The notes under the pieces are model-generated. The model searched no databases. It was not told the DNA's origin and saw only the letters and a list, made by a program, of their open reading frames with translations. Below are positions 1-64,000 of a stretch of DNA of 64,000 bases, piece after piece. This stretch comes from Bradyrhizobium commune. Lineage in GTDB: Bacteria > Pseudomonadota > Alphaproteobacteria > Rhizobiales > Xanthobacteraceae. A program made the position numbers and the translations under genes. The stretch spans positions 3,162,001 to 3,226,000 of the forward strand of contig NZ_CP061379.1 of the NCBI RefSeq assembly GCF_015624505.1, in the 5' to 3' direction. Each line of letters begins with the position of its first letter. The first letter of the stretch is position 1.

Positions 1-2
1 GG

Positions 3-395
3 AAGCCGGGCGACCCAGTCTGGCAGGGCACCATCGACAGCCAGTTCATCGCGGTGCAGGCCCGGCCGATCGCGAACGGCATCCGCCTTGCGCATCAGGG
101 CGTCGAGGTGCCGGTCTATGTCTGGACCGAGGCGGAGGCCGCATCCGCCCGGCTGATGCCGGTGACCACGGCCTCCGACACCGGCAAGAAGCTGCTTTGT
201 CCAATGCCCGGTCTCGTGGTCTCGATCGCGGTGACCGAAGGGCAGGAGATCAAGGCCGGCGAGACGCTGGCCGTGGTCGAAGCCATGAAGATGCAGAACG
301 TGCTCCGCGCCGAGCAGGACGGCACGGTGAAGAAGATCCACGCCAGCGCCGGCGCGACGCTTGCCGTGGACGCGCTGATTTTGGAGTTTGCGTAA
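3..395 (+). CDS. Biotin carboxylase/BCCP subunit of an acyl-CoA carboxylase, 3' end only
   Basis: This is the C-terminal part of the biotin-carrying alpha subunit of an acetyl-/propionyl-CoA carboxylase; the gene begins outside the window. The frame is open from base 3. The last ~75 residues form a biotinyl (BCCP) domain with the canonical biotinylation motif EAMKMQN; the modified lysine codon is at 288-290. Upstream, the stretch around DSQFIAVQARPIANG resembles the BT/linker region of propionyl-CoA carboxylase alpha chains. In the holoenzyme this domain shuttles carboxybiotin between the biotin carboxylase active site and the carboxyltransferase subunit in the cytoplasm. The family is certain; propionyl- versus acetyl- or methylcrotonyl-CoA specificity cannot be decided from this fragment, though PccA is the likeliest. 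The next gene starts 72 bp downstream on the same strand. Confidence 0.9.
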   Translation, partial: KPGDPVWQGTIDSQFIAVQARPIANGIRLAHQGVEVPVYVWTEAEAASARLMPVTTASDTGKKLLCPMPGLVVSIAVTEGQEIKAGETLAVVEAMKMQNVLRAEQDGTVKKIHASAGATLAVDALILEFA

Positions 396-467
396 AGCGT
401 GTGAGCGGGGCCCGTTAGGGCCCCACGGAGTATGTTGCGGCTGCGTCGCAATTGTTGAGAGGGCACC

Positions 468-1334
468 ATGGCGTTCCGTTCCCGCCGCGAGAAACTGCGC
501 TCCATTCTGTCGGGCTCGGCCTGCATCCATCCTGGCTCGGTCTACGACGCTATCTCGATCCGGATTGCCGAGGACCTCGGCTTTCCGATCGGCATGTTCG
601 GCGGCTCGGTCGCTTCGCTGGCCGTGCTCGGCGATCCCGATATCACGCTGATCACGATCACCGAGCTCTGCGAGCAGATGCGGCGGATGTCGCGCGCTTC
701 AGCGCTACCGGTGCTGGTCGATGCCGATCACGGCTATGGCAATGCGCTCAACGTGCGTCGCACGGTGCAGGAGCTGGAGACGACGGGCGCCGCGGGGCTC
801 ACCATCGAGGACACGCTGTTGCCGGCGGCCTTTGGCGAAGCGAAGACCCAGCTGATTTCGCTGGAGGAGGGCGTCGGCAAGATGAAGGCGGCGCTGAGTG
901 GTCGCAGCGATCCCACGCTGGTCATCATGGGCCGCACGGGAGCAGCTTCGATCGCCTCGCTTGAAGACACTATCCGCCGCGCGCAGGCCTATGAGGCGAC
1001 CGGCGTCGATGCGCTGTTCTTCACCGGAATCAAGTCGCGCGCCGAGCTCGAGGCGATCGCGGCGGCGACGCATCTGCCGATCGTGCTCGGCGGCGCGCCG
1101 GAGGAATTGAATGCGCCGGATTATCTCGCCACCCAGCGCGTGCGCATCGCTCTCCAGGGCCACGCGCCGATCGCGGCTGCGACGCAGGCCGTCTACGACA
1201 CGCTGAAGGCGTTGCGCGAGGGCACGTCGCCGAAGGCGCTCAAGGGCCTCGCATCGGCTGAATTGACCAACCGTGTCATGCGCGAGGTCGAGGTGAGGGC
1301 ACGCAGCGCCGACGTCCTCGGGTTGAAAAAATGA
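468..1334 (+). CDS. Oxaloacetate decarboxylase, PEP mutase/isocitrate lyase superfamily
   Basis: A 288-residue cytoplasmic TIM-barrel enzyme of the isocitrate lyase/PEP mutase superfamily. It carries GGSVASL near residue 45, the metal/substrate loop [12 protein letters not shown] near residue 85 and [11 protein letters not shown] near residue 110. These match the Pseudomonas PA4872-type oxaloacetate decarboxylases rather than methylisocitrate lyase, which has a KKCGH active-site loop that is absent here. The family converts oxaloacetate to pyruvate and CO2 with Mg2+. One oddity is GRTGA near residue 150, where relatives usually have ARTNA. A purine-rich site (gagaggg) precedes the ATG. The 3' end overlaps the acylphosphatase start by 4 bp (ATGA), so the two are probably translationally coupled. 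Confidence 0.8.
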
Positions 1335-1630
1335 GCCGGGCGATCCTCCAGGTGATGATCCGCGGGCGCGTTCAGGGCGTCGGCTACCGGGCCTGGGTCG
1401 AATATCAGGCCACCGCGAGCGGCCTCGAAGGCTGGGTCCGCAACCGGCGCGACGGCAGCGTCGAGGCGCTGTTTGCGGGAGCGCCGAAGCACGTCGCCGA
1501 CATGGTCGCGCTGTGCCGCCACGGCCCGCCGTCGGCAAAGGTCGACAGTGTCACCAGCGAGACATCGCGCGTGGACGAACTGAATCTGCGCCGGGCAGGG
1601 GAAGCGTTTTCAGTGTTGCCGACGGTTTAG
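1331..1630 (+). CDS. acyP: Acylphosphatase
   Basis: A 99-residue acylphosphatase, matching the usual ~90-100 residue size. The phosphate-binding loop GRVQGVGYR lies at about residues 13-21, with the catalytic arginine in its last position. The second conserved element, [13 protein letters not shown], follows and includes the catalytic asparagine. The enzyme hydrolyses the carboxyl-phosphate bond of small acyl phosphates in the cytoplasm. Its ATG overlaps the TGA of the upstream decarboxylase by 4 bp. It converges with the histidine kinase gene, leaving only 6 bp between stop codons. Confidence 0.93.
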
Positions 1631-1636
1631 ACAGCC

Positions 1637-3157
1637 TTATCGTGGCAGCTTGGCGATCGCCTCGCTCAGCTCGTGAATCTCGTACGGCTTGCGCAGGATC
1701 GGGAAATCGCCGCGCACGTCGGCGGCGGCCTCGCTGTAGCCGGTGGCGAGCAGGATCGGCAGGCCGGGGCGGATCTGGCGCAAATGATGGGCGAGGGAGA
1801 GCCCGTCCATCTTGCCGGGCATCACGATATCCGTGAAGACGAAGTCGACGCCGTTGTGCTCGAGCTCGCGCAGCGCCGCCTCGGCATCGGGCACGCGGTG
1901 GACCCGGTAGCCGAGCTGCTCGAGCAGGCCGATGCTGACGACGGCGACGTCCGGATTGTCCTCGACGAGCAGCACCGTGCCGCTGCCGCGGAACGCCATC
2001 GCCTCGGTTGTATCCCGCACCGGCGCATCCGTTCCGCGCGGCAACAGGATGGTGAAAGCAGTACCCTTGCCGAGCTCGCTTGCGACCTTCACGGTGCCAC
2101 CGGCCTGATGCGCAAAACCATGCACCTGGGACAGGCCGAGGCCGGTGCCCTTGCCGATCGGCTTCGTCGTGAAGAAGGGCTCAAAAATCTTGTCGACGAC
2201 GTCGGAGGGGATGCCAAGCCCCGTGTCGGCGACATCGATTGCGACGAACTCGCCGGCGAGCAATGTCTCGTCCATGACGACGTTGCGGGCACTGATCGTC
2301 ACCGTGCCGCCGTCGGGCATCGCATCGCGGGCATTGATGACCAGATTGAGCAGCGCGGTCTCGAGCTCGGAGGCGTCGGTCCGGATCGGCCAGAGATCGC
2401 GCGCGACGTCGAAGGCGAGGTGGACGGAGCTGCCGATGCCGGCATCAAGCACCTCTCGGATCGACGCGATACGCTCGGCGAAATCGATCGCCTGCGGATT
2501 GACGCTTTGCCGCCGCGCGAAGGTCAGGAGCTGGCTGGTCAGCGCGGCACCGCGTCTGGTCGCTGTCTCGATCGCCGAGATCGCGCGGTCGAGCTTCGCG
2601 TCCTCGGTGCCGCTCTTCTTCAGGATGTGAAGGCTGCCGCTGATGATCATCAGCAGGTTGTTGAAGTCGTGCGCCACGCCGCCAGTGAGCTGGCCGAGGG
2701 CATCGAATTTCTGGGATTCGGCGAGCTGCTTCTGCATCGCCTCGAGCTTGATCTGCGCATCGCGCCGCTCGGTGATGTCGCGCGTGATCTTGGCGAAGCC
2801 GATGAGCTGGTCGTCCTCGTAGATCGGGTCGATCACCACGCTTGCCCAGAAGAAGCTGCCGTCCTTGCGGACGCGCCAGCCTTCCTCCTCGTAGCGTCCC
2901 TTGTCCCGGGCGATGCCGAGCGCCCGGGCCGGCTTGCCATTGGCGCGGTCGGTCTCGGTGTAGAAGCGCGAAAAATGCTGCCCGACGATCTCCTCGGACG
3001 AGTATCCCTTGATGCGCTCGCCGCCGATGTTCCAGCTGGTGATGATCCCAGTGGGGTCGAGCATGTAGAGGGCGTAGTCGGCGACACCTTCAACCAACAG
3101 CCGGAAACTTCGTTCGCTCTCGAGCAAGTCTCTCTGCTGACTGAATTTTTTAACCAT
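1637..3157 (-). CDS. PAS-domain hybrid sensor histidine kinase with C-terminal receiver
   Basis: A soluble hybrid histidine kinase of 506 residues from the chosen start. Domain order: PAS domain (~residues 15-130, ending in the PAC signature RDITERR), HisKA with the phospho-acceptor in GGVAHDFNNLL, HATPase with N box NLVINARDAMPDG, G1 DTGLGIP and G2 GKGTGLGLS, then a receiver domain with the phosphorylatable Asp in FTDIVMPG and the conserved Lys in RKPYE. There is no membrane segment, so it senses a cytoplasmic signal, possibly redox or small-molecule through PAS. The ATG at 3157 is preferred because a GAGGTGGGG stretch lies upstream; a TTG start at 3193 would add 12 residues. It is divergent from the GbsR-like regulator. 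No output regulator is adjacent. Confidence 0.88.
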   Translation of the reverse strand: MVKKFSQQRDLLESERSFRLLVEGVADYALYMLDPTGIITSWNIGGERIKGYSSEEIVGQHFSRFYTETDRANGKPARALGIARDKGRYEEEGWRVRKDGSFFWASVVIDPIYEDDQLIGFAKITRDITERRDAQIKLEAMQKQLAESQKFDALGQLTGGVAHDFNNLLMIISGSLHILKKSGTEDAKLDRAISAIETATRRGAALTSQLLTFARRQSVNPQAIDFAERIASIREVLDAGIGSSVHLAFDVARDLWPIRTDASELETALLNLVINARDAMPDGGTVTISARNVVMDETLLAGEFVAIDVADTGLGIPSDVVDKIFEPFFTTKPIGKGTGLGLSQVHGFAHQAGGTVKVASELGKGTAFTILLPRGTDAPVRDTTEAMAFRGSGTVLLVEDNPDVAVVSIGLLEQLGYRVHRVPDAEAALRELEHNGVDFVFTDIVMPGKMDGLSLAHHLRQIRPGLPILLATGYSEAAADVRGDFPILRKPYEIHELSEAIAKLPR

Positions 3158-3275
3158 TCCTGAAACCCCACCTCGACGGGTGCAAACGTTCAAAAGGGCG
3201 TTTGGTTCCCGTTCTCTGGGATGTTTTTAGGCAAATACGCCGGGCGGTATGCACGAGGCAAGCCGTCGGGAACAC

Positions 3276-3304
3276 TTGACAGCCAATCCGATCTATCGGA
3301 TATT
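3276..3304 (+). promoter_or_regulatory. Sigma70-like promoter of the GbsR/MarR-type regulator
   Basis: TTGACA at 3276-3281 is a perfect -35 box. Seventeen bases later GATATT (3299-3304) matches the -10 consensus at 4 of 6 positions. The ATG at 3311 begins only 7 bases beyond the -10, so the transcript would be essentially leaderless. One dyad fills the spacer and another overlaps the -10 and start codon, which points to direct repression. Promoter function is inferred. Confidence 0.55.
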
Positions 3305-3322
3305 TCTGTTATGACAGAAATA
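3286..3322. promoter_or_regulatory. Two perfect inverted repeats, probable operator
   Basis: The first dyad is ATCCGAT-CT-ATCGGAT at 3286-3301, between the -35 and -10 boxes. The second is TATTTCTGT-TATG-ACAGAAATA at 3301-3322, which overlaps the -10 box and contains the regulator's ATG (3311-3313) in its centre. Both arms of both dyads pair perfectly. This is the geometry expected for autorepression by the dimeric winged-helix protein encoded just downstream; the binding protein itself is inferred. Confidence 0.55.
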
Positions 3323-3868
3323 ACAGGAAAGAAAAGACTTCCCGCCGCCGTCGAGCGCTTCATCCTGCATTGGGGCGACATGGGCGACGGGTGGGGCGTC
3401 AACCGCTCGGTCAGCCAGATCCACGGGCTGCTCTATCTCGCGGAGGCGCCGATGACCGCGGAGGACATCGCCGACACGCTCGGCATGGCCCGGTCCAACG
3501 TCTCCAACTCGATCAAGGAGCTGCTCGCCTGGAACCTGATCCGGCGGGTGCCGATCCTCGGCGATCGCCGCGACCATTACGAGGCCGAGACCGACATCTG
3601 GGAAGTCGCGGCGCGCATCGCGGCGCGGCGCAAGGAACGGGAACTCGATCCGGCGATTGCGGCGCTCCGGGCCTGTGTGTCCGATGCCGCTGACGATCCA
3701 GCCATCAGTCCGGTCGCAAGCAAGCGGCTGAAGGAGATGCTCTCCTTCACCGAGCTCGCCGACCACTGGTTCATGCAGATGCTGAAGGTGCCGCGGCCGC
3801 GGCTGGTCGCCCTGATGCGGCTTGGCGAGAAGATCGCCAACCTGCTGCCGCTCGGCAAGGCCAAATAG
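3311..3868 (+). CDS. GbsR/MarR-family winged-helix transcriptional regulator
   Basis: A 185-residue regulator of the GbsR branch of the MarR superfamily. The N-terminal segment VERFILHWGDMG and the following SQIHGLLYLAE are typical of GbsR-like proteins. The recognition helix region is MTAEDIADTLGMARSNVSNS, and the wing follows near GDRRDHY. The start at 3311 keeps the whole family N terminus; an upstream in-frame start at 3221 would add 30 residues that do not look family-like and would ignore the promoter. It is followed 15 bp later by the DUF4166 gene and probably forms an operon with it and the epimerase, which it may control. The ligand is unknown; GbsR relatives in Bacillus sense choline, but that cannot be carried over here. 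Confidence 0.82.
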   Translation: MTEITGKKRLPAAVERFILHWGDMGDGWGVNRSVSQIHGLLYLAEAPMTAEDIADTLGMARSNVSNSIKELLAWNLIRRVPILGDRRDHYEAETDIWEVAARIAARRKERELDPAIAALRACVSDAADDPAISPVASKRLKEMLSFTELADHWFMQMLKVPRPRLVALMRLGEKIANLLPLGKAK

Positions 3869-3883
3869 TTTGAGGAGGGTGCG

Positions 3884-4549
3884 ATGACGTCGGAAAGATT
3901 ATCAGGCTCCAACGCATCTCTTCCCGCTCACACCAAGCTGCTCGACGACCGCCGCTTCCGCGCACTGCTGTCGGACGAGGATTGGGGCCGGCTGCCGCTC
4001 GCGACCTGGCGCCGTTTTTCCAAGCGAGTCGCCGACGGCGACAGCGTCGTCTATGTCGGAATCGTCCACGAGGTCTTCTTCAGCAATATCGGCTGGTGGT
4101 TCGCGCAAGCCGCGCGCCTGATCGGCGGCCCGTTGCCGATTGGCCGCGACACCGGGGTCCCCATGATCGTCACCGTCACCGAGGACGGCGCGAGCGGCGG
4201 CCAGACCTGGACCCGCATCTGCGCACGCAAGCACGGTTTTCCGCAGGTCATTCATTCCGCAAAGCGCTTCGCAGGTCCTACCGGCCTCGAGGAATATGTC
4301 GGCTTCGGCGTCTCGATGGCGCTGCGCATCGCGGTCGAGGGCGAGACGCTGACCTTTCGCAGCGCCGGGTACGGCCTCCAGCTCGGCAGTTTCTGGATCC
4401 CGCTGCCGCAATGGCTGACGCCGGGCGACCTCACGGTGACGCACCGCGATCTCGGCGAGGGCGCCTTCCGCTTCACACTGGATGTCGTTCATCCGCGTTA
4501 CGGCGCGCTGATCCACCAGTCCGCCACCTTCAGGGAGGCCGTGTCATGA
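3884..4549 (+). CDS. DUF4166 domain protein
   Basis: A 221-residue protein that appears to be a DUF4166 family member, judged by the LIGGPLPIGRDTGVPMIV segment near residues 80-100 and its usual placement beside DoxX-like or TIGR01777 epimerase genes. Its biochemical function is unknown. No signal peptide or clear membrane helix is visible. A strong ribosome binding site (GAGGAGGG) lies just upstream of the ATG. The stop codon overlaps the start of the epimerase gene (ATGA), indicating translational coupling and a shared function. Confidence 0.75.
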   Translation: MTSERLSGSNASLPAHTKLLDDRRFRALLSDEDWGRLPLATWRRFSKRVADGDSVVYVGIVHEVFFSNIGWWFAQAARLIGGPLPIGRDTGVPMIVTVTEDGASGGQTWTRICARKHGFPQVIHSAKRFAGPTGLEEYVGFGVSMALRIAVEGETLTFRSAGYGLQLGSFWIPLPQWLTPGDLTVTHRDLGEGAFRFTLDVVHPRYGALIHQSATFREAVS

Positions 4550-5982
4550 CGCCGCTGTTGTGGACACTCATCGCCATCCAGATCGTGATGGGCGTGTTCG
4601 ACACCTTCTATCACCACGAATTCACCGAGCGACTGGCCTGGCGGGTCTCGCAGCGTTTCGAGCTGAAGCTGCACGGCATCCGCAACATGTTCTACGCGCT
4701 GCTGTTCCTCGTGCTCGGCTGGCTCGAGGTGCATGGTGTGCTGGCGCTCCTGATCGTCGTCGTGCTGGTCGCCGAGATCGTCATCACGCTGATGGATTTC
4801 GTCGAGGAGGATCTGAGCCGAAAACTGCCGGCGAGCGAGCGGATCAACCATACGCTGCTTGCGATCAATTACGGTGCCATCCTGGTGCTGTTGCTGCCGG
4901 TGCTGATCGATTGGGCCTTGCAGCCCTTCGGCGTGAGCGTTGCCTATCAGGGCTTGCTCAGCATCGCGGCAGCAGCTTGCGCAGCCGGCGCGGCGCTCTG
5001 CGGCGTCAGGGATTTTGCGGCGATGCGCCGGCTCGGCCGTATGAAAAGCATGCCTGCGCCCGGACTTGTCGAGAAGCTCGCCAGCCGCAAGACCGTGCTG
5101 ATCACGGGTGCCACCGGCTTCATCGGCAGCCGGCTTGCGGCAAGCCTCAGCGGGGCGGGGCATCACGTCATCGCGCTGATCCGTAGTCCCGCGAAGGCCG
5201 AGATGCTGCCGCCGCCGGTCACGCTGATCACCAGCCTCGAGCAGCTTGCCGCGGACACGCGCATCGACGCCATCGTCAACCTCGCCGGCGAGCCGATCGG
5301 TAATGGCCTCTGGACCGAGGCGAAGCGCGCGAAGATCATCGGCTCGCGCATCGACATGACCGGCGAGGTCGTGAAGCTGATCGCGCGGCTCGAGCGCAAG
5401 CCCGAATTGCTTGTCAGCGGCTCCGCGATCGGCTGGTACGGCTTGTGGGCCGACCAGGTGCTGACGGAGTCGGCCAAGTCGCACGCCTGCTTCAGCCACG
5501 AGCTCTGCGCGGCCTGGGAGAAGGCGGCGCGGCCGGCCGAGGAGCTTGGCGTGCGCGTGGTCTATTTGCGCATCGGCCTCGTGCTTGGCACCGAAGGCGG
5601 CTTCATTACGCGTATGCTGACGCCGTTCGAGTTCGGCCTCGGCGGTCCGCTCGGCACCGGGCGGCAGTGGATGTCCTGGATCGAGCGCGACGATCTGATC
5701 CGGCTGATCGCCTATGTGATCGCGACGCCCGATCTCGTGGGTCCCGTCAATGCCACCGCGCCGATCCCGGTCACCAATGCAAAGTTCACCGAGGAGCTCG
5801 GCCGCCGCCTGCATCGGCCCGCGGTGTTCCGCATTCCCGGTGGCCTCTTGCGCCGGATCGGCGGCGGCTTTGCCGACGAGCTTCTGCTCGGCGGTCAGCG
5901 CGTGCTGCCGAACAAGGCGCTGAGTCGCGGCTTTGTGTTCCGCCACGAAACGCTGCGCAGCGCGTTCGAGGCGATCTTGTGA
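4546..5982 (+). CDS. TIGR01777-type NAD-dependent epimerase/dehydratase with N-terminal membrane domain
   Basis: A 478-residue fusion. Residues ~1-160 contain about four hydrophobic helices, for example around FYALLFLVLGWL and ALLIVVVLVAEIVITL. From about residue 183 there is a soluble SDR domain with the nucleotide-binding motif TGATGFIG, the conserved NLAGEPI segment and SGSAIGWYG, which are hallmarks of the TIGR01777 (YfcH-like) epimerase family. The C terminus matches the DUF1731 tail of that family. It is probably an inner-membrane-anchored NAD(P)-dependent oxidoreductase; the substrate is unknown. The start at 4546 is fixed by the 4-bp overlap with the DUF4166 gene; the frame is open further upstream, but that part lies inside the DUF4166 gene. 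Confidence 0.83.
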   Translation: MTPLLWTLIAIQIVMGVFDTFYHHEFTERLAWRVSQRFELKLHGIRNMFYALLFLVLGWLEVHGVLALLIVVVLVAEIVITLMDFVEEDLSRKLPASERINHTLLAINYGAILVLLLPVLIDWALQPFGVSVAYQGLLSIAAAACAAGAALCGVRDFAAMRRLGRMKSMPAPGLVEKLASRKTVLITGATGFIGSRLAASLSGAGHHVIALIRSPAKAEMLPPPVTLITSLEQLAADTRIDAIVNLAGEPIGNGLWTEAKRAKIIGSRIDMTGEVVKLIARLERKPELLVSGSAIGWYGLWADQVLTESAKSHACFSHELCAAWEKAARPAEELGVRVVYLRIGLVLGTEGGFITRMLTPFEFGLGGPLGTGRQWMSWIERDDLIRLIAYVIATPDLVGPVNATAPIPVTNAKFTEELGRRLHRPAVFRIPGGLLRRIGGGFADELLLGGQRVLPNKALSRGFVFRHETLRSAFEAIL

Positions 5983-5991
5983 GGCGGTGTC

Positions 5992-6846
5992 CTAGTTCGC
6001 CGCAACGCTCCGAAATGTCGCTGCCACCGCGCGGAGGGCTGCGAGCTTGGCGGGATCGCTGACCTTCGAATGCAGCATCACCTTCGAGCTGCCGAGCTTT
6101 GGTAGCTTGTGCGCCGGCCCGATGTCGACCAACCCGGGAGGCGCGATCCGCCGCGCCAGCGGCGCGATCGCAAGCCCGGCGAGAGCGGCCGCAACCACGG
6201 CCGTGACTCCGCCACCGACAAAACGCTCGCGCCAGGCAATGCCCGCCTTGTCGAGCGCGCGCACCGCGACGGCGCGGACGCCGCAGGGTGGGGCGAGTGT
6301 TGCAAGCGGCAGCGCTTCTCCCTTCGGCAGGGTGAAGCGTCGTGACGCGAACCAGCCGAACTCATCCTCGGCCAGCTTCTCGCCACCGCGGCGGCTGCCT
6401 TCCTGGCGCACGATCACGGCATCGAGCCGGCCCGCATCATAGGCGTCCTGCATCTCGCGCGAGAAGCCGATGGTGACGGCGAGGGTGAGCTTTGGCGAGA
6501 TCGCGTGCAGGCGTTCGAGCAGCGACACCAGCTCGGGGCCTGCTGCGTGGTCGGAGATGCCGAGCGAGAGCGATTGGGCCGCCGGTGCCTCGCCCGACAG
6601 CGCGCGGTCATGCGCCTGCATCAGCGTGCGGGCGCGATCTAGGAAATCCGCGCCGTCCGCGGTGAGCTGCACCGCGCGCGGCGAGCGCTCGACGAGCCGT
6701 TTGCCGAGCAGCGCCTCCAGCCGCTGAAGCTTGAGACTGACGGCGGCTTGCGTCGTGCCGAGCGCTTCGGCCGCACGCGTAAAGCTCTGGAGGTCGGCGA
6801 CCAGCAGGAAGGCCTGGACAGTGGCGATGTCGAGCGTGGCTGCCAT
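5992..6846 (-). CDS. LysR-family transcriptional regulator
   Basis: A 284-residue LysR-type regulator of standard length. The N-terminal winged HTH spans residues ~8-65 with the signature QSFTRAAEALGTTQAAVSLK followed by RLEALLGKRLVERSPRAVQLT. The remainder forms the two-lobed periplasmic-binding-protein-like effector domain. It is divergent from the tautomerase gene, and a dyad typical of LysR sites lies in the 112-bp gap, so it probably controls itself and the tautomerase gene. The inducer is unknown. Confidence 0.9.
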   Translation of the reverse strand: MAATLDIATVQAFLLVADLQSFTRAAEALGTTQAAVSLKLQRLEALLGKRLVERSPRAVQLTADGADFLDRARTLMQAHDRALSGEAPAAQSLSLGISDHAAGPELVSLLERLHAISPKLTLAVTIGFSREMQDAYDAGRLDAVIVRQEGSRRGGEKLAEDEFGWFASRRFTLPKGEALPLATLAPPCGVRAVAVRALDKAGIAWRERFVGGGVTAVVAAALAGLAIAPLARRIAPPGLVDIGPAHKLPKLGSSKVMLHSKVSDPAKLAALRAVAATFRSVAAN

Positions 6847-6862
6847 TATGATTGTTTATCAC

Positions 6863-6887
6863 TGGTATCAGGAGAGATAAGATACCA
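6863..6887. promoter_or_regulatory. LysR-type operator (T-N11-A class dyad)
   Basis: TGGTATC at 6863-6869 is repeated inverted as GATACCA at 6881-6887 with an 11-base spacer. It sits 17 bp upstream of the LysR gene start and 72 bp upstream of the tautomerase start, the standard place for an LTTR recognition site. A second shorter dyad (TTATC at 6856, GATAA at 6876) overlaps it. Binding is inferred. Confidence 0.5.
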
Positions 6888-6958
6888 AAATGACGAGCGG
6901 AGGTCTAGTTTCTCACCAACGCCTCGCAAGTCCCGCGCGGCATTCGAGGAGAACGACA

Positions 6959-7384
6959 ATGCCCCTGATCACCGTATCCTACGCCTCGTCCCGCCAGTCG
7001 CCCTTGCTGAAGGCCGATATCGCGAGTGCCGTGTCCGAGCTCACCGCAAAGATCCTGCACAAGGATCCCAAGGTCACTGCCATCATCGTGAAGTCGGTCG
7101 ATGCGAGCGACTGGTTCGCCGGCGGCAAATCGCTCGCCGACCAGAGGCTCGCGAGCTACTGGATCGACATCCATGTCACCGAAGGCACCAACACCAAGGA
7201 CGAAAAGGCGGCCTATCTCGCCGCGATGTTCCAGCGCATGGCCGAGATTATCGGCCCGCTGCACCCCGAAACCTATCTGCATGTCGACGAGGTCAGGGGC
7301 GACGCCTATGGTTTCGGCGGCCTGACCCAGGAGTGGCGCTACATCGCCCGCAAGCGCGATGTCGCATCCGAGCGCGCGGCTTAG
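6959..7384 (+). CDS. Tautomerase (4-oxalocrotonate tautomerase superfamily)
   Basis: A 141-residue tautomerase-superfamily protein starting Met-Pro, so that Pro becomes the N-terminal catalytic base after Met removal (MPLITVSY). The start at 6959 is chosen because an AGGAG ribosome site lies at 6947-6951 and because the N-terminal proline is essential in this family; an earlier in-frame start at 6890 would bury it. At 141 residues it is longer than the ~62-residue 4-OT and closer to fused or cis-CaaD-sized members. The substrate is unknown. It is divergent from a LysR regulator and its stop overlaps the lipB stop by a few bases. Confidence 0.8.
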
Positions 7385-8118
7385 GCTACCGCCTCCCGCA
7401 GCAGCGCCTTCGTCGGGCCGAATAGCTCTTCGAAGGCCTGCCGGAGCGCGACGTCGACATCGGCCACGGTCACGAGCTGGCCGAGGTCGACCAGCGAGGT
7501 GACGCCATAACGGGGATCGGCGACGCCGCAGGGCACGATGCCAGCGAAATGCGAGAGCTCCGGCTCGACGTTGATGGCGATGCCGTGGAACGAGACCCAG
7601 CGCTTCAGGCGGACGCCGATCGCCGCGATCTTGTCCTCGTGCTCAGGACCCTTGTCGGGCCGCTTCACCCAGACACCGACCCGGTCCTCGCGCCGCTCGC
7701 CACAAACGTTGAAGGCGGCGAGCGTCTTCAGGATCAGCTCCTCCAGGCTCGCGACATAGGCACGTACATCCGGCCGGCGGCGCTTGAGATCGAGCATGAT
7801 GTAGGCCACGCGCTGGCCGGGGCCGTGATAGGTGAGCTGGCCGCCGCGGCCGGTCGCAAACGTCGGGAATCGCGGGTCGAGCAGGTCGGAGGCCTTTCCG
7901 GAGGTACCGGAGGTGTACAGCGGCGGGTGCTCCAGCAGCCAGACCAGCTCCGGGCTTTGGCCTGCCGCAATCGCGGCAACGCGCGCCTCCATCGCGGCCA
8001 CGGCATCCGGATAGGGCACAGGCGCGTCCGAAATCCGCCACTCCACGGGAGAGCCAATGGAGGCGGAAAATGACGTCAAATCGAGGTCTTGGCGGGGGTT
8101 TTGAGGCGAATTAACCAT
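7381..8118 (-). CDS. lipB: Octanoyl-[ACP]:protein N-octanoyltransferase LipB
   Basis: A 245-residue LipB, which moves the octanoyl group from octanoyl-ACP to lipoyl domains of 2-oxoacid dehydrogenases and the glycine cleavage system, the first step of lipoate synthesis. The motifs [13 protein letters not shown], the catalytic lysine in KIAAIGVR and the catalytic cysteine in IVPCGV are all present. The N-terminal ~25 residues before VEWRISD are a common alphaproteobacterial extension. It is divergent from the FliN-like gene (67 bp apart) and converges with the tautomerase gene, overlapping it by 3-4 bp. Confidence 0.96.
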
Positions 8119-8185
8119 TGGCTAACCATAACGTGGTGATGATTGCAGGCGCAAATGCAGAGTCCCAAGTTGCGGCGGTGCTGAA

Positions 8186-8428
8186 GTGCCCACTCTCGAT
8201 AAAGTCACCGTGGATCTCATGGTCGTCCTCGGGACGACCACCATGCCAATCCATCAGGTATTACGTCTTTCCCGCGGCGCCATCATTGAGCTCGACGCAA
8301 CCGAGGCCGACGAGGTCAAGGTTCTCGCCAACAATCTGCCGGTCGCTTCCGGCGTCGTGCTGGTCGATCGCAACCGGATCGCAGTCGAGGTCAAGCAGAT
8401 GCTGCCGCGTTCGGCAGGCAGCCGGTAG
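8186..8428 (+). CDS. fliN: FliN-like flagellar motor switch protein (SpoA/C-ring domain)
   Basis: An 80-residue protein consisting almost entirely of a FliN/YscQ C-terminal (SpoA) domain: VDLMVVLGTTTMPIHQVLRL, then a GAIIELD strand and VDRNRIAVEV. FliN forms part of the cytoplasmic C-ring of the flagellar switch. The start is GTG at 8186; no ATG lies in frame between the upstream stop at 8129 and this codon. No other flagellar gene is nearby, so this is an isolated FliN-like gene and may be an accessory copy rather than the main fliN. Confidence 0.8.
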   Translation: MPTLDKVTVDLMVVLGTTTMPIHQVLRLSRGAIIELDATEADEVKVLANNLPVASGVVLVDRNRIAVEVKQMLPRSAGSR

Positions 8429-8604
8429 GGGCTTCGGACCCGCTGGGGCCCCGGGTGCCCGATAGGGCCGATCCGGGCAGGGACTGAATTTTCCTGCCAA
8501 GCTTGTGGAATTCGGGGCCTTTGCAGGCTTGTATCCCCCTGATGGATTTGTTAGATCGGCGGCCGTTGATCCGGCCGGCCACAAGGCTGAGGCCGGATTT
8601 TCTA

Positions 8605-8689
8605 GCGCTCGTGGCGGAACTGGTAGACGCGCTGCCTTGAGGTGGCAGTGGGTAACACCGTGGGGGTTCGAGTCCCTCCGAGCGCACCA
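8605..8689 (+). tRNA. tRNA-Leu (anticodon GAG)
   Basis: An 85-base class II tRNA with encoded CCA. The acceptor stem GCGCTCG (8605-8611) pairs with CGAGCGC (8679-8685), followed by discriminator A and CCA (8687-8689). The anticodon loop TTGAGGT is closed by CTGCC/GGCAG and gives anticodon GAG at 8639-8641, reading CUC leucine codons. The long variable arm and the GGTTCGAGTCC T-loop are present. tRNA-Leu genes are common integration sites, but no integrase or repeat of this 3' end is seen in the window. Confidence 0.97.
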
Positions 8690-9197
8690 CGCATAGCCCG
8701 GAATAAAGATCGGCGGGCTCGCGTTGTGATCCTTCAATGCTAAGCAGTCTCGCGAGCAAGCCCATCAAACGATAGGTGGGCCATGTCACGCGCTGCCCAT
8801 GTCGATATGGCCAGAGATCATCGAACCATCGACATGCGCGCGGGCGCCAAGGCTGCGTGAGTTCTCCAGCGATGATGTTTCACCACCGTGTCAAATTGCG
8901 ATGCGGGATTCGAAAGTGCCGCGCTACTTTTGAGAGCGTTACAGTGACGAAGTGTGATGCTCGATATCGTTCGGTTCCCGTCGGTCGGCCGCGTCACACT
9001 TGCCCAAATTGCGTGCGGCGCTCTCCTGCAGCTGAGCACTCCGTCTTGAAGTAGCCTTTTGGGTGTGTCCCCGCGGAAACACTCCTTTGAAAAAGGGGTC
9101 TTTGAGAACCGGTGCCGGCTCTCCTTCATATCAGTTCCCGCGGTTCGGGCTTAGGATCGCTCCAACATTTCGATGACCTCTCGGTTGGGGCGACATC
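8690..9197. other. Non-coding stretch between tRNA-Leu and the porin gene
   Basis: About 500 bp with no convincing gene. Open frames here (for example 8776-9054) are short, Arg/Cys-rich and lack homology-like motifs or a ribosome site. Composition is more AT-rich than the flanks by eye. The last part must contain the porin promoter, but I could not pick a clear -35/-10 pair. Confidence 0.5.
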
Positions 9198-10073
9198 ATG
9201 AATAAGCGATTTCTTTCGGGACTGATTTTCGTATTCGGGATTGGGGCGGTGGCACCAGCTTTTGCGGCCGACCTGCCGGTGAAGCGAAGGGCTGAGCCGC
9301 AGCAAACGCAGCAGACTGCGAATAATAACTGGTCCGGCGGCCAGGTCGGCGGATCCAATGGTGTCAGCTCGGTGAACAACAACTTCGTCGAGCCGGGCGC
9401 TTATGTTTGCCCTGCCGCCTTTCCCTATAACGTGAGCTGCTTCGAATCGAACTTCGCGTTCGGCGGTCATCCCGTGAGCTACACGATCGGGCCGTTCCTC
9501 GGATACCGCTGGCAGTTCGGGAATAGCGTAGTCGGCGTTGAAGGCGATTGGTCGTGGAAGAAGGCCGAAAACACGGCGTTGGTCTCGATGCCGTTCGTCT
9601 GTTTCGACACGACCTGCGCCAACTATCGCTCTGACACCAAGTACGGCGCGATCAAGCAAACCTGGGACAGCTCGTTTCGGCTTCGTTACGGATGGCTCGT
9701 GACTCCTTCGACGCTTGTCTACGGGACCGCCGGCATCGCGATCGGGGAAATCAGCGGCTCGTTTTCGTACCAGGGCATACTCTTCACCACGACGCCTCTC
9801 GTTGCTGCCGGAAGCACGGCAACGTCCAGGGCGGACTGGACGGATACCAGGGTCGGTGGAACGGTCGGTGCTGGCGTCGAGACCGTTATTTGGGGTGGAT
9901 GGAAGGCGAGGGTGGAATACCGCTACACGGACTATGGCAGCTATACCAAGACCGTCGGGGTGAACACCGTTTGCGCCGCGCCAACAGGCTGTAGCGCACC
10001 GTCCAGCAGTGCGACGATTGACGTGCGCGAGTCCTTCCACACGGTTCGCGTGGGCTTGGGCTTCGACTTCTGA
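9198..10073 (+). CDS. Outer-membrane beta-barrel protein, Omp25/Omp31-like
   Basis: A 291-residue exported protein. The N terminus has a Sec signal peptide ending around APAFAADLPVK; the ADLPVK mature end is characteristic of small porin-like proteins of Bradyrhizobium and relatives. The body has alternating beta-strands such as GVEGDWSW, FRLRYGWLV, KARVEYRYTDYG and a C-terminal strand HTVRVGLGFDF ending in Phe, as required for BAM-mediated outer-membrane insertion. Family: Omp25/Omp31-like (OmpA-type 8-stranded barrel). Unlike many relatives it contains several cysteines in predicted loops, which may pair. It converges with the CHAT gene, 13 bp between stops. Confidence 0.88.
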   Translation: MNKRFLSGLIFVFGIGAVAPAFAADLPVKRRAEPQQTQQTANNNWSGGQVGGSNGVSSVNNNFVEPGAYVCPAAFPYNVSCFESNFAFGGHPVSYTIGPFLGYRWQFGNSVVGVEGDWSWKKAENTALVSMPFVCFDTTCANYRSDTKYGAIKQTWDSSFRLRYGWLVTPSTLVYGTAGIAIGEISGSFSYQGILFTTTPLVAAGSTATSRADWTDTRVGGTVGAGVETVIWGGWKARVEYRYTDYGSYTKTVGVNTVCAAPTGCSAPSSSATIDVRESFHTVRVGLGFDF

Positions 10074-10086
10074 TCCCTCCCGCGGT

Positions 10087-13000
10087 CTATCGTTTGGCGC
10101 CTTCTCCGACCAGCGAGAAGGGACCCCAGATCGCCGGATGAGCATTTGTCGGCGACGACTTATCGGCGAGATAGGCAAGCATGGCGCGCCGCAAGGCTTC
10201 AGCGCGCCCCAGCGTCGGGTCTGCTTTGAGCGTATCAAATGTCGACGTGCTCAACCGCGTTGCCGCTTCGGAGGCAACCGGCCAGTGTGACACCAGAAGA
10301 GCTCGCGCTCCCGCATAGAAGAAGGCGCGGGCGAGGCCGGAGAGAGCCTGGGCGCCCGGCTTCTCGCCTGCCGCCGTGTTGCAGGCCGATAGCACGACCC
10401 AGTCGGCGTTGAGCTTGAGTTGCGCGGCCTCGCTTGCCGTCAGCAAGCCATTATCGTCCGGGGTCGGTTGGGCCGGCAGGGTGAGGAGCAGCGCCGGCTC
10501 GGCAAGGCCCTTGATATCGCCGGCGACGAGACCATGCGTCGCGAAATAGACGATGCGATAATTCTCGAGCGTCGTGTGCTTTACGGTCGTTACGCTCGCG
10601 TCGCGACCGAGATGGATATCGGAGGCAGCAGCGCCAAGGTCAGATGCAACCGCCCTGAGTTCATCTGCGGTGTCGGGAAGACTTGGTGCGGAGGCCAGCG
10701 CCGAGCGATCGAGGCCGGCGCCACGCCAATATTCGGTGTAGGACCTGGCGATGCCCCTCGCGTGAGCGGTGCCTCTGGCGTCCCCCGGCGTGCGGTCGGG
10801 GCTGAACACCGGGTCGCCAAATCCAACCATCGGCTTCAGGTCCAGGTCTCTGCGCGCAAACGACCGCAGTGTCCGCAAGCTCGCGACCGAGGGGAGGACG
10901 GTGACCGCTTGACGCTTGATCAACCACGCAGCGTCGCGATAGGCGGGGGCATCCTGCTCGGGCGTTTTGCCATTGAGCTGTACCGAGAATTGGGTCGGCT
11001 TCTGTGTCACCAGCAGGTGAAACGGAAGGGCCGTCAGCGGTCCCGACGCTGCGACAAGCAGCTGGCGCTTGGTCTTGATCAGCCCGTCGACCGGACCAAG
11101 CAGCTGCCCGAACAATTGGTATGCGAGGTTGAGATCGAATGGTTGAAGCTTATCGACGTCCAGTCCCTTGCGAAACTTCTCGACCTCGTCGGCGAGATCG
11201 CTCGTGCCGATGGGGATCGCATGCCAGTCGAAGTCGGTGGCCGTCAGGGCAAAAACGTAGCTCTCCTTATCGCCAGTCAGAAAGAAAACGAGCGCCTCCT
11301 CGGACCCGAGCAATTTCTGTGCGTCCTCGACCTGCAAGGGTTTTGGCGTGGCGAGCTTGGCGAATTCAGGAAATTGCTGCTGCAACTGTGCCGAGTTGGC
11401 GGCCAGCTTGCTTTCGGTGTCGGCGATGGTCTTGCGTATTTGGTCAGCCTGCGCCGTGTTCGACTGCCCGTCCGGGTTCGACAGAACCACGACCAGTGCC
11501 TTGTTGCGATCACGCAAATAGGCGGACAGATCCTGGTTCGTGCGCACGAGCGCGGCAAGCGCATCGTTACCCGCAGCAAATCTTGGCCCAAGTTGCTGGA
11601 GGGCACCGCCGGCCGACGACTGAATGGCCCACTGAGCCACTTCGAACGCCTCTTGGCCGAATGCCCCGGCGGAACCGTCTCCCGCGCGTGCAGCAGCCGC
11701 GAGGCCGGCGACATGCGTTACAAAAATGTCGCTGCGCTGCTCGATCAAGCCGTCTGAGCCGTCGCCTGCCAATTTCCCCGCCGATACATCGCCGTCGGCG
11801 TGCGCGAGGATGGCCGCGGTTGCCTTGCGAGAATAGGCGATCGCATCGGTGGGATTGCCTCGCGAAATGCTCAACAAGGCGAGATCGTTGAGTCCTCTCG
11901 CAACTTCCGGGTGGTTCACGCCGCGCGCCTTCTCGTTGATCGCGAGCGCGCGCTTGTATGCCTGTTCAGCCTCCGCATAGCGGCCCTGATGCTCGAACAG
12001 GTGGCCTTGGCTGATCAGAACCGTGGCAACGAAACGGTGACTCGGCCCGAATGCCTTCGTGAAGATGGCGAGCGCCCGATTGAACTGTGTTTCCGCCTCG
12101 GCGTAGCGATGCTCTCCGTCGTAGGCGACGCCGAGCTTGCGGAGCACTTTTGCGGTGTCGGGGTTTTCCGCGCCGAGCGACTTCTCGACAATGGCGAGCG
12201 CCCGCTGGGCGTATGTTTCGACGTGGCTGTAGCGCTCCTCGGATTCATAAATCGCAGCAAGATTGTTGAGAATGGTGGCCACGCTGATACTGTCTGGGCC
12301 GAACGCCGCCTCCCGAATGCCGAGAGCGCGCTGGTAAAGTGCCTCGGCTTCGTCGTACCGGCCTTCGTCCGCGTACACGCTCGCCAAGTTGAGTAGCGAG
12401 GTGGCGAGGCGAGGGTGGTTTGGGCCCAGCGCCTTCTCCCAAATCTCGATGGCGCGTTGAAACAGGCTGTCGGCCTCGGCATAGCGGCCCACCCGCTCAT
12501 AGACGTGCGCCAGGTTGTTGAGACTTGCGGCCACATCGGGGTGGTTTGGACCAAGCGCCTGCTCGCGAATTGCGAGCGCCCGCTTGGTGGCTTTCTCGAC
12601 CTCGGCGAAACGGCTCTGGTCCTCATAGACCTTGGTGAGATTATTGAGGATCAGCGCGACCTGGAGGCTGTTGGGCCCGTTAGTCTTCTCGGCCATGCCG
12701 AGCGCCCGCTGGTACTGCGCCTCCGCCTCCGCGTAGCGCGCCTGGCTCGTGTAGACATCTCCGAGATTGCCGACCAACCGCACCACAGCGGCGTCATTCG
12801 GTCCGAGCGATCTTGTCGCGATATCGAGAGCCTGCTTGTATAGCTTCTCGGCCTCAACGCCGTTGCCCTGCAGCAGATAAACCGTGGCAAGGTTGGCGAG
12901 CGCCTGCCCTGTGCGCGGATCGGCCGGCGGGACATTCTTTTGCAAAGCATCAACCACCTGCTTGAACATGACGACTGCTTCGGCGTAGTGCCCCAACTCC

Positions 13001-13293
13001 TGATGGGCGCGAGCGAGATCGTTGAGGGCCAGAATGTAAGTGATGTTGTTGGTGCCGGCGCGCCTGGCCGCCGCCTCGGTTGACTGCGCTTGCGTCAAGG
13101 CTTCGGAATATTTGCCGGCTGCATACAGCTCCGTGAAACGCTTCTGTGCGGCCTCGATATCGATCTTCTGCGCGGCCGCCGGTGTCAGGGTGACGCTGAC
13201 CGCAACCAGAAGGGCAGCCAGTCCGCGCCGCCACCCCGATTGCAGCAACAATCCGGGTGAATTGACGAAGAACAAATGTGCACGGGGGGTCAC
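10087..13293 (-). CDS. Secreted TPR-CHAT domain protein (caspase-like protease fold)
   Basis: A 1,068-residue protein. It has an N-terminal signal peptide (hydrophobic [17 protein letters not shown]), about ten 42-residue kinesin-light-chain-type TPR repeats (residues ~50-480, recurring pattern LGPNHPxVAxSLNNLAxxY), a coiled linker and a C-terminal CHAT domain (~residues 690-1068). The caspase-type dyad is intact: His in YFATHGL (codon 10534-10536) and Cys in [10 protein letters not shown] (codon 10381-10383). CHAT domains are C14-like peptidases, some activated by partner sensors. Start: GTG at 13293, because AAGGAG lies 7 bases upstream; a TTG start at 13311 would put that site inside the gene. 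Substrate unknown. It follows pabC on the same strand and may be co-transcribed. Confidence 0.88.
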
Positions 13294-13352
13294 TCTCTTG
13301 CTCCTTGCCAACTCTCGCCGCGGCGAACCGCCGCAGCTGCAAGCCCCATTCG

Positions 13353-14156
13353 CTACGGCGAATAGACAGCCTGGACCGGGATTGCGCTCAAATCTCCGGG
13401 TAAAGCACGCCCATCAATACTCTTGATCTGTGTAAACCCCAGACTATTGCAAACGAAGCCTGCATCCGATTTCCGGATCATGTCGCTGGAGATGGATCGC
13501 TCGACCGCTCCGAGTTCTGCGATGAAGCGTCTGCGTGCCAGTCCGGGCAATATTCCGTCTGCTCTTTGTGGTGTCACCCAAGCTCCTTCGATCCTGAAGA
13601 AGACGTTGCCGACGGTTGCACACGCCACATGTCCTTGCGTATTGAGCATGATGGCGTCATCAGCACCGCGATCGATGGCCTCCCTCCGGGCCAAAATATT
13701 GTCTCCATAGCCCAATGACTTGATCCTCGAGAGAGGAGAGTGCTCGTTTCGTCGCGTAGATCGGCAGACGACAAAGTCCTGAGGAAGCGGAGCGGGGCTG
13801 GATGCGACCGTTAATACGCAGGTCGCCTGTGACGCAGCTTCCTTCGGCCAGAGTCCTCTTCCAGTGGGGCCTCTCGTGACAGTTAGCCGAATTGCGCTTC
13901 GGGTATCTTCGCTTGCGCCCGCCAGTAATCGATCCGCCGCGTCGGAGATGCGGTCGTCACGGAAGGGGATCGTCAGGCCAATCTCGACCGCTCCAGCTTT
14001 CAGCCTCTCGAGATGTTCAGCCAGCCAAAACGGAGTAGAGCCGACAGCCTTAATCGTCTCGAAAATGCCGTCGGCAAGCGTGAAGCCTCGATCCGCGACC
14101 AGCACACGGGCTTCATTTTGATCGACAATGCTTCCGTCAAGCCAGACAACGCTCAT
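13353..14156 (-). CDS. pabC: Aminotransferase class IV, probable 4-amino-4-deoxychorismate lyase
   Basis: A 267-residue fold-type IV PLP enzyme. The N terminus [16 protein letters not shown] and the [16 protein letters not shown] segment are typical of PabC/D-amino acid aminotransferase/IlvE. The PLP lysine is probably in [11 protein letters not shown], and the phosphate-binding region follows near ATVGNVFF. PabC eliminates pyruvate from 4-amino-4-deoxychorismate to give p-aminobenzoate. The position 19 bp behind the fused ADC synthase gene makes the lyase call much more likely than an aminotransferase. An earlier in-frame start at 14249 lies inside pabAB; 14156 fits the family N terminus. 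The product would be p-aminobenzoate for folate or, in this context, for the PKS. Confidence 0.82.
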
Positions 14157-14175
14157 GCGAAAATCTCGCAAATCG

Positions 14176-16362
14176 TCAATTCGGATCTCTTGGCGAGCTG
14201 CCTGTTTCGTCTGCGCCCACAAGCTCGTATCGATCCGGACTGAACCCACCAGTGAGCGCCGTCACGACCGATTTGATCGAGGCCGCCGCCTTGAGAAGCA
14301 TTTCGTCGAATTCGCCCTCTGGGGTCGAGGCGGCCACGACGCCGCCGCCGACGCCCATCGACAGGCGTCCTCGGCTCGCAACGATAGTTCTTATCACGAT
14401 GCTCAGGTCGACCGCCCCATCGTCTCCTAGCCAGCCCAACGACCCAGAATAGACGCCTCGAGCTCGTCCTTCCAATTCATCGATAAATCGCAGAGTACGG
14501 GTCTTCGGCGCGCCAGTCATCGAACCGCCGGGGAACGCATTCCGGATCAATTGGACTGGGACGGCAGCAGGCTCCAACAGGCCGGTTACGGTACTGACCA
14601 ATTGATGAACCGTGCGATATGATTCCACATCGAATAGTTTCGGCACGCGGACGCTGCCGGGGCTACAGCTTCGCGAGAGATCGTTTCGCAATAAATCAAC
14701 GATCATGACGTTTTCTGCGCGATCCTTCTCGCTCGTTCGCAATTGCTCCGCGAGTTGATCGTCCTTGAGTGGATCCTGGTCGCGTTTGATCGTGCCTTTG
14801 ATTGGCTTGGTCTCGACTTTCCCGCTTGTGTCGATCGAGAGGAAGCGCTCGGGCGAGGCACTCAGGACGGCACCTTCGGGCCACTTGATAAACGCCGCAT
14901 GAGGAGCAGGATTGACCTTCCTCATGGTTCGATACAGCGTCAATGGATCCACGTCGGAGTTGCAATGCAACTCGTTCGTCAAGCAGACCTGGTATGTTTC
15001 GCCTTGCTGTATCAGATCCAGGCATCGACGGATGTCGGATAGATAGGTCTCTCTGTCGCGGTCCAGGAAGAATTTTATCGGCTCGTTCGGTATGTTCCGG
15101 AGCTCAGGCATCACCGGGGAGGCAGTCTGTTCGATCATGGCGATGGTGTGATCGATCCATTTTTTTGCTCGCTCCGCGCAGGACGGTTCGTCGACAGCTA
15201 GGACATAGGTTTTCTTTTCGACATGATCGACCGCGATGAAGCGGTCCGAGTAGATGAACATCGCGTCTGGCGTCGCGGCCCTTCGACTTGTCGGTGAACC
15301 GCAGTCGTTCCGAAGCTCATAACCGAACCACCCGACGTATCCACCGACGAATGGGCAGGGAGGGGCTGGCTCCGGGCGGCGGGGCTCGATCCGCTCGAGG
15401 TGTTCGAAAATTCCGGTGCGCTTGATGTGGGTGCCGGTACGGTCGGATATTTCGAGGCGCTTGTCCGCGGATCGATACTGAAGCCACGCCGCGTTTGGAC
15501 CAGACGCATCGCCAGCATAGGACCAGCGCGCCCGACCTTGTTCCACGAGACTGCTATCAAGCCAATAGGCATGGGGGGATTCGGAAAACAACGATGAGAA
15601 TGCGTCCTCCATGTTAATTTCACGAGGAATTTCTTTCCAGAACGTTCGCTTTCGAGATGGTTTCGACTCCCTCCTGCGAGCGGAGCCATCGAATGGCTCA
15701 CCATTCAATGACTTTCCATTCAACGACTTGCCGTTCAATGACTTGCCGTTCAACAACTTGCCTTGACCGTTTGAGCGATTTCTTGACGGATCAATCATCC
15801 GACAGAAGTTTTCCAACAGTTGCCGGCCGTGCTCGGTGATGATGGACTCAGGGTGAAATTGAACGCCCCATTGCGGCCGATCGCGATGGGCAAGCCCCAT
15901 GATCAAGCCATCCTCTGTCCAGGCCGTCACCTCCAGGCAAGAAGGAACGGGCCGCTGCGCGATCAGCGAATGGTAGCGAGCTCCCCTGAAGGGAGAAGGA
16001 ATCCCTTTGAAGATTCCAGTGTCGCTATGATGGACGAGAGAAGTCCGACCGTGCATTGGCGCGGGCGCTCGAACCACCCGGCCTCCCGATAGCGCGGCGA
16101 TGCCTTGATGACCGAGGCACACACCAAGTAGCGGTACGTTGGCTTCTTCGATGACGCTTTTGCAGAGTCCGAAATCATCAGGCTCCTCTGGATGCCCGGG
16201 CCCGGGCGAAATCACAATTCCATCGAATTGTTTTTCCTTGAGCTCATACCAGGAAATCTCGTCATTCTTCACGACGAGCGGCGGCTCGTGGCAAATTTCA
16301 GCGAGGAGATGAACGAGATTGTAGGTGAACGAGTCGTAGTTATCTATGACCACCAATCGCAT
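14176..16362 (-). CDS. pabB: Fused aminodeoxychorismate synthase (PabA glutaminase + PabB)
   Basis: A 728-residue bifunctional enzyme. Residues ~1-190 are a class I glutamine amidotransferase (start VVIDNYDSFTYN, nucleophile in GVCLGHQ, catalytic HPES). A linker of five tandem 5-residue repeats (consensus LNGKS) joins it to the chorismate-binding domain. That domain carries PIKGT, whose Lys marks ADC synthase; anthranilate synthases have PIAGT. It also has DLLRNDLSR and FPGGSMTGAPK. The enzyme makes 4-amino-4-deoxychorismate from chorismate and glutamine. Fused PabAB enzymes are typical of secondary metabolism (for example p-aminobenzoate-primed polyenes). The start at 16362 fits the family; an ATG at 16377 would add five residues. 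Confidence 0.92.
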   Translation of the reverse strand: MRLVVIDNYDSFTYNLVHLLAEICHEPPLVVKNDEISWYELKEKQFDGIVISPGPGHPEEPDDFGLCKSVIEEANVPLLGVCLGHQGIAALSGGRVVRAPAPMHGRTSLVHHSDTGIFKGIPSPFRGARYHSLIAQRPVPSCLEVTAWTEDGLIMGLAHRDRPQWGVQFHPESIITEHGRQLLENFCRMIDPSRNRSNGQGKLLNGKSLNGKSLNGKSLNGEPFDGSARRRESKPSRKRTFWKEIPREINMEDAFSSLFSESPHAYWLDSSLVEQGRARWSYAGDASGPNAAWLQYRSADKRLEISDRTGTHIKRTGIFEHLERIEPRRPEPAPPCPFVGGYVGWFGYELRNDCGSPTSRRAATPDAMFIYSDRFIAVDHVEKKTYVLAVDEPSCAERAKKWIDHTIAMIEQTASPVMPELRNIPNEPIKFFLDRDRETYLSDIRRCLDLIQQGETYQVCLTNELHCNSDVDPLTLYRTMRKVNPAPHAAFIKWPEGAVLSASPERFLSIDTSGKVETKPIKGTIKRDQDPLKDDQLAEQLRTSEKDRAENVMIVDLLRNDLSRSCSPGSVRVPKLFDVESYRTVHQLVSTVTGLLEPAAVPVQLIRNAFPGGSMTGAPKTRTLRFIDELEGRARGVYSGSLGWLGDDGAVDLSIVIRTIVASRGRLSMGVGGGVVAASTPEGEFDEMLLKAAASIKSVVTALTGGFSPDRYELVGADETGSSPRDPN
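15689..15763. repeat. Tandem 15-bp repeats in the PabA-PabB linker
   Basis: Four clear 15-base units starting at 15704, 15719, 15734 and 15749 (consensus ttcaayracttgccg), preceded by a degenerate fifth at 15689. They are in frame and encode the repeated LNGKS linker between the glutaminase and chorismate-binding domains. The unit length allows copy-number change without frameshift. Confidence 0.9.
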
Positions 16363-16699
16363 GCTGCACCAGACCATGAAAAGTTTTCATAAGAAAAATC
16401 GAAGGTCGTGAGATGGAGAGTGTTTTTGGTTTTAGTCGAAGATGCTAACCGGCGATGTGACGCACGTCTCATTGTGGAAGAATATACGCAGCAGGACCGC
16501 CACTGGCTAGTTGTCGGTTATTGACCGGGGTCTTGGTCCGGCCATGTCCATCAGCACAGCGATGTCGATCAACAATGAGGCAATCACGGTGCCTCAATAA
16601 GCATCGCGACGTCGATCGCCGGCTTCGGTCGCGTCGGCGGACTACAATTTGGTCAACTTTACTGCCGCCAAGGTTCAGGATTCGAGCTTCGGTGCGTGA
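16363..16699. other. Gap between pabAB and the phosphopantetheinyl transferase gene
   Basis: About 335 bp upstream of pabAB that should hold its promoter. It contains no complete gene. Short fragments such as 16543-16599 (18 codons) and the open stretch reading SADYNLVNFTAAKVQDS around 16635-16690 look protein-like and may be remnants of a decayed gene, but I could not assign a family. No clear promoter or terminator was found. Confidence 0.4.
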
Positions 16700-17371
16700 T
16701 CAGGCCGCTGTAGCATCGACGGGCACTGTCACAGCAGTTGCGACGAGGCCGTGCGCAACTATGAAGCGGCCGCGCAACTCGACAAGCGGCGGTCCGCCGT
16801 CAGTTCGGGTTCCATCGACGAGCAGCTTCGCGGCGAATGTACCCATCGGATCAATCGTCAGGCGTGCATCTTCGAAGCCGAGCCAACGGCCAGTCAGGGG
16901 GTACCAGGCCTTGTAGACGGACTCTTTCGCGCTGAACAACAATCGCCCCCAGTGAAGCGCGGGAAGTGCACGGGACAACGCAGCCAGCATCTCAGACTCT
17001 CCCGCCACGGTGATCGATTCCTCGACGCCGTCAGGCAACCGATCGCTCCTTTCGGTATCGATACCGATGCTCGCGAGCACGCTATTGTGGGCAACTGCGG
17101 CAGCCCGGAAGCCGGTGGTATGAGTGATGCTGCCGACCACGCCCGCCGGCCACAGCGGCTCGCGCCTCGGGCCTGCGCGGATTGGAACCGGTGCGTACCC
17201 AAGCTTGGCGAGTGCGTCGCGCGCGCAGCGTCGCGCTGTCATGAACTCGCGGCGGCGGGTTTCGACGGCGTTCGCGACAAGAGATTCCTCTTCCGGAAAG
17301 CTCTGCTGCGCCGGCGCATCCTCGAAAGTCTCAACCGCCACAACGCCGTGGGGCAGCAGCTTTTCGATCAT
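16700..17371 (-). CDS. 4'-Phosphopantetheinyl transferase, PptT/EntD-type
   Basis: A 223-residue Sfp/EntD-superfamily transferase that converts apo-ACP to holo-ACP using CoA. Motifs: VGSITHTTGF (CoA-binding), GIDTER (Mg2+ ligands) and FSAKESVYKAWYPLTGRWLGFEDA, the long C-terminal signature shared with mycobacterial PptT and EntD. Similarity to PptT, including MTARRCARDAL and PALHWGRLLF, is visible along the whole length. It should activate the seven carrier-protein domains of the adjacent PKS. The ATG at 17371 overlaps the stop of the metallophosphoesterase gene by 4 bp, so the two proteins are translationally coupled. The longer open frame to 17419 lies inside the neighbour. Confidence 0.93.
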   Translation of the reverse strand: MIEKLLPHGVVAVETFEDAPAQQSFPEEESLVANAVETRRREFMTARRCARDALAKLGYAPVPIRAGPRREPLWPAGVVGSITHTTGFRAAAVAHNSVLASIGIDTERSDRLPDGVEESITVAGESEMLAALSRALPALHWGRLLFSAKESVYKAWYPLTGRWLGFEDARLTIDPMGTFAAKLLVDGTRTDGGPPLVELRGRFIVAHGLVATAVTVPVDATAA

Positions 17372-18192
17372 GCTGGCAGCACCTTCCTGGGCATTGGCGG
17401 CTTGCTGCGCTTGCTCCACTCGCGCGGATAACCGACTGAGACTTCCTCAAACCGGACGCCATCATAGTAGGCTGTTCGTGGGATGTGCAGGTGACCATAG
17501 ACAACGACGCTGGCGCGAAAGCGAATGTGCCAATCTGCGGTCCGGGTCGTGCCGCACCATTGCGCGAATTCCGGAAAGCGCAGCGCCTGGGTCGGCTGGC
17601 GGATGAGCGGCCAGTGCCCAACGAGGACCGTCTTCACATCGGGCCCCAGGGCGAGCAGCCGGCTCTCGGCTTCGCTCAGCCGAGCACTGCACCACGATTC
17701 CCGATCCGGATACGGAGACGGGTGCAGCAACATCTCGTCGGCGCAGACGATTCCAGTCTGATACGCGTACTGCAGGGACTCTCTCTTTGTGCGCGTGCCG
17801 GGCGCGAGCCAGGAATGGTCATAGAGCAGGAACAGCGGCACAATCGTGACAGGGCCGCTTTCGTCCGGCCAGATCGCGTACTCGTCTTCGGGTGTCAGGA
17901 TGTCGTTGTCTCGGCACATTTGAACCAGAGCCTGGTAGCGAGCCACGCCTCGTAGCTGGACGGGGTCATCACGAAGTGTCCACAAGTCGTGATTGCCCGG
18001 CGTCCAAATCACTTTCGCATACCGGCTCCGCAACAGCGAAAGTGTCTTCTCAATCTTGCTGAACGTATCGTCCACATCGCCGGCGACGATCAGCCAGTCG
18101 TCACGCGATTCCGGACGCATTTGGTCGATGATACGCCTGTTCTCCGAGAATGAACTGTGAAGATCACTGGTCGCAAACAGGGATCCCGGCAC
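17368..18192 (-). CDS. Metallophosphoesterase, PptH-like (possible phosphopantetheinyl hydrolase)
   Basis: A 274-residue calcineurin-like phosphoesterase. Metal-ligand motifs occur in order: ATSDLH (DxH), VAGDVDD (GDxxD), TPGNHDLW (GNHD), VGHWP and VYGHLHIP (GHxH). The gene overlaps the PPTase start by 4 bp. The same order and overlap occur in Mycobacterium tuberculosis, where Rv2795c (PptH) removes phosphopantetheine from ACP and opposes PptT (Rv2794c). By analogy this enzyme may reverse carrier-protein activation; that role is inference. The GTG at 18192 is preferred because AGAGAGGA lies 6 bases upstream; a start at 18270 would add 26 basic residues. It is divergent from PKS1. Confidence 0.85.
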   Translation of the reverse strand: MPGSLFATSDLHSSFSENRRIIDQMRPESRDDWLIVAGDVDDTFSKIEKTLSLLRSRYAKVIWTPGNHDLWTLRDDPVQLRGVARYQALVQMCRDNDILTPEDEYAIWPDESGPVTIVPLFLLYDHSWLAPGTRTKRESLQYAYQTGIVCADEMLLHPSPYPDRESWCSARLSEAESRLLALGPDVKTVLVGHWPLIRQPTQALRFPEFAQWCGTTRTADWHIRFRASVVVYGHLHIPRTAYYDGVRFEEVSVGYPREWSKRSKPPMPRKVLPA

Positions 18193-18837
18193 CTCGATTC
18201 CTCTCTGCCTTGCTCGTCGTTTGCGCTCGGACCATGTCTTACCCAGTCTAGACGCTGAGCATGAGTACAATTAAAGTGGCGACAAATCCGGGCGGGCTTT
18301 GTTAGCCGAAGAATATCTTTAGATGATGACCGCCATGGAAGTGGTAAAAAGTTCGAACTCAAGTAGAAATTATCGTACCTTATAGTTGCAAGCATTGAAG
18401 CAGCGATCCACGTGCGGGGGTGTAAGACGCGGTTCCATCGACGTGGCTACTCCAAGCTCGGCGCTATCTAAGTGGCCTACGTCACATTCACATTCGCGGC
18501 GCTGCATTAACTTGCTTCTGATGAACTTGCTTCTGATGCCGTTGAACTCCTCAAGCTTGTAAAATTGTTGACGCCGGCGTGCGCTTTGTGACTCAATTGC
18601 GTCTGTGCTTGGTTCTCTATTTTGCGAGGCCGATCGCTGACAGGCGCATCGTTCACCTCGATCAAGCAACTCAAGCAGCACTTTAGTGCCTCGTCGGAAT
18701 TTGCAACGAATGTGAAGGAGGGTTCGTCTGGACGAAATTGTGAGTCCAGCACTGCGCGTCAAAGGGCCACGCTTGGTGGCTTGTGATTTCTGGATACCAG
18801 TATGAGTTGTAACTTACTTGTTTTGTGATTGGTCGCC
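18193..18837. promoter_or_regulatory. Divergent control region between the pptH-like gene and PKS1
   Basis: About 640 bp that must hold promoters for the minus-strand pptH-PPTase pair and for the 36-kb PKS operon. It is noticeably more AT-rich than the PKS. It contains a 10-bp palindrome AGTTCGAACT at 18350-18359 and a perfect 15-bp tandem repeat at 18509-18538. No convincing gene, no KS/AT remnant and no regulator gene lies here. I could not name a reliable -35/-10 pair for PKS1. Confidence 0.5.
18509..18538. repeat. 15-bp perfect tandem repeat upstream of PKS1
   Basis: AACTTGCTTCTGATG occurs twice with no gap, 300 bp before PKS1. Direct repeats in such a position can be activator sites, but nothing else identifies a regulator. 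Confidence 0.7.
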
Positions 18838-20100
18838 ATGCAGCATCTCAGCTCAACGTATGACCTGTTAACCGGTTCGGCGTTGATCAGTTACCGACTG
18901 TCGCTGTCGGAGCACCCCTGGTTGGCGCATCACAAGGTTTTCGATCGCGTCGCCTCGGCTGGGACCGGGCTATTGGAATTGGCTCTGGCGGCAGGGCTCG
19001 CCCTGGACAGTCCGCGGGTGCTTGAGCTGACGCTGGTTGCTCCCCTGATGATTTCTTCCGCGAGTGGATCGCGGGTGAAGATACAGGTGCAGGCTGCCGA
19101 CGCACAGGGGCGTCGTACATTTTTCCTCCATAGTCTGGATGAGGCATCGCGCGCGCCATCAGGCGGCTGGATCCTCCATGCGACGGGCGTGTTGGCGGAA
19201 GCCGAGGCAGCCGACCAAGACGAAGCCGCTGTGCCGCTTCTCGATGCGTGGCCCCCGGAGGGAACGACACAACTGGACATCTCGAATCTCGGCGCTCGAT
19301 TAAGTGCACAGGGACTTGATTGCGGGCCGGCGTTGCAGGGACTGGCTGGGGCCTGGCGCCTCGGCGACACGATCTACGCGGAGGTGGCGCTGCCCGCCGG
19401 CACGATATCGGGTGCTGCGGAGTTCGGCATTCATCCCGCGCTTATTGATGCTGCCTTGCATGTATTTGCTGCGGAAGGTTTTGCCGCCGACGATGAAGGT
19501 GGCTTGCCGCTTCCGTTTTCGTGGTCGGATGTGACGCTGCACACACACGGGGTCCGCGAGTTGAAGGTACGTTTTGATCTGGGCACGTCTGAGAGCTCGG
19601 AGCAGAGGTCGGCCTCGATGGTGTTGTGGAATGGGAAAGGGCCGCCGGTCGCGACGGTGGGGCGTCTGACACTTCGTCGGGCTGCTGGCGAGCCATCGCT
19701 GGAGGATCAAGTCGAGCAAGCGGCGGCTCCAGAACTTTTGCATATGCGGGAAAGCCCGAAGCCTCGTCGTGTAGCGGCAGGTGGCGCCGCCGTATCAGCC
19801 CTGCGCCATCGCTTGAGCGAGCTGCCCGAAAATGAGCGTCTCGGGAGCCTTGTGGTATTGGTGCAGGAGGGTATTGCGTCGATTTTGGCCTTGCCCGGAG
19901 CGTCCTCTGTCCCTGCGGATGCGCCGCTGAAGGGGCTTGGCCTCGACTCGCTGATGGCGGTCGAGCTGCGTAACCGCCTGTCGGTGCGGGTAGGGATCAA
20001 GCTGCCGACGACGCTGGCGTTCGATTATCCGACTCCGGAGGCGATTGCGTCGCTGCTTTTGCGCGAGATCTTTCCGGATCTGCATGCAATCGCAAGCACT
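18838..20100 (+). other. PKS1 loading region: degenerate DH-like domain and ACP
   Basis: Residues ~15-300 align with PKS dehydratases (FGIHPALIDAALHVF retains the DxxxH aspartate), but the first active-site motif HxxxGxxxxP reads HKVFDRVASA. The His (codon 18931) is kept while Gly and Pro are replaced by Asp and Ala. An ACP follows with its phosphopantetheine serine at 19948-19950 (LGLDSL). There is no KS or AT before it, in any frame, back to the divergent gene. The didomain is therefore the probable starter-loading unit, with the DH fold serving as a structural or acceptor element; that role is inferred. Confidence 0.75.
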
Positions 20101-23100
20101 GCTCTCCAGCGGCCGCGCGCGAAGGACGAGCCGATTGCGATCGTGGCAATGTCGTGCCGTACGCCGGGGGACGTCAAGGATGCGGAGACTTATTGGACCC
20201 TGCTTGCGGAAGGGCGGGATGCGATCGGACCGTTTCCGGCGCGCTGGGATAGCCATGCGCTCTACGATCCGGATCCGGAGACGCGGGGCAAGAGCTACGC
20301 GCGAGAAGGCGGCTTCCTGCATGATGTCGATCAATTCGACGCGGGCTTTTTCGGGATTGCGCCACGCGAAGCGGTGTCGATGGATCCGCAGCAGCGATTG
20401 GTGCTGGAGGTCGTGTGGGAGGCGCTCGAGAAGGCCGGGCTTCAGCCGGAGGCGCTGAATGAATCGAGCACGGGCGTCTATCTCGGCTCGATGCGCAGCG
20501 ATTACAGGCAAAGCGGGATCTCTCTGGAGGCGATGGATGGCTACGTAGAAACAGGCCAGGCCAGCAGTGTGCTCTCCGGTCGTGTGTCTTATGCGCTGGG
20601 TCTGCAAGGCCCGGCGATGACGATCGATACGGCGTGCTCGTCATCGCTGTCGGCGCTGCATCTCGCCTGCACGGCGCTGCGGCAGGGCGAGTGCGATCTG
20701 GCACTGGCGGGCGGTGTGCAGGTGATGAGCACGCCGTCGGTGTTTGTGGAATTCAGCCGGCTGCGCGGCGTCGCGCCCGACGGCCGAAGCAAGAGCTTCT
20801 CCGACGGCGCTGACGGCGCCGGTTGGAGTGAAGGCTGCGGCGTGCTGGTGCTGAAGCGGCAGTCGGATGCGGAGCGGGATGGCGACGAGATTCTGGCGCT
20901 GATCCGGGGCTCTGCGGTGAACCAGGATGGTCGCAGCCAGGGTCTGACGGCACCCAATGGTCCGAGCCAGCAGCGCGTGATCCGTGCCGCCCTGTCGGCG
21001 AGTGGCGTCAGCCCCGACGAGATCGACGTTGTGGAAGCGCACGGCACCGGCACAAGTCTTGGCGATCCCATCGAGGCGGGCGCCCTGGCCGCGGTGTTCG
21101 GGCCGACCCGGCGCGAAGATCGCCCGCTGTGGCTGGGCTCGTCAAAGTCGAACCTCGGGCACACCCAGGCGGCCGCCGGCGTTCTCGGCGTGATGAAGAT
21201 GGTGCTGGCGCTCCGGCACGAGGTCTTGCCGAAGACGCTGCATGCGGAGCATCCAAGCAGCCAGATCGAGTGGGACGGCAGCGGGCTGTCGCTGCTGCAG
21301 GAAGCACGGGCGTGGCCGCGGGAGCCTTCGCATGTGCGCCGTGCCGGCGTGTCCTCGTTCGGCATCAGCGGGACCAATGCGCATGTCGTGATCGAGGAGG
21401 CGCCGGCGCGGTCGTCTGCTGCTGTCAGCAGTGAGATCAACGGCACGGAAGCATCGTCGCAGGCCGTGATCCCGCTGCTGGTGTCGGGCCGTGACGAGGC
21501 CGCGCTGCGGGCGCAGGCGGGCCGGTATGGCGAATGGCTGTCGCAGCATCCGGACGCGGACTGGGGCTCCGTGGTGGCGACGGCTGCATTGCACCGGACG
21601 CATTTTGGCGCGCGGGCCGCGGTCTCGGTGCGCGATGCGGCGGAGGCGATAGAGGCGTTGCGATCGCTGGCCGAGGGCCGCCCGCATGCGGCGGTGTCGG
21701 TCGGCGAGGTGCGCGACCGCGGCCGTGTGGTGTTCGTATTCCCTGGACAGGGCAGCCAGTGGCCAACGATGGGCCGGGCCCTGCTGGCGGAGTCGGCGGT
21801 GTTTGCGCAAGCGATTGCGGCCTGTGAAACGGCGCTGTCGAGATACACGGACTGGTCGCTAACCTCTGTGCTTCGTGGCGATGAGGATCTCGAACCCTCC
21901 CTGCTGGAGCGGGTGGACGTGATCCAGCCGGCGCTGTTTGCGATGAATGTTGGCCTTGCCGCCGTGTGGCGCAGTCTCGGGCTGGTGCCCTCGGCGGTGG
22001 TGGGCCACAGCCAGGGCGAGATCGCAGCCGCCGTGGTGGCTGGCATCCTCTCGCTCGAGGACGGCGCCCGGGTCGTGGCGCTGCGCAGCCAGCTGTTGCG
22101 CCGTCTGACCGGGCACGGCGCGATGGCGGTGACGGAGCTTGCGGCCTCGCTCGTGGAAGAGCGGCTGAAAGCGGCGGAATGGTCCGGTCTGTCGGTCGCG
22201 GTGGTCAACACGCCGGGCTCGACGGTCGTCTCGGGGCCGACTGAAGCGATCGAGCGCTGGGTCGGCTGCCTTGGCCAGGAAGGGGTGTTCTGCCGGCAGG
22301 TCAATGTGGACTACGCCTCGCACAGCGCGGAGATGGACCCGATCCTGCCGGAGCTGGAACGCTTGCTGTCGGACCTTAAGCCACAGTCAGGTCAGGTGGC
22401 GATGATCTCGACGGTGACGGGATCGCGTTGTGAAGGAGTATCGCTGGACGGGGCCTATTGGTGCCGGAACCTGCGGCAGACGGTGCGGCTCGACCTTGCA
22501 CTGGCCGAGCTGATCGGTCACGGGCATGGCGTGTTCGTGGAAGCGAGCGCGCATCCGGTGCTGGCAATGCCGCTGTCTGCGGCAAGCGGCGAGCATGGCG
22601 TGGTGGCGGGATCGCTGCGCCGCGATGGCGGAGGGATGTCGGAGCTTTTGCGCAATCTCGGCACGCTGCATGTGCACGGCGTTGGCGTCGACTGGAAGGC
22701 CGTTGGCAATCTCGCCAAGCAGCCTGTTGCCTCGCTTCCGACCTACGCATTCCAGCGGCAGCGTTACTGGCTTGAGGCGGAGAAGGCGGGCGGTGATGTC
22801 GCGACGATGGGCCTGTCGGAAGCCGCGCATCCGCTGCTGGGAGCTGCGACGCCGCTGGCGGAGAGCGACGGCTTCCTGCTGACGGGGCGGCTGTCGTTGT
22901 CGGACGCGGGCTGGCTGGGCGACCACAAGGTGTTCGGGACGGTGCTGCTGCCGGGGACCGGGCTGTTGGAGCTCGGCTTTGCGGCGGCGCGTGCGGTGGG
23001 CGCCACGAGCGTGTCGCAGCTGACGCTGCTGGCGCCGCTGGTGCTGCCGGCGGAGGGCGGGGTGCGGCTTCAGGTCCAGGTCGATGGTGCCGAGGCGGGC

Positions 23101-26100
23101 GCCGGCGGCCGGGCCTTGAGCATCTACAGCCGTGCGGAAGATGCGGCCGAGGGCGGATCGTGGACACTGCATGCGCAGGGCATGCTGGGCGAGGCGGCAG
23201 CGGAAGACGCGGTGCAGGACGCTGCAGCGGAGAGCGGGCTTGAAGAGAGCGGGCTCGAGGTGTGGCCGCCCGTCGGTGGCGAGCCGATCGATTTGAGCGG
23301 TCATTATGCGCGGATGCAGGCCCGCGGCTACGGCTACGGGCCGCTGTTCCAGGGGCTGGTTGAGGCCTGGCGTGTTGGGGACGCCGTAGTTGGGCGGGCG
23401 GTGCTGCCCGATGCGCTGTCGGACTCGGCGGAGAGTTACGGGCTGCATCCGGCGCTGCTGGATGCGGCGCTGCATGTGCTGAGCTTTGATCCTGTTGCGG
23501 GCAGCGATCTCGATGGCGGAGCGGATGCGCCGCTGCTGCTGCCGTTCGAATGGTCCGAGGTGTCGCTGGCCGCGACGGGGGCGCGTGAGCTGCGGGTGCG
23601 CGCCTCGGTCGAGCGCGGTGGCGAGGGCGAGGCGCTGGCGCATCTGCAGCTTGCGGATGGTCACGGCCGTGTTGTGGCCCATGTCGGGGGCTTGCGGCTG
23701 AAGCAGGCAAGCGAGGCACAGATCCGTGAGGCTTCGCGCAGCGAGGCGCAGCATCTGTATCGGCTGGAGTGGCGTGCGGTGGCGCTGGGCGAGGCCAGCT
23801 CCGAAGCCCCGCTGATGGTGGGCGGCGACGGCAGGCTGGCGGCGGCTCTCGGGCTTGATCATGCCGAGAGCATTGCAGCTGTTGTTGCGCGGCTCGACGC
23901 GGGTGCATCAGTCCCGGCTCAGATCGTGTTCGACCATTTGTCCGATCCGGCTGAACCTGATGGCCCCGTGCTTGCGGCAACGCATGCGACGGCGGAACGC
24001 GGGTTGGCCGAGCTTCAGGGGCTTCTTGGCGAGGCGCGCCTGAACGAGACGGATGTCGCGTGGCTGACGCGGGGCGCGGTGGCGACGGGTCCGGATGAAG
24101 GTGCCGGCGGACTGACGCGGGCGCCACTGTGGGGCCTGGTGCGCAGCGCGCGGGCGGAACATCCGGACCGGCGGTTGCAGCTCGTTGACATCGATGCGGT
24201 CCTCGCGGATGCGTCGTTGCTGGCGAAGCTGACGTCGACGACGTCCGAGCCCGAGCTGGCGCTGCGGCATGGTGCGGTGCTGGCGCCGCGGCTGCTGCGG
24301 GCTGGAGCGGGCGGGAGTGTCCTTCAGGCGCCGGCAACAGCGCCGGATTACCGCGTTGCGGTCACCGCTGCCGGCCGGCTCGACGGCGTCAGCCTGGTGG
24401 CGGCAGGCGAGCTGTCGGAGCCGTTGGCATCAGGTGAGGTCCGGGTCGGCGTGCGTGCGGCCGGCATGAACTTCCGCGACGTGCTGATCACGCTGGGACA
24501 GATTGCATCCCCCGGCATCGGGTTCGAGTTTGCCGGCGTGGTGGAGGCGGTCGGCGCGGAGGTGACGTCGGTTGCGGTCGGCGACCGGGTGTTCGGCTGT
24601 GGGCGCGGCTGCTTTGGCACCCGCGCGGTGACGCCGGCGCAGCAGCTTGCGACGATCCCTGAAGGGATGTCGTTCGCGGCGGCGGCGACGATCCCGCTGG
24701 CCTATCTGACGGCGCTGTATGCGCTGCAGGAGCTTGGGCATATCAGGTCCGGAGACCGCGTCCTGGTGCACGCAGCAGCCGGTGGCGTCGGGATGGCCGC
24801 GGTGCAGCTGTGCCGGCATTTTGGCGCGGAGGTGTACGGCACGGCGAGCCCCGCCAAATGGCCGGTGCTGGAAGGAATCGGACTGGACGGACGGCATATC
24901 GCCAACTCCCGCGACCTCAGCTTCGAGACGCAGTTTTTGTCGGCGACGAACGGCGAGGGTGTCGACATCGTGCTCAACGCGCTGACGGGCGAGTTCGTCG
25001 ATGCCTCGCTGCGGCTGCTGCCGCGGGGCGGCCGCTTCCTGGAGATGGGGATCGCGGACGGGCGTGACGCGGATGCGATCGCGGCAAAATATCCTGGCGT
25101 GAGCTACCACGCGTTCGTGCTGCCTTCGGAGCGGATGCCGGCGCTGTTGCAGCAGCTGATGGGCCTGTTCGCGGCAGGCGTGCTAAAACCGTTGCCGTAC
25201 GTGGCCTACGATGTGCGGCAGATGCCGGCGGCGCTGCGGCAGATGGCGCAGGGCCGCCACATCGGCAAGCAGGTGGTGCAGCTGCCGCGGCGTCTTGAAG
25301 CGGACGGCACCGTGCTGATCACGGGCGGTGCGGGCGAGCTCGGCCGTGAGGTCGCGCGGCATCTGGTTGCGGATCACGGTGTGCGTCATCTCTTGCTGAC
25401 GTCGCGCCGCGGCATGGCCGCGCCGGGTGCATCTGAACTTATTACCGAGCTACAGGCGCTGGGCGCGCAGACGGTCGAGCTGGTGAGCTGCGACGTCGCG
25501 AACCGTGATGCTGTCAGTGCCATATTGAACACCATCGCGCCGGAACGTCCGCTGACGGGGGTGTTCCATCTGGCGGCGACGCTGGACGACGGCATCGTGC
25601 CGGCGCTGACCGTGGAGCGTCTGGAGCGGGTCTTGCGGCCCAAGCTCGATGGCGCCTGGCATCTGCACGAGCTGACGGCGGACCAGGATCTTGCGGCGTT
25701 CGTGCTGTTCTCGTCGGTTGCAGCGCTCGGCAGTCCGGGCCAGGCGAACTACGCGGCGGCGAACGTGTTTTTGGACGCGCTTGCGGCGGAGCGTCGGCAT
25801 CGCGGCCTTGCCGGGCAGAGCCTGCTGTGGGGCCTGTGGGAGCAGCGCGGGGTCGGCATGACGGCGCATCTGGGCCGGGCCGAGCTGTTGCGGATGCGCC
25901 GGCAGGGCGTGCAGGCGCTGTCGCTGGAGCTCGGGCTCAAGCTTCTGGATGCGGCACAGGCGCAGCCCGAGGCGATGCTGGTCCCGATCCATCTGGATGT
26001 CGGCGCGATGCAGCGCCAGTTCGGCGAGGAGGTGCCGGCGCTGTATCGCGGCCTGGTACGCACTGGCTTGCGGCGGGCCTCAGTGGCATCGAGCGGCGAC

Positions 26101-29100
26101 ACCAACAGTCTGCGGTCGCGGCTGGCCTCGCTTGCGGGCGAAGCGGAGCGGCTGGCGGCGCTGGTGGAGCTGGCGCAGGAGGAGATCGCGGCGGTGCTGG
26201 CGCTGCCGGGCGCCGCCTCGGTGCCGGCGGACCAGCCGCTGAAGGAGCTCGGGCTCGACTCGCTGATGGCGGTCGAGCTGCGCAACCGCCTGTCGGGCCG
26301 GGTCGGCACCAAGCTGCCGGCCACGATCGCCTTCGACTATCCGACCGCACGGACGATGGCCCGCCTCCTGCTCGAGAAGCTCGAGCTCGGTCGTGCGCCT
26401 GCTCGACAGGAGCCGCGGCGGGCGATCAGTGCATCGGCGACGTCGGAGTCGATCGCGATTGTCGGGATGAGCTGCCGCACACCTGGAGGTCCCGCGAGCC
26501 CGGAGAGCTATTGGGCCTTGCTGGAGCGCGGTGGCGACGGCGTGGGCCCGCTGCCGGGCCGCTGGAGCCGTGATCTGCTGCGGCGCCTGGACGAGATCAC
26601 GGGCGGACTGTCGCAGGAGGGTGGCTTTATCGACTCCGTCGAGGACTTCGACGCCGGCTTCTTCGGCATCTCGCCGCGCGAGGCGGTGGAGATGGATCCG
26701 CAGCAGCGCCTGATCCTGGAGGCGGTGTGGGAGGCGCTGGAGCGCGCGGGGATCCGACCCGAGGGTCTGGGAGAGAGCCGGACCGGCGTCTATCTGGGCT
26801 CGATGGCTGGCGACTACGGCACGCGCTCGCTCGAGGCGGCGACGATGTGGACGTCGACGGGCACGCTGTCGAGCGTGCTGGCGGGCCGTGTCTCCTATGT
26901 GCTGGGGCTCGAGGGTCCGGCGATGACGGTGGATACGGCCTGCTCGTCGTCGCTGACGGCGCTGCACCTGGCGAGCACGGCGCTGCGTCAGGGTGAGTGC
27001 GACCTCGCACTGGCGGGCGGCGTGACCGTGATGTCGACGCCCTCGACGTTTGTGGCACTGGGTCCTGACAACGGGATGGCGCCGGATGGTCGCTGCAAGG
27101 CATTCTCGGCAACCGCCAATGGTGCGGGCTGGAGCGAGGGCTGCGGTGTGCTGGTGCTCAAGCGCCAGTCGGATGCGGAACGGGATGGCGACGAGATTCT
27201 GGCGCTGATCCGGGGCTCTGCGGTGAACCAGGACGGCCGCAGCCAGGGTCTGACGGCGCCCAACGGCCCGAGCCAGCAGCGCGTGATCCGTGCGGCGCTG
27301 TCGGCGAGCGGGGTGAGCCCCGACGAGATCGACGTGGTCGAGGCGCACGGCACCGGAACCAGCCTTGGCGATCCCATCGAGGCCGGCGCCCTGGCCGCGG
27401 TGTTCGGGCCGACGCGGCGCGAAGACCGTCCGCTGTGGCTGGGCTCGTCGAAGTCGAACCTCGGCCACACCCAGGCTGCGGCCGGCGTCCTCGGCGTGAT
27501 GAAGATGGTGCTGGCGCTCCGGCACGAGGTCTTGCCGAAGACGCTGCATGCGGAGCATCCAAGCAGCCAGATCGAGTGGGACGGCAGCGGGCTGTCGCTG
27601 CTGCAGCAAGCACGGGCGTGGCCGCGCGAGCCTTCGCATGTGCGTCGTGCCGGCGTGTCCTCGTTCGGCATCAGCGGGACCAATGCGCATGTGGTGATCG
27701 AGGAGGCGCCGGCGCGCGCCACAGCTCGTGGCACGGATACAAAAAATACAGACGATGCGTCATCGCCGTTGATCCCGCTGCTGGTGTCGGGCCGTGACGA
27801 GGCCGCGCTGCGGGCGCAGGCGGGCCGGTATGGCGAATGGCTGTCGCAGCATCCGGACGTGGATTGGTCTTCCGTGGTGGCGACGGCTGCATTGCACCGG
27901 ACGCAGTTCGCCGTACGTGCCGCGGTGTCAGTACGCGATGCGGCGGAGGCGATAGAGGCGTTGCGATCGCTGGCCGAGGGTCGCCCGCATGCGGCGGTGT
28001 CGGTTGGCGAGGCCAGGGGCGAGGCCGGCAAGCTGGCGTTCCTGTTCACGGGCCAGGGCGCGCAGCAGATCGGCATGGGCCGGGCGCTGCTGGAGACGTG
28101 CCCGGCGTTCCGCGCCACGTTCGAGGAGGCCTGCGGCCATTTTGACGAACTGCTGGATCTGCCGCTGCGCAGCGTCATGTTTGCAGAGGAAGGCTCGGAG
28201 GCGGCGTCGAAGCTCGACGAGACCGCCTACGCACAGCCGGCGCTGTTTGCGGTCGAGGTGGCGCTGTTCCGCCAGCTGGAGCAGTGGGGTATCGCGCCCG
28301 ACATCCTGCTCGGCCACTCCATCGGCGAGCTCAGTGCCGCACATGTTGCGGGCGTGTGGTCGCTCAGGGATGCCTGCCGTGTGGTGGCCGCGCGCGGCCG
28401 CCTGATGCAGGCGCAACCCGCCGGCGGCGCCATGGTGGCGATCGAGGCAGGTGAAGCGGAGGTGCTGCCACTGCTTTCTGAAGGCGTCGAGATCGCCGGG
28501 TTGAACGGGCCGCGTTCGACGGTGATCTCCGGCGATGAAGCCGCCGTGCTGGCGCTGGCGGAAGCGTTCAAAAGCAAGGGTCGCAGGACCTCTCGTCTGC
28601 AGGTGAGCCACGCGTTCCATTCCAGGCGAATGGAGCCGATGCTGGAGGCGTTCGGCCAGGTGCTGGCGTCAGTCTCCTTCGGCACGCCGCGGCTGCCGGT
28701 CGTGAGCAACGTGACGGGCCGTCTGGCGACCAAGGAGGAGCTGTGCAGCGCGGCGTACTGGGTGCGTCAGGTGCGCAGTCCGGTGCGGTTCCTCGACGGC
28801 GTGCATGTGCTGGAAGCCGACGGCGTGCGGGCAAGTCTCGAGCTTGGTCCGGACGGCATCCTGACCGGACTAGCAGCGGGATGCTTGTCGGAAGGCTCAC
28901 CGATGCAGGTGATTGCCGCACAACGCCGCGGCCGCGATGGCGGCGAGGCGCTGCTGGCGGCACTCGGCACGCTTCACGTTCACGGCCTTGGCGTCGACTG
29001 GGCGAAGGCGCTTGGATCGAGCGCAAAGACATCGGTTGCCTCGCTTCCGACCTACGCATTCCAGCGGCAGCGTTACTGGCTGGAGGCGGAGAAGGCGGGC

Positions 29101-32100
29101 GGTGATGTCGCGACGATGGGCCTGTCGGAAGCCGCGCATCCGCTGCTGGGAGCTGCGACGCCGCTGGCGGAGAGCGACGGCTTCCTGCTGACGGGGCGGC
29201 TGTCGTTGTCGGACGCGGGCTGGCTCGGCGACCACAAGGTGTTCGGGACGGTGCTGCTGCCGGGGACCGGGCTGTTGGAGCTCGGCTTTGCGGCGGCGCG
29301 TGCGGTGGGCGCCACGAGCGTGTCGCAGCTGACGCTGCTGGCGCCGCTGGTGCTGCCGGCGGAGGGCGGGGTGCGGCTTCAGGTCCAGGTCGATGGTGCC
29401 GAGGCGGGCGCCGGCGGCCGGGCCTTGAGCATCTACAGCCGTGCGGAAGATGCGGCCGAGGGCGGATCGTGGACACTGCATGCGCAGGGCATGCTGGGCG
29501 AGGCGGCAGCGGAAGACGCGGTGCAGGACGCTGCAGCGGAGAGCGGGCTTGAAGAGAGCGGGCTCGAGGTGTGGCCGCCCGTCGGTGGCGAGCCGATCGA
29601 TTTGAGCGGTCATTATGCGCGGATGCAGGCCCGCGGCTACGGCTACGGGCCGCTGTTCCAGGGGCTGGTTGAGGCCTGGCGTGTTGGGGACGCCGTAGTT
29701 GGGCGGGCGGTGCTGCCCGATGCGCTGTCGGACTCGGCGGAGAGTTACGGGCTGCATCCGGCGCTGCTGGATGCGGCGCTGCATGTGCTGAGCTTTGATC
29801 CTGTTGCGGGCAGCGATCTCGATGGCGGAGCGGATGCGCCGCTGCTGCTGCCGTTCGAATGGTCCGAGGTGTCGCTGGCCGCGACGGGGGCGCGTGAGCT
29901 GCGGGTGCGCGCCTCGGTCGAGCGCGGTGGCGAGGGCGAGGCGCTGGCGCATCTGCAGCTTGCGGATGGTCACGGCCGTGTTGTGGCCCATGTCGGGGGC
30001 TTGCGGCTGAAGCAGGCAAGCGAGGCACAGATCCGTGAGGCTTCGCGCAGCGAGGCGCAGCATCTGTATCGGCTGGAGTGGCGTGCGGTGGCGCTGGGCG
30101 AGGCCAGCTCCGAAGCCCCGCTGATGGTGGGCGGCGACGGCAGGCTGGCGGCGGCTCTCGGGCTTGATCATGCCGAGAGCATTGCAGCTGTTGTTGCGCG
30201 GCTCGACGCGGGTGCATCAGTCCCGGCTCAGATCGTGTTCGACCATTTGTCCGATCCGGCTGAACCTGATGGCCCCGTGCTTGCGGCAACGCATGCGACG
30301 GCGGAACGCGGGTTGGCCGAGCTTCAGGGGCTTCTTGGCGAGGCGCGCCTGAACGAGACGGATGTCGCGTGGCTGACGCGGGGCGCGGTGGCGACGGGTC
30401 CGGATGAAGGTGCCGGCGGACTGACGCGGGCGCCACTGTGGGGCCTGGTGCGCAGCGCGCGGGCGGAACATCCGGACCGGCGGTTGCAGCTCGTTGACAT
30501 CGATGCGGTCCTCGCGGATGCGTCGTTGCTGGCGAAGCTGACGTCGACGACGTCCGAGCCCGAGCTGGCGCTGCGGCATGGTGCGGTGCTGGCGCCGCGG
30601 CTGCTGCGGGCTGGAGCGGGCGGGAGTGTCCTTCAGGCGCCGGCAACAGCGCCGGATTACCGCGTTGCGGTCACCGCTGCCGGCCGGCTCGACGGCGTCA
30701 GCCTGGTGGCGGCAGGCGAGCTGTCGGAGCCGTTGGCATCAGGTGAGGTCCGGGTCGGCGTGCGTGCGGCCGGCATGAACTTCCGCGACGTGCTGATCAC
30801 GCTGGGACAGATTGCATCCCCCGGCATCGGGTTCGAGTTTGCCGGCGTGGTGGAGGCGGTCGGCGCGGAGGTGACGTCGGTTGCGGTCGGCGACCGGGTG
30901 TTCGGCTGTGGGCGCGGCTGCTTTGGCACCCGCGCGGTGACGCCGGCGCAGCAGCTTGCGACGATCCCTGAAGGGATGTCGTTCGCGGCGGCGGCGACGA
31001 TCCCGCTGGCCTATCTGACGGCGCTGTATGCGCTGCAGGAGCTTGGGCATATCAGGTCCGGAGACCGCGTCCTGGTGCACGCAGCAGCCGGTGGCGTCGG
31101 GATGGCCGCGGTGCAGCTGTGCCGGCATTTTGGCGCGGAGGTGTACGGCACGGCGAGCCCCGCCAAATGGCCGGTGCTGGAAGGAATCGGACTGGACGGA
31201 CGGCATATCGCCAACTCCCGCGACCTCAGCTTCGAGACGCAGTTTTTGTCGGCGACGAACGGCGAGGGTGTCGACATCGTGCTCAACGCGCTGACGGGCG
31301 AGTTCGTCGATGCCTCGCTGCGGCTGCTGCCGCGGGGCGGCCGCTTCCTGGAGATGGGGATCGCGGACGGGCGTGACGCGGATGCGATCGCGGCAAAATA
31401 TCCTGGCGTGAGCTACCACGCGTTCGTGCTGCCTTCGGAGCGGATGCCGGCGCTGTTGCAGCAGCTGATGGGCCTGTTCGCGGCAGGCGTGCTAAAACCG
31501 TTGCCGTACGTGGCCTACGATGTGCGGCAGATGCCGGCGGCGCTGCGGCAGATGGCGCAGGGCCGCCACATCGGCAAGCAGGTGGTGCAGCTGCCGCGGC
31601 GTCTTGAAGCGGACGGCACCGTGCTGATCACGGGCGGTGCGGGCGAGCTCGGCCGTGAGGTCGCGCGGCATCTGGTTGCGGATCACGGTGTGCGTCATCT
31701 CTTGCTGACGTCGCGCCGCGGCATGGCCGCGCCGGGTGCATCTGAACTTATTACCGAGCTACAGGCGCTGGGCGCGCAGACGGTCGAGCTGGTGAGCTGC
31801 GACGTCGCGAACCGTGATGCTGTCAGTGCCATATTGAACACCATCGCGCCGGAACGTCCGCTGACGGGGGTGTTCCATCTGGCGGCGACGCTGGACGACG
31901 GCATCGTGCCGGCGCTGACCGTGGAGCGTCTGGAGCGGGTCTTGCGGCCCAAGCTCGATGGCGCCTGGCATCTGCACGAGCTGACGGCGGACCAGGATCT
32001 TGCGGCGTTCGTGCTGTTCTCGTCGGTTGCAGCGCTCGGCAGTCCGGGCCAGGCGAACTACGCGGCGGCGAACGTGTTTTTGGACGCGCTTGCGGCGGAG

Positions 32101-35100
32101 CGTCGGCATCGCGGCCTTGCCGGGCAGAGCCTGCTGTGGGGCCTGTGGGAGCAGCGCGGGGTCGGCATGACGGCGCATCTGGGCCGGGCCGAGCTGTTGC
32201 GGATGCGCCGGCAGGGCGTGCAGGCGCTGTCGCTGGAGCTCGGGCTCAAGCTTCTGGATGCGGCACAGGCGCAGCCCGAGGCGATGCTGGTCCCGATCCA
32301 TCTGGATGTCGGCGCGATGCAGCGCCAGTTCGGCGAGGAGGTGCCGGCGCTGTATCGCGGCCTGGTACGCACTGGCTTGCGGCGGGCCTCAGTGGCATCG
32401 AGCGGCGACACCAACAGTCTGCGGTCGCGGCTGGCCTCGCTTGCGGGCGAAGCGGAGCGGCTGGCGGCGCTGGTGGAGCTGGCGCAGGAGGAGATCGCGG
32501 CGGTGCTGGCGCTGCCGGGCGCCGCCTCGGTGCCGGCGGACCAGCCGCTGAAGGAGCTCGGGCTCGACTCGCTGATGGCGGTCGAGCTGCGCAACCGCCT
32601 GTCGGGCCGGGTCGGCACCAAGCTGCCGGCCACGATCGCCTTCGACTATCCGACCGCACGGACGATGGCCCGCCTCCTGCTCGAGAAGCTCGAGCTCGGT
32701 CGTGCGCCTGCTCGACAGGAGCCGCGGCGGGCGATCAGTGCATCGGCGACGTCGGAGTCGATCGCGATTGTCGGGATGAGCTGCCGCACACCTGGAGGTC
32801 CCGCGAGCCCGGAGAGCTATTGGGCCTTGCTGGAGCGCGGTGGCGACGGCGTGGGCCCGCTGCCGGGCCGCTGGAGCCGTGATCTGCTGCGGCGCCTGGA
32901 CGAGATCACGGGCGGACTGTCGCAGGAGGGTGGCTTTATCGACTCCGTCGAGGACTTCGACGCCGGCTTCTTCGGCATCTCGCCGCGCGAGGCGGTGGAG
33001 ATGGATCCGCAGCAGCGCCTGATCCTGGAGGCGGTGTGGGAGGCGCTGGAGCGCGCGGGGATCCGACCCGAGGGTCTGGGAGAGAGCCGGACCGGCGTCT
33101 ATCTGGGCTCGATGGCTGGCGACTACGGCACGCGCTCGCTCGAGGCGGCGACGATGTGGACGTCGACGGGCACGCTGTCGAGCGTGCTGGCGGGCCGTGT
33201 CTCCTATGTGCTGGGGCTCGAGGGTCCGGCGATGACGGTGGATACGGCCTGCTCGTCGTCGCTGACGGCGCTGCACCTGGCGAGCACGGCGCTGCGTCAG
33301 GGTGAGTGCGACCTCGCACTGGCGGGCGGCGTGACCGTGATGTCGACGCCCTCGACGTTTGTGGCACTGGGTCCTGACAACGGGATGGCGCCGGATGGTC
33401 GCTGCAAGGCATTCTCGGCAACCGCCAATGGTGCGGGCTGGAGCGAGGGCTGCGGTGTGCTGGTGCTCAAGCGCCAGTCGGATGCGGAACGGGATGGCGA
33501 CGAGATTCTGGCGCTGATCCGGGGCTCTGCGGTGAACCAGGACGGCCGCAGCCAGGGTCTGACGGCGCCCAACGGCCCGAGCCAGCAGCGCGTGATCCGT
33601 GCGGCGCTGTCGGCGAGCGGGGTGAGCCCCGACGAGATCGACGTGGTCGAGGCGCACGGCACCGGAACCAGCCTTGGCGATCCCATCGAGGCCGGCGCCC
33701 TGGCCGCGGTGTTCGGGCCGACGCGGCGCGAAGACCGTCCGCTGTGGCTGGGCTCGTCGAAGTCGAACCTCGGCCACACCCAGGCTGCGGCCGGCGTCCT
33801 CGGCGTGATGAAGATGGTGCTGGCGCTCCGGCACGAGGTCTTGCCGAAGACGCTGCATGCGGAGCATCCAAGCAGCCAGATCGAGTGGGACGGCAGCGGG
33901 CTGTCGCTGCTGCAGCAAGCACGGGCGTGGCCGCGCGAGCCTTCGCATGTGCGTCGTGCCGGCGTGTCCTCGTTCGGCATCAGCGGGACCAATGCGCATG
34001 TGGTGATCGAGGAGGCGCCGGCGCGCGCCACAGCTCGTGGCACGGATACAAAAAATACAGACGATGCGTCATCGCCGTTGATCCCGCTGCTGGTGTCGGG
34101 CCGTGACGAGGCCGCGCTGCGGGCGCAGGCGGGCCGGTATGGCGAATGGCTGTCGCAGCATCCGGACGTGGATTGGTCTTCCGTGGTGGCGACGGCTGCA
34201 TTGCACCGGACGCAGTTCGCCGTACGTGCCGCGGTGTCAGTACGCGATGCGGCGGAGGCGATAGAGGCGTTGCGATCGCTGGCCGAGGGTCGCCCGCATG
34301 CGGCGGTGTCGGTTGGCGAGGCCAGGGGCGAGGCCGGCAAGCTGGCGTTCCTGTTCACGGGCCAGGGCGCGCAGCAGATCGGCATGGGCCGGGCGCTGCT
34401 GGAGACGTGCCCGGCGTTCCGCGCCACGTTCGAGGAGGCCTGCGGCCATTTTGACGAACTGCTGGATCTGCCGCTGCGCAGCGTCATGTTTGCAGAGGAA
34501 GGCTCGGAGGCGGCGTCGAAGCTCGACGAGACCGCCTACGCACAGCCGGCGCTGTTTGCGGTCGAGGTGGCGCTGTTCCGCCAGCTGGAGCAGTGGGGTA
34601 TCGCGCCCGACATCCTGCTCGGCCACTCCATCGGCGAGCTCAGTGCCGCACATGTTGCGGGCGTGTGGTCGCTCAGGGATGCCTGCCGTGTGGTGGCCGC
34701 GCGCGGCCGCCTGATGCAGGCGCAACCCGCCGGCGGCGCCATGGTGGCGATCGAGGCAGGTGAAGCGGAGGTGCTGCCACTGCTTTCTGAAGGCGTCGAG
34801 ATCGCCGGGTTGAACGGGCCGCGTTCGACGGTGATCTCCGGCGATGAAGCCGCCGTGCTGGCGCTGGCGGAAGCGTTCAAAAGCAAGGGTCGCAGGACCT
34901 CTCGTCTGCAGGTGAGCCACGCGTTCCATTCCAGGCGAATGGAGCCGATGCTGGAGGCGTTCGGCCAGGTGCTGGCGTCAGTCTCCTTCGGCACGCCGCG
35001 GCTGCCGGTCGTGAGCAACGTGACGGGCCGTCTGGCGACCAAGGAGGAGCTGTGCAGCGCGGCGTACTGGGTGCGTCAGGTGCGCAGTCCGGTGCGGTTC

Positions 35101-38100
35101 CTCGACGGCGTGCATGTGCTGGAAGCCGACGGCGTGCGGGCAAGTCTCGAGCTTGGTCCGGACGGCATCCTGACCGGACTAGCAGCGGGATGCTTGTCGG
35201 AAGGCTCACCGATGCAGGTGATTGCCGCACAACGCCGCGGCCGCGATGGCGGCGAGGCGCTGCTGGCGGCACTCGGCACGCTTCACGTTCACGGCCTTGG
35301 CGTCGACTGGGCGAAGGCGCTTGGATCGAGCGCAAAGACATCGGTTGCCTCGCTTCCGACCTACGCATTCCAGCGGCAGCGTTACTGGCTGGAGGCGGAG
35401 AAGGCGGGCGGTGATGTCGCGACGATGGGCCTGTCGGAAGCCGCGCATCCGCTGCTGGGAGCTGCGACGCCGCTGGCGGAGAGCGACGGCTTCCTGCTGA
35501 CGGGGCGGCTGTCGTTGTCGGACGCGGGCTGGCTCGGCGACCACAAGGTGTTCGGGACGGTGCTGCTGCCGGGGACCGGGCTGTTGGAGCTCGGCTTTGC
35601 GGCGGCGCGTGCGGTGGGCGCCACGAGCGTGTCGCAGCTGACGCTGCTGGCGCCGCTGGTGCTGCCGGCGGAGGGCGGGGTGCGGCTTCAGGTCCAGGTC
35701 GATGGTGCCGAGGCGGGCGCCGGCGGCCGGGCCTTGAGCATCTACAGCCGTGCGGAAGATGCGGCCGAGGGCGGATCGTGGACACTGCATGCGCAGGGCA
35801 TGCTGGGCGAGGCGGCAGCGGAAGACGCGGTGCAGGACGCTGCAGCGGAGAGCGGGCTTGAAGAGAGCGGGCTCGAGGTGTGGCCGCCCGTCGGTGGCGA
35901 GCCGATCGATTTGAGCGGTCATTATGCGCGGATGCAGGCCCGCGGCTACGGCTACGGGCCGCTGTTCCAGGGGCTGGTTGAGGCCTGGCGTGTTGGGGAC
36001 GCCGTAGTTGGGCGGGCGGTGCTGCCCGATGCGCTGTCGGACTCGGCGGAGAGTTACGGGCTGCATCCGGCGCTGCTGGATGCGGCGCTGCATGTGCTGA
36101 GCTTTGATCCTGTTGCGGGCAGCGATCTCGATGGCGGAGCGGATGCGCCGCTGCTGCTGCCGTTCGAATGGTCCGAGGTGTCGCTGGCCGCGACGGGGGC
36201 GCGTGAGCTGCGGGTGCGCGCCTCGGTCGAGCGCGGTGGCGAGGGCGAGGCGCTGGCGCATCTGCAGCTTGCGGATGGTCACGGCCGTGTTGTGGCCCAT
36301 GTCGGGGGCTTGCGGCTGAAGCAGGCAAGCGAGGCACAGATCCGTGAGGCTTCGCGCAGCGAGGCGCAGCATCTGTATCGGCTGGAGTGGCGTGCGGTGG
36401 CGCTGGGCGAGGCCAGCTCCGAAGCCCCGCTGATGGTGGGCGGCGACGGCAGGCTGGCGGCGGCTCTCGGGCTTGATCATGCCGAGAGCATTGCAGCTGT
36501 TGTTGCGCGGCTCGACGCGGGTGCATCAGTCCCGGCTCAGATCGTGTTCGACCATTTGTCCGATCCGGCTGAACCTGATGGCCCCGTGCTTGCGGCAACG
36601 CATGCGACGGCGGAACGCGGGTTGGCCGAGCTTCAGGGGCTTCTTGGCGAGGCGCGCCTGAACGAGACGGATGTCGCGTGGCTGACGCGGGGCGCGGTGG
36701 CGACGGGTCCGGATGAAGGTGCCGGCGGACTGACGCGGGCGCCACTGTGGGGCCTGGTGCGCAGCGCGCGGGCGGAACATCCGGACCGGCGGTTGCAGCT
36801 CGTTGACATCGATGCGGTCCTCGCGGATGCGTCGTTGCTGGCGAAGCTGACGTCGACGACGTCCGAGCCCGAGCTGGCGCTGCGGCATGGTGCGGTGCTG
36901 GCGCCGCGGCTGCTGCGGGCTGGAGCGGGCGGGAGTGTCCTTCAGGCGCCGGCAACAGCGCCGGATTACCGCGTTGCGGTCACCGCTGCCGGCCGGCTCG
37001 ACGGCGTCAGCCTGGTGGCGGCAGGCGAGCTGTCGGAGCCGTTGGCATCAGGTGAGGTCCGGGTCGGCGTGCGTGCGGCCGGCATGAACTTCCGCGACGT
37101 GCTGATCACGCTGGGACAGATTGCATCCCCCGGCATCGGGTTCGAGTTTGCCGGCGTGGTGGAGGCGGTCGGCGCGGAGGTGACGTCGGTTGCGGTCGGC
37201 GACCGGGTGTTCGGCTGTGGGCGCGGCTGCTTTGGCACCCGCGCGGTGACGCCGGCGCAGCAGCTTGCGACGATCCCTGAAGGGATGTCGTTCGCGGCGG
37301 CGGCGACGATCCCGCTGGCCTATCTGACGGCGCTGTATGCGCTGCAGGAGCTTGGGCATATCAGGTCCGGAGACCGCGTCCTGGTGCACGCAGCAGCCGG
37401 TGGCGTCGGGATGGCCGCGGTGCAGCTGTGCCGGCATTTTGGCGCGGAGGTGTACGGCACGGCGAGCCCCGCCAAATGGCCGGTGCTGGAAGGAATCGGA
37501 CTGGACGGACGGCATATCGCCAACTCCCGCGACCTCAGCTTCGAGACGCAGTTTTTGTCGGCGACGAACGGCGAGGGTGTCGACATCGTGCTCAACGCGC
37601 TGACGGGCGAGTTCGTCGATGCCTCGCTGCGGCTGCTGCCGCGGGGCGGCCGCTTCCTGGAGATGGGGATCGCGGACGGGCGTGACGCGGATGCGATCGC
37701 GGCAAAATATCCTGGCGTGAGCTACCACGCGTTCGTGCTGCCTTCGGAGCGGATGCCGGCGCTGTTGCAGCAGCTGATGGGCCTGTTCGCGGCAGGCGTG
37801 CTAAAACCGTTGCCGTACGTGGCCTACGATGTGCGGCAGATGCCGGCGGCGCTGCGGCAGATGGCGCAGGGCCGCCACATCGGCAAGCAGGTGGTGCAGC
37901 TGCCGCGGCGTCTTGAAGCGGACGGCACCGTGCTGATCACGGGCGGTGCGGGCGAGCTCGGCCGTGAGGTCGCGCGGCATCTGGTTGCGGATCACGGTGT
38001 GCGTCATCTCTTGCTGACGTCGCGCCGCGGCATGGCCGCGCCGGGTGCATCTGAACTTATTACCGAGCTACAGGCGCTGGGCGCGCAGACGGTCGAGCTG

Positions 38101-39228
38101 GTGAGCTGCGACGTCGCGAACCGTGATGCTGTCAGTGCCATATTGAACACCATCGCGCCGGAACGTCCGCTGACGGGGGTGTTCCATCTGGCGGCGACGC
38201 TGGACGACGGCATCGTGCCGGCGCTGACCGTGGAGCGTCTGGAGCGGGTCTTGCGGCCCAAGCTCGATGGCGCCTGGCATCTGCACGAGCTGACGGCGGA
38301 CCAGGATCTTGCGGCGTTCGTGCTGTTCTCGTCGGTTGCAGCGCTCGGCAGTCCGGGCCAGGCGAACTACGCGGCGGCGAACGTGTTTTTGGACGCGCTT
38401 GCGGCGGAGCGTCGGCATCGCGGCCTTGCCGGGCAGAGCCTGCTGTGGGGCCTGTGGGAGCAGCGCGGGGTCGGCATGACGGCGCATCTGGGCCGGGCCG
38501 AGCTGTTGCGGATGCGCCGGCAGGGCGTGCAGGCGCTGTCGCTGGAGCTCGGGCTCAAGCTTCTGGATGCGGCACAGGCGCAGCCCGAGGCGATGCTGGT
38601 CCCGATCCATCTGGATGTCGGCGCGATGCAGCGCCAGTTCGGCGAGGAGGTGCCGGCGCTGTATCGCGGCCTGGTACGCACTGGCTTGCGGCGGGCCTCA
38701 GTGGCATCGAGCGGCGACACCAACAGTCTGCGGTCGCGGCTGGCCTCGCTCGCGGGCGATGCGGAGCGGCTGGCGGCGCTGGTGGAGCTGGCGCAGGAGG
38801 AGATCGCGGCGGTGCTGGCGCTGCCCGGGGCCGCCTCGGTGCCGGCGGACCAGCCGCTGAAGGAGCTCGGGCTCGACTCGCTGATGGCGGTCGAGCTGCG
38901 CAACCGCCTGTCGGGCCGGGTCGGCACCAAGCTGCCGGCCACGATCGCCTTCGACTATCCGACCGCACGGACGATGGCCCGCCTCCTGCTCGAGAAGCTC
39001 GAGCTCGACAACGTCAAGTCAGGTCCGTCGGTCTGGGGTGATGAGCAAATTCGCCGGAAGCTACGAGAAATTTCTATCGAAGCGCTACGCGAGTCGGGCC
39101 TTCTTGAGCGTCTCATGATGCAGCCGAATGCCACCTCTTCCCGGCGTGCAGGCGACGATGAATTGTCCGCGCATATCGATGAGGCCGAAACCGAGTCTTT
39201 GTTGAATATCGCGTCTGAATTGCTCTGA
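18838..39228 (+). CDS. PKS1: giant modular type I polyketide synthase, loading didomain plus three fully reducing modules
   Basis: A ~6,796-residue cis-AT PKS. Order: DH-like, ACP, then three KS-AT-DH-ER-KR-ACP modules and a C-terminal docking tail of ~75 residues. All three KS have [10 protein letters not shown]1 carries GHSQG and YASH (methylmalonyl-type); AT2 and AT3 carry GHSIG and HAFH (malonyl-type). DH1-3 have [10 protein letters not shown] and DAALH; ERs have AGMNFRDVL and HAAAGGVGMAA; KRs have the Ser-Tyr-Asn triad and a TLDD (B-type) motif; ACPs have LGLDSL. The frame opens with TTG at 18829 just after a TGA; ATG at 18838 is the likelier start. No ribosome site is obvious. DNA of modules 1-3 repeats with an exact 6,309-bp period. 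PKS2 starts 5 bp downstream. Confidence 0.95.
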   Translation: MQHLSSTYDLLTGSALISYRLSLSEHPWLAHHKVFDRVASAGTGLLELALAAGLALDSPRVLELTLVAPLMISSASGSRVKIQVQAADAQGRRTFFLHSLDEASRAPSGGWILHATGVLAEAEAADQDEAAVPLLDAWPPEGTTQLDISNLGARLSAQGLDCGPALQGLAGAWRLGDTIYAEVALPAGTISGAAEFGIHPALIDAALHVFAAEGFAADDEGGLPLPFSWSDVTLHTHGVRELKVRFDLGTSESSEQRSASMVLWNGKGPPVATVGRLTLRRAAGEPSLEDQVEQAAAPELLHMRESPKPRRVAAGGAAVSALRHRLSELPENERLGSLVVLVQEGIASILALPGASSVPADAPLKGLGLDSLMAVELRNRLSVRVGIKLPTTLAFDYPTPEAIASLLLREIFPDLHAIASTALQRPRAKDEPIAIVAMSCRTPGDVKDAETYWTLLAEGRDAIGPFPARWDSHALYDPDPETRGKSYAREGGFLHDVDQFDAGFFGIAPREAVSMDPQQRLVLEVVWEALEKAGLQPEALNESSTGVYLGSMRSDYRQSGISLEAMDGYVETGQASSVLSGRVSYALGLQGPAMTIDTACSSSLSALHLACTALRQGECDLALAGGVQVMSTPSVFVEFSRLRGVAPDGRSKSFSDGADGAGWSEGCGVLVLKRQSDAERDGDEILALIRGSAVNQDGRSQGLTAPNGPSQQRVIRAALSASGVSPDEIDVVEAHGTGTSLGDPIEAGALAAVFGPTRREDRPLWLGSSKSNLGHTQAAAGVLGVMKMVLALRHEVLPKTLHAEHPSSQIEWDGSGLSLLQEARAWPREPSHVRRAGVSSFGISGTNAHVVIEEAPARSSAAVSSEINGTEASSQAVIPLLVSGRDEAALRAQAGRYGEWLSQHPDADWGSVVATAALHRTHFGARAAVSVRDAAEAIEALRSLAEGRPHAAVSVGEVRDRGRVVFVFPGQGSQWPTMGRALLAESAVFAQAIAACETALSRYTDWSLTSVLRGDEDLEPSLLERVDVIQPALFAMNVGLAAVWRSLGLVPSAVVGHSQGEIAAAVVAGILSLEDGARVVALRSQLLRRLTGHGAMAVTELAASLVEERLKAAEWSGLSVAVVNTPGSTVVSGPTEAIERWVGCLGQEGVFCRQVNVDYASHSAEMDPILPELERLLSDLKPQSGQVAMISTVTGSRCEGVSLDGAYWCRNLRQTVRLDLALAELIGHGHGVFVEASAHPVLAMPLSAASGEHGVVAGSLRRDGGGMSELLRNLGTLHVHGVGVDWKAVGNLAKQPVASLPTYAFQRQRYWLEAEKAGGDVATMGLSEAAHPLLGAATPLAESDGFLLTGRLSLSDAGWLGDHKVFGTVLLPGTGLLELGFAAARAVGATSVSQLTLLAPLVLPAEGGVRLQVQVDGAEAGAGGRALSIYSRAEDAAEGGSWTLHAQGMLGEAAAEDAVQDAAAESGLEESGLEVWPPVGGEPIDLSGHYARMQARGYGYGPLFQGLVEAWRVGDAVVGRAVLPDALSDSAESYGLHPALLDAALHVLSFDPVAGSDLDGGADAPLLLPFEWSEVSLAATGARELRVRASVERGGEGEALAHLQLADGHGRVVAHVGGLRLKQASEAQIREASRSEAQHLYRLEWRAVALGEASSEAPLMVGGDGRLAAALGLDHAESIAAVVARLDAGASVPAQIVFDHLSDPAEPDGPVLAATHATAERGLAELQGLLGEARLNETDVAWLTRGAVATGPDEGAGGLTRAPLWGLVRSARAEHPDRRLQLVDIDAVLADASLLAKLTSTTSEPELALRHGAVLAPRLLRAGAGGSVLQAPATAPDYRVAVTAAGRLDGVSLVAAGELSEPLASGEVRVGVRAAGMNFRDVLITLGQIASPGIGFEFAGVVEAVGAEVTSVAVGDRVFGCGRGCFGTRAVTPAQQLATIPEGMSFAAAATIPLAYLTALYALQELGHIRSGDRVLVHAAAGGVGMAAVQLCRHFGAEVYGTASPAKWPVLEGIGLDGRHIANSRDLSFETQFLSATNGEGVDIVLNALTGEFVDASLRLLPRGGRFLEMGIADGRDADAIAAKYPGVSYHAFVLPSERMPALLQQLMGLFAAGVLKPLPYVAYDVRQMPAALRQMAQGRHIGKQVVQLPRRLEADGTVLITGGAGELGREVARHLVADHGVRHLLLTSRRGMAAPGASELITELQALGAQTVELVSCDVANRDAVSAILNTIAPERPLTGVFHLAATLDDGIVPALTVERLERVLRPKLDGAWHLHELTADQDLAAFVLFSSVAALGSPGQANYAAANVFLDALAAERRHRGLAGQSLLWGLWEQRGVGMTAHLGRAELLRMRRQGVQALSLELGLKLLDAAQAQPEAMLVPIHLDVGAMQRQFGEEVPALYRGLVRTGLRRASVASSGDTNSLRSRLASLAGEAERLAALVELAQEEIAAVLALPGAASVPADQPLKELGLDSLMAVELRNRLSGRVGTKLPATIAFDYPTARTMARLLLEKLELGRAPARQEPRRAISASATSESIAIVGMSCRTPGGPASPESYWALLERGGDGVGPLPGRWSRDLLRRLDEITGGLSQEGGFIDSVEDFDAGFFGISPREAVEMDPQQRLILEAVWEALERAGIRPEGLGESRTGVYLGSMAGDYGTRSLEAATMWTSTGTLSSVLAGRVSYVLGLEGPAMTVDTACSSSLTALHLASTALRQGECDLALAGGVTVMSTPSTFVALGPDNGMAPDGRCKAFSATANGAGWSEGCGVLVLKRQSDAERDGDEILALIRGSAVNQDGRSQGLTAPNGPSQQRVIRAALSASGVSPDEIDVVEAHGTGTSLGDPIEAGALAAVFGPTRREDRPLWLGSSKSNLGHTQAAAGVLGVMKMVLALRHEVLPKTLHAEHPSSQIEWDGSGLSLLQQARAWPREPSHVRRAGVSSFGISGTNAHVVIEEAPARATARGTDTKNTDDASSPLIPLLVSGRDEAALRAQAGRYGEWLSQHPDVDWSSVVATAALHRTQFAVRAAVSVRDAAEAIEALRSLAEGRPHAAVSVGEARGEAGKLAFLFTGQGAQQIGMGRALLETCPAFRATFEEACGHFDELLDLPLRSVMFAEEGSEAASKLDETAYAQPALFAVEVALFRQLEQWGIAPDILLGHSIGELSAAHVAGVWSLRDACRVVAARGRLMQAQPAGGAMVAIEAGEAEVLPLLSEGVEIAGLNGPRSTVISGDEAAVLALAEAFKSKGRRTSRLQVSHAFHSRRMEPMLEAFGQVLASVSFGTPRLPVVSNVTGRLATKEELCSAAYWVRQVRSPVRFLDGVHVLEADGVRASLELGPDGILTGLAAGCLSEGSPMQVIAAQRRGRDGGEALLAALGTLHVHGLGVDWAKALGSSAKTSVASLPTYAFQRQRYWLEAEKAGGDVATMGLSEAAHPLLGAATPLAESDGFLLTGRLSLSDAGWLGDHKVFGTVLLPGTGLLELGFAAARAVGATSVSQLTLLAPLVLPAEGGVRLQVQVDGAEAGAGGRALSIYSRAEDAAEGGSWTLHAQGMLGEAAAEDAVQDAAAESGLEESGLEVWPPVGGEPIDLSGHYARMQARGYGYGPLFQGLVEAWRVGDAVVGRAVLPDALSDSAESYGLHPALLDAALHVLSFDPVAGSDLDGGADAPLLLPFEWSEVSLAATGARELRVRASVERGGEGEALAHLQLADGHGRVVAHVGGLRLKQASEAQIREASRSEAQHLYRLEWRAVALGEASSEAPLMVGGDGRLAAALGLDHAESIAAVVARLDAGASVPAQIVFDHLSDPAEPDGPVLAATHATAERGLAELQGLLGEARLNETDVAWLTRGAVATGPDEGAGGLTRAPLWGLVRSARAEHPDRRLQLVDIDAVLADASLLAKLTSTTSEPELALRHGAVLAPRLLRAGAGGSVLQAPATAPDYRVAVTAAGRLDGVSLVAAGELSEPLASGEVRVGVRAAGMNFRDVLITLGQIASPGIGFEFAGVVEAVGAEVTSVAVGDRVFGCGRGCFGTRAVTPAQQLATIPEGMSFAAAATIPLAYLTALYALQELGHIRSGDRVLVHAAAGGVGMAAVQLCRHFGAEVYGTASPAKWPVLEGIGLDGRHIANSRDLSFETQFLSATNGEGVDIVLNALTGEFVDASLRLLPRGGRFLEMGIADGRDADAIAAKYPGVSYHAFVLPSERMPALLQQLMGLFAAGVLKPLPYVAYDVRQMPAALRQMAQGRHIGKQVVQLPRRLEADGTVLITGGAGELGREVARHLVADHGVRHLLLTSRRGMAAPGASELITELQALGAQTVELVSCDVANRDAVSAILNTIAPERPLTGVFHLAATLDDGIVPALTVERLERVLRPKLDGAWHLHELTADQDLAAFVLFSSVAALGSPGQANYAAANVFLDALAAERRHRGLAGQSLLWGLWEQRGVGMTAHLGRAELLRMRRQGVQALSLELGLKLLDAAQAQPEAMLVPIHLDVGAMQRQFGEEVPALYRGLVRTGLRRASVASSGDTNSLRSRLASLAGEAERLAALVELAQEEIAAVLALPGAASVPADQPLKELGLDSLMAVELRNRLSGRVGTKLPATIAFDYPTARTMARLLLEKLELGRAPARQEPRRAISASATSESIAIVGMSCRTPGGPASPESYWALLERGGDGVGPLPGRWSRDLLRRLDEITGGLSQEGGFIDSVEDFDAGFFGISPREAVEMDPQQRLILEAVWEALERAGIRPEGLGESRTGVYLGSMAGDYGTRSLEAATMWTSTGTLSSVLAGRVSYVLGLEGPAMTVDTACSSSLTALHLASTALRQGECDLALAGGVTVMSTPSTFVALGPDNGMAPDGRCKAFSATANGAGWSEGCGVLVLKRQSDAERDGDEILALIRGSAVNQDGRSQGLTAPNGPSQQRVIRAALSASGVSPDEIDVVEAHGTGTSLGDPIEAGALAAVFGPTRREDRPLWLGSSKSNLGHTQAAAGVLGVMKMVLALRHEVLPKTLHAEHPSSQIEWDGSGLSLLQQARAWPREPSHVRRAGVSSFGISGTNAHVVIEEAPARATARGTDTKNTDDASSPLIPLLVSGRDEAALRAQAGRYGEWLSQHPDVDWSSVVATAALHRTQFAVRAAVSVRDAAEAIEALRSLAEGRPHAAVSVGEARGEAGKLAFLFTGQGAQQIGMGRALLETCPAFRATFEEACGHFDELLDLPLRSVMFAEEGSEAASKLDETAYAQPALFAVEVALFRQLEQWGIAPDILLGHSIGELSAAHVAGVWSLRDACRVVAARGRLMQAQPAGGAMVAIEAGEAEVLPLLSEGVEIAGLNGPRSTVISGDEAAVLALAEAFKSKGRRTSRLQVSHAFHSRRMEPMLEAFGQVLASVSFGTPRLPVVSNVTGRLATKEELCSAAYWVRQVRSPVRFLDGVHVLEADGVRASLELGPDGILTGLAAGCLSEGSPMQVIAAQRRGRDGGEALLAALGTLHVHGLGVDWAKALGSSAKTSVASLPTYAFQRQRYWLEAEKAGGDVATMGLSEAAHPLLGAATPLAESDGFLLTGRLSLSDAGWLGDHKVFGTVLLPGTGLLELGFAAARAVGATSVSQLTLLAPLVLPAEGGVRLQVQVDGAEAGAGGRALSIYSRAEDAAEGGSWTLHAQGMLGEAAAEDAVQDAAAESGLEESGLEVWPPVGGEPIDLSGHYARMQARGYGYGPLFQGLVEAWRVGDAVVGRAVLPDALSDSAESYGLHPALLDAALHVLSFDPVAGSDLDGGADAPLLLPFEWSEVSLAATGARELRVRASVERGGEGEALAHLQLADGHGRVVAHVGGLRLKQASEAQIREASRSEAQHLYRLEWRAVALGEASSEAPLMVGGDGRLAAALGLDHAESIAAVVARLDAGASVPAQIVFDHLSDPAEPDGPVLAATHATAERGLAELQGLLGEARLNETDVAWLTRGAVATGPDEGAGGLTRAPLWGLVRSARAEHPDRRLQLVDIDAVLADASLLAKLTSTTSEPELALRHGAVLAPRLLRAGAGGSVLQAPATAPDYRVAVTAAGRLDGVSLVAAGELSEPLASGEVRVGVRAAGMNFRDVLITLGQIASPGIGFEFAGVVEAVGAEVTSVAVGDRVFGCGRGCFGTRAVTPAQQLATIPEGMSFAAAATIPLAYLTALYALQELGHIRSGDRVLVHAAAGGVGMAAVQLCRHFGAEVYGTASPAKWPVLEGIGLDGRHIANSRDLSFETQFLSATNGEGVDIVLNALTGEFVDASLRLLPRGGRFLEMGIADGRDADAIAAKYPGVSYHAFVLPSERMPALLQQLMGLFAAGVLKPLPYVAYDVRQMPAALRQMAQGRHIGKQVVQLPRRLEADGTVLITGGAGELGREVARHLVADHGVRHLLLTSRRGMAAPGASELITELQALGAQTVELVSCDVANRDAVSAILNTIAPERPLTGVFHLAATLDDGIVPALTVERLERVLRPKLDGAWHLHELTADQDLAAFVLFSSVAALGSPGQANYAAANVFLDALAAERRHRGLAGQSLLWGLWEQRGVGMTAHLGRAELLRMRRQGVQALSLELGLKLLDAAQAQPEAMLVPIHLDVGAMQRQFGEEVPALYRGLVRTGLRRASVASSGDTNSLRSRLASLAGDAERLAALVELAQEEIAAVLALPGAASVPADQPLKELGLDSLMAVELRNRLSGRVGTKLPATIAFDYPTARTMARLLLEKLELDNVKSGPSVWGDEQIRRKLREISIEALRESGLLERLMMQPNATSSRRAGDDELSAHIDEAETESLLNIASELL
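20125..26375 (+). other. PKS1 module 1: KS-AT(methylmalonyl)-DH-ER-KR-ACP
   Basis: KS active-site Cys at 20635; AT nucleophile Ser at 22009 (GHSQG) with YASH at 22312-22323, the methylmalonyl-CoA signature; DH His at 22924; ER about 24345-25285; KR about 25310-25860 with LDD; ACP Ser at 26260. A structural KR subdomain lies between DH and ER. It should install one fully reduced, alpha-methyl-branched C2 unit. Its DH-ER-KR-ACP part is DNA-identical to modules 2 and 3, whereas its KS and AT are different and closely resemble those of module 6. Confidence 0.88.
22918..38750 (+). repeat. Exact 6,309-bp tandem repeat within PKS1, about 2.5 copies
   Basis: Base n equals base n+6,309 throughout 22918-32441, as far as can be checked by reading aligned lines and by comparing the frames on both strands, which translate identically. 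The first mismatches flanking the block are 22917 (g versus c) on the left and 38751 (c versus t) on the right. The unit runs from DH through ER, KR, ACP, KS and AT to the next DH, so the repeat is out of phase with module boundaries: three DH-ER-KR units but two KS-AT units. Confidence 0.93.
26446..32684 (+). other. PKS1 module 2: KS-AT(malonyl)-DH-ER-KR-ACP
   Basis: KS Cys at 26941; AT Ser at 28318 (GHSIG) with HAFH at 28609-28620, the malonyl-CoA signature; complete DH, ER and B-type KR; ACP Ser at 32569. It should add a fully reduced, unbranched C2 unit. Every base from the KS to the ACP appears identical to module 3, so the two cannot be told apart from sequence alone. Confidence 0.9.
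32755..38993 (+). other. PKS1 module 3: KS-AT(malonyl)-DH-ER-KR-ACP, exact copy of module 2
   Basis: KS Cys at 33250, AT Ser at 34627, ACP Ser at 38878: each is exactly 6,309 bp beyond its module 2 counterpart. The copy remains identical until 38751, just before the ACP, where the first substitutions appear. It should add a second fully reduced malonate-derived unit. The C-terminal docking tail follows at about 39005-39225. Confidence 0.9.
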
Positions 39229-39233
39229 AAAAC

Positions 39234-42200
39234 ATGCAGCAAATGAATCAAGAAGTTCAGGATCTAAAGAACGCTCTTCGCCAGAGTCTTCACAAGATTC
39301 GGGATCTGAAATGGTCTCTGGAAGCGGCGGAGAATGCCTCCTCTCAGCCCATCGCGATTGTCGGGATGAGCTGCCGCGCGCCTGGAGGACTGGCGAGCCC
39401 GGAGAGCTATTGGGCCCTGCTGGAGCGCGGTGGCGACGGCGTGGGCCCGCTGCCGGGCCGCTGGAGCCGTGATCTGATGCGGCGCCTGGAAGCGGTCACG
39501 GGCGGGCTGACACAGGAAGGCGGCTTTATCGACGCGGTTGCGGATTTTGACGCCGGGTTCTTCGGCATCTCGCCGCGCGAGGCGGTGGAGATGGATCCGC
39601 AGCAGCGCCTGATCCTGGAGGCGGTGTGGGAAGCGCTGGAGCAGGCGGGCATTCAACCGGAGAGACTGCGAGAGAGTCGGACCGGCGTCTATCTGGGCTC
39701 GATGGCTGGCGACTACGGCACGCGCTCGCTCGAGGCGGCGACGATGTGGACGTCGACGGGCACGCTGTCGAGCGTGCTGGCGGGCCGTGTCTCCTATGTG
39801 CTGGGCCTCGAGGGTCCGGCGATGACGGTGGATACGGCCTGCTCGTCGTCGCTGACGGCGCTGCACCTGGCATGCACGGCGCTGCGGCGAGGCGAGTGCG
39901 ACCTCGCGCTGACGGGCGGCGTGACGGTGATGTCGACGCCCATGACGCTGGTCGCACTGGGGCCGGACAACGGGATGGCGCCGGACGGTCGCTGCAAGGC
40001 GTTCTCGGCGGAGGCGGATGGCGCCGGCTGGAGCGAGGGCTGCGGTGTGCTGGTGCTGAAGCGGCAGTCGGATGCGGAGCGGGATGGCGACGAGATTCTG
40101 GCGCTGATCCGGGGCTCTGCGGTGAACCAGGACGGTCGCAGCCAGGGGCTGACGGCACCCAACGGCCCGAGCCAGCAGCGCGTGATCCGTGCGGCCTTGG
40201 CGGCAAGTGGGGTGAGCCCCGACGAGATCGACGTGGTCGAGGCGCACGGCACCGGAACCAGCCTTGGCGATCCGATCGAGGCCGGCGCCCTGGCTGCGGT
40301 GTTCGGGCCGACGCGGCGCGAAGATCGCCCGCTGTGGCTGGGCTCGTCGAAGTCGAACCTCGGCCACACCCAGGCGGCGGCCGGCGTCCTCGGCGTGATG
40401 AAGATGGTGCTGGCGCTCCGGCACGAGGTCTTGCCGAAGACGCTGCATGCGGAGCATCCGAGCAGCCAGATCGAGTGGGAGGGCAGCGGGCTGTCGCTGC
40501 TGCAGCAAGCACGGGCGTGGCCGCGCGAGCCTTCGCATGTGCGTCGTGCCGGCGTGTCCTCGTTCGGCATCAGCGGGACCAATGCGCATGTCGTGATCGA
40601 GGAGGCGCCGGCGCGCGCCACAGCTCGTGGCACGGATACAAAAAATACAGACGATGCGTCATCGCCGTTGATCCCGCTGCTGGTGTCGGGCCGTGACGAG
40701 GCCGCGCTGCGGGCGCAGGCGGGCCGGTATGGCGAATGGCTGTCGCAGCATCCGGACGTGGATTGGTCTTCCGTGGTGGCGACGGCTGCATTGCACCGGA
40801 CGCAGTTCGCCGTACGTGCCGCGGTGTCAGTACGCGATGCGGCGGAGGCGATAGAGGCGTTGCGATCGCTGGCCGAGGGTCGCCCGCATGCGGCGGTGTC
40901 GGTTGGCGAGGCCAGGGGCGAGGCCGGCAAGCTGGCGTTCCTGTTCACGGGCCAGGGCGCGCAGCAGATCGGCATGGGCCGGGCGCTGCTGGAGAGCTGC
41001 GCGGCGTTCCGCGCCACGTTCGAGGAGGCCTGCGGCCATTTTGACGGACTGCTGGATCTGCCGCTGCGCGATGTGATGTTTGCGGAGGAAGGCTCGGAAG
41101 AAGCCTCGAAGCTCGACGAGACCGCCTACGCACAGCCGGCGCTGTTTGCGGTCGAGGTGGCGCTGTTCCGCCAGCTGGAGCAGTGGGGTATCGCGCCCGA
41201 CATCCTGCTCGGCCACTCCATCGGCGAGCTCAGTGCCGCACATGTTGCGGGCGTGTGGTCGCTCAGGGATGCCTGCCGTGTGGTGGCCGCACGTGGCCGC
41301 CTGATGCAGGCGCAACCCGCCGGCGGCGCCATGGTGGCGATCGAGGCCGGCGAAGCGGAGGTGCTGCCGCTGCTTTCTGAAGGCGTCGAGATTGCCGGGT
41401 TGAACGGGCCGCGCTCGACCGTGATCTCCGGCGATGAAGCCGCCGTGCTGGCGCTGGCGGAAGCGTTCAAAAGCAAGGGCCGCAGGACCTCTCGTCTGCA
41501 GGTGAGCCACGCGTTCCATTCCAGGCGAATGGAGCCGATGCTGGAGGCGTTCCGGCAGGTGTTGACATCGGTCACCTTCGGCACGCCGCGGCTGCCGGTC
41601 GTGAGCAACGTGACGGGCCGTCTGGCGACCAAGGAGGAGCTGTGCAGCGCGGCGTACTGGGTGCGTCAGGTACGCAGTCCGGTGCGGTTCCTCGACGGCG
41701 TGCATGTGCTGGAGGCGGAAGGCGTGCGGGCAAGTCTCGAGCTTGGTCCGGACGGCATCCTGACCGGACTAGCAGCGGGATGCTTGTCGGAAGGCTCACC
41801 GATGCAGGTGATTGCCGCACAACGTCGCGGGCGCGATGGCGGCGAGGCGCTGCTGGCGGCACTCGGCACGCTTCACGTTCACGGCGTTGGCGTCGACTGG
41901 GCGAAGGCGCTTGGATCGAGCGCAAAGACATCGGTTGCCTCGCTTCCGACCTACGCATTCCAGCGGCAGCGTTACTGGTTCGAGGAGGAGAAGCCGAGCC
42001 CGGCTGACTCGAAAAATGGGGTTGATGCCCGTTTCTGGGAAGCAGTGCAGAGCGGCAGCATGGAGCGCGTCGGGCAGCTCCTTCAGCTTCCAGAAGGCGG
42101 ACAACGCGAGCATCTGTCAGCGCTCCTGCCGGCCCTGAACAGTTGGTACGAGCAGACCGAAGCAGAGGCGATGGTCGATGCGTGGTGTTACGAGGACCAA

Positions 42201-45200
42201 TGGCAGAGAGTAAGCGCCCCAGCCTCGTCCGCGGCTACTGACGGCGTCTGCTGGCTTGTGAGCGGCGAGCGGCCCGACGTGGCGCACCGCGAGCGGCTGC
42301 AAGAAATCCTCAGCGCGCAAGGCGCAGCCGTCGAATGTCTCACAGTGAACGAAGCTGGGGCTCGACTGCGCGCAGACGCAGGCAGTGCAGACGCTACTTT
42401 GCCGCGCGCTGTCGTGTATCTGGCAGGAGAGTTGCCGCCAGGACGCTCTGTGGCGGAAGAAAAACCCTGGCTGCACGCGACCAGCGAAGCTGTCACGCTC
42501 GCACAAGCTATCAGCCAGCGAAAAGAGGCTTCCAGCACGCGCCTGTGGCTGTGCACGCCTCACGCTCTCCGGGTGAGAGACGACGATGTGCCGACAGCAG
42601 CCTATCTGCAAGCATTGTGGGGGCTTGGCAGAACACTGAATTTGGAGCTCCCAAATGCCTTTGGCGGGCTGGCAGATCTTGGACCTGCTGACGCCGTCAC
42701 GCTGCGGCGGATCGCGGCCACGTTCCTGTCCGCCGAGACGACGGGCGAAGAGTTTGCGCTGAGGGGACAAGATCTCTGGACGCGAAGGCTGCACCACGTG
42801 CCGTCGCGGACCGCCTCGAAGCCTGCTGCTACGAAATGGGACCCACAGGGCACAATCCTCATCACCGGCGGCACTGGCGCGCTGGGGTCGTTCCTGTCCC
42901 ATCGCCTTGCGAAACGAGGTGCGCAGCATCTCATCCTGACCTCGCGACGTGGCGAACGTGCGCCTGGCGCCGCCGATTTGGTGGCGGCACTCACGGGCAA
43001 GGGGTGTCGCGCTGAGGTCAGGGCCTGCGACGTCGGCGACAGCGCTGCGGTCGACGCTCTCATCCGTCAGCTGACATCCGGTGACGCTGGTAGGCCTGCG
43101 CTGCGTCACATTTTTCACCTCGCTGGCGACGTGTCGGACGTCCCGCTCAACGAATTGACGCGAGAGGCAATCGAGCACGAACAGGGCGGCAAACTTGGCG
43201 GTGCCTGGGCGTTGCATGAGTCCGTGCAACGTTGGGGAAGCGAGCTCGAAACGTTCGTGTTGTACGGATCGGTCGCTGGCTTCCTGGGTAACTATGGCCA
43301 GTCCACCTATGGCGCAGCCAATGCCGGGCTTACGGGTTTGGTCCATCTGCGACGTTCCAGCGGATTGCCCGCGACGATCCTTCACTGGGGTGCATGGGCG
43401 GATGCAGGAATGGCTGCCGCTCAGAACACGGAGTCTCAGCTTCGTCGTCGCGGCGCGTCCTTCATGAAGCCAGAGCTCTGTTTATTGGGACTTGAGCGAG
43501 CGTTGCAGGAAGATCGGGAGGAGCTGGCGGTCTTTGATATCGACTGGGCCCGCACGAGGGAGTTGACCGGCCGCACCAGTCCGCTTCTGAGCGAGCTCCC
43601 GGATATGCAGGTCGCATCCGGTCCGGACAGCGCGCACGGACATTCGCATAATTTGAGGATTGAGCTGCAAAAGCTGACAGCTCGCGAGCGCCGCAGCCGC
43701 GTGCTGTCGCTGGTGCGGGATCTCGTTGCCATGGTGCTGGGGATCAACGATCCCCGGACATTGGCATCCGAGATCGGCTTCGCCGAGTTGGGTCTGGACT
43801 CCCTGATGGCAGTGGAAGTCCGGAACAGGCTTGCAAAGCAAACCGGTCTGTCGGTGCCGGCGACCCTCGCGTTCGACCATCCCAATTTGAAGGCCGTGAG
43901 CGAATGGGTGCTGGAGGCTCTCGAACTGGGCGACAGCTCGAGAAAGATTGAGACTGCTGCGGTCCTGCGTCATGGCGAAGCGTCAGGCGCGCTTGCGATC
44001 ATCGGCGTGGGGCTGCGTTTTCCCGGCGGCGCCGAAGATCTGGAGAGTTTTTGGCAGCTGCTGTCGACGGGCGTCGATACGCTGGGGCCGATTCCCGCGG
44101 AGCGTTTCGACCGTGCAACCTACTATGACCCGGATCCCGAGCACCGAGGCACATCGTACGTCAAGGAGGCATCGTTACTACATGATGTGGCGGGATTTGA
44201 CGCGGCTTTCTTCGGGATATCGCCGCGGGAAGCAACGCAGATCGACCCGCAGCACCGGCTGTTGCTTGAAGTCACATGGTCGACGCTCGAGGATGCCGGG
44301 ATCGTACCTAAATCCCTGGCGGAGTCGACGACCGGATTGTTCATCGGCATTGGACCGAATGAATATCAGACCCGAGGTTTCAATCTAGCGGAGGCAGACG
44401 CCTATGCCGCGACGGGCGGTGGGGCGGCATTCTCTGCTGGGCGACTTGCCTACCATTTGGGCGTGCAAGGTCCGGTCATGGCCGTGGACACGGCATGTTC
44501 GTCGTCGTTGGTCGCGCTGCACCTCGCCTCGGAGCATCTGCGATCAGGACGGTGCGACTTGGCGATCGTGGGCGGCGTGCAGGTGGCGTCGAGTCCGGAA
44601 GCGTTTGTGGTGTTGTCGCAGACGCGCGCGTTGGCGTCCGATGGTCGAAGCAAGACGTTTTCCGAGGCTGCCGACGGATACGGCCGTGGCGAGGGTGCCG
44701 CTGTCTTGGCGGTGATGCGGCTGGAGGATGCGCAGGCACAGGGGAAGCGCATAGTCGGCGTGGTGCGCGGAACGGCGGTCAACCACGACGGTGCTAGTTC
44801 GGGCCTCACCGTGCCAAACGGAATTGCGCAACGGAAGACGCTGCGAGCCGCATTAGCCGACGCGCGTTTGGGCGCCGCCGACATCGATGTCGTCGAATGC
44901 CACGGAACGGGAACGTCGCTGGGGGATCCGATCGAAGTCCAGGCGTTGCACGCGGTGTATGGCCAGGCGCGACCCGAAGATCTCGGACGATTGAAGCTCG
45001 GAGCTGTGAAAACGAACGTTGGACATTTGGAAGCGGCGGCGGGCTTGGTCGGTGTGATCAAGATGCTGGCCAGCTTCGAGTCGGAAGCATTGCCGCCTAC
45101 GCTGCATTGTCGACCGCTCAATCCGCACCTGGATTGGGAACGACTGAATGTCGAGGTGGTGGATCAATTGACTGCCTGGCCTCGCGATGTGGCGCGGCCG

Positions 45201-48200
45201 CGGCGCGCGGGCGTCAGCGCGTTTGGACTGAGCGGGACGAATGCGCATGTGGTGATCGAGGAAGCGCCGGCGCGCGCTAATGTTGTCAGCGCGGCTGATG
45301 CGTCATCGCCATTGCAAGCGTTGATCCCGCTGCTGGTATCGGGCCGTGACGAGGCCGCACTGCGTGCACAGGCGGGCCGGTATGGCGAATGGCTGTCGCA
45401 GCATCCGGACGTGGATTGGTCTTCCGTGGTGGCGACGGCGGCATTGCACCGGACGCAGTTCGCTTCGCGGGCGGCGGTCTCGGTGCGCGATGCGGCGGAG
45501 GCGATAGAGGCGTTGCGATCGCTGGCCGAGGGTCGCCCGCATGCGGCGGTGTCGGTTGGCGAGGCCAGGGGCGAGGCCGGCAAGCTGGCGTTCCTGTTCA
45601 CGGGCCAGGGCGCGCAGCAGATCGGCATGGGCCGGGCGCTGCTGGAGACGTGCCCGGCGTTCCGCGCCACGTTCGAGGAGGCCTGCGGCCATTTTGACGA
45701 ACTGCTGGATCTGCCGCTTCGCGATGTGATGTTTGCGCAAGAGGGTACGGAAGAAGCCTCGAGGCTTGACCAGACCGCCTATGCGCAGCCGGCGCTGTTT
45801 GCGGTCGAGGTGGCGCTGTTCCGTCAACTGGAGCAGTGGGGTATCGCGCCCGACATCCTGCTCGGTCACTCCATCGGCGAGCTCAGTGCCGCACATGTTG
45901 CGGGCGTGTGGTCGCTCAGGGATGCCTGCCGTGTGGTGGCCGCGCGCGGCCGCCTGATGCAGGCGCAACCCGCCGGCGGCGCCATGGTGGCGATCGAGGC
46001 CGGTGAAGCGGAGGTGCTGCCGCTGCTTTCTGAAGGCGTCGAGATTGCCGGCCTGAACGGGCCGCGTTCGACCGTGATCTCCGGCGATGAAGCCGCCGTG
46101 CTGGCGCTGGCGGAAGCGTTCAAAAGCAAGGGCCGCAGGACCTCTCGTCTGCAGGTGAGCCACGCGTTCCATTCCAGGCGAATGGAGCCGATGCTGGAGG
46201 CGTTCGGCCAAGTGCTGGCGTCAGTCTCCTTCGGCACGCCGCGGCTGCCGGTCGTGAGCAACGTGACGGGCCGTCTGGCGACCAAGGAGGAGCTGTGCAG
46301 CGCGGCGTACTGGGTGCGTCAGGTGCGCAGTCCGGTGCGGTTCCTCGACGGCGTGCATGTGCTGGAAGCCGACGGCGTGCGGGCGAGCCTTGAGCTTGGT
46401 CCGGACGGCATCCTGACCGGACTAGCAGCGGGATGCTTGTCGGAAGGCTCACCGATGCAGGTGATTGCCGCACAACGCCGCGGGCGCGATGGCAGCGAGG
46501 CGCTGTTGGCGGCACTCGGCACGCTTCACGTTCACGGCGTTGGCGTCGACTGGAAGGCCGTTGGCAATCTCGCCAAGCAGCCTGTTGCCTCGCTTCCGAC
46601 CTACGCGTTCCAGCGTCAGCGTTACTGGCTGGAGGCGGAGAAGGCGGGCGGTGATGTCGCGACGATGGGCCTGTCGGATGCCGCGCATCCGCTGCTGGGA
46701 GCTGCGACGCCGCTGGCGGAGAGCGACGGCTTCCTGCTGACGGGGCGGCTGTCGCTGTCGGACGCGGGCTGGCTGGGCGACCACAAGGTGTTCGGGACGG
46801 TGCTGCTGCCGGGGACCGGGCTGTTGGAGCTCGGCTTTGCGGCGGCGCGTGCGGTGGGCGCCACGAGCGTGTCGCAGCTGACGCTGCTGGCGCCGCTGGT
46901 GCTGCCGGCGGAGGGCGGGGTGCGGCTTCAGGTCCAGGTCGATGGTGGCGAGGCGGGTGCGGCCGAAGGTCGCGGGCTCAGCATCTACAGCCGTGCGGAA
47001 GCGGCCTCCGAGGGCTCGTCGTGGACGCTGCATGCGCAGGGCGTGCTGGGCGAGGCTGCGGCAGAAGCCCAAGACAATATCGAGGCAAGCGGCCTCGAAG
47101 TATGGCCACCCGTTGCCGGCGAGCCGATCGACCTGACCAGTCATTATGCGCGGCTGGCTGCGCGCGGCTACGGCTATGGACCACTGTTCCAGGGGCTGAG
47201 CGAGGCCTGGCGTGTCGGCGATGTTGTCTACGGCCGCGCGGTGCTTGCGGAAGCGCTGGGACCGTCGGCGGAGAGTTATGGCCTGCATCCGGCGCTGCTG
47301 GACAGCGCGCTGCATGTGTTGACCCTTGCGCAGGTCGAGGGTCTCGGCGACGGGCCGGTGCTGCTGCCGTTCGAGTGGTCGGACGTGTCTCTGGTTGCGA
47401 CCGGTGCGCAGGAATTGCGTATCCGTGCATCGGTGCAGCGAAGTGGCGAGGGCGAAGCCCTGGCGGTGCTGCATGTGACCGATGGCAATGGGCGCGCGGT
47501 TGTGCGCCTTGGCGGGCTGCGGTTGAGGGAAGCGAGCGATGCGCAGATCCGTGACGCCGCGCGCACCGAGACGCAACATCTGTACCGTCTGGAGTGGCGC
47601 TCGGTCGCTTTGAGCGAGAGCGGAGCTCAGGCGCTTGCCTTGCCGCTGATCGTCGGAGGCGACGGCGCGCTGGCGAGGCATCTGGGTCTCGATCACGCCG
47701 ACAGCGTTGCGGCCGTTGTTACGCGCCTCGACGAGGGCGGAGCGATACCGTCGCAGATCGTGTTCGACCATCTCTCCGAGGCGGGTGGGTGCGTGCTTGC
47801 GGCGACGCATGCGACGGCTGCACGCGGTCTTGCCGAGTTGCAGGGAATTCTTGGCGAAGCGCGTCTGGGCGAGACGTCGGTGATTTGGCTGACGAAGGGC
47901 GCAGTGGCGACAGGTCCTGATGACGGCGCGTGTGGATTGTCGGGTGCGCCGTTGTGGGGACTGGTGCGGAGCGCGCGGGCGGAACATCCCGATCGGCGGC
48001 TACAGCTTGTTGACGTGGATGTGCCGCTTGCGGATGCTTCGCTGCTGTCAAAGCTGATTTCGTCGACGACAGAGCCCGAGCTTGCGCTGCGGCATGGCTC
48101 TGTGGTGGCGCCACGGCTGGTGCGCGCCGGAGCAGGCGAGGCAGAGCCGCGGCGTCTTGCTGCTGGCGGGACGGTGTTGATCACGGGCGGTGTGGGCGAA

Positions 48201-51200
48201 CTCGGCAGTGAGGTCGCGCGGCACCTAGTTGCTCGCCACAATGTGCGTCATCTGTTGCTGACGTCGCGCCGTGGCATGGCGACGCCGGGCGCGAGCGAGC
48301 TGGTAGCGGAGCTGAAGGCGCTGGGCGCGCAGACGGTTGAGGTTGCCAGTTGCGACGTCTCCGATCGTGCCCCGGTCGGCACGCTCCTGAGGGCCATTGC
48401 GCCGGAACGCCCGTTGACGGGTGTGTTCCATCTTGCCGCATTGCTGGACGACGGGATCGTGCCGGCGCTCACCATAGAGCGTCTGGAACGTGTGCTGCGA
48501 CCAAAACTCGATGGCGCCTGGCACCTGCATGAGCTGACGGCGGATCAGGATCTGGCGGCGTTCGTGCTGTTCTCGTCGGTGGCGGCGCTCGGCAGTCCGG
48601 GGCAGGCGAATTACGCCGCAGCGAACGCATTCCTTGATGGGCTTGCGGCGGAGCGGCGGCATCGTGGTCTTGCCGGGCAGAGCCTGCTGTGGGGCCTGTG
48701 GGAGCAGCGCGGTGTTGGTATGACGGCGCATCTGGGCCGTGCCGAGCTGATGCGGATGCGCCGCCAGGGCGTGCAGGCGCTGCCGCTGGAGCTTGGGCTC
48801 AAACTGCTGGATGCGGCGCAGGCGCTGCCTGACGCGGCGGTGATCCCGATCCACCTGGATATCGGCGTGGTGCAGCGCCAGTTCAACGAAGACGTGCCGG
48901 CGCTATATCGCGCCCTGGTGCGCACTGGCTTGCGGCGTGCCTCGACGTCGAGCGGTGACACCAACGCCTTGCGGGTTCGGCTGGTCGCGCTTGCGAGCGA
49001 CGGTGAGCGGCAGCAGGCGCTGGTGGAGCTGGCGCAGGAGGAGATCGCGGCCGTGCTGGCCTTGCCCGGGGCCTCGTCTGTGCCTGCGGATGCACCGCTG
49101 AAAGATCTCGGACTGGACTCGCTGATGGCGGCCGAGATTCGCACCCGCTTGTCGAAGCGGGTCGGAACCAAGCTGCCGACCACGCTCGCCTTCGATTATC
49201 CGACGGTGCGGGCAATGTCGCGCCTGCTGCTCGAGAAGCTGGAGCTCGATCGGACTGCTGCTCGACACGATAAGCGGCGGGCGATCACCGCATCGACGGC
49301 GGCGTCGGAGTCGATCGCGATCGTTGGGATGAGCTGCCGTACACCTGGAGGTCCGGCGAGCCCTGAGAGCTACTGGGCCTTGCTGGAGCGAGGTGGTGAT
49401 GGCATTGGCCCGCTACCTGGCCGCTGGAGCCGCGATCTGTTGCGACGCCTGGAAGTCGTGACGGGATGGCTGACGCAGGAAGGCGGTTTTGTCGACGCTG
49501 TGGAGGATTTCGACGCTACGTTCTTCGGCATCTCGCCGCGCGAGGCTGCGGAGATGGATCCGCAGCAGCGCCTGATCCTGGAGGCGGTGTGGGAAGCGCT
49601 GGAGAGAGCTGGTATCCAACCGGAAGGCCTGAGAGAGAGCCGGACCGGCGTGTATCTCGGCTCCATGGGCAGCGACTACGGCATGCATCGCTCGCTTGAA
49701 GACACCACGATGTGGACGACGACGGGCAAGCTGTCGAGCGTTGTGGCGGGTCGCGTCTCCTACGTGCTGGGCCTCGAAGGCCCGGCGATGACGATCGATA
49801 CGGCCTGCTCGTCATCTCTGTCGGCGTTGCATCTCGCCTGCACGGCGCTGCGGCAGGGCGAGTGCGACCTGGCACTGGCGGGCGGTGTGCACGTGATGTG
49901 TACGCCCATAGCCTTGGTCAGCATGGGTGCGGGTGCTGTCGCGCCCGACGGCCGAAGCAAGAGCTTCTCCGACGGCGCTGACGGCGCCGGTTGGAGCGAA
50001 GGCTGCGGCGTGCTGGTGCTCAAGCGCCAGTCGGATGCGGAGCGGGATGGCGACGAGATTCTGGCGCTGATCCGGGGCTCTGCGGTGAACCAGGACGGTC
50101 GCAGCCAGGGGCTGACGGCGCCGAACGGCCCGAGCCAGCAGCGCGTGATCCGTGCGGCGCTGTCGGCGAGCGGGGTGAGCCCCGACGAGATCGACGTGGT
50201 CGAGGCGCACGGCACCGGAACCAGCCTTGGCGATCCGATCGAGGCGGGCGCCCTGGCCGCGGTGTTCGGGCCGACCCGGCGCGAAGATCGCCCGCTGTGG
50301 CTGGGCTCGTCGAAGTCGAACCTCGGGCACACCCAGGCGGCGGCCGGCGTCCTCGGCGTGATGAAGATGGTGCTGGCGCTCCGGCACGAGGTCTTGCCGA
50401 AGACGCTGCATGCGGAGCATCCGAGCAGTCAGATCGAGTGGGAGGGCAGCGGGCTGTCGCTGCTGCAGCAGGCGCGGGCGTGGCCGCGTGAGGCCTCGCA
50501 TGTGCGCCGTGCCGGCGTGTCCTCGTTCGGCATCAGCGGGACCAATGCGCATGTCGTGATCGAGGAGGCGCCGGCGCGGGCGTCTGCTGCTGTCAGCAGT
50601 GAGATCAACGGCACGGAAGCATCGTCGCAGGCCGTGATCCCGCTGCTGGTATCCGGCCGTGACGAGGCGGCACTGCGGGCGCAGGCCGGGCGTTACGGGA
50701 CGTGGCTGTCGCAACATCCCGATGCGGACTGGGGCTCCGTGGTGGCGACGGCTGCGTTGCACCGGACGCAGTTCGCCGCGCGGGCCGCGGTGTCAGTACG
50801 CGATGCGGCGGAGGCGATAGAGGCGTTGCGATCGCTGGCCGAGGGCCGCCCGCATGCGGCGGTGTCGCTCGGCGAGGTGCGCGACCGCGGCCGTGTGGTG
50901 TTCGTATTCCCTGGACAGGGCAGCCAGTGGCCAACGATGGGCCGGGCCCTGCTGGCGGAGTCGGCGGTGTTTGCGCAAGCGATTGCGGCCTGTGAGACGG
51001 CGCTGTCGAAATACACGGACTGGTCGCTAACCTCTGTGCTTCGTGGGGATGAGGATCTCGAACCCTCCCTGCTGGAGCGGGTGGACGTGATCCAGCCGGC
51101 GCTGTTTGCGATGAATGTTGGCCTTGCCGCCGTGTGGCGCAGTCTCGGGCTGGTGCCCTCGGCGGTGGTGGGCCACAGCCAGGGCGAGATCGCAGCCGCC

Positions 51201-54200
51201 GTGGTGGCTGGCATCCTCTCGCTCGAGGACGGCGCCCGGGTCGTGGCGCTGCGCAGCCAGCTGTTGCGTGGCTTGAGCGGCCGCGGAGCCATGGCGGTGA
51301 CGGAGCTTGCGGCCTCGCTCGTGGAAGAGCGGCTGAAAGCGGCGGAATGGTCCGGTCTGTCGGTCGCGGTGGTCAACACGCCGGGCTCGACGGTCGTCTC
51401 GGGACCGACTGAAGCGATCGAGCGCTGGGTCGGCTGCCTTGGCCAGGAAGGGGTGTTCTGCCGGCAGGTCAATGTGGACTACGCCTCGCACAGCGCGGAG
51501 ATGGACCCGATCCTGCCGGAGCTGGAACGCTTGCTGTCGGACCTTAAGCCACAGTCAGGTCAGGTGGCGATGATCTCGACGGTGACGGGATCGCGTTGTG
51601 AAGGAGTATCGCTGGACGGGGCCTATTGGTGCCGGAACCTGCGGCAGACGGTGCGGCTCGACCTTGCACTGGCCGAGCTGATCGGTCACGGGCATGGCGT
51701 GTTTGTGGAAGCGAGCGCGCATCCGGTACTGGCAATGCCGCTGTCTGCGGCAAGCGGCGAGCATGGCGTGGTGGCGGGATCGCTGCGCCGCGATGGCGGA
51801 GGGATGTCGGAGCTTTTGCGCAATCTCGGCACGCTGCACGTTCACGGCGTTGGCGTCGACTGGAAGGCCGTTGGCAATCTCGCCAAGCAGCCTGTTGCCT
51901 CGCTTCCGACCTACGCGTTCCAGCGGCAGCGTTACTGGCTTGAGGCGGAGAAGGCGGGCGGTGATGTCGCGACGATGGGCCTGTCGGAAGCCGCGCATCC
52001 GCTGCTGGGCGCGGCGACGCCGCTGGCGGAGAGCGACGGCTTCCTGCTGACGGGGCGGCTGTCGTTGTCGGACGCGGGCTGGCTCGGCGACCACAAGGTG
52101 TTCGGGACGGTGCTGCTGCCGGGGACCGGGCTGTTGGAGCTCGGCTTTGCGGCGGCGCGTGCGGTGGGCGCCACGAGCGTGTCGCAGCTGACGCTGCTGG
52201 CGCCGCTGGTGCTGCCGGCGGAGGGCGGGGTGCGGCTTCAGGTCCAGGTCGATGGTGCCGAGGCGGGCGCCGGCGGCCGGGCCTTGAGCATCTACAGCCG
52301 TGCGGAAGATGCGGCCGAGGGCGGATCGTGGACGCTGCATGCGCAGGGCGTGCTGGGCGAGGCGGCGGCAGAAGCCGCCGCCCAAGACAATATCGAGGCA
52401 AGCGGGCTCGAGGTGTGGCCCCCCGTCGGCGGCGAGCCGATCGATTTGAGCGGTCATTATGCGCGGATGCAGGCCCGCGGCTACGGCTATGGGCCGCTGT
52501 TCCAGGGGCTGGTTGAGGCCTGGCGTGTTGGGGACGCCGTGGTTGGGCGGGCGGTGCTGCCCGATGCGCTGTCGGACTCGGCGGAGAGTTACGGGCTGCA
52601 TCCGGCGCTGCTGGATGCGGCGCTGCATGTGCTGAGCTTTGATCCTGTTGCGGGCAGCGATCTCGATGGCGGAGCGGATGCGCCGCTGCTGCTGCCGTTC
52701 GAATGGTCCGAGGTGTCGCTGGCCGCGACGGGGGCGCGGGAGCTGCGGGTGCGCGCCTCGGTCGAGCGCGGTGGCGAGGGCGAGGCGCTGGCGCATCTGC
52801 AACTGGCGGATGGGCACGGGCGGGTGGTCGCCCATGTCGGTGGTCTCAGGCTGAAGGAAGCGAGCGAGGCACAGATCCGTGAGGCTTCGCGCAGCGAGGC
52901 GCAGCATCTGTATCGGCTGGAGTGGCGTGCGGTGGCGTTGAGCGATGCTGCCTCTGAAGCACCTCTGATGGTGGGCGGCGACGGCGCGCTTGCGGCGGCT
53001 CTCGGGCTTGATCACGTCGAGAGTATTGCGGCTGTTGTTGCGCGGCTCGACGCGGGTGCATCAGTCCCGGCTCAGATCGTGTTCGACCATTTGTCCGATC
53101 CGGCTGAACCTGATGGCCCCGTGCTTGCGGCAACGCATGCGACGGCGGAACGCGGGTTGGCCGAGCTGCAGGGGCTTCTTGGCGAGGCGCGCCTGAACGA
53201 GACGGATGTCGCGTGGCTGACGCGTGGCGCGGTGGCGACGGGTCCGGATGAAGGCGCCGGCGGACTGACGCGAGCGCCGCTGTGGGGCCTGGTGCGCAGC
53301 GCACGGGCGGAACATCCGGACCGGCGGTTGCAGCTCGTCGACGTCGATGCGGTCCTCGCGGATGCGTCGTTGCTGGCGAGGCTGACGTCGACGACGTCTG
53401 AGCCCGAGCTGGCGCTGCGGCATGGTGCGGTGCTGGCGCCGCGGCTGGCGCGCACAGGCACAAGTGCGATCGAGCCGCGACATCTTGCTACTGGCGGAAC
53501 GGTGTTGATCACGGGCGGCGTGGGCGAACTTGGTAGTGAGGTTGCACGGCACTTGGTTGCCAAGCGCGGTGTACGTCATCTGTTGCTGACGTCGCGTCGC
53601 GGGATGGCGACGACTGGCGCGAGCGAGCTGATTGCAGACCTGCAAGCGCTTGGTGCGCAGACGGTGGAGATCAAAAGTTGTGACGTCTCGAACCGTGATG
53701 CGGTTGGCGCGGTGTTGCGTGGCATCACACCGGATCGTCCGTTGACGGGTGTGTTCCATCTTGCGGCAACGCTGGACGACGGCATCGTACCGTCGCTCAA
53801 TGTGGAGCGACTGGAGCGTGTGCTGCGACCAAAACTCGATGGTGCCTGGCACCTGCACGAGCTGACGGCGGATCAGGACCTCGCGGCCTTCGTGCTGTTC
53901 TCGTCGGCGGGCGGGCTTGGCAGCCCGGGGCAGGCGAACTACGCGGCAGCGAACGTATTCCTGGATGCGCTTGCGGCGGAGCGTCGGCATCGTGGTCTTG
54001 TCGCGCAGAGCCTGTTGTGGGGCCTGTGGGAACAGCGCGGCGTCGGCATGACGGCGCATCTGGGCCGGGCCGAGCTGATGCGGATGCGGCGGCAAGGCGT
54101 GCAGGCGCTGTCGCTGGAGCTTGGGCTCAAGCTTCTCGATGCGGCGCAGGCGCTGCCGGATGCGGCGGTAATCCCGATCCATCTGGATGTCGCCGCGATG

Positions 54201-55520
54201 CAGCGCCAGTTCGGCGAGGAGGTGCCGGCGCTGTATCGTGGCCTGGTACGCACTGGCTTGCGGCGTGCCTCGGCCGGAAGCGGTGACACCAACAGTCTGC
54301 GGTCGCGGCTGGCTGCGCTTGCAAGCGATGCGGAGCGGCTGGCTGTGCTGATGGAGCTGGCGCAGGAGGAGATCGCAGCGGTGCTGGCACTGCCCGGGGC
54401 CTCGTCAGTGTCTGCGGACCAACCGCTCAACGAACTTGGAATGGACTCGCTGATGGCGGTTGCTCTCCGCAACCGTCTGTCGGGGCAGATTGGGACCAAG
54501 CTGCCGACCACGCTGGCGTTCGATTATCCGACGGCGCGGGCGATCGCACCGCTGCTGTTGGAGAAGCTCTCATTGAACGAGCGCGCGTCGCTGAGACAAG
54601 GTGCGGACGGGAAAAGCAAGGTCCGATCAAAACTCGAAGGGCTGGCATCACTCAGTGCATTGCTTGATAGCGCAGATCCCGAATTTCTGCGCCAGCTCGA
54701 CCTGGAGCGGCGGCTTTCAGGGCTTGCGGAGATGACTGCCTTGCTGGAGAAGGGAAGTTCTTCTTGTGTCGTTCCCATACGCCCCGGATTTGGAGATCGG
54801 GTACTGGTTTACATCCCGGGCCTTGGCCATGGCTCGACCCGCGAGAACACGCCGCAGGTCATAAAAAACCTGGCTGGCGACTATCCTATCGCGGGTCTCA
54901 ATCCATACCCACTCGCGGCGCAGGGGCTGCTGCATGGGCCTGTCGAAGATCTGGCTTCAAACTATGCGCCACACGTGGAGTCCTGGATCGGCGATCGATC
55001 CGTGTTTTTCGTCGGAGGCTCCTTTGGCGGAGTTGTCGCCATTGCACTGGCTTCCGAATTGGAACGTCGGGGCCATCATGTGACTGGAATCGCCTTGCTC
55101 GACACGCAGGCGCCGCCTGACCTCCACTCCGTACCAGTCTCGATGATGAATGCCATCGATGGAATGGGATGGGCCCACCTGATGAGAACGTACGGCCTTG
55201 CCGAGGACGATTCCGAAAAGCTAGCCGAACTTACCGGTGCACCATCAACCCAGGCCCTGCGCGAGATGATATCCGACAACGTCAAGGGCCAGATCGGCTA
55301 CGTCCTGCCAGCAGTATCAGCGCCAATTTACATGCTCCACGCAAAGGAGCACGACCCTGCGCTTCGTAGCCTTGAAGAACATTCGCTACCGGATTTGGGC
55401 TGGAGCCGGTTTGGGCTTGAGCTGACCTCCATCACCATGGTGCAGGGCACCCACAGCTCCATGTATGCCCATCCGGAAGCACCGGGTCACATCGATGCGC
55501 TGTTCGAGAAGGGATCATGA
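39234..55520 (+). CDS. PKS2: three-module type I polyketide synthase with terminal thioesterase
   Basis: A 5,428-residue cis-AT PKS that finishes the chain. Residues 1-35 form a coiled-coil docking domain ([20 protein letters not shown]) to accept the chain from the PKS1 tail. Modules: 4 KS-AT-KR-ACP, 5 KS-AT-DH-KR-ACP, 6 KS-AT-DH-KR-ACP, then a thioesterase. AT4 and AT5 carry HAFH (malonyl), AT6 YASH (methylmalonyl). No ER is present. Start ATG at 39234, 5 bp after the PKS1 stop, so co-transcribed; an alternative ATG lies at 39243. Large KS/AT blocks are nearly identical to PKS1 modules, while the KR half of module 4 and the KS of module 5 are clearly of other descent. Confidence 0.95.
39348..43925 (+). 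other. PKS2 module 4: KS-AT(malonyl)-dimerization element-KR-ACP
   Basis: KS Cys at 39840; AT Ser at 41217 (GHSIG) with HAFH at 41508-41519; KR about 42848-43400; ACP Ser at 43800. There is no DH. In its place, 42018-42200 encodes [17 protein letters not shown] and [12 protein letters not shown], the pattern of the helical dimerization element seen before KRs in DH-less modules. The KR keeps Ser-Tyr-Asn ([19 protein letters not shown]) but lacks LDD (AGDVSDVPL instead), suggesting A-type stereochemistry. It should leave a beta-hydroxyl. Confidence 0.85.
43977..49245 (+). other. PKS2 module 5: KS-AT(malonyl)-DH-KR-ACP
   Basis: KS Cys at 44496; AT Ser at 45870 with HAFH at 46161-46172; DH His at 46782 with an intact [10 protein letters not shown] motif; KR about 48165-48720 with LDD (B-type); ACP Ser at 49119. 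No ER. Expected product: an alpha,beta double bond, trans if B-type KR and DH act together. The KS ([18 protein letters not shown]) is divergent from the other five KS domains in the window, while the AT and DH resemble them closely. Confidence 0.87.
49311..54570 (+). other. PKS2 module 6: KS-AT(methylmalonyl)-DH-KR-ACP
   Basis: KS Cys at 49806; AT Ser at 51177 (GHSQG) with YASH at 51480-51491; DH His at 52092; KR about 53495-54060 with LDD; ACP Ser at 54447, in LGMDSL rather than LGLDSL. No ER. It should add the terminal unit as an alpha-methyl, alpha,beta-unsaturated acyl group. The AT block is nearly identical to that of module 1 and the DH block to the 6.3-kb repeat. Confidence 0.87.
54750..55517 (+). 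other. PKS2 terminal thioesterase domain
   Basis: About 250 C-terminal residues with an alpha/beta-hydrolase fold. The oxyanion region YIPGLGHG is followed by the nucleophile in VGGSFGG (Ser codon 55020-55022), an Asp in IALLDTQ after the following strand, and the catalytic His in QGTHSSM. It releases the chain by hydrolysis, lactonisation or dimerisation. The substrate pattern predicted here (7-hydroxy-2,4-dienoyl) makes dimerisation worth testing. Confidence 0.85.
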
Positions 55521-55913
55521 TCAGGGGCGCGGCGAAGTCGCGGGTCATCGCTGCTACAGCCGATCAGGCATTGAGTTGATTTAGGACGGCGAGAGCAAAT
55601 CAATGGGCCGCGCCAAGCGCCGATTGCTGTTCGAATTGCTCAGCAGAGGATACCGAGATGCCACGAAGGTGATCGACATCACTCTGAACGACAAAAACTG
55701 ATGATCGCGGCAGGAACAATTCCGGCTTGCCGGCCGCGCGGTAAGCAAATGTCCGCTCCGATACCAAGCGGATTGCTCGTCAAATCCCTACGTCAAATAA
55801 CCGAATTTGTGTGCGAGCTAAGGTGCTCGCACACAATGTTCATGCTGCATATCTCCGCGACACTCCAAACTCAAACCGCCCCAGAGACCACTGCACCACA
55901 ATTGGCAATTGTC
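55521..55913. other. Gap after PKS2
   Basis: About 390 bp with no confident gene. A 32-codon frame at 55603-55701 (start MGRAKRRLLFELL) has a purine-rich site upstream, but nothing supports it as a gene. The main element is the hairpin at 55807-55836. Confidence 0.5.
55807..55836. terminator. Perfect 12-bp hairpin, possible terminator
   Basis: TTGTGTGCGAGC (55807-55818) and GCTCGCACACAA (55825-55836) pair perfectly around the loop TAAGGT. It lies between PKS2 (stop 55520) and the 3' end of the minus-strand gene ending at 55914, where a bidirectional terminator is expected. No T-run follows on either strand, so it may instead stabilise mRNA ends or bind a protein. Confidence 0.5.
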
Positions 55914-56333
55914 TCAATCGTTGTCGTCAGGGTGTACCCGGCGACGCCGGCGCAACGGGTCTCTTTGCCGAGACTCGGCACCTCGCCCCTCGCGGAGCAG
56001 GTCGCCCAGCTTGCGAAGAGGCGTTTCAACCATGCGGTTCGTGAAGCCGGTCATCATCCGGTCGGCCATGCGCCGACCCTCTTCAAAATCAATGTCAAAA
56101 AGATCAATGTCTAACAAATCTTCGCGGTATTGGCGCTTGCGGCGTTGCCGCTCGGCATCGGCCCAAGCCTGCTTTTCTTCTTCATTCGGGCCTTCAAGCC
56201 ATGCTTGCCGACGCTTCTTCTCGCGCTCGGCCCAAGCTGCGATGTCAGCCTCAGGCACAGCCCACGGTTCGTGTTCGCTAAAAGTTTCGGAGGCGCTTTC
56301 AGAACGCCGGGAATCCGTCGAAGCCTTGCTCAT
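55914..56333 (-). CDS. Small highly charged protein of unknown function
   Basis: A 139-residue hydrophilic protein that I do not recognise. It is rich in Glu, Arg, Lys and Trp (for example AWAEREKKRRQAWLEGP and EEEKQAWADAERQRRKRQ), probably largely helical or coiled, with an acidic patch DIDLFDIDF. No signal peptide or membrane helix. The ATG at 56333 has GGAG 7 bases upstream, which favours a real gene; an in-frame start at 56369 adds 12 residues. An overlapping plus-strand open frame is less gene-like. The charge-patterned composition resembles small proteins common in Bradyrhizobium. Confidence 0.55.
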   Translation of the reverse strand: MSKASTDSRRSESASETFSEHEPWAVPEADIAAWAEREKKRRQAWLEGPNEEEKQAWADAERQRRKRQYREDLLDIDLFDIDFEEGRRMADRMMTGFTNRMVETPLRKLGDLLREGRGAESRQRDPLRRRRRVHPDDND

Positions 56334-56585
56334 GAACAATCTCCAATATGGATCAACAAAGGATAGCATGTCCTAAGAACTTGTCCATCCGCCCCACGTC
56401 GAGCGGACACGGATCGAAAGTCGGTTTCGCGCGTTGCTTGTGGTTATTTTGCGGCTTTTGAGCGCATTCCCTGTGTGATCTGATCCGTGATGCAGCGCTT
56501 GAACCTAATTCTCTGGCGCGGGCTGCTCCATCGCTGCGGCACTTTTTCCGAAGCCCAGGAACGATCGCGAGCCTTGGGCTGGCAC

Positions 56586-58280
56586 CTAGCGTACTCGCCC
56601 GAGGCTGCGCTGGCTTACCTCTCGTCCGATCACGTTCGATTGCTCGATGGCGGCAAGCTTGCGTCCCTGACGGAGGGCCAACAGCATAAAAATAAACGCG
56701 CAGAAAAGTAGCGTTCCGGGAATGAAATATTGCCCGACTCCGAGTGCAGCATTCAGGCTCGCGAATGCATCCTCACGGAATCCAAGAGATGCAATCGTGC
56801 CGATGAGGGCCGTCCAAATGCCATACTGCAAGAGGCGAGCTTGCAACATTCGCAGCGATACTTCGATCGAGCGGCCGGATGTCAGCAGCTTATTTACATT
56901 AGCTACGATCTCCTTGGCTTGTCCCCACGTCTCGGTAACGCTTCCAATTGCCTGTCGTTGCGTGAATATCTCGCCAACGTCGATGCGCGCGGCGCGCATC
57001 ATGAATTGCGCTTCGTCCGCCAGCGGATCGCATGTGGGCGCGAGCTCGAAGACGATTGCATCCCGTGTCAGCAAAGTCCGCAAGTACAGCGAAACCGTCG
57101 CCGGAATGGATAAGCCGTGCTGTCGTATGACAGACATCATCCGAACCACGATATGTCTGGCGGCCAGCCAAGTCACGCTTCCGACGGGGCTGCGAAAACC
57201 ATACAGATAGTCCTCAAGCACGACGGACATATCCCGCCGAAATCTGGCAATGTCTGTGCTCGGTGCGGCTTCGATCCATCGCAACAGCTCATCGGTTGCG
57301 TCGTCAAACTGTTCTCGAAGCACGTACTGCATGAAAAACCGAAATGAATCCTGGTGTTCCTCGGTGAACCGTCCGACGACGGCAAAGTCGACATAAGCTA
57401 TCCGGTTGTCGGGCAGGATCAGGATGCCGGCGGGACTTAGATCGGAATGGAAAAGCCCGTCTCGATAAATCTGGTTGAGTGTGCACCAGTAAATGCGTCG
57501 AGCGATTAGGCGCAGATCGTAGTCCTGGTCTTTGAGACTCTGAAGGTATTCCCTGTCGTCGTGTTGGATCGCGTTCAAGATTCGCTGCACGGGGATCCCG
57601 TCGACGAATTCCCAAGTCAGAATGCGTTTGGCGGTATATTCTTTTCTGACTGTGAAATTGAACTCGGCTTCATCGCCCTTGGACAACTCCGACATGACTG
57701 TCGCATTGCGCGCCGTGTCCGCGAGATCGAGCTCCGAAAATAGAGCGCGCTCAAATTCCTTCACATAGGTGGCAACCGAGTTGGCTCCAAAGACTTTTGC
57801 CCAATCCAACGGAGCGGCAAGCCAGTGCATCAGGCGAATATCCGTCAGGTATTTCTTTCGTGTGGCCGGATTTTGGATCTTCACTGCGAGCCGCACGCCG
57901 CCCAAGGACGTCGCCCGATGGATCTGCCCGCTTGACGTGACCGCAAAGGGCTCGCGTTCAAGCGCCGCAAAAATCTCGTCGGGGGAACGACCAAGGTCTT
58001 CGATGATGATTTGATGAATTGCTGAATAGTCTTCTGCCACCACCTCGTTGGTGATTTGCAGGAGTTCCAGGCAGTAGTCCGCGGGTAACAGGTCAAAGCG
58101 AAGAGCCAGAGCCTGACCGAGCTTGACGAAGGTGAAACCCAATTTTTCAAACACGAGGCGCAGGGCGCGCGCCGACTTTTGTGGGCTCGACCGGAAGGGC
58201 CATGCCGCTGGCAATTGATACCGCGCCAGCAAAAGCGTCAGTTGGAACAGGCGCGCTATCGACTTGAACAAATCAGGCAT
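56586..58280 (-). CDS. ABC1/UbiB (AarF/ADCK) family protein with degraded catalytic motifs
   Basis: A 564-residue UbiB-family protein-kinase-like ATPase. The signature KxGQ helix (FVKLGQALALR, ~residue 50) and the ATP-binding LAVKIQNP are kept, as is the ELDLADTARNA helix. Key positions have changed: the Ala-rich loop reads TSSGQIHRA instead of ASIAQVHRA, the catalytic loop HSDLSPAGI lacks the Asn of HADPHPGNI, and the metal site is VDFAVVG instead of VDFGxxG. Two C-terminal hydrophobic helices (residues ~490-550) anchor it in the membrane. UbiB/COQ8 proteins help move lipophilic quinone precursors. This one may be a pseudokinase partner of the divergent paralogue at 58565. Confidence 0.85.
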   Translation of the reverse strand: MPDLFKSIARLFQLTLLLARYQLPAAWPFRSSPQKSARALRLVFEKLGFTFVKLGQALALRFDLLPADYCLELLQITNEVVAEDYSAIHQIIIEDLGRSPDEIFAALEREPFAVTSSGQIHRATSLGGVRLAVKIQNPATRKKYLTDIRLMHWLAAPLDWAKVFGANSVATYVKEFERALFSELDLADTARNATVMSELSKGDEAEFNFTVRKEYTAKRILTWEFVDGIPVQRILNAIQHDDREYLQSLKDQDYDLRLIARRIYWCTLNQIYRDGLFHSDLSPAGILILPDNRIAYVDFAVVGRFTEEHQDSFRFFMQYVLREQFDDATDELLRWIEAAPSTDIARFRRDMSVVLEDYLYGFRSPVGSVTWLAARHIVVRMMSVIRQHGLSIPATVSLYLRTLLTRDAIVFELAPTCDPLADEAQFMMRAARIDVGEIFTQRQAIGSVTETWGQAKEIVANVNKLLTSGRSIEVSLRMLQARLLQYGIWTALIGTIASLGFREDAFASLNAALGVGQYFIPGTLLFCAFIFMLLALRQGRKLAAIEQSNVIGREVSQRSLGRVR

Positions 58281-58564
58281 CTGCTCTTCCGCGTGCTAAC
58301 CGTACAAGCCACTGTGATAAAACGTGGAGGCGGGCCATCGCTGCCGCGATCCTAGGTTCCGCTCCAGGTGCGTGCAAGCCGATTGTGGTCGGCTCGCGCG
58401 AGACGTTCTCGGCTGAGTTGCGTCGTACGACCGATCAACACTCAATTCCTCCGATGGCCAGTCGGAGCGGAGCCCAACGCTGTACAAATCCGGCCGCGTC
58501 GTGCTAAATATCAGCTTTGGCCCACATTGTCGGTCGCGACTTGACCGTTGTGAGTGATTAGCAA
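58281..58564. promoter_or_regulatory. Divergent promoter region of the two UbiB-family genes
   Basis: The 284-bp gap separates the starts of two diverging paralogues and must hold both promoters. I saw no outstanding palindrome or clear -35/-10 pair. Confidence 0.35.
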
Positions 58565-60208
58565 TTGATCGATAGAATTGGCCACGTGTTTTTGGGTGCG
58601 CGTCGGCTTTGCCAAATTATCTCGGCTGTTTCGCGTTTTTACGTCCGTCCCAAGCTTTGGCCAGGAAAGGTAGTGGTTCCACCGGAAGTACGCTTGCGCC
58701 TTTTTTTGGAGTACTTGGGCGGCGCATGGATGAAGATCGGACAGGCGCTTGCGCTACGGTTCGATTTGTTGCCGAGCGAATATTGCGCCGAACTGTTGAA
58801 GCTTCTCAACCAGACTCCGACTGTTCCATATGATGCGATCCGCCAAGTGATCCTGCATGAACTTGGTTCGTTTCCCGAGCAGATATTCGCGTCCTTTGAT
58901 CCTGTGCCGCGCGCAACCGCTTCCATCGCTCAGGTTCATATCGCGACCGCACGCGATGGCGAGAAACTCGCGGTCAAAGTGCAAAGGCCCCGCGTCGAGG
59001 AACAATTCGAAGCGGATTTTCGTATTTTCCACATGATATCGTGGCTGGTCGGCCTGATGGATTCTTTAGGAGGATCCGCGCTTCGCTCTTTCTCGGAAGA
59101 GTTCGAGAAGTGGAGCCGCGAGGAACTGGATTTCACAACTGAAGCAAGAAACACCTTTCGGATACATGTGCGATCCGAGCACGATCCAATTCAGGTCTGT
59201 GCGGACGTTCGTTTTGAGTTTTGCTCACGGCGCGTCTTGGCCACCAGGCTGCTGACAGGCATCTCGCTGTTGGAGGTTGGCAATGCAGCGCGAGCGCAAG
59301 ATACTGGAGCTTTGCGTGCTCTGAATTTGCAACGCGACGATCTCAAAAAGATCGCGCGAAATTACTTTTGGTCGGTTTACAACCAAATCTTCCGCGATGG
59401 CATCTTTCACGCAGATCCTCATCCAGCCAATGTCTTCGTGCTCAGCGGAAACAGGATCGGATTTGTCGATTTCGGCGCGACCGGCCGGCTGTCCAAGGAA
59501 TTCCGGTCGGCACTCTCCGAGGTCTTTATTCATCTGTACCGAAGGAACATCGAGCAAGCTGTCGCCGCAAACTTCAAGTTGCTCGTTCCGTCGGAGGATA
59601 CCGACCTGCGTCAAGCGCGGGAAGATTTTTTCATCGCGTATCAGATGTATCGGCTTGCGCTGGATATTGCGGGGGCGGACGTGCGGAAGCTTACCACGGA
59701 GCTGCTGGTGGGCACCATGACGATTGCGCGACGCCACAAAATTCTCATGCCGCAAGAGCTGAGCATCTATTACAAGACCATCATGACCGTCGATGCGGTC
59801 GTTTCTGAATTGGCACCCGACTACGATTGGATTTCCGATTTGCCTGAGTTCTTCACGCGGGGTTTTATTTCCGATGTGAGGGAAGGGCTTCATCGCTGGC
59901 CGGAAATCGTGCTGGCGACCAGGCATAGCGCGGACCGTTTGTTGAGTGATGCTAACAGCCTCACAGCATCGTTCCAGTTCTTTAATCCCGCTTTGAAGAG
60001 CATCCAGACGAGGGCCGTGCTCTACGGAATCTGGTCCGTCGCCTTTTGTGTGGCAGCCTATTTGGCCGCGAAGGGTGACATGTCGCTCCTGAATGACATC
60101 GTGGGCGTGAGCAATCGTTGGATCGTTTTCGGCTTCATGGGAGCTGCAATCGTTTCCTTGCTTCTGATGCAGCGCCAAATCCGAGATATTCGGAAAGTCA
60201 AAACTTGA
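58565..60208 (+). CDS. ABC1/UbiB (AarF/ADCK) family kinase-like protein
   Basis: A 547-residue UbiB-family protein with canonical motifs: KIGQALALR (KxGQ, residues ~57-65), ATASIAQVH (Ala-rich loop), LAVKVQRP, ELDFTTEARN, HADPHPANV (catalytic loop) and FVDFGATG (metal site). Two hydrophobic helices close the protein (YGIWSVAFCVAAYLA and FGFMGAAIVSLLLM). Members are membrane-associated ATPases needed for ubiquinone biosynthesis, where they are thought to extract or present hydrophobic head-group intermediates. The start is TTG at 58565 and is uncertain. It shares length, layout and many residues with its divergent neighbour but keeps an intact active site. A role on an aryl-polyketide lipid made by this locus is inference. 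Confidence 0.87.
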   Translation: MIDRIGHVFLGARRLCQIISAVSRFYVRPKLWPGKVVVPPEVRLRLFLEYLGGAWMKIGQALALRFDLLPSEYCAELLKLLNQTPTVPYDAIRQVILHELGSFPEQIFASFDPVPRATASIAQVHIATARDGEKLAVKVQRPRVEEQFEADFRIFHMISWLVGLMDSLGGSALRSFSEEFEKWSREELDFTTEARNTFRIHVRSEHDPIQVCADVRFEFCSRRVLATRLLTGISLLEVGNAARAQDTGALRALNLQRDDLKKIARNYFWSVYNQIFRDGIFHADPHPANVFVLSGNRIGFVDFGATGRLSKEFRSALSEVFIHLYRRNIEQAVAANFKLLVPSEDTDLRQAREDFFIAYQMYRLALDIAGADVRKLTTELLVGTMTIARRHKILMPQELSIYYKTIMTVDAVVSELAPDYDWISDLPEFFTRGFISDVREGLHRWPEIVLATRHSADRLLSDANSLTASFQFFNPALKSIQTRAVLYGIWSVAFCVAAYLAAKGDMSLLNDIVGVSNRWIVFGFMGAAIVSLLLMQRQIRDIRKVKT

Positions 60209-60366
60209 TTGGAAGCTAAGCTTTCGTCCGCTCTGTGTTGGCGGTCACAGAATTTTAGGAGCAAGTAGGTTCCGCTCGGTGGTCGAGCACTCCGACCGCA
60301 CGGTTTGTGCAACCGCGATCTTGCCTGCTTGAGCATTCGATATATCGTGTTGTCTGCGCGAGGCCC

Positions 60367-62001
60367 ATGGTGAAGAGCATGAATACTCAAATTCCGGACA
60401 CGCTCGATCTGGACGTCGGCCGCAATGCAATTGCTGCGATCCCGCGTCTTTACAATTTCGCCGACGATGTCCTGGCTCGAAATCTGGTGGCGGGACGCGG
60501 GGGCAAGACCGCCTACATCGACCAGCGTGGGGCCTGGAGCTATGGTCAGCTCGCGGAGCGGGTGGCTCGGTTCGGAAATTTGCTGCGCAATCTCGGCATT
60601 CAGCGTGAGCAACGTATCCTGATTTGCCTGACCGACACAATCGACTCGCCCACGTGTTTTCTTGGTGCGGTCAAGGCGGGCGTGGTCGTGGTGCCCGTTA
60701 ATACGTTGCTGAGTGAGGTAGAATATCGAGTCATATTGGAGGATAGCCGCGCTCGCCTCCTGATCGTTTCGGAGGAGCTATACCCTCGCTTTGCGAATCT
60801 GATCGACGCGAGTCCGGACCTCGAGCATGTCCTCGTGTCGGGCACCCATGGCTTCGGGCGCACGCTTTTCGAGGACGCGCTGCAGGCGGCCGCTACAACC
60901 GAACATACCGCGCCGACCGTCAAGGACGAGATATGCTTCTGGCTTTACACCTCGGGTTCGACCGGAACGCCGAAAGCTGCGGTGCACGTCCATGCCACCC
61001 TGGGGCTCACCGCCTCTTGCTACGGTGCTCACGTACTCTGCCTCACCGAGGAGGACGTCGTCTATTCGGCGTCGAAACTGTTCTTTGCCTATGGCCTCGG
61101 CAATTCGATGATTCATCCTCTTTCGGTTGGTGCGACGACGGTGCTGGCGTCAGAACGTCCGACGCCCAACTCGGTCGCGGAGCTCATGCGAAGGCACGGC
61201 GTTACCGTGTTCTTTGCGGTGCCGACTTTCTATACGGCGTTTCTTGCGGCGGATCCGGTGCAGCGCGAAGCGCTGAAGCTCCGGCGTTGCTGGTCCGCCG
61301 GCGAGGCGCTTCCGGTCAATATCGGGCGGTCCTGGAGCGAACGCTTTGGCATGGACATCCTTGATGGTCTCGGGTCTACGGAAGTGATCAGCACATTCCT
61401 GTGCAACCGCCCAGGAGCAATTCGCTACGGCACCAGCGGCAAACCCGTACCAGGCTTCGAAGTCCGTCTGGTTGACGAGGCGGGGGCCGTTGTCGCGCCG
61501 GGAGAAATGGGCGAATTGCAGGTTCGAGCACCGACCGCCGCAATCATGTATTGGAATGACCGCGAGCGGTCCCGTTCGACCTTTCTGGGCGAATGGCTTC
61601 GTTCGGGAGACAAATACATTGAGGACAAGGACGGCTACTATTCGTATTGCGGGCGCCGGGACGATATGATGAAGGTCGGCGGTATCTACGTCTCGCCATT
61701 TGAGGTCGAGGGGGCGCTGCTGACCCATCCCGACGTGCTCGAAGCGGCGGTCGCAGCATGGCCCGACGAGGATGGCCTGATCAGGCCCAAGGCGTTTGTC
61801 ATTCTCAAGCCTTCCGGCAAGCCGAACGAAGCCATGGCGCTTGCGCTGCGCGACCATTGCCGCAAGCAGCTCGCTGCTTTCAAATATCCCCGCTGGATCG
61901 AATTCCGCACAGAATTGCCGAAGACTGCGACGGGTAAGATTCAGCGCTTTAAATTGCGCGCGGAAGGCGCTGATCGTGCGGATGAGGCTGCGACGGAATA
62001 G
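60367..62001 (+). CDS. Benzoate-CoA ligase family acyl/aryl-CoA ligase
   Basis: A 544-residue ANL adenylating enzyme. Motifs: phosphate loop YTSGSTGTPKAAVH, the SAASK-like segment SASKLFFAYGLGN (typical of benzoate- and 4-hydroxybenzoate-CoA ligases), SAGEALP, DGLGSTE, GRRDDMMKVGGIYVSP and the catalytic lysine in PKTATGKIQR. This subfamily makes aryl-CoA from benzoate-type acids, CoA and ATP. With pabAB and pabC nearby, p-aminobenzoate is a strong candidate substrate, and the enzyme may load the starter onto the PKS1 ACP; this is inference. ATG at 60367 has GAGG upstream; 60379 and a GTG at 60307 are alternatives. It converges with the type II thioesterase gene. Confidence 0.88.
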   Translation: MVKSMNTQIPDTLDLDVGRNAIAAIPRLYNFADDVLARNLVAGRGGKTAYIDQRGAWSYGQLAERVARFGNLLRNLGIQREQRILICLTDTIDSPTCFLGAVKAGVVVVPVNTLLSEVEYRVILEDSRARLLIVSEELYPRFANLIDASPDLEHVLVSGTHGFGRTLFEDALQAAATTEHTAPTVKDEICFWLYTSGSTGTPKAAVHVHATLGLTASCYGAHVLCLTEEDVVYSASKLFFAYGLGNSMIHPLSVGATTVLASERPTPNSVAELMRRHGVTVFFAVPTFYTAFLAADPVQREALKLRRCWSAGEALPVNIGRSWSERFGMDILDGLGSTEVISTFLCNRPGAIRYGTSGKPVPGFEVRLVDEAGAVVAPGEMGELQVRAPTAAIMYWNDRERSRSTFLGEWLRSGDKYIEDKDGYYSYCGRRDDMMKVGGIYVSPFEVEGALLTHPDVLEAAVAAWPDEDGLIRPKAFVILKPSGKPNEAMALALRDHCRKQLAAFKYPRWIEFRTELPKTATGKIQRFKLRAEGADRADEAATE

Positions 62002-62085
62002 AACAGCAGGACCAGAGTTCGGTAGCTGCTTTGTAATAGTCGACGGAGTTGCACCACATCTGCTCAGAGCTCGGCCGCCGCGCGC

Positions 62086-62832
62086 TTACTGATCGAGAGC
62101 TCTCAAGATCGTCGCGCGCATGCGATCGACAGTATTGTTGATGAAGAAGTGATTTCCTGCGACTGCTTCACTAAAGAAGGACCCTCTCGTTTCCTTTTCC
62201 CAGCCAGCCATCGAAGATGGCGGACACAGATGGTCTTGCTCTCCAGCAATTGCGTAGATGGGGCACGCAAGCGGCGTTCCGGGCAAGTACTGGTACGTTT
62301 CGTACATTTTCATGTCTGCCTTGAGGATCGGCAATAGCATCTCCAGAAGGTCGGGTTCAGCAACGACAGCCGGAGAGATCCCGCCGGGATACCGGGCCAT
62401 TTGCTTCTTGATGAATTCGGCATCGGGAAGCGTGTGCAGATGCGGGAGACTCAGCTTCTCCGTAGGTGCTTCGATCGCAGCCACTATCAGGGCTTGCGGT
62501 TGCTGCTGCCTTGCATCTTGCGCCAGAATACGCGCCGTTTCGAAAGCAATGAGCCCGCCAAGACTATAACCGAACAAGACGTAGGGCATCCGTGACAGAT
62601 GTGTGATCTCGTCAGCCAGGCTCCGGGATGCGTCACTAACCCTGGTCAATAGGGGCTCCCGCCTGCGGTTCCAGCGTCCCGGCAGCTGGACTGCGCCGAC
62701 CTCGATGTTTTCGGGCATGCTGCGCGCAAGCATGTGGTAAACTTGTGCGCTCCCACCGGCATAGGGGACACATAAGACCCGCGCCTGTGGATCGCGGCGT
62801 TCCGGGCGAAACTCTATCCAGGGACTAAGCAT
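62086..62832 (-). CDS. Type II thioesterase (GrsT/RifR-like)
   Basis: A 248-residue stand-alone alpha/beta-hydrolase of the PKS/NRPS type II thioesterase family. It has CVPYAGGSAQVYH (oxyanion region), VQLPGR, the nucleophile in LFGYSLGG, an Asp in AGEQDHLCP and the catalytic His in AGNHFFI. Such enzymes clear misprimed or stalled acyl groups from carrier proteins. Its presence 6.6 kb beyond PKS2 marks this as part of the same locus. The start at 62832 gives the normal family length; the frame extends to 62904 but the extra 24 residues are Arg-rich and not family-like. No clear ribosome site. Confidence 0.9.
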   Translation of the reverse strand: MLSPWIEFRPERRDPQARVLCVPYAGGSAQVYHMLARSMPENIEVGAVQLPGRWNRRREPLLTRVSDASRSLADEITHLSRMPYVLFGYSLGGLIAFETARILAQDARQQQPQALIVAAIEAPTEKLSLPHLHTLPDAEFIKKQMARYPGGISPAVVAEPDLLEMLLPILKADMKMYETYQYLPGTPLACPIYAIAGEQDHLCPPSSMAGWEKETRGSFFSEAVAGNHFFINNTVDRMRATILRALDQ

Positions 62833-62989
62833 TGGAGCAATATTGCGAGAGGAGATACGGCGCGCACAATTAAGACGCCTCAGACGCACATTGGTCAACC
62901 GCAACGTGGCGAGAGCAATTCCAAGCCTAGCGCCGTAAGGCCGCCGCTGAATAGTCGTAGGACAAATTTATCGCCTCGGAGAGACGCAT

Positions 62990-63148
62990 ATGGATCCTTC
63001 TTCAAGGGACGAGGAAATTCGAACGCTTCGGAGGCTGCTCGCAATGCGCGAGGCCCAACTCGTGGAAGCAATGAATGAAATCGAGCGGCTCAAGAGCCAG
63101 TTCGTCTCTAAAGGGAATCAACAGAACACATCGACTTGCTCTGTATAA
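62990..63148 (+). CDS. 52-residue coiled-coil microprotein
   Basis: A short frame starting ATG at 62990 with GGAG at 62978-62981, 8 bases upstream, and ending TAA at 63146-63148. The product has an unbroken amphipathic heptad stretch (IRTLRRLLAMREAQLVEAM, then NEIERLKSQF) followed by a polar tail. It is divergent from the type II thioesterase gene. I do not recognise a family. The helix resembles in character the coiled-coil N-terminal docking segments of PKS subunits, including that of PKS2, but it is not fused to anything. Confidence 0.55.
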   Translation: MDPSSRDEEIRTLRRLLAMREAQLVEAMNEIERLKSQFVSKGNQQNTSTCSV

Positions 63149-63234
63149 GAGAGCGCCAAAGAAGGCGCACGCAGGCAAGCGCAGCGCAACCGACTGCCTG
63201 CCGCCGGCCGGCGATACGATCAGGGCGCGCGACG

Positions 63235-63996
63235 CTATGCTGCCACTTCCAGCGGCTTCCGCTCGGCAAGAGCGGCTGCGCGGGCGTTCAATCGGCTTCG
63301 GATGAGGTCGAGTTGTCGCGTGCGTTGCGACGGCAAAAACAGTTTCCTGACGCCGGAGGACCATTCGGAACGCAGGCCGTTGTCGACGATCGGCGCGCAG
63401 TGCTGGTCCTGCGCTTCGCCGTGGTGATCGGGCGAGCTCCTCAGCGTTTCGTCGACACGGAGCAGGGACTCGCAGGGCGCGCCCTCGGCGTAGATCACGT
63501 CGTGGCTCTCGAGCTTGATATGGAAAAATTCCAGTTCGTCATGCTCGTGAGCCGGGTAGAGCGAGATCGTGGTATCGTTGATCAGGCTTTCGGCCGGGAT
63601 CAGCAGCCCATCGATCAGCAACGCGTGACCTCCGGTCACGAATAGGTCGGCTGACGGGACATTGGTCGCCAGCGCGCCGCGCGCGATGCGGACTGGGCGC
63701 GCGTGCTTGTCCCATGGCCTGCCCGCATCACGCCTGGTCCGCCGAAATCGCCCAATCCATTCGATCGGCCGTGCGCCCCCGAACGCGGTCGGGACGATAT
63801 CGCCGACGCAGAGGTCTTCGATCTTGCGAGAGCCTGTCAGGGTCGCGATCCCAGTGCCTTTCAGGAAGCAGTTTTGACCGTGGTAATAGGCGCGGGCGGG
63901 CCTCGCCCCGTACCCTGCGATAGCCGCCGCCGCGGCGAAAATCGTACGCCGCGTCAGCGCTTTGGATGGGGCCTTCGCTTGATCTGACTGAGCCAT
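63235..63996 (-). CDS. Exported Hint-domain (Hedgehog/intein-type) protein
   Basis: A 253-residue protein with a Tat-like signal (LTRRTIFAAAAAIAGYG) and a Hint domain of the Hint_2 kind. The domain opens with the potentially self-cleaving Cys in NCFLKGTGIAT, then DLCVGDIV, and has the conserved FVTGGHALLIDGLLIP block (GHALL His). Hint domains catalyse autoproteolytic acyl shifts; many bacterial ones sit at the C terminus of secreted adhesins or toxins. Here the domain is almost the whole mature protein with no large N-terminal passenger. The ATG at 63996 is 4 bases from the window edge; an upstream extension cannot be excluded. Its link to the PKS locus is doubtful. Confidence 0.8.
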   Translation of the reverse strand: MAQSDQAKAPSKALTRRTIFAAAAAIAGYGARPARAYYHGQNCFLKGTGIATLTGSRKIEDLCVGDIVPTAFGGARPIEWIGRFRRTRRDAGRPWDKHARPVRIARGALATNVPSADLFVTGGHALLIDGLLIPAESLINDTTISLYPAHEHDELEFFHIKLESHDVIYAEGAPCESLLRVDETLRSSPDHHGEAQDQHCAPIVDNGLRSEWSSGVRKLFLPSQRTRQLDLIRSRLNARAAALAERKPLEVAA

Positions 63997-64000
63997 TTCG

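Follow-up and report, generated by a model that had tools for sequence, protein, structure and literature searches.

A tandem module repeat in a Bradyrhizobium polyketide synthase gene suggests concerted evolution by intragenic recombination

A polyketide synthase (PKS) gene of Bradyrhizobium commune carries a module repeated with a period of exactly 6,309 bp. From the pattern of the few differences between the copies, and from domain trees that include orthologous clusters of the same genus, we consider it probable that intragenic homologous recombination maintains the likeness among the modules of this cis-AT type I modular PKS, a case of concerted evolution. All coordinates refer to the window, the whole stretch of 64,000 nt that was analysed.

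The assembly line is encoded by two genes spaced 5 bp apart:

18829–39228, forward strand: PKS gene 1, 6,799 aa, with a loading region DH0-ACP0 followed by three KS-AT-DH-ER-KR-ACP modules (open reading frame, domains and motifs)
18883–20034, forward strand: loading DH0 (18883–19734) and ACP0 (19801–20034) (domain search and motifs)
20128–26389, forward strand: module 1, with KS, AT carrying GHSQGE and YASH, DH, ER, KR and ACP (domains and motifs)
26390–32698, forward strand: module 2, KS-AT(malonyl-type)-DH-ER-KR-ACP, recombinant type LB-RA (see below)
32699–39007, forward strand: module 3, type LB-RB, the same as module 2 but for 4 bp in the ACP end
39234–55520, forward strand: PKS gene 2, 5,428 aa, with M4 (KS-AT-KR-ACP), M5 (KS-AT-DH-KR-ACP), M6 (KS-AT(methylmalonyl-type)-DH-KR-ACP) and TE

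The genes are co-linear and contain six KS, six AT, seven ACP and one TE motif, as in a cis-AT type I modular PKS. The KS, AT, DH, ER, KR and ACP motifs that were sought are present in all three modules of gene 1, and by its motifs the PKS would be functional. GHSQGE with YASH occurs in the ATs of M1 and M6, and GHSIGE with HAFH in the other four; we take these pairs to mark methylmalonyl and malonyl specificity, respectively. A domain search found no KS or AT upstream of DH0-ACP0. In all five genomes in which DH0 is readable (this one and four relatives, G211 not being readable), HxxxDxxxx(A/V) replaces HxxxGxxxxP and, because of this altered motif, DH0 is probably non-dehydrating. A DH-ACP start of the assembly line with such a motif hints at a loading function that is non-catalytic or novel. 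The 7.62-Mb genome is a single contig with 17 ketosynthase-family matches, 6 of them in the PKS cluster and the other 11 in open frames of 400–510 aa.

Set against itself with a lag of 6,309 bp, the window agrees at every base over 9,524 bp (22918–32441), which bears out the exact periodicity over 22918–38750 of the original prediction. Further exact runs at this lag lie at 22726–22772, 22774–22916, 32452–32516 and 32521–32698, and the same self-comparison at lags of 6,308 and 6,310 gave no run of 40 bp or more. The block and the sites that border it are:

22918–38750, forward strand: perfectly periodic block, period 6,309 bp, 2.51 periods (lag self-match)
22773–22917, forward strand: left diagnostic sites 22773 and 22917, reading T,G in module 1 (LA) and G,C in modules 2 and 3 (LB)
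38751–38829, forward strand: right diagnostic sites 38751, 38760, 38826 and 38829, reading C,T,C,G in module 3 (RB) and T,A,G,C in modules 1 and 2 (RA)

The block comprises two full copies (22918–29226 and 29227–35535) and a partial one (35536–38750). The unit is in frame (6,309 = 3 × 2,103) within the single 6,799-aa reading frame, and a self-match of this kind cannot arise by chance. Modules 2 and 3 had been described as identical, which holds within the periodic block; over the whole modules (26390–32698 and 32699–39007), 4 of 6,309 bp differ, at 32442, 32451, 32517 and 32520, all near the ACP end. Module 1 does share DH-ER-KR-ACP with the other two, its half-module (22726–26389) having 2 differences from module 2 (22773 and 22917) and 6 from module 3. 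Read across modules 1, 2 and 3, the six variable sites give the series LA-RA, LB-RA, LB-RB.

Synonymous divergence between the copies, proposed earlier as a check, comes to 3 of 1,269 fourfold-degenerate sites between modules 2 and 3 and to 1 of 778 between modules 1 and 2 (DH to ACP). As a yardstick, the orthologous M5 modules of the window and strain LTSP849 differ at 187 of 731 such sites (KS, DH, SD, KR and ACP), or ~26%. Zero differences in 9,524 bp have a 95% upper bound of ~3 per 10,000 sites (rule of three) and, set against the ~26% of M5, mean that the event that formed the repeat is recent on the scale of that divergence.

At the protein level, gene 1 contains an exact internal repeat of 3,241 aa. 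The longest in 119 other long PKS proteins is 685 aa, and one of the 119 has a repeat of at least 500 aa; these proteins are the top of one similarity search (the best 120 of 785 hits, own copy excluded), not a survey. In that search, made with residues 1–900 of gene 1, the sole high-identity match listed is the gene's own copy (P0006), the next best listed having 69% identity, and there are no strain-level copy-number variants among the best 120 of 785 hits. Elsewhere in the genome, copies of the module were sought by scoring 40 of 365 candidate stretches; of 13 matches, just two lie outside the cluster, both short and weak (41 and 56 bp).

Among 264 other genomes of the genus, five contain an orthologous cluster: G157 (LTSP849), G253, G119, G211 and G246 (BR13661). 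Their loading regions are 75–80% identical in amino acids to that of the window, and the domain order is the same wherever their contigs are readable. The earlier warning that short-read assembly could miscount copies here proved apt, as the cluster is broken inside the PKS in all five relatives, into two to six contigs each. The smallest of their PKS contigs examined has 3,033 bp; 2.2-kb contigs of two strains are represented by proteins that were found separately.

Two of these relatives allow fully reducing modules to be counted. In LTSP849, contig ends share exactly 1,221 bp between M1 and M6 (AT), 517 bp of KS, and 2,506–2,533 bp of ER-KR-ACP among three contigs; this exact sharing reflects collapsed repeats of a draft assembly, in which small differences may be hidden. 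The LTSP849 ER differs from that of the window by 11%. The protein P0143, from a separate 2,242-bp contig, opens with the terminal 407 aa of C16 and closes with the initial 22 aa of the ER-KR-ACP repeat. The overlaps permit the path C16, P0143 contig, repeat, C36, C15 or C38, repeat, C36, the other of these two, repeat, C43, C54, the order of C15 and C38 not being readable from them. These overlaps and P0143 give LTSP849 three fully reducing modules or more. Between C15 and C38, 341 of 3,147 aligned positions differ (10.8%, KS-AT-DH), the first two 200-bp blocks being identical; in this strain ER-KR-ACP looks homogenised, and most of KS-AT-DH of the C15 and C38 modules does not. In BR13661, P0192 is a KS-AT piece of 726 aa encoded on a 2,177-bp contig, with 94% amino-acid identity to the fully reducing module of C61 and 90% to M4 of C61, and is taken as a putative further malonyl-type module. 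If its missing reducing domains match the others, BR13661 would, with M1, have at least three fully reducing modules. The counts rest on LTSP849 and BR13661, G119, G211 and G253 not being countable.

Some further features of the related sequences deserve mention. On contig C18 of G211 (L050), at about 18644 in window orientation, the AT of M1 lies in two pieces in different frames, through a frameshift or an assembly error. P0127, labelled 'Frankia sp. RB7', matches the product of G253 C65 (L043) at 100%; as G253 belongs to the same genus as the window, the public name looks wrong. Fragments that carry the label Steroidobacteraceae MAG (P0123, P0129, P0132, P0138, P0145 and P0149) are 60–86% alike in amino acids in the AT-DH region, and stem either from misbinned contigs or from related clusters beyond the genus.

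Domain trees place most ATs by genome. Among the five genomes with at least two copies of the malonyl-type AT (G253 has one full-length copy), these form one clade per genome in the window (100/100), LTSP849 (91/95), BR13661 (94/94) and G211 (100/100); in G119, M2 and M4 group together (100/100) and M5 stands apart. In all four genomes that can be compared, the methylmalonyl-type AT of M1 pairs with the M6 one of the same genome, the LTSP849 pair resting on a collapsed repeat. Approximately unbiased (AU) tests reject clades by position for the ATs of M1 (p 3e-95, with one identical pair unconstrained), M4 (4e-44) and M5 (0.001). KS5, KS6, KR4, DH0 and ACP0 cluster by position with support, which argues that the cluster was inherited as a unit; KS1 also does so, with weak support (59/65). 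KS2–KS4 group by genome only in the window and LTSP849, and the DH copies of LTSP849 fall outside their own genome's clade. Duplicate rows of the same LTSP849 repeat were removed from the trees, which do not include the protein pieces P0143 and P0192, and bootstrap values for the KR and ACP trees had yet to converge.

At fourfold sites, the median difference within genomes, as against that between genomes at the same position, is 0.096 versus 0.308 for methylmalonyl-type ATs, 0.0 versus 0.289 for ER (one pair), 0.211 versus 0.321 for AT and 0.277 versus 0.343 for DH. It is 0.337 versus 0.353 for SD, 0.294 versus 0.300 for ACP, 0.352 versus 0.320 for KS and 0.399 versus 0.324 for KR, the KS and KR medians taking in the distant KS5 and KR4. 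Pairs with fewer than 30 fourfold sites were left out, as were loading domains within a genome. By these medians there is no overall homogenisation of KS and KR and hardly any of ACP and SD. The KRs of the fully reducing modules are, within a genome, 100% alike in the window, 100% in LTSP849 (collapsed) and 95.1% in G119. Homogenisation is limited to certain domains and modules, and it extends past the periodic block into gene 2:

40926–41948, forward strand: AT of M4, 96.5% nucleotide identity to the AT of M2/M3 (closest other genome, 86.5%)
45579–46598, forward strand: AT of M5, 94.9% nucleotide identity to the AT of M2/M3 (closest other genome, 86.0%)
50889–53459, forward strand: AT-DH of M6, homogenised with M1 (AT 98.3%, DH about 95% nucleotide identity)

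For domain identities, copies under half length and pairs of fewer than 150 bases were left out, which drops the M5 AT of G253 and the methylmalonyl-type M6 AT of G211; contig matches shorter than 250 bp and those beyond 40 per contig were likewise left out.

Long stretches of a PKS that resemble one another at more than 80%, together with raised GC and TA skew, are features of GRINS (PMC10394414, PMC9899208), which PMC10394414 describes as rare in proteobacteria, and this PKS shows both features. Here the third-position GC skew is 0.26 in PKS gene 1 and 0.23 in gene 2, and the TA skew 0.36 and 0.25; the KR of M4 and the TE have low third-position skew, unlike the rest of the PKS. The seven high-identity regions have moderate mean skews (GC 0.12–0.20, TA 0.10–0.19). 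One of the seven passes the 0.15 rule of PMC9899208 as a whole region (52339–53658), as do nine sub-stretches by sliding mean, and none of the seven passes the 25% wording of PMC10394414, so that in both respects the case differs from GRINS as these sources present them. Skew alone was also weighed as the cause of homogenisation and found no support as a sufficient one: ACP0 and DH0 are skewed yet group by position, and skew therefore does not track homogenisation cleanly.

We infer that the repeat was left by an exchange of the DH-ER-KR-ACP tract of module 1 with the tract of a following module. In an unequal crossover, the M1 tract (LA-RA) on one chromosome would have recombined with the tract of the next module (LB-RB) on the sister, at a point within 3,215 bp of identical tracts. 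The product would have KS-AT doubled and a module 2 that is an LB-RA recombinant, and modules 2 and 3 would share KS-AT. The recent unequal crossover or gene conversion of the original prediction gains support from the LA-RA, LB-RA, LB-RB series itself, from a block free of differences where an orthologous pair has ~26% at fourfold sites, and from the grouping of malonyl-type ATs by genome in five genomes, save M5 of G119. The simplest reading of the six variable sites alone would be a fresh gain, in which a single crossover, confined to this lineage, gave a two-module ancestor its third module; we think this unlikely, however, as malonyl-type fully reducing modules come in two different versions both in LTSP849 (C15 and C38) and in BR13661 (P0192 and C61). 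Given three or more fully reducing modules in two relatives, the most probable history is that one module was lost and regained by duplication, or was converted by its neighbour, rather than gained for the first time. Gene conversion alone, of module 2 by 3 (and of 1 by 2) with the module number constant throughout, would accord with the at least three fully reducing modules of both other countable genomes and with ATs that are clearly alike in modules far from any tandem unit. It would require a tract of ~6.3 kb or several tracts, whereas a single crossover explains the recombinant order of the six sites, and we hold it as a tentative second possibility.

The same series of sites would equally be given by an assembly loop walked twice. 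The real gene would then carry two fully reducing modules or, with another miscount of the loop, at least four, and the assemblies of all five relatives do break in the same genes. Against this, the single contig suggests that long reads were used, and LTSP849, by its overlap graph, and BR13661, by the extra KS-AT of P0192, independently point to at least three fully reducing modules. The presence of at least three in both countable relatives speaks for three as the true and older number, and a mis-walked repeat strikes us as quite improbable. Short-read polishing homogenises repeats that exceed the read length, and the block is far longer than any short read. Consensus polishing that turned near-identical modules identical would nevertheless have had to spare both the 1.7% by which the ATs of M1 and M6 differ and the six coherent differences at the block edges, and could hardly have erased a distance like that between the LTSP849 modules (10.8% in KS-AT-DH); we regard such an origin as very unlikely indeed.

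The genes around the PKS bear on its predicted starter and product:

13353–14249, reverse strand: class IV aminotransferase, possibly PabC-like (aminodeoxychorismate lyase) (PF01063)
14176–16377, reverse strand: PabAB fusion (glutamine amidotransferase and aminodeoxychorismate synthase I) (TIGR00553, 360 bits, cut-off 328)
16700–17419, reverse strand: 4'-phosphopantetheinyl transferase (PF17837, PF01648)
17368–18270, reverse strand: calcineurin-like phosphoesterase (PF00149)
56586–58280, reverse strand: ABC1/UbiB-like kinase (PF03109)
58565–60208, forward strand: ABC1/UbiB-like kinase (PF03109)
60307–62001, forward strand: benzoate-CoA ligase family protein, candidate starter-activating enzyme (TIGR02262, 712 bits, cut-off 375)
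62086–62904, reverse strand: thioesterase-domain protein, possible type II thioesterase (PF00975)

Genes for p-aminobenzoate (PABA) synthesis and aryl activation are thus present with the PKS, the PabC-like enzyme matching NCBIfam lyase and transaminase models, every one under its cut-off. Of 98 genomes sampled in the genus, this one among them, 3 carry PabAB at 60% identity or more, and the PabC-like/PabAB DNA and the PKS start lie on one contig in all five relatives. Since PabAB and the benzoate-CoA ligase adjoin the PKS, the pab-like stretch is conserved and PabAB is rare in the genus, p-aminobenzoate is the predicted PKS starter. For the same rarity, a reading of PabAB as a housekeeping folate gene was set aside; it may still have a folate role in this strain. 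The genome's sole other chorismate-binding match is a 724-aa frame, presumably TrpE-like. In the predicted pathway, PabAB and the PabC-like enzyme would make p-aminobenzoate, which the benzoate-CoA ligase would activate for loading on ACP0. The chain would then be extended with methylmalonyl, four malonyl and one methylmalonyl unit, in that order, with full reduction in rounds 1–3, and be released by the TE. For the acid without further modification, co-linearity would give C21H31NO3 ([M+H]+ 346.238).

A TPR-CHAT protein (10087–13311) also adjoins the cluster, and the stretch 9076–16836 that includes it is kept in LTSP849 at 86% DNA identity. The two ABC1 kinases, the CoA ligase and the thioesterase form a block (55908–63142) that lies downstream of the PKS in the window. 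In four relatives (G253 C32, G119 C11, G211 C18 and G246 C50) it adjoins the PabC-like/PabAB block (window 13350–16478) upstream of the PKS, and this different placement indicates a rearrangement of the cluster.

Each copy of the repeated module would add one C2H4 unit. That a change in copy number would add or remove one elongation round follows from the predicted architecture, and variation in chain length is possible. No such variation was observed, the two countable relatives likewise having three or more fully reducing modules. A live copy-number switch would go further, with cells or strains carrying one, two or three 6,309-bp units, p-aminobenzoate-primed polyketides spaced by C2H4, and the three-module form under selection for its product; we find this extension doubtful.

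Concerted evolution of PKSs has already been described, and the Bradyrhizobium case is an extreme and very clean example in an alphaproteobacterium. That PKS modules multiply and are overwritten by recombination is set out, in the literature considered here, with cases from Streptomyces, other actinomycetes and mycobacteria. In the mycolactone mls locus (PMC2569948), same-function domains are near-identical in DNA and group by strain, which the authors ascribe to recombination and domain replacement, and parts of modules have 100% identity over 2,682 nt. There, same-function domains are 98.7–100% alike on mycobacterial plasmids, whereas here only some domains are homogenised, on the chromosome, and a single module recurs with just 4 of its 6,309 bp changed. 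Medema et al. 2014 (PMC4256081) report ATs that branch by cluster and KSs that do not, with ansamycin and polyene examples. The ATs described here likewise group by cluster, except the M5 AT of G119, and the macrolide-type pattern, in which KS domains also group by cluster, was not found, KS5 and KS6 grouping by position. Those examples are other clusters; here the comparison is of six orthologs of one alphaproteobacterial genus, with an exact 9.5-kb tract. In rapamycin and tylosin PKSs rearranged in the laboratory (PMC5663706), modules are gained or lost through recombination between homologous ones, with a change in ring size; recombination was induced there by an integrated replicon in Streptomyces, whereas here it is natural and undated. 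Searches of the open-licence PMC literature found no paper on identical PKS modules with gene conversion or tandem module duplication, none, by title or abstract start, on a Bradyrhizobium PKS cluster, and nothing on point, by title, on unequal crossing in bacterial PKSs or on Bradyrhizobium aminobenzoate.

Draft genomes miss genes of this kind, as the breaks inside the PKS of all five relatives illustrate. The present gene offers an exact in-frame module repeat that can be compared with five orthologous clusters of the same alphaproteobacterial genus, and it opens the questions of how frequently modules turn over, why module number may remain constant despite homogenisation, and whether product length varies within a strain.
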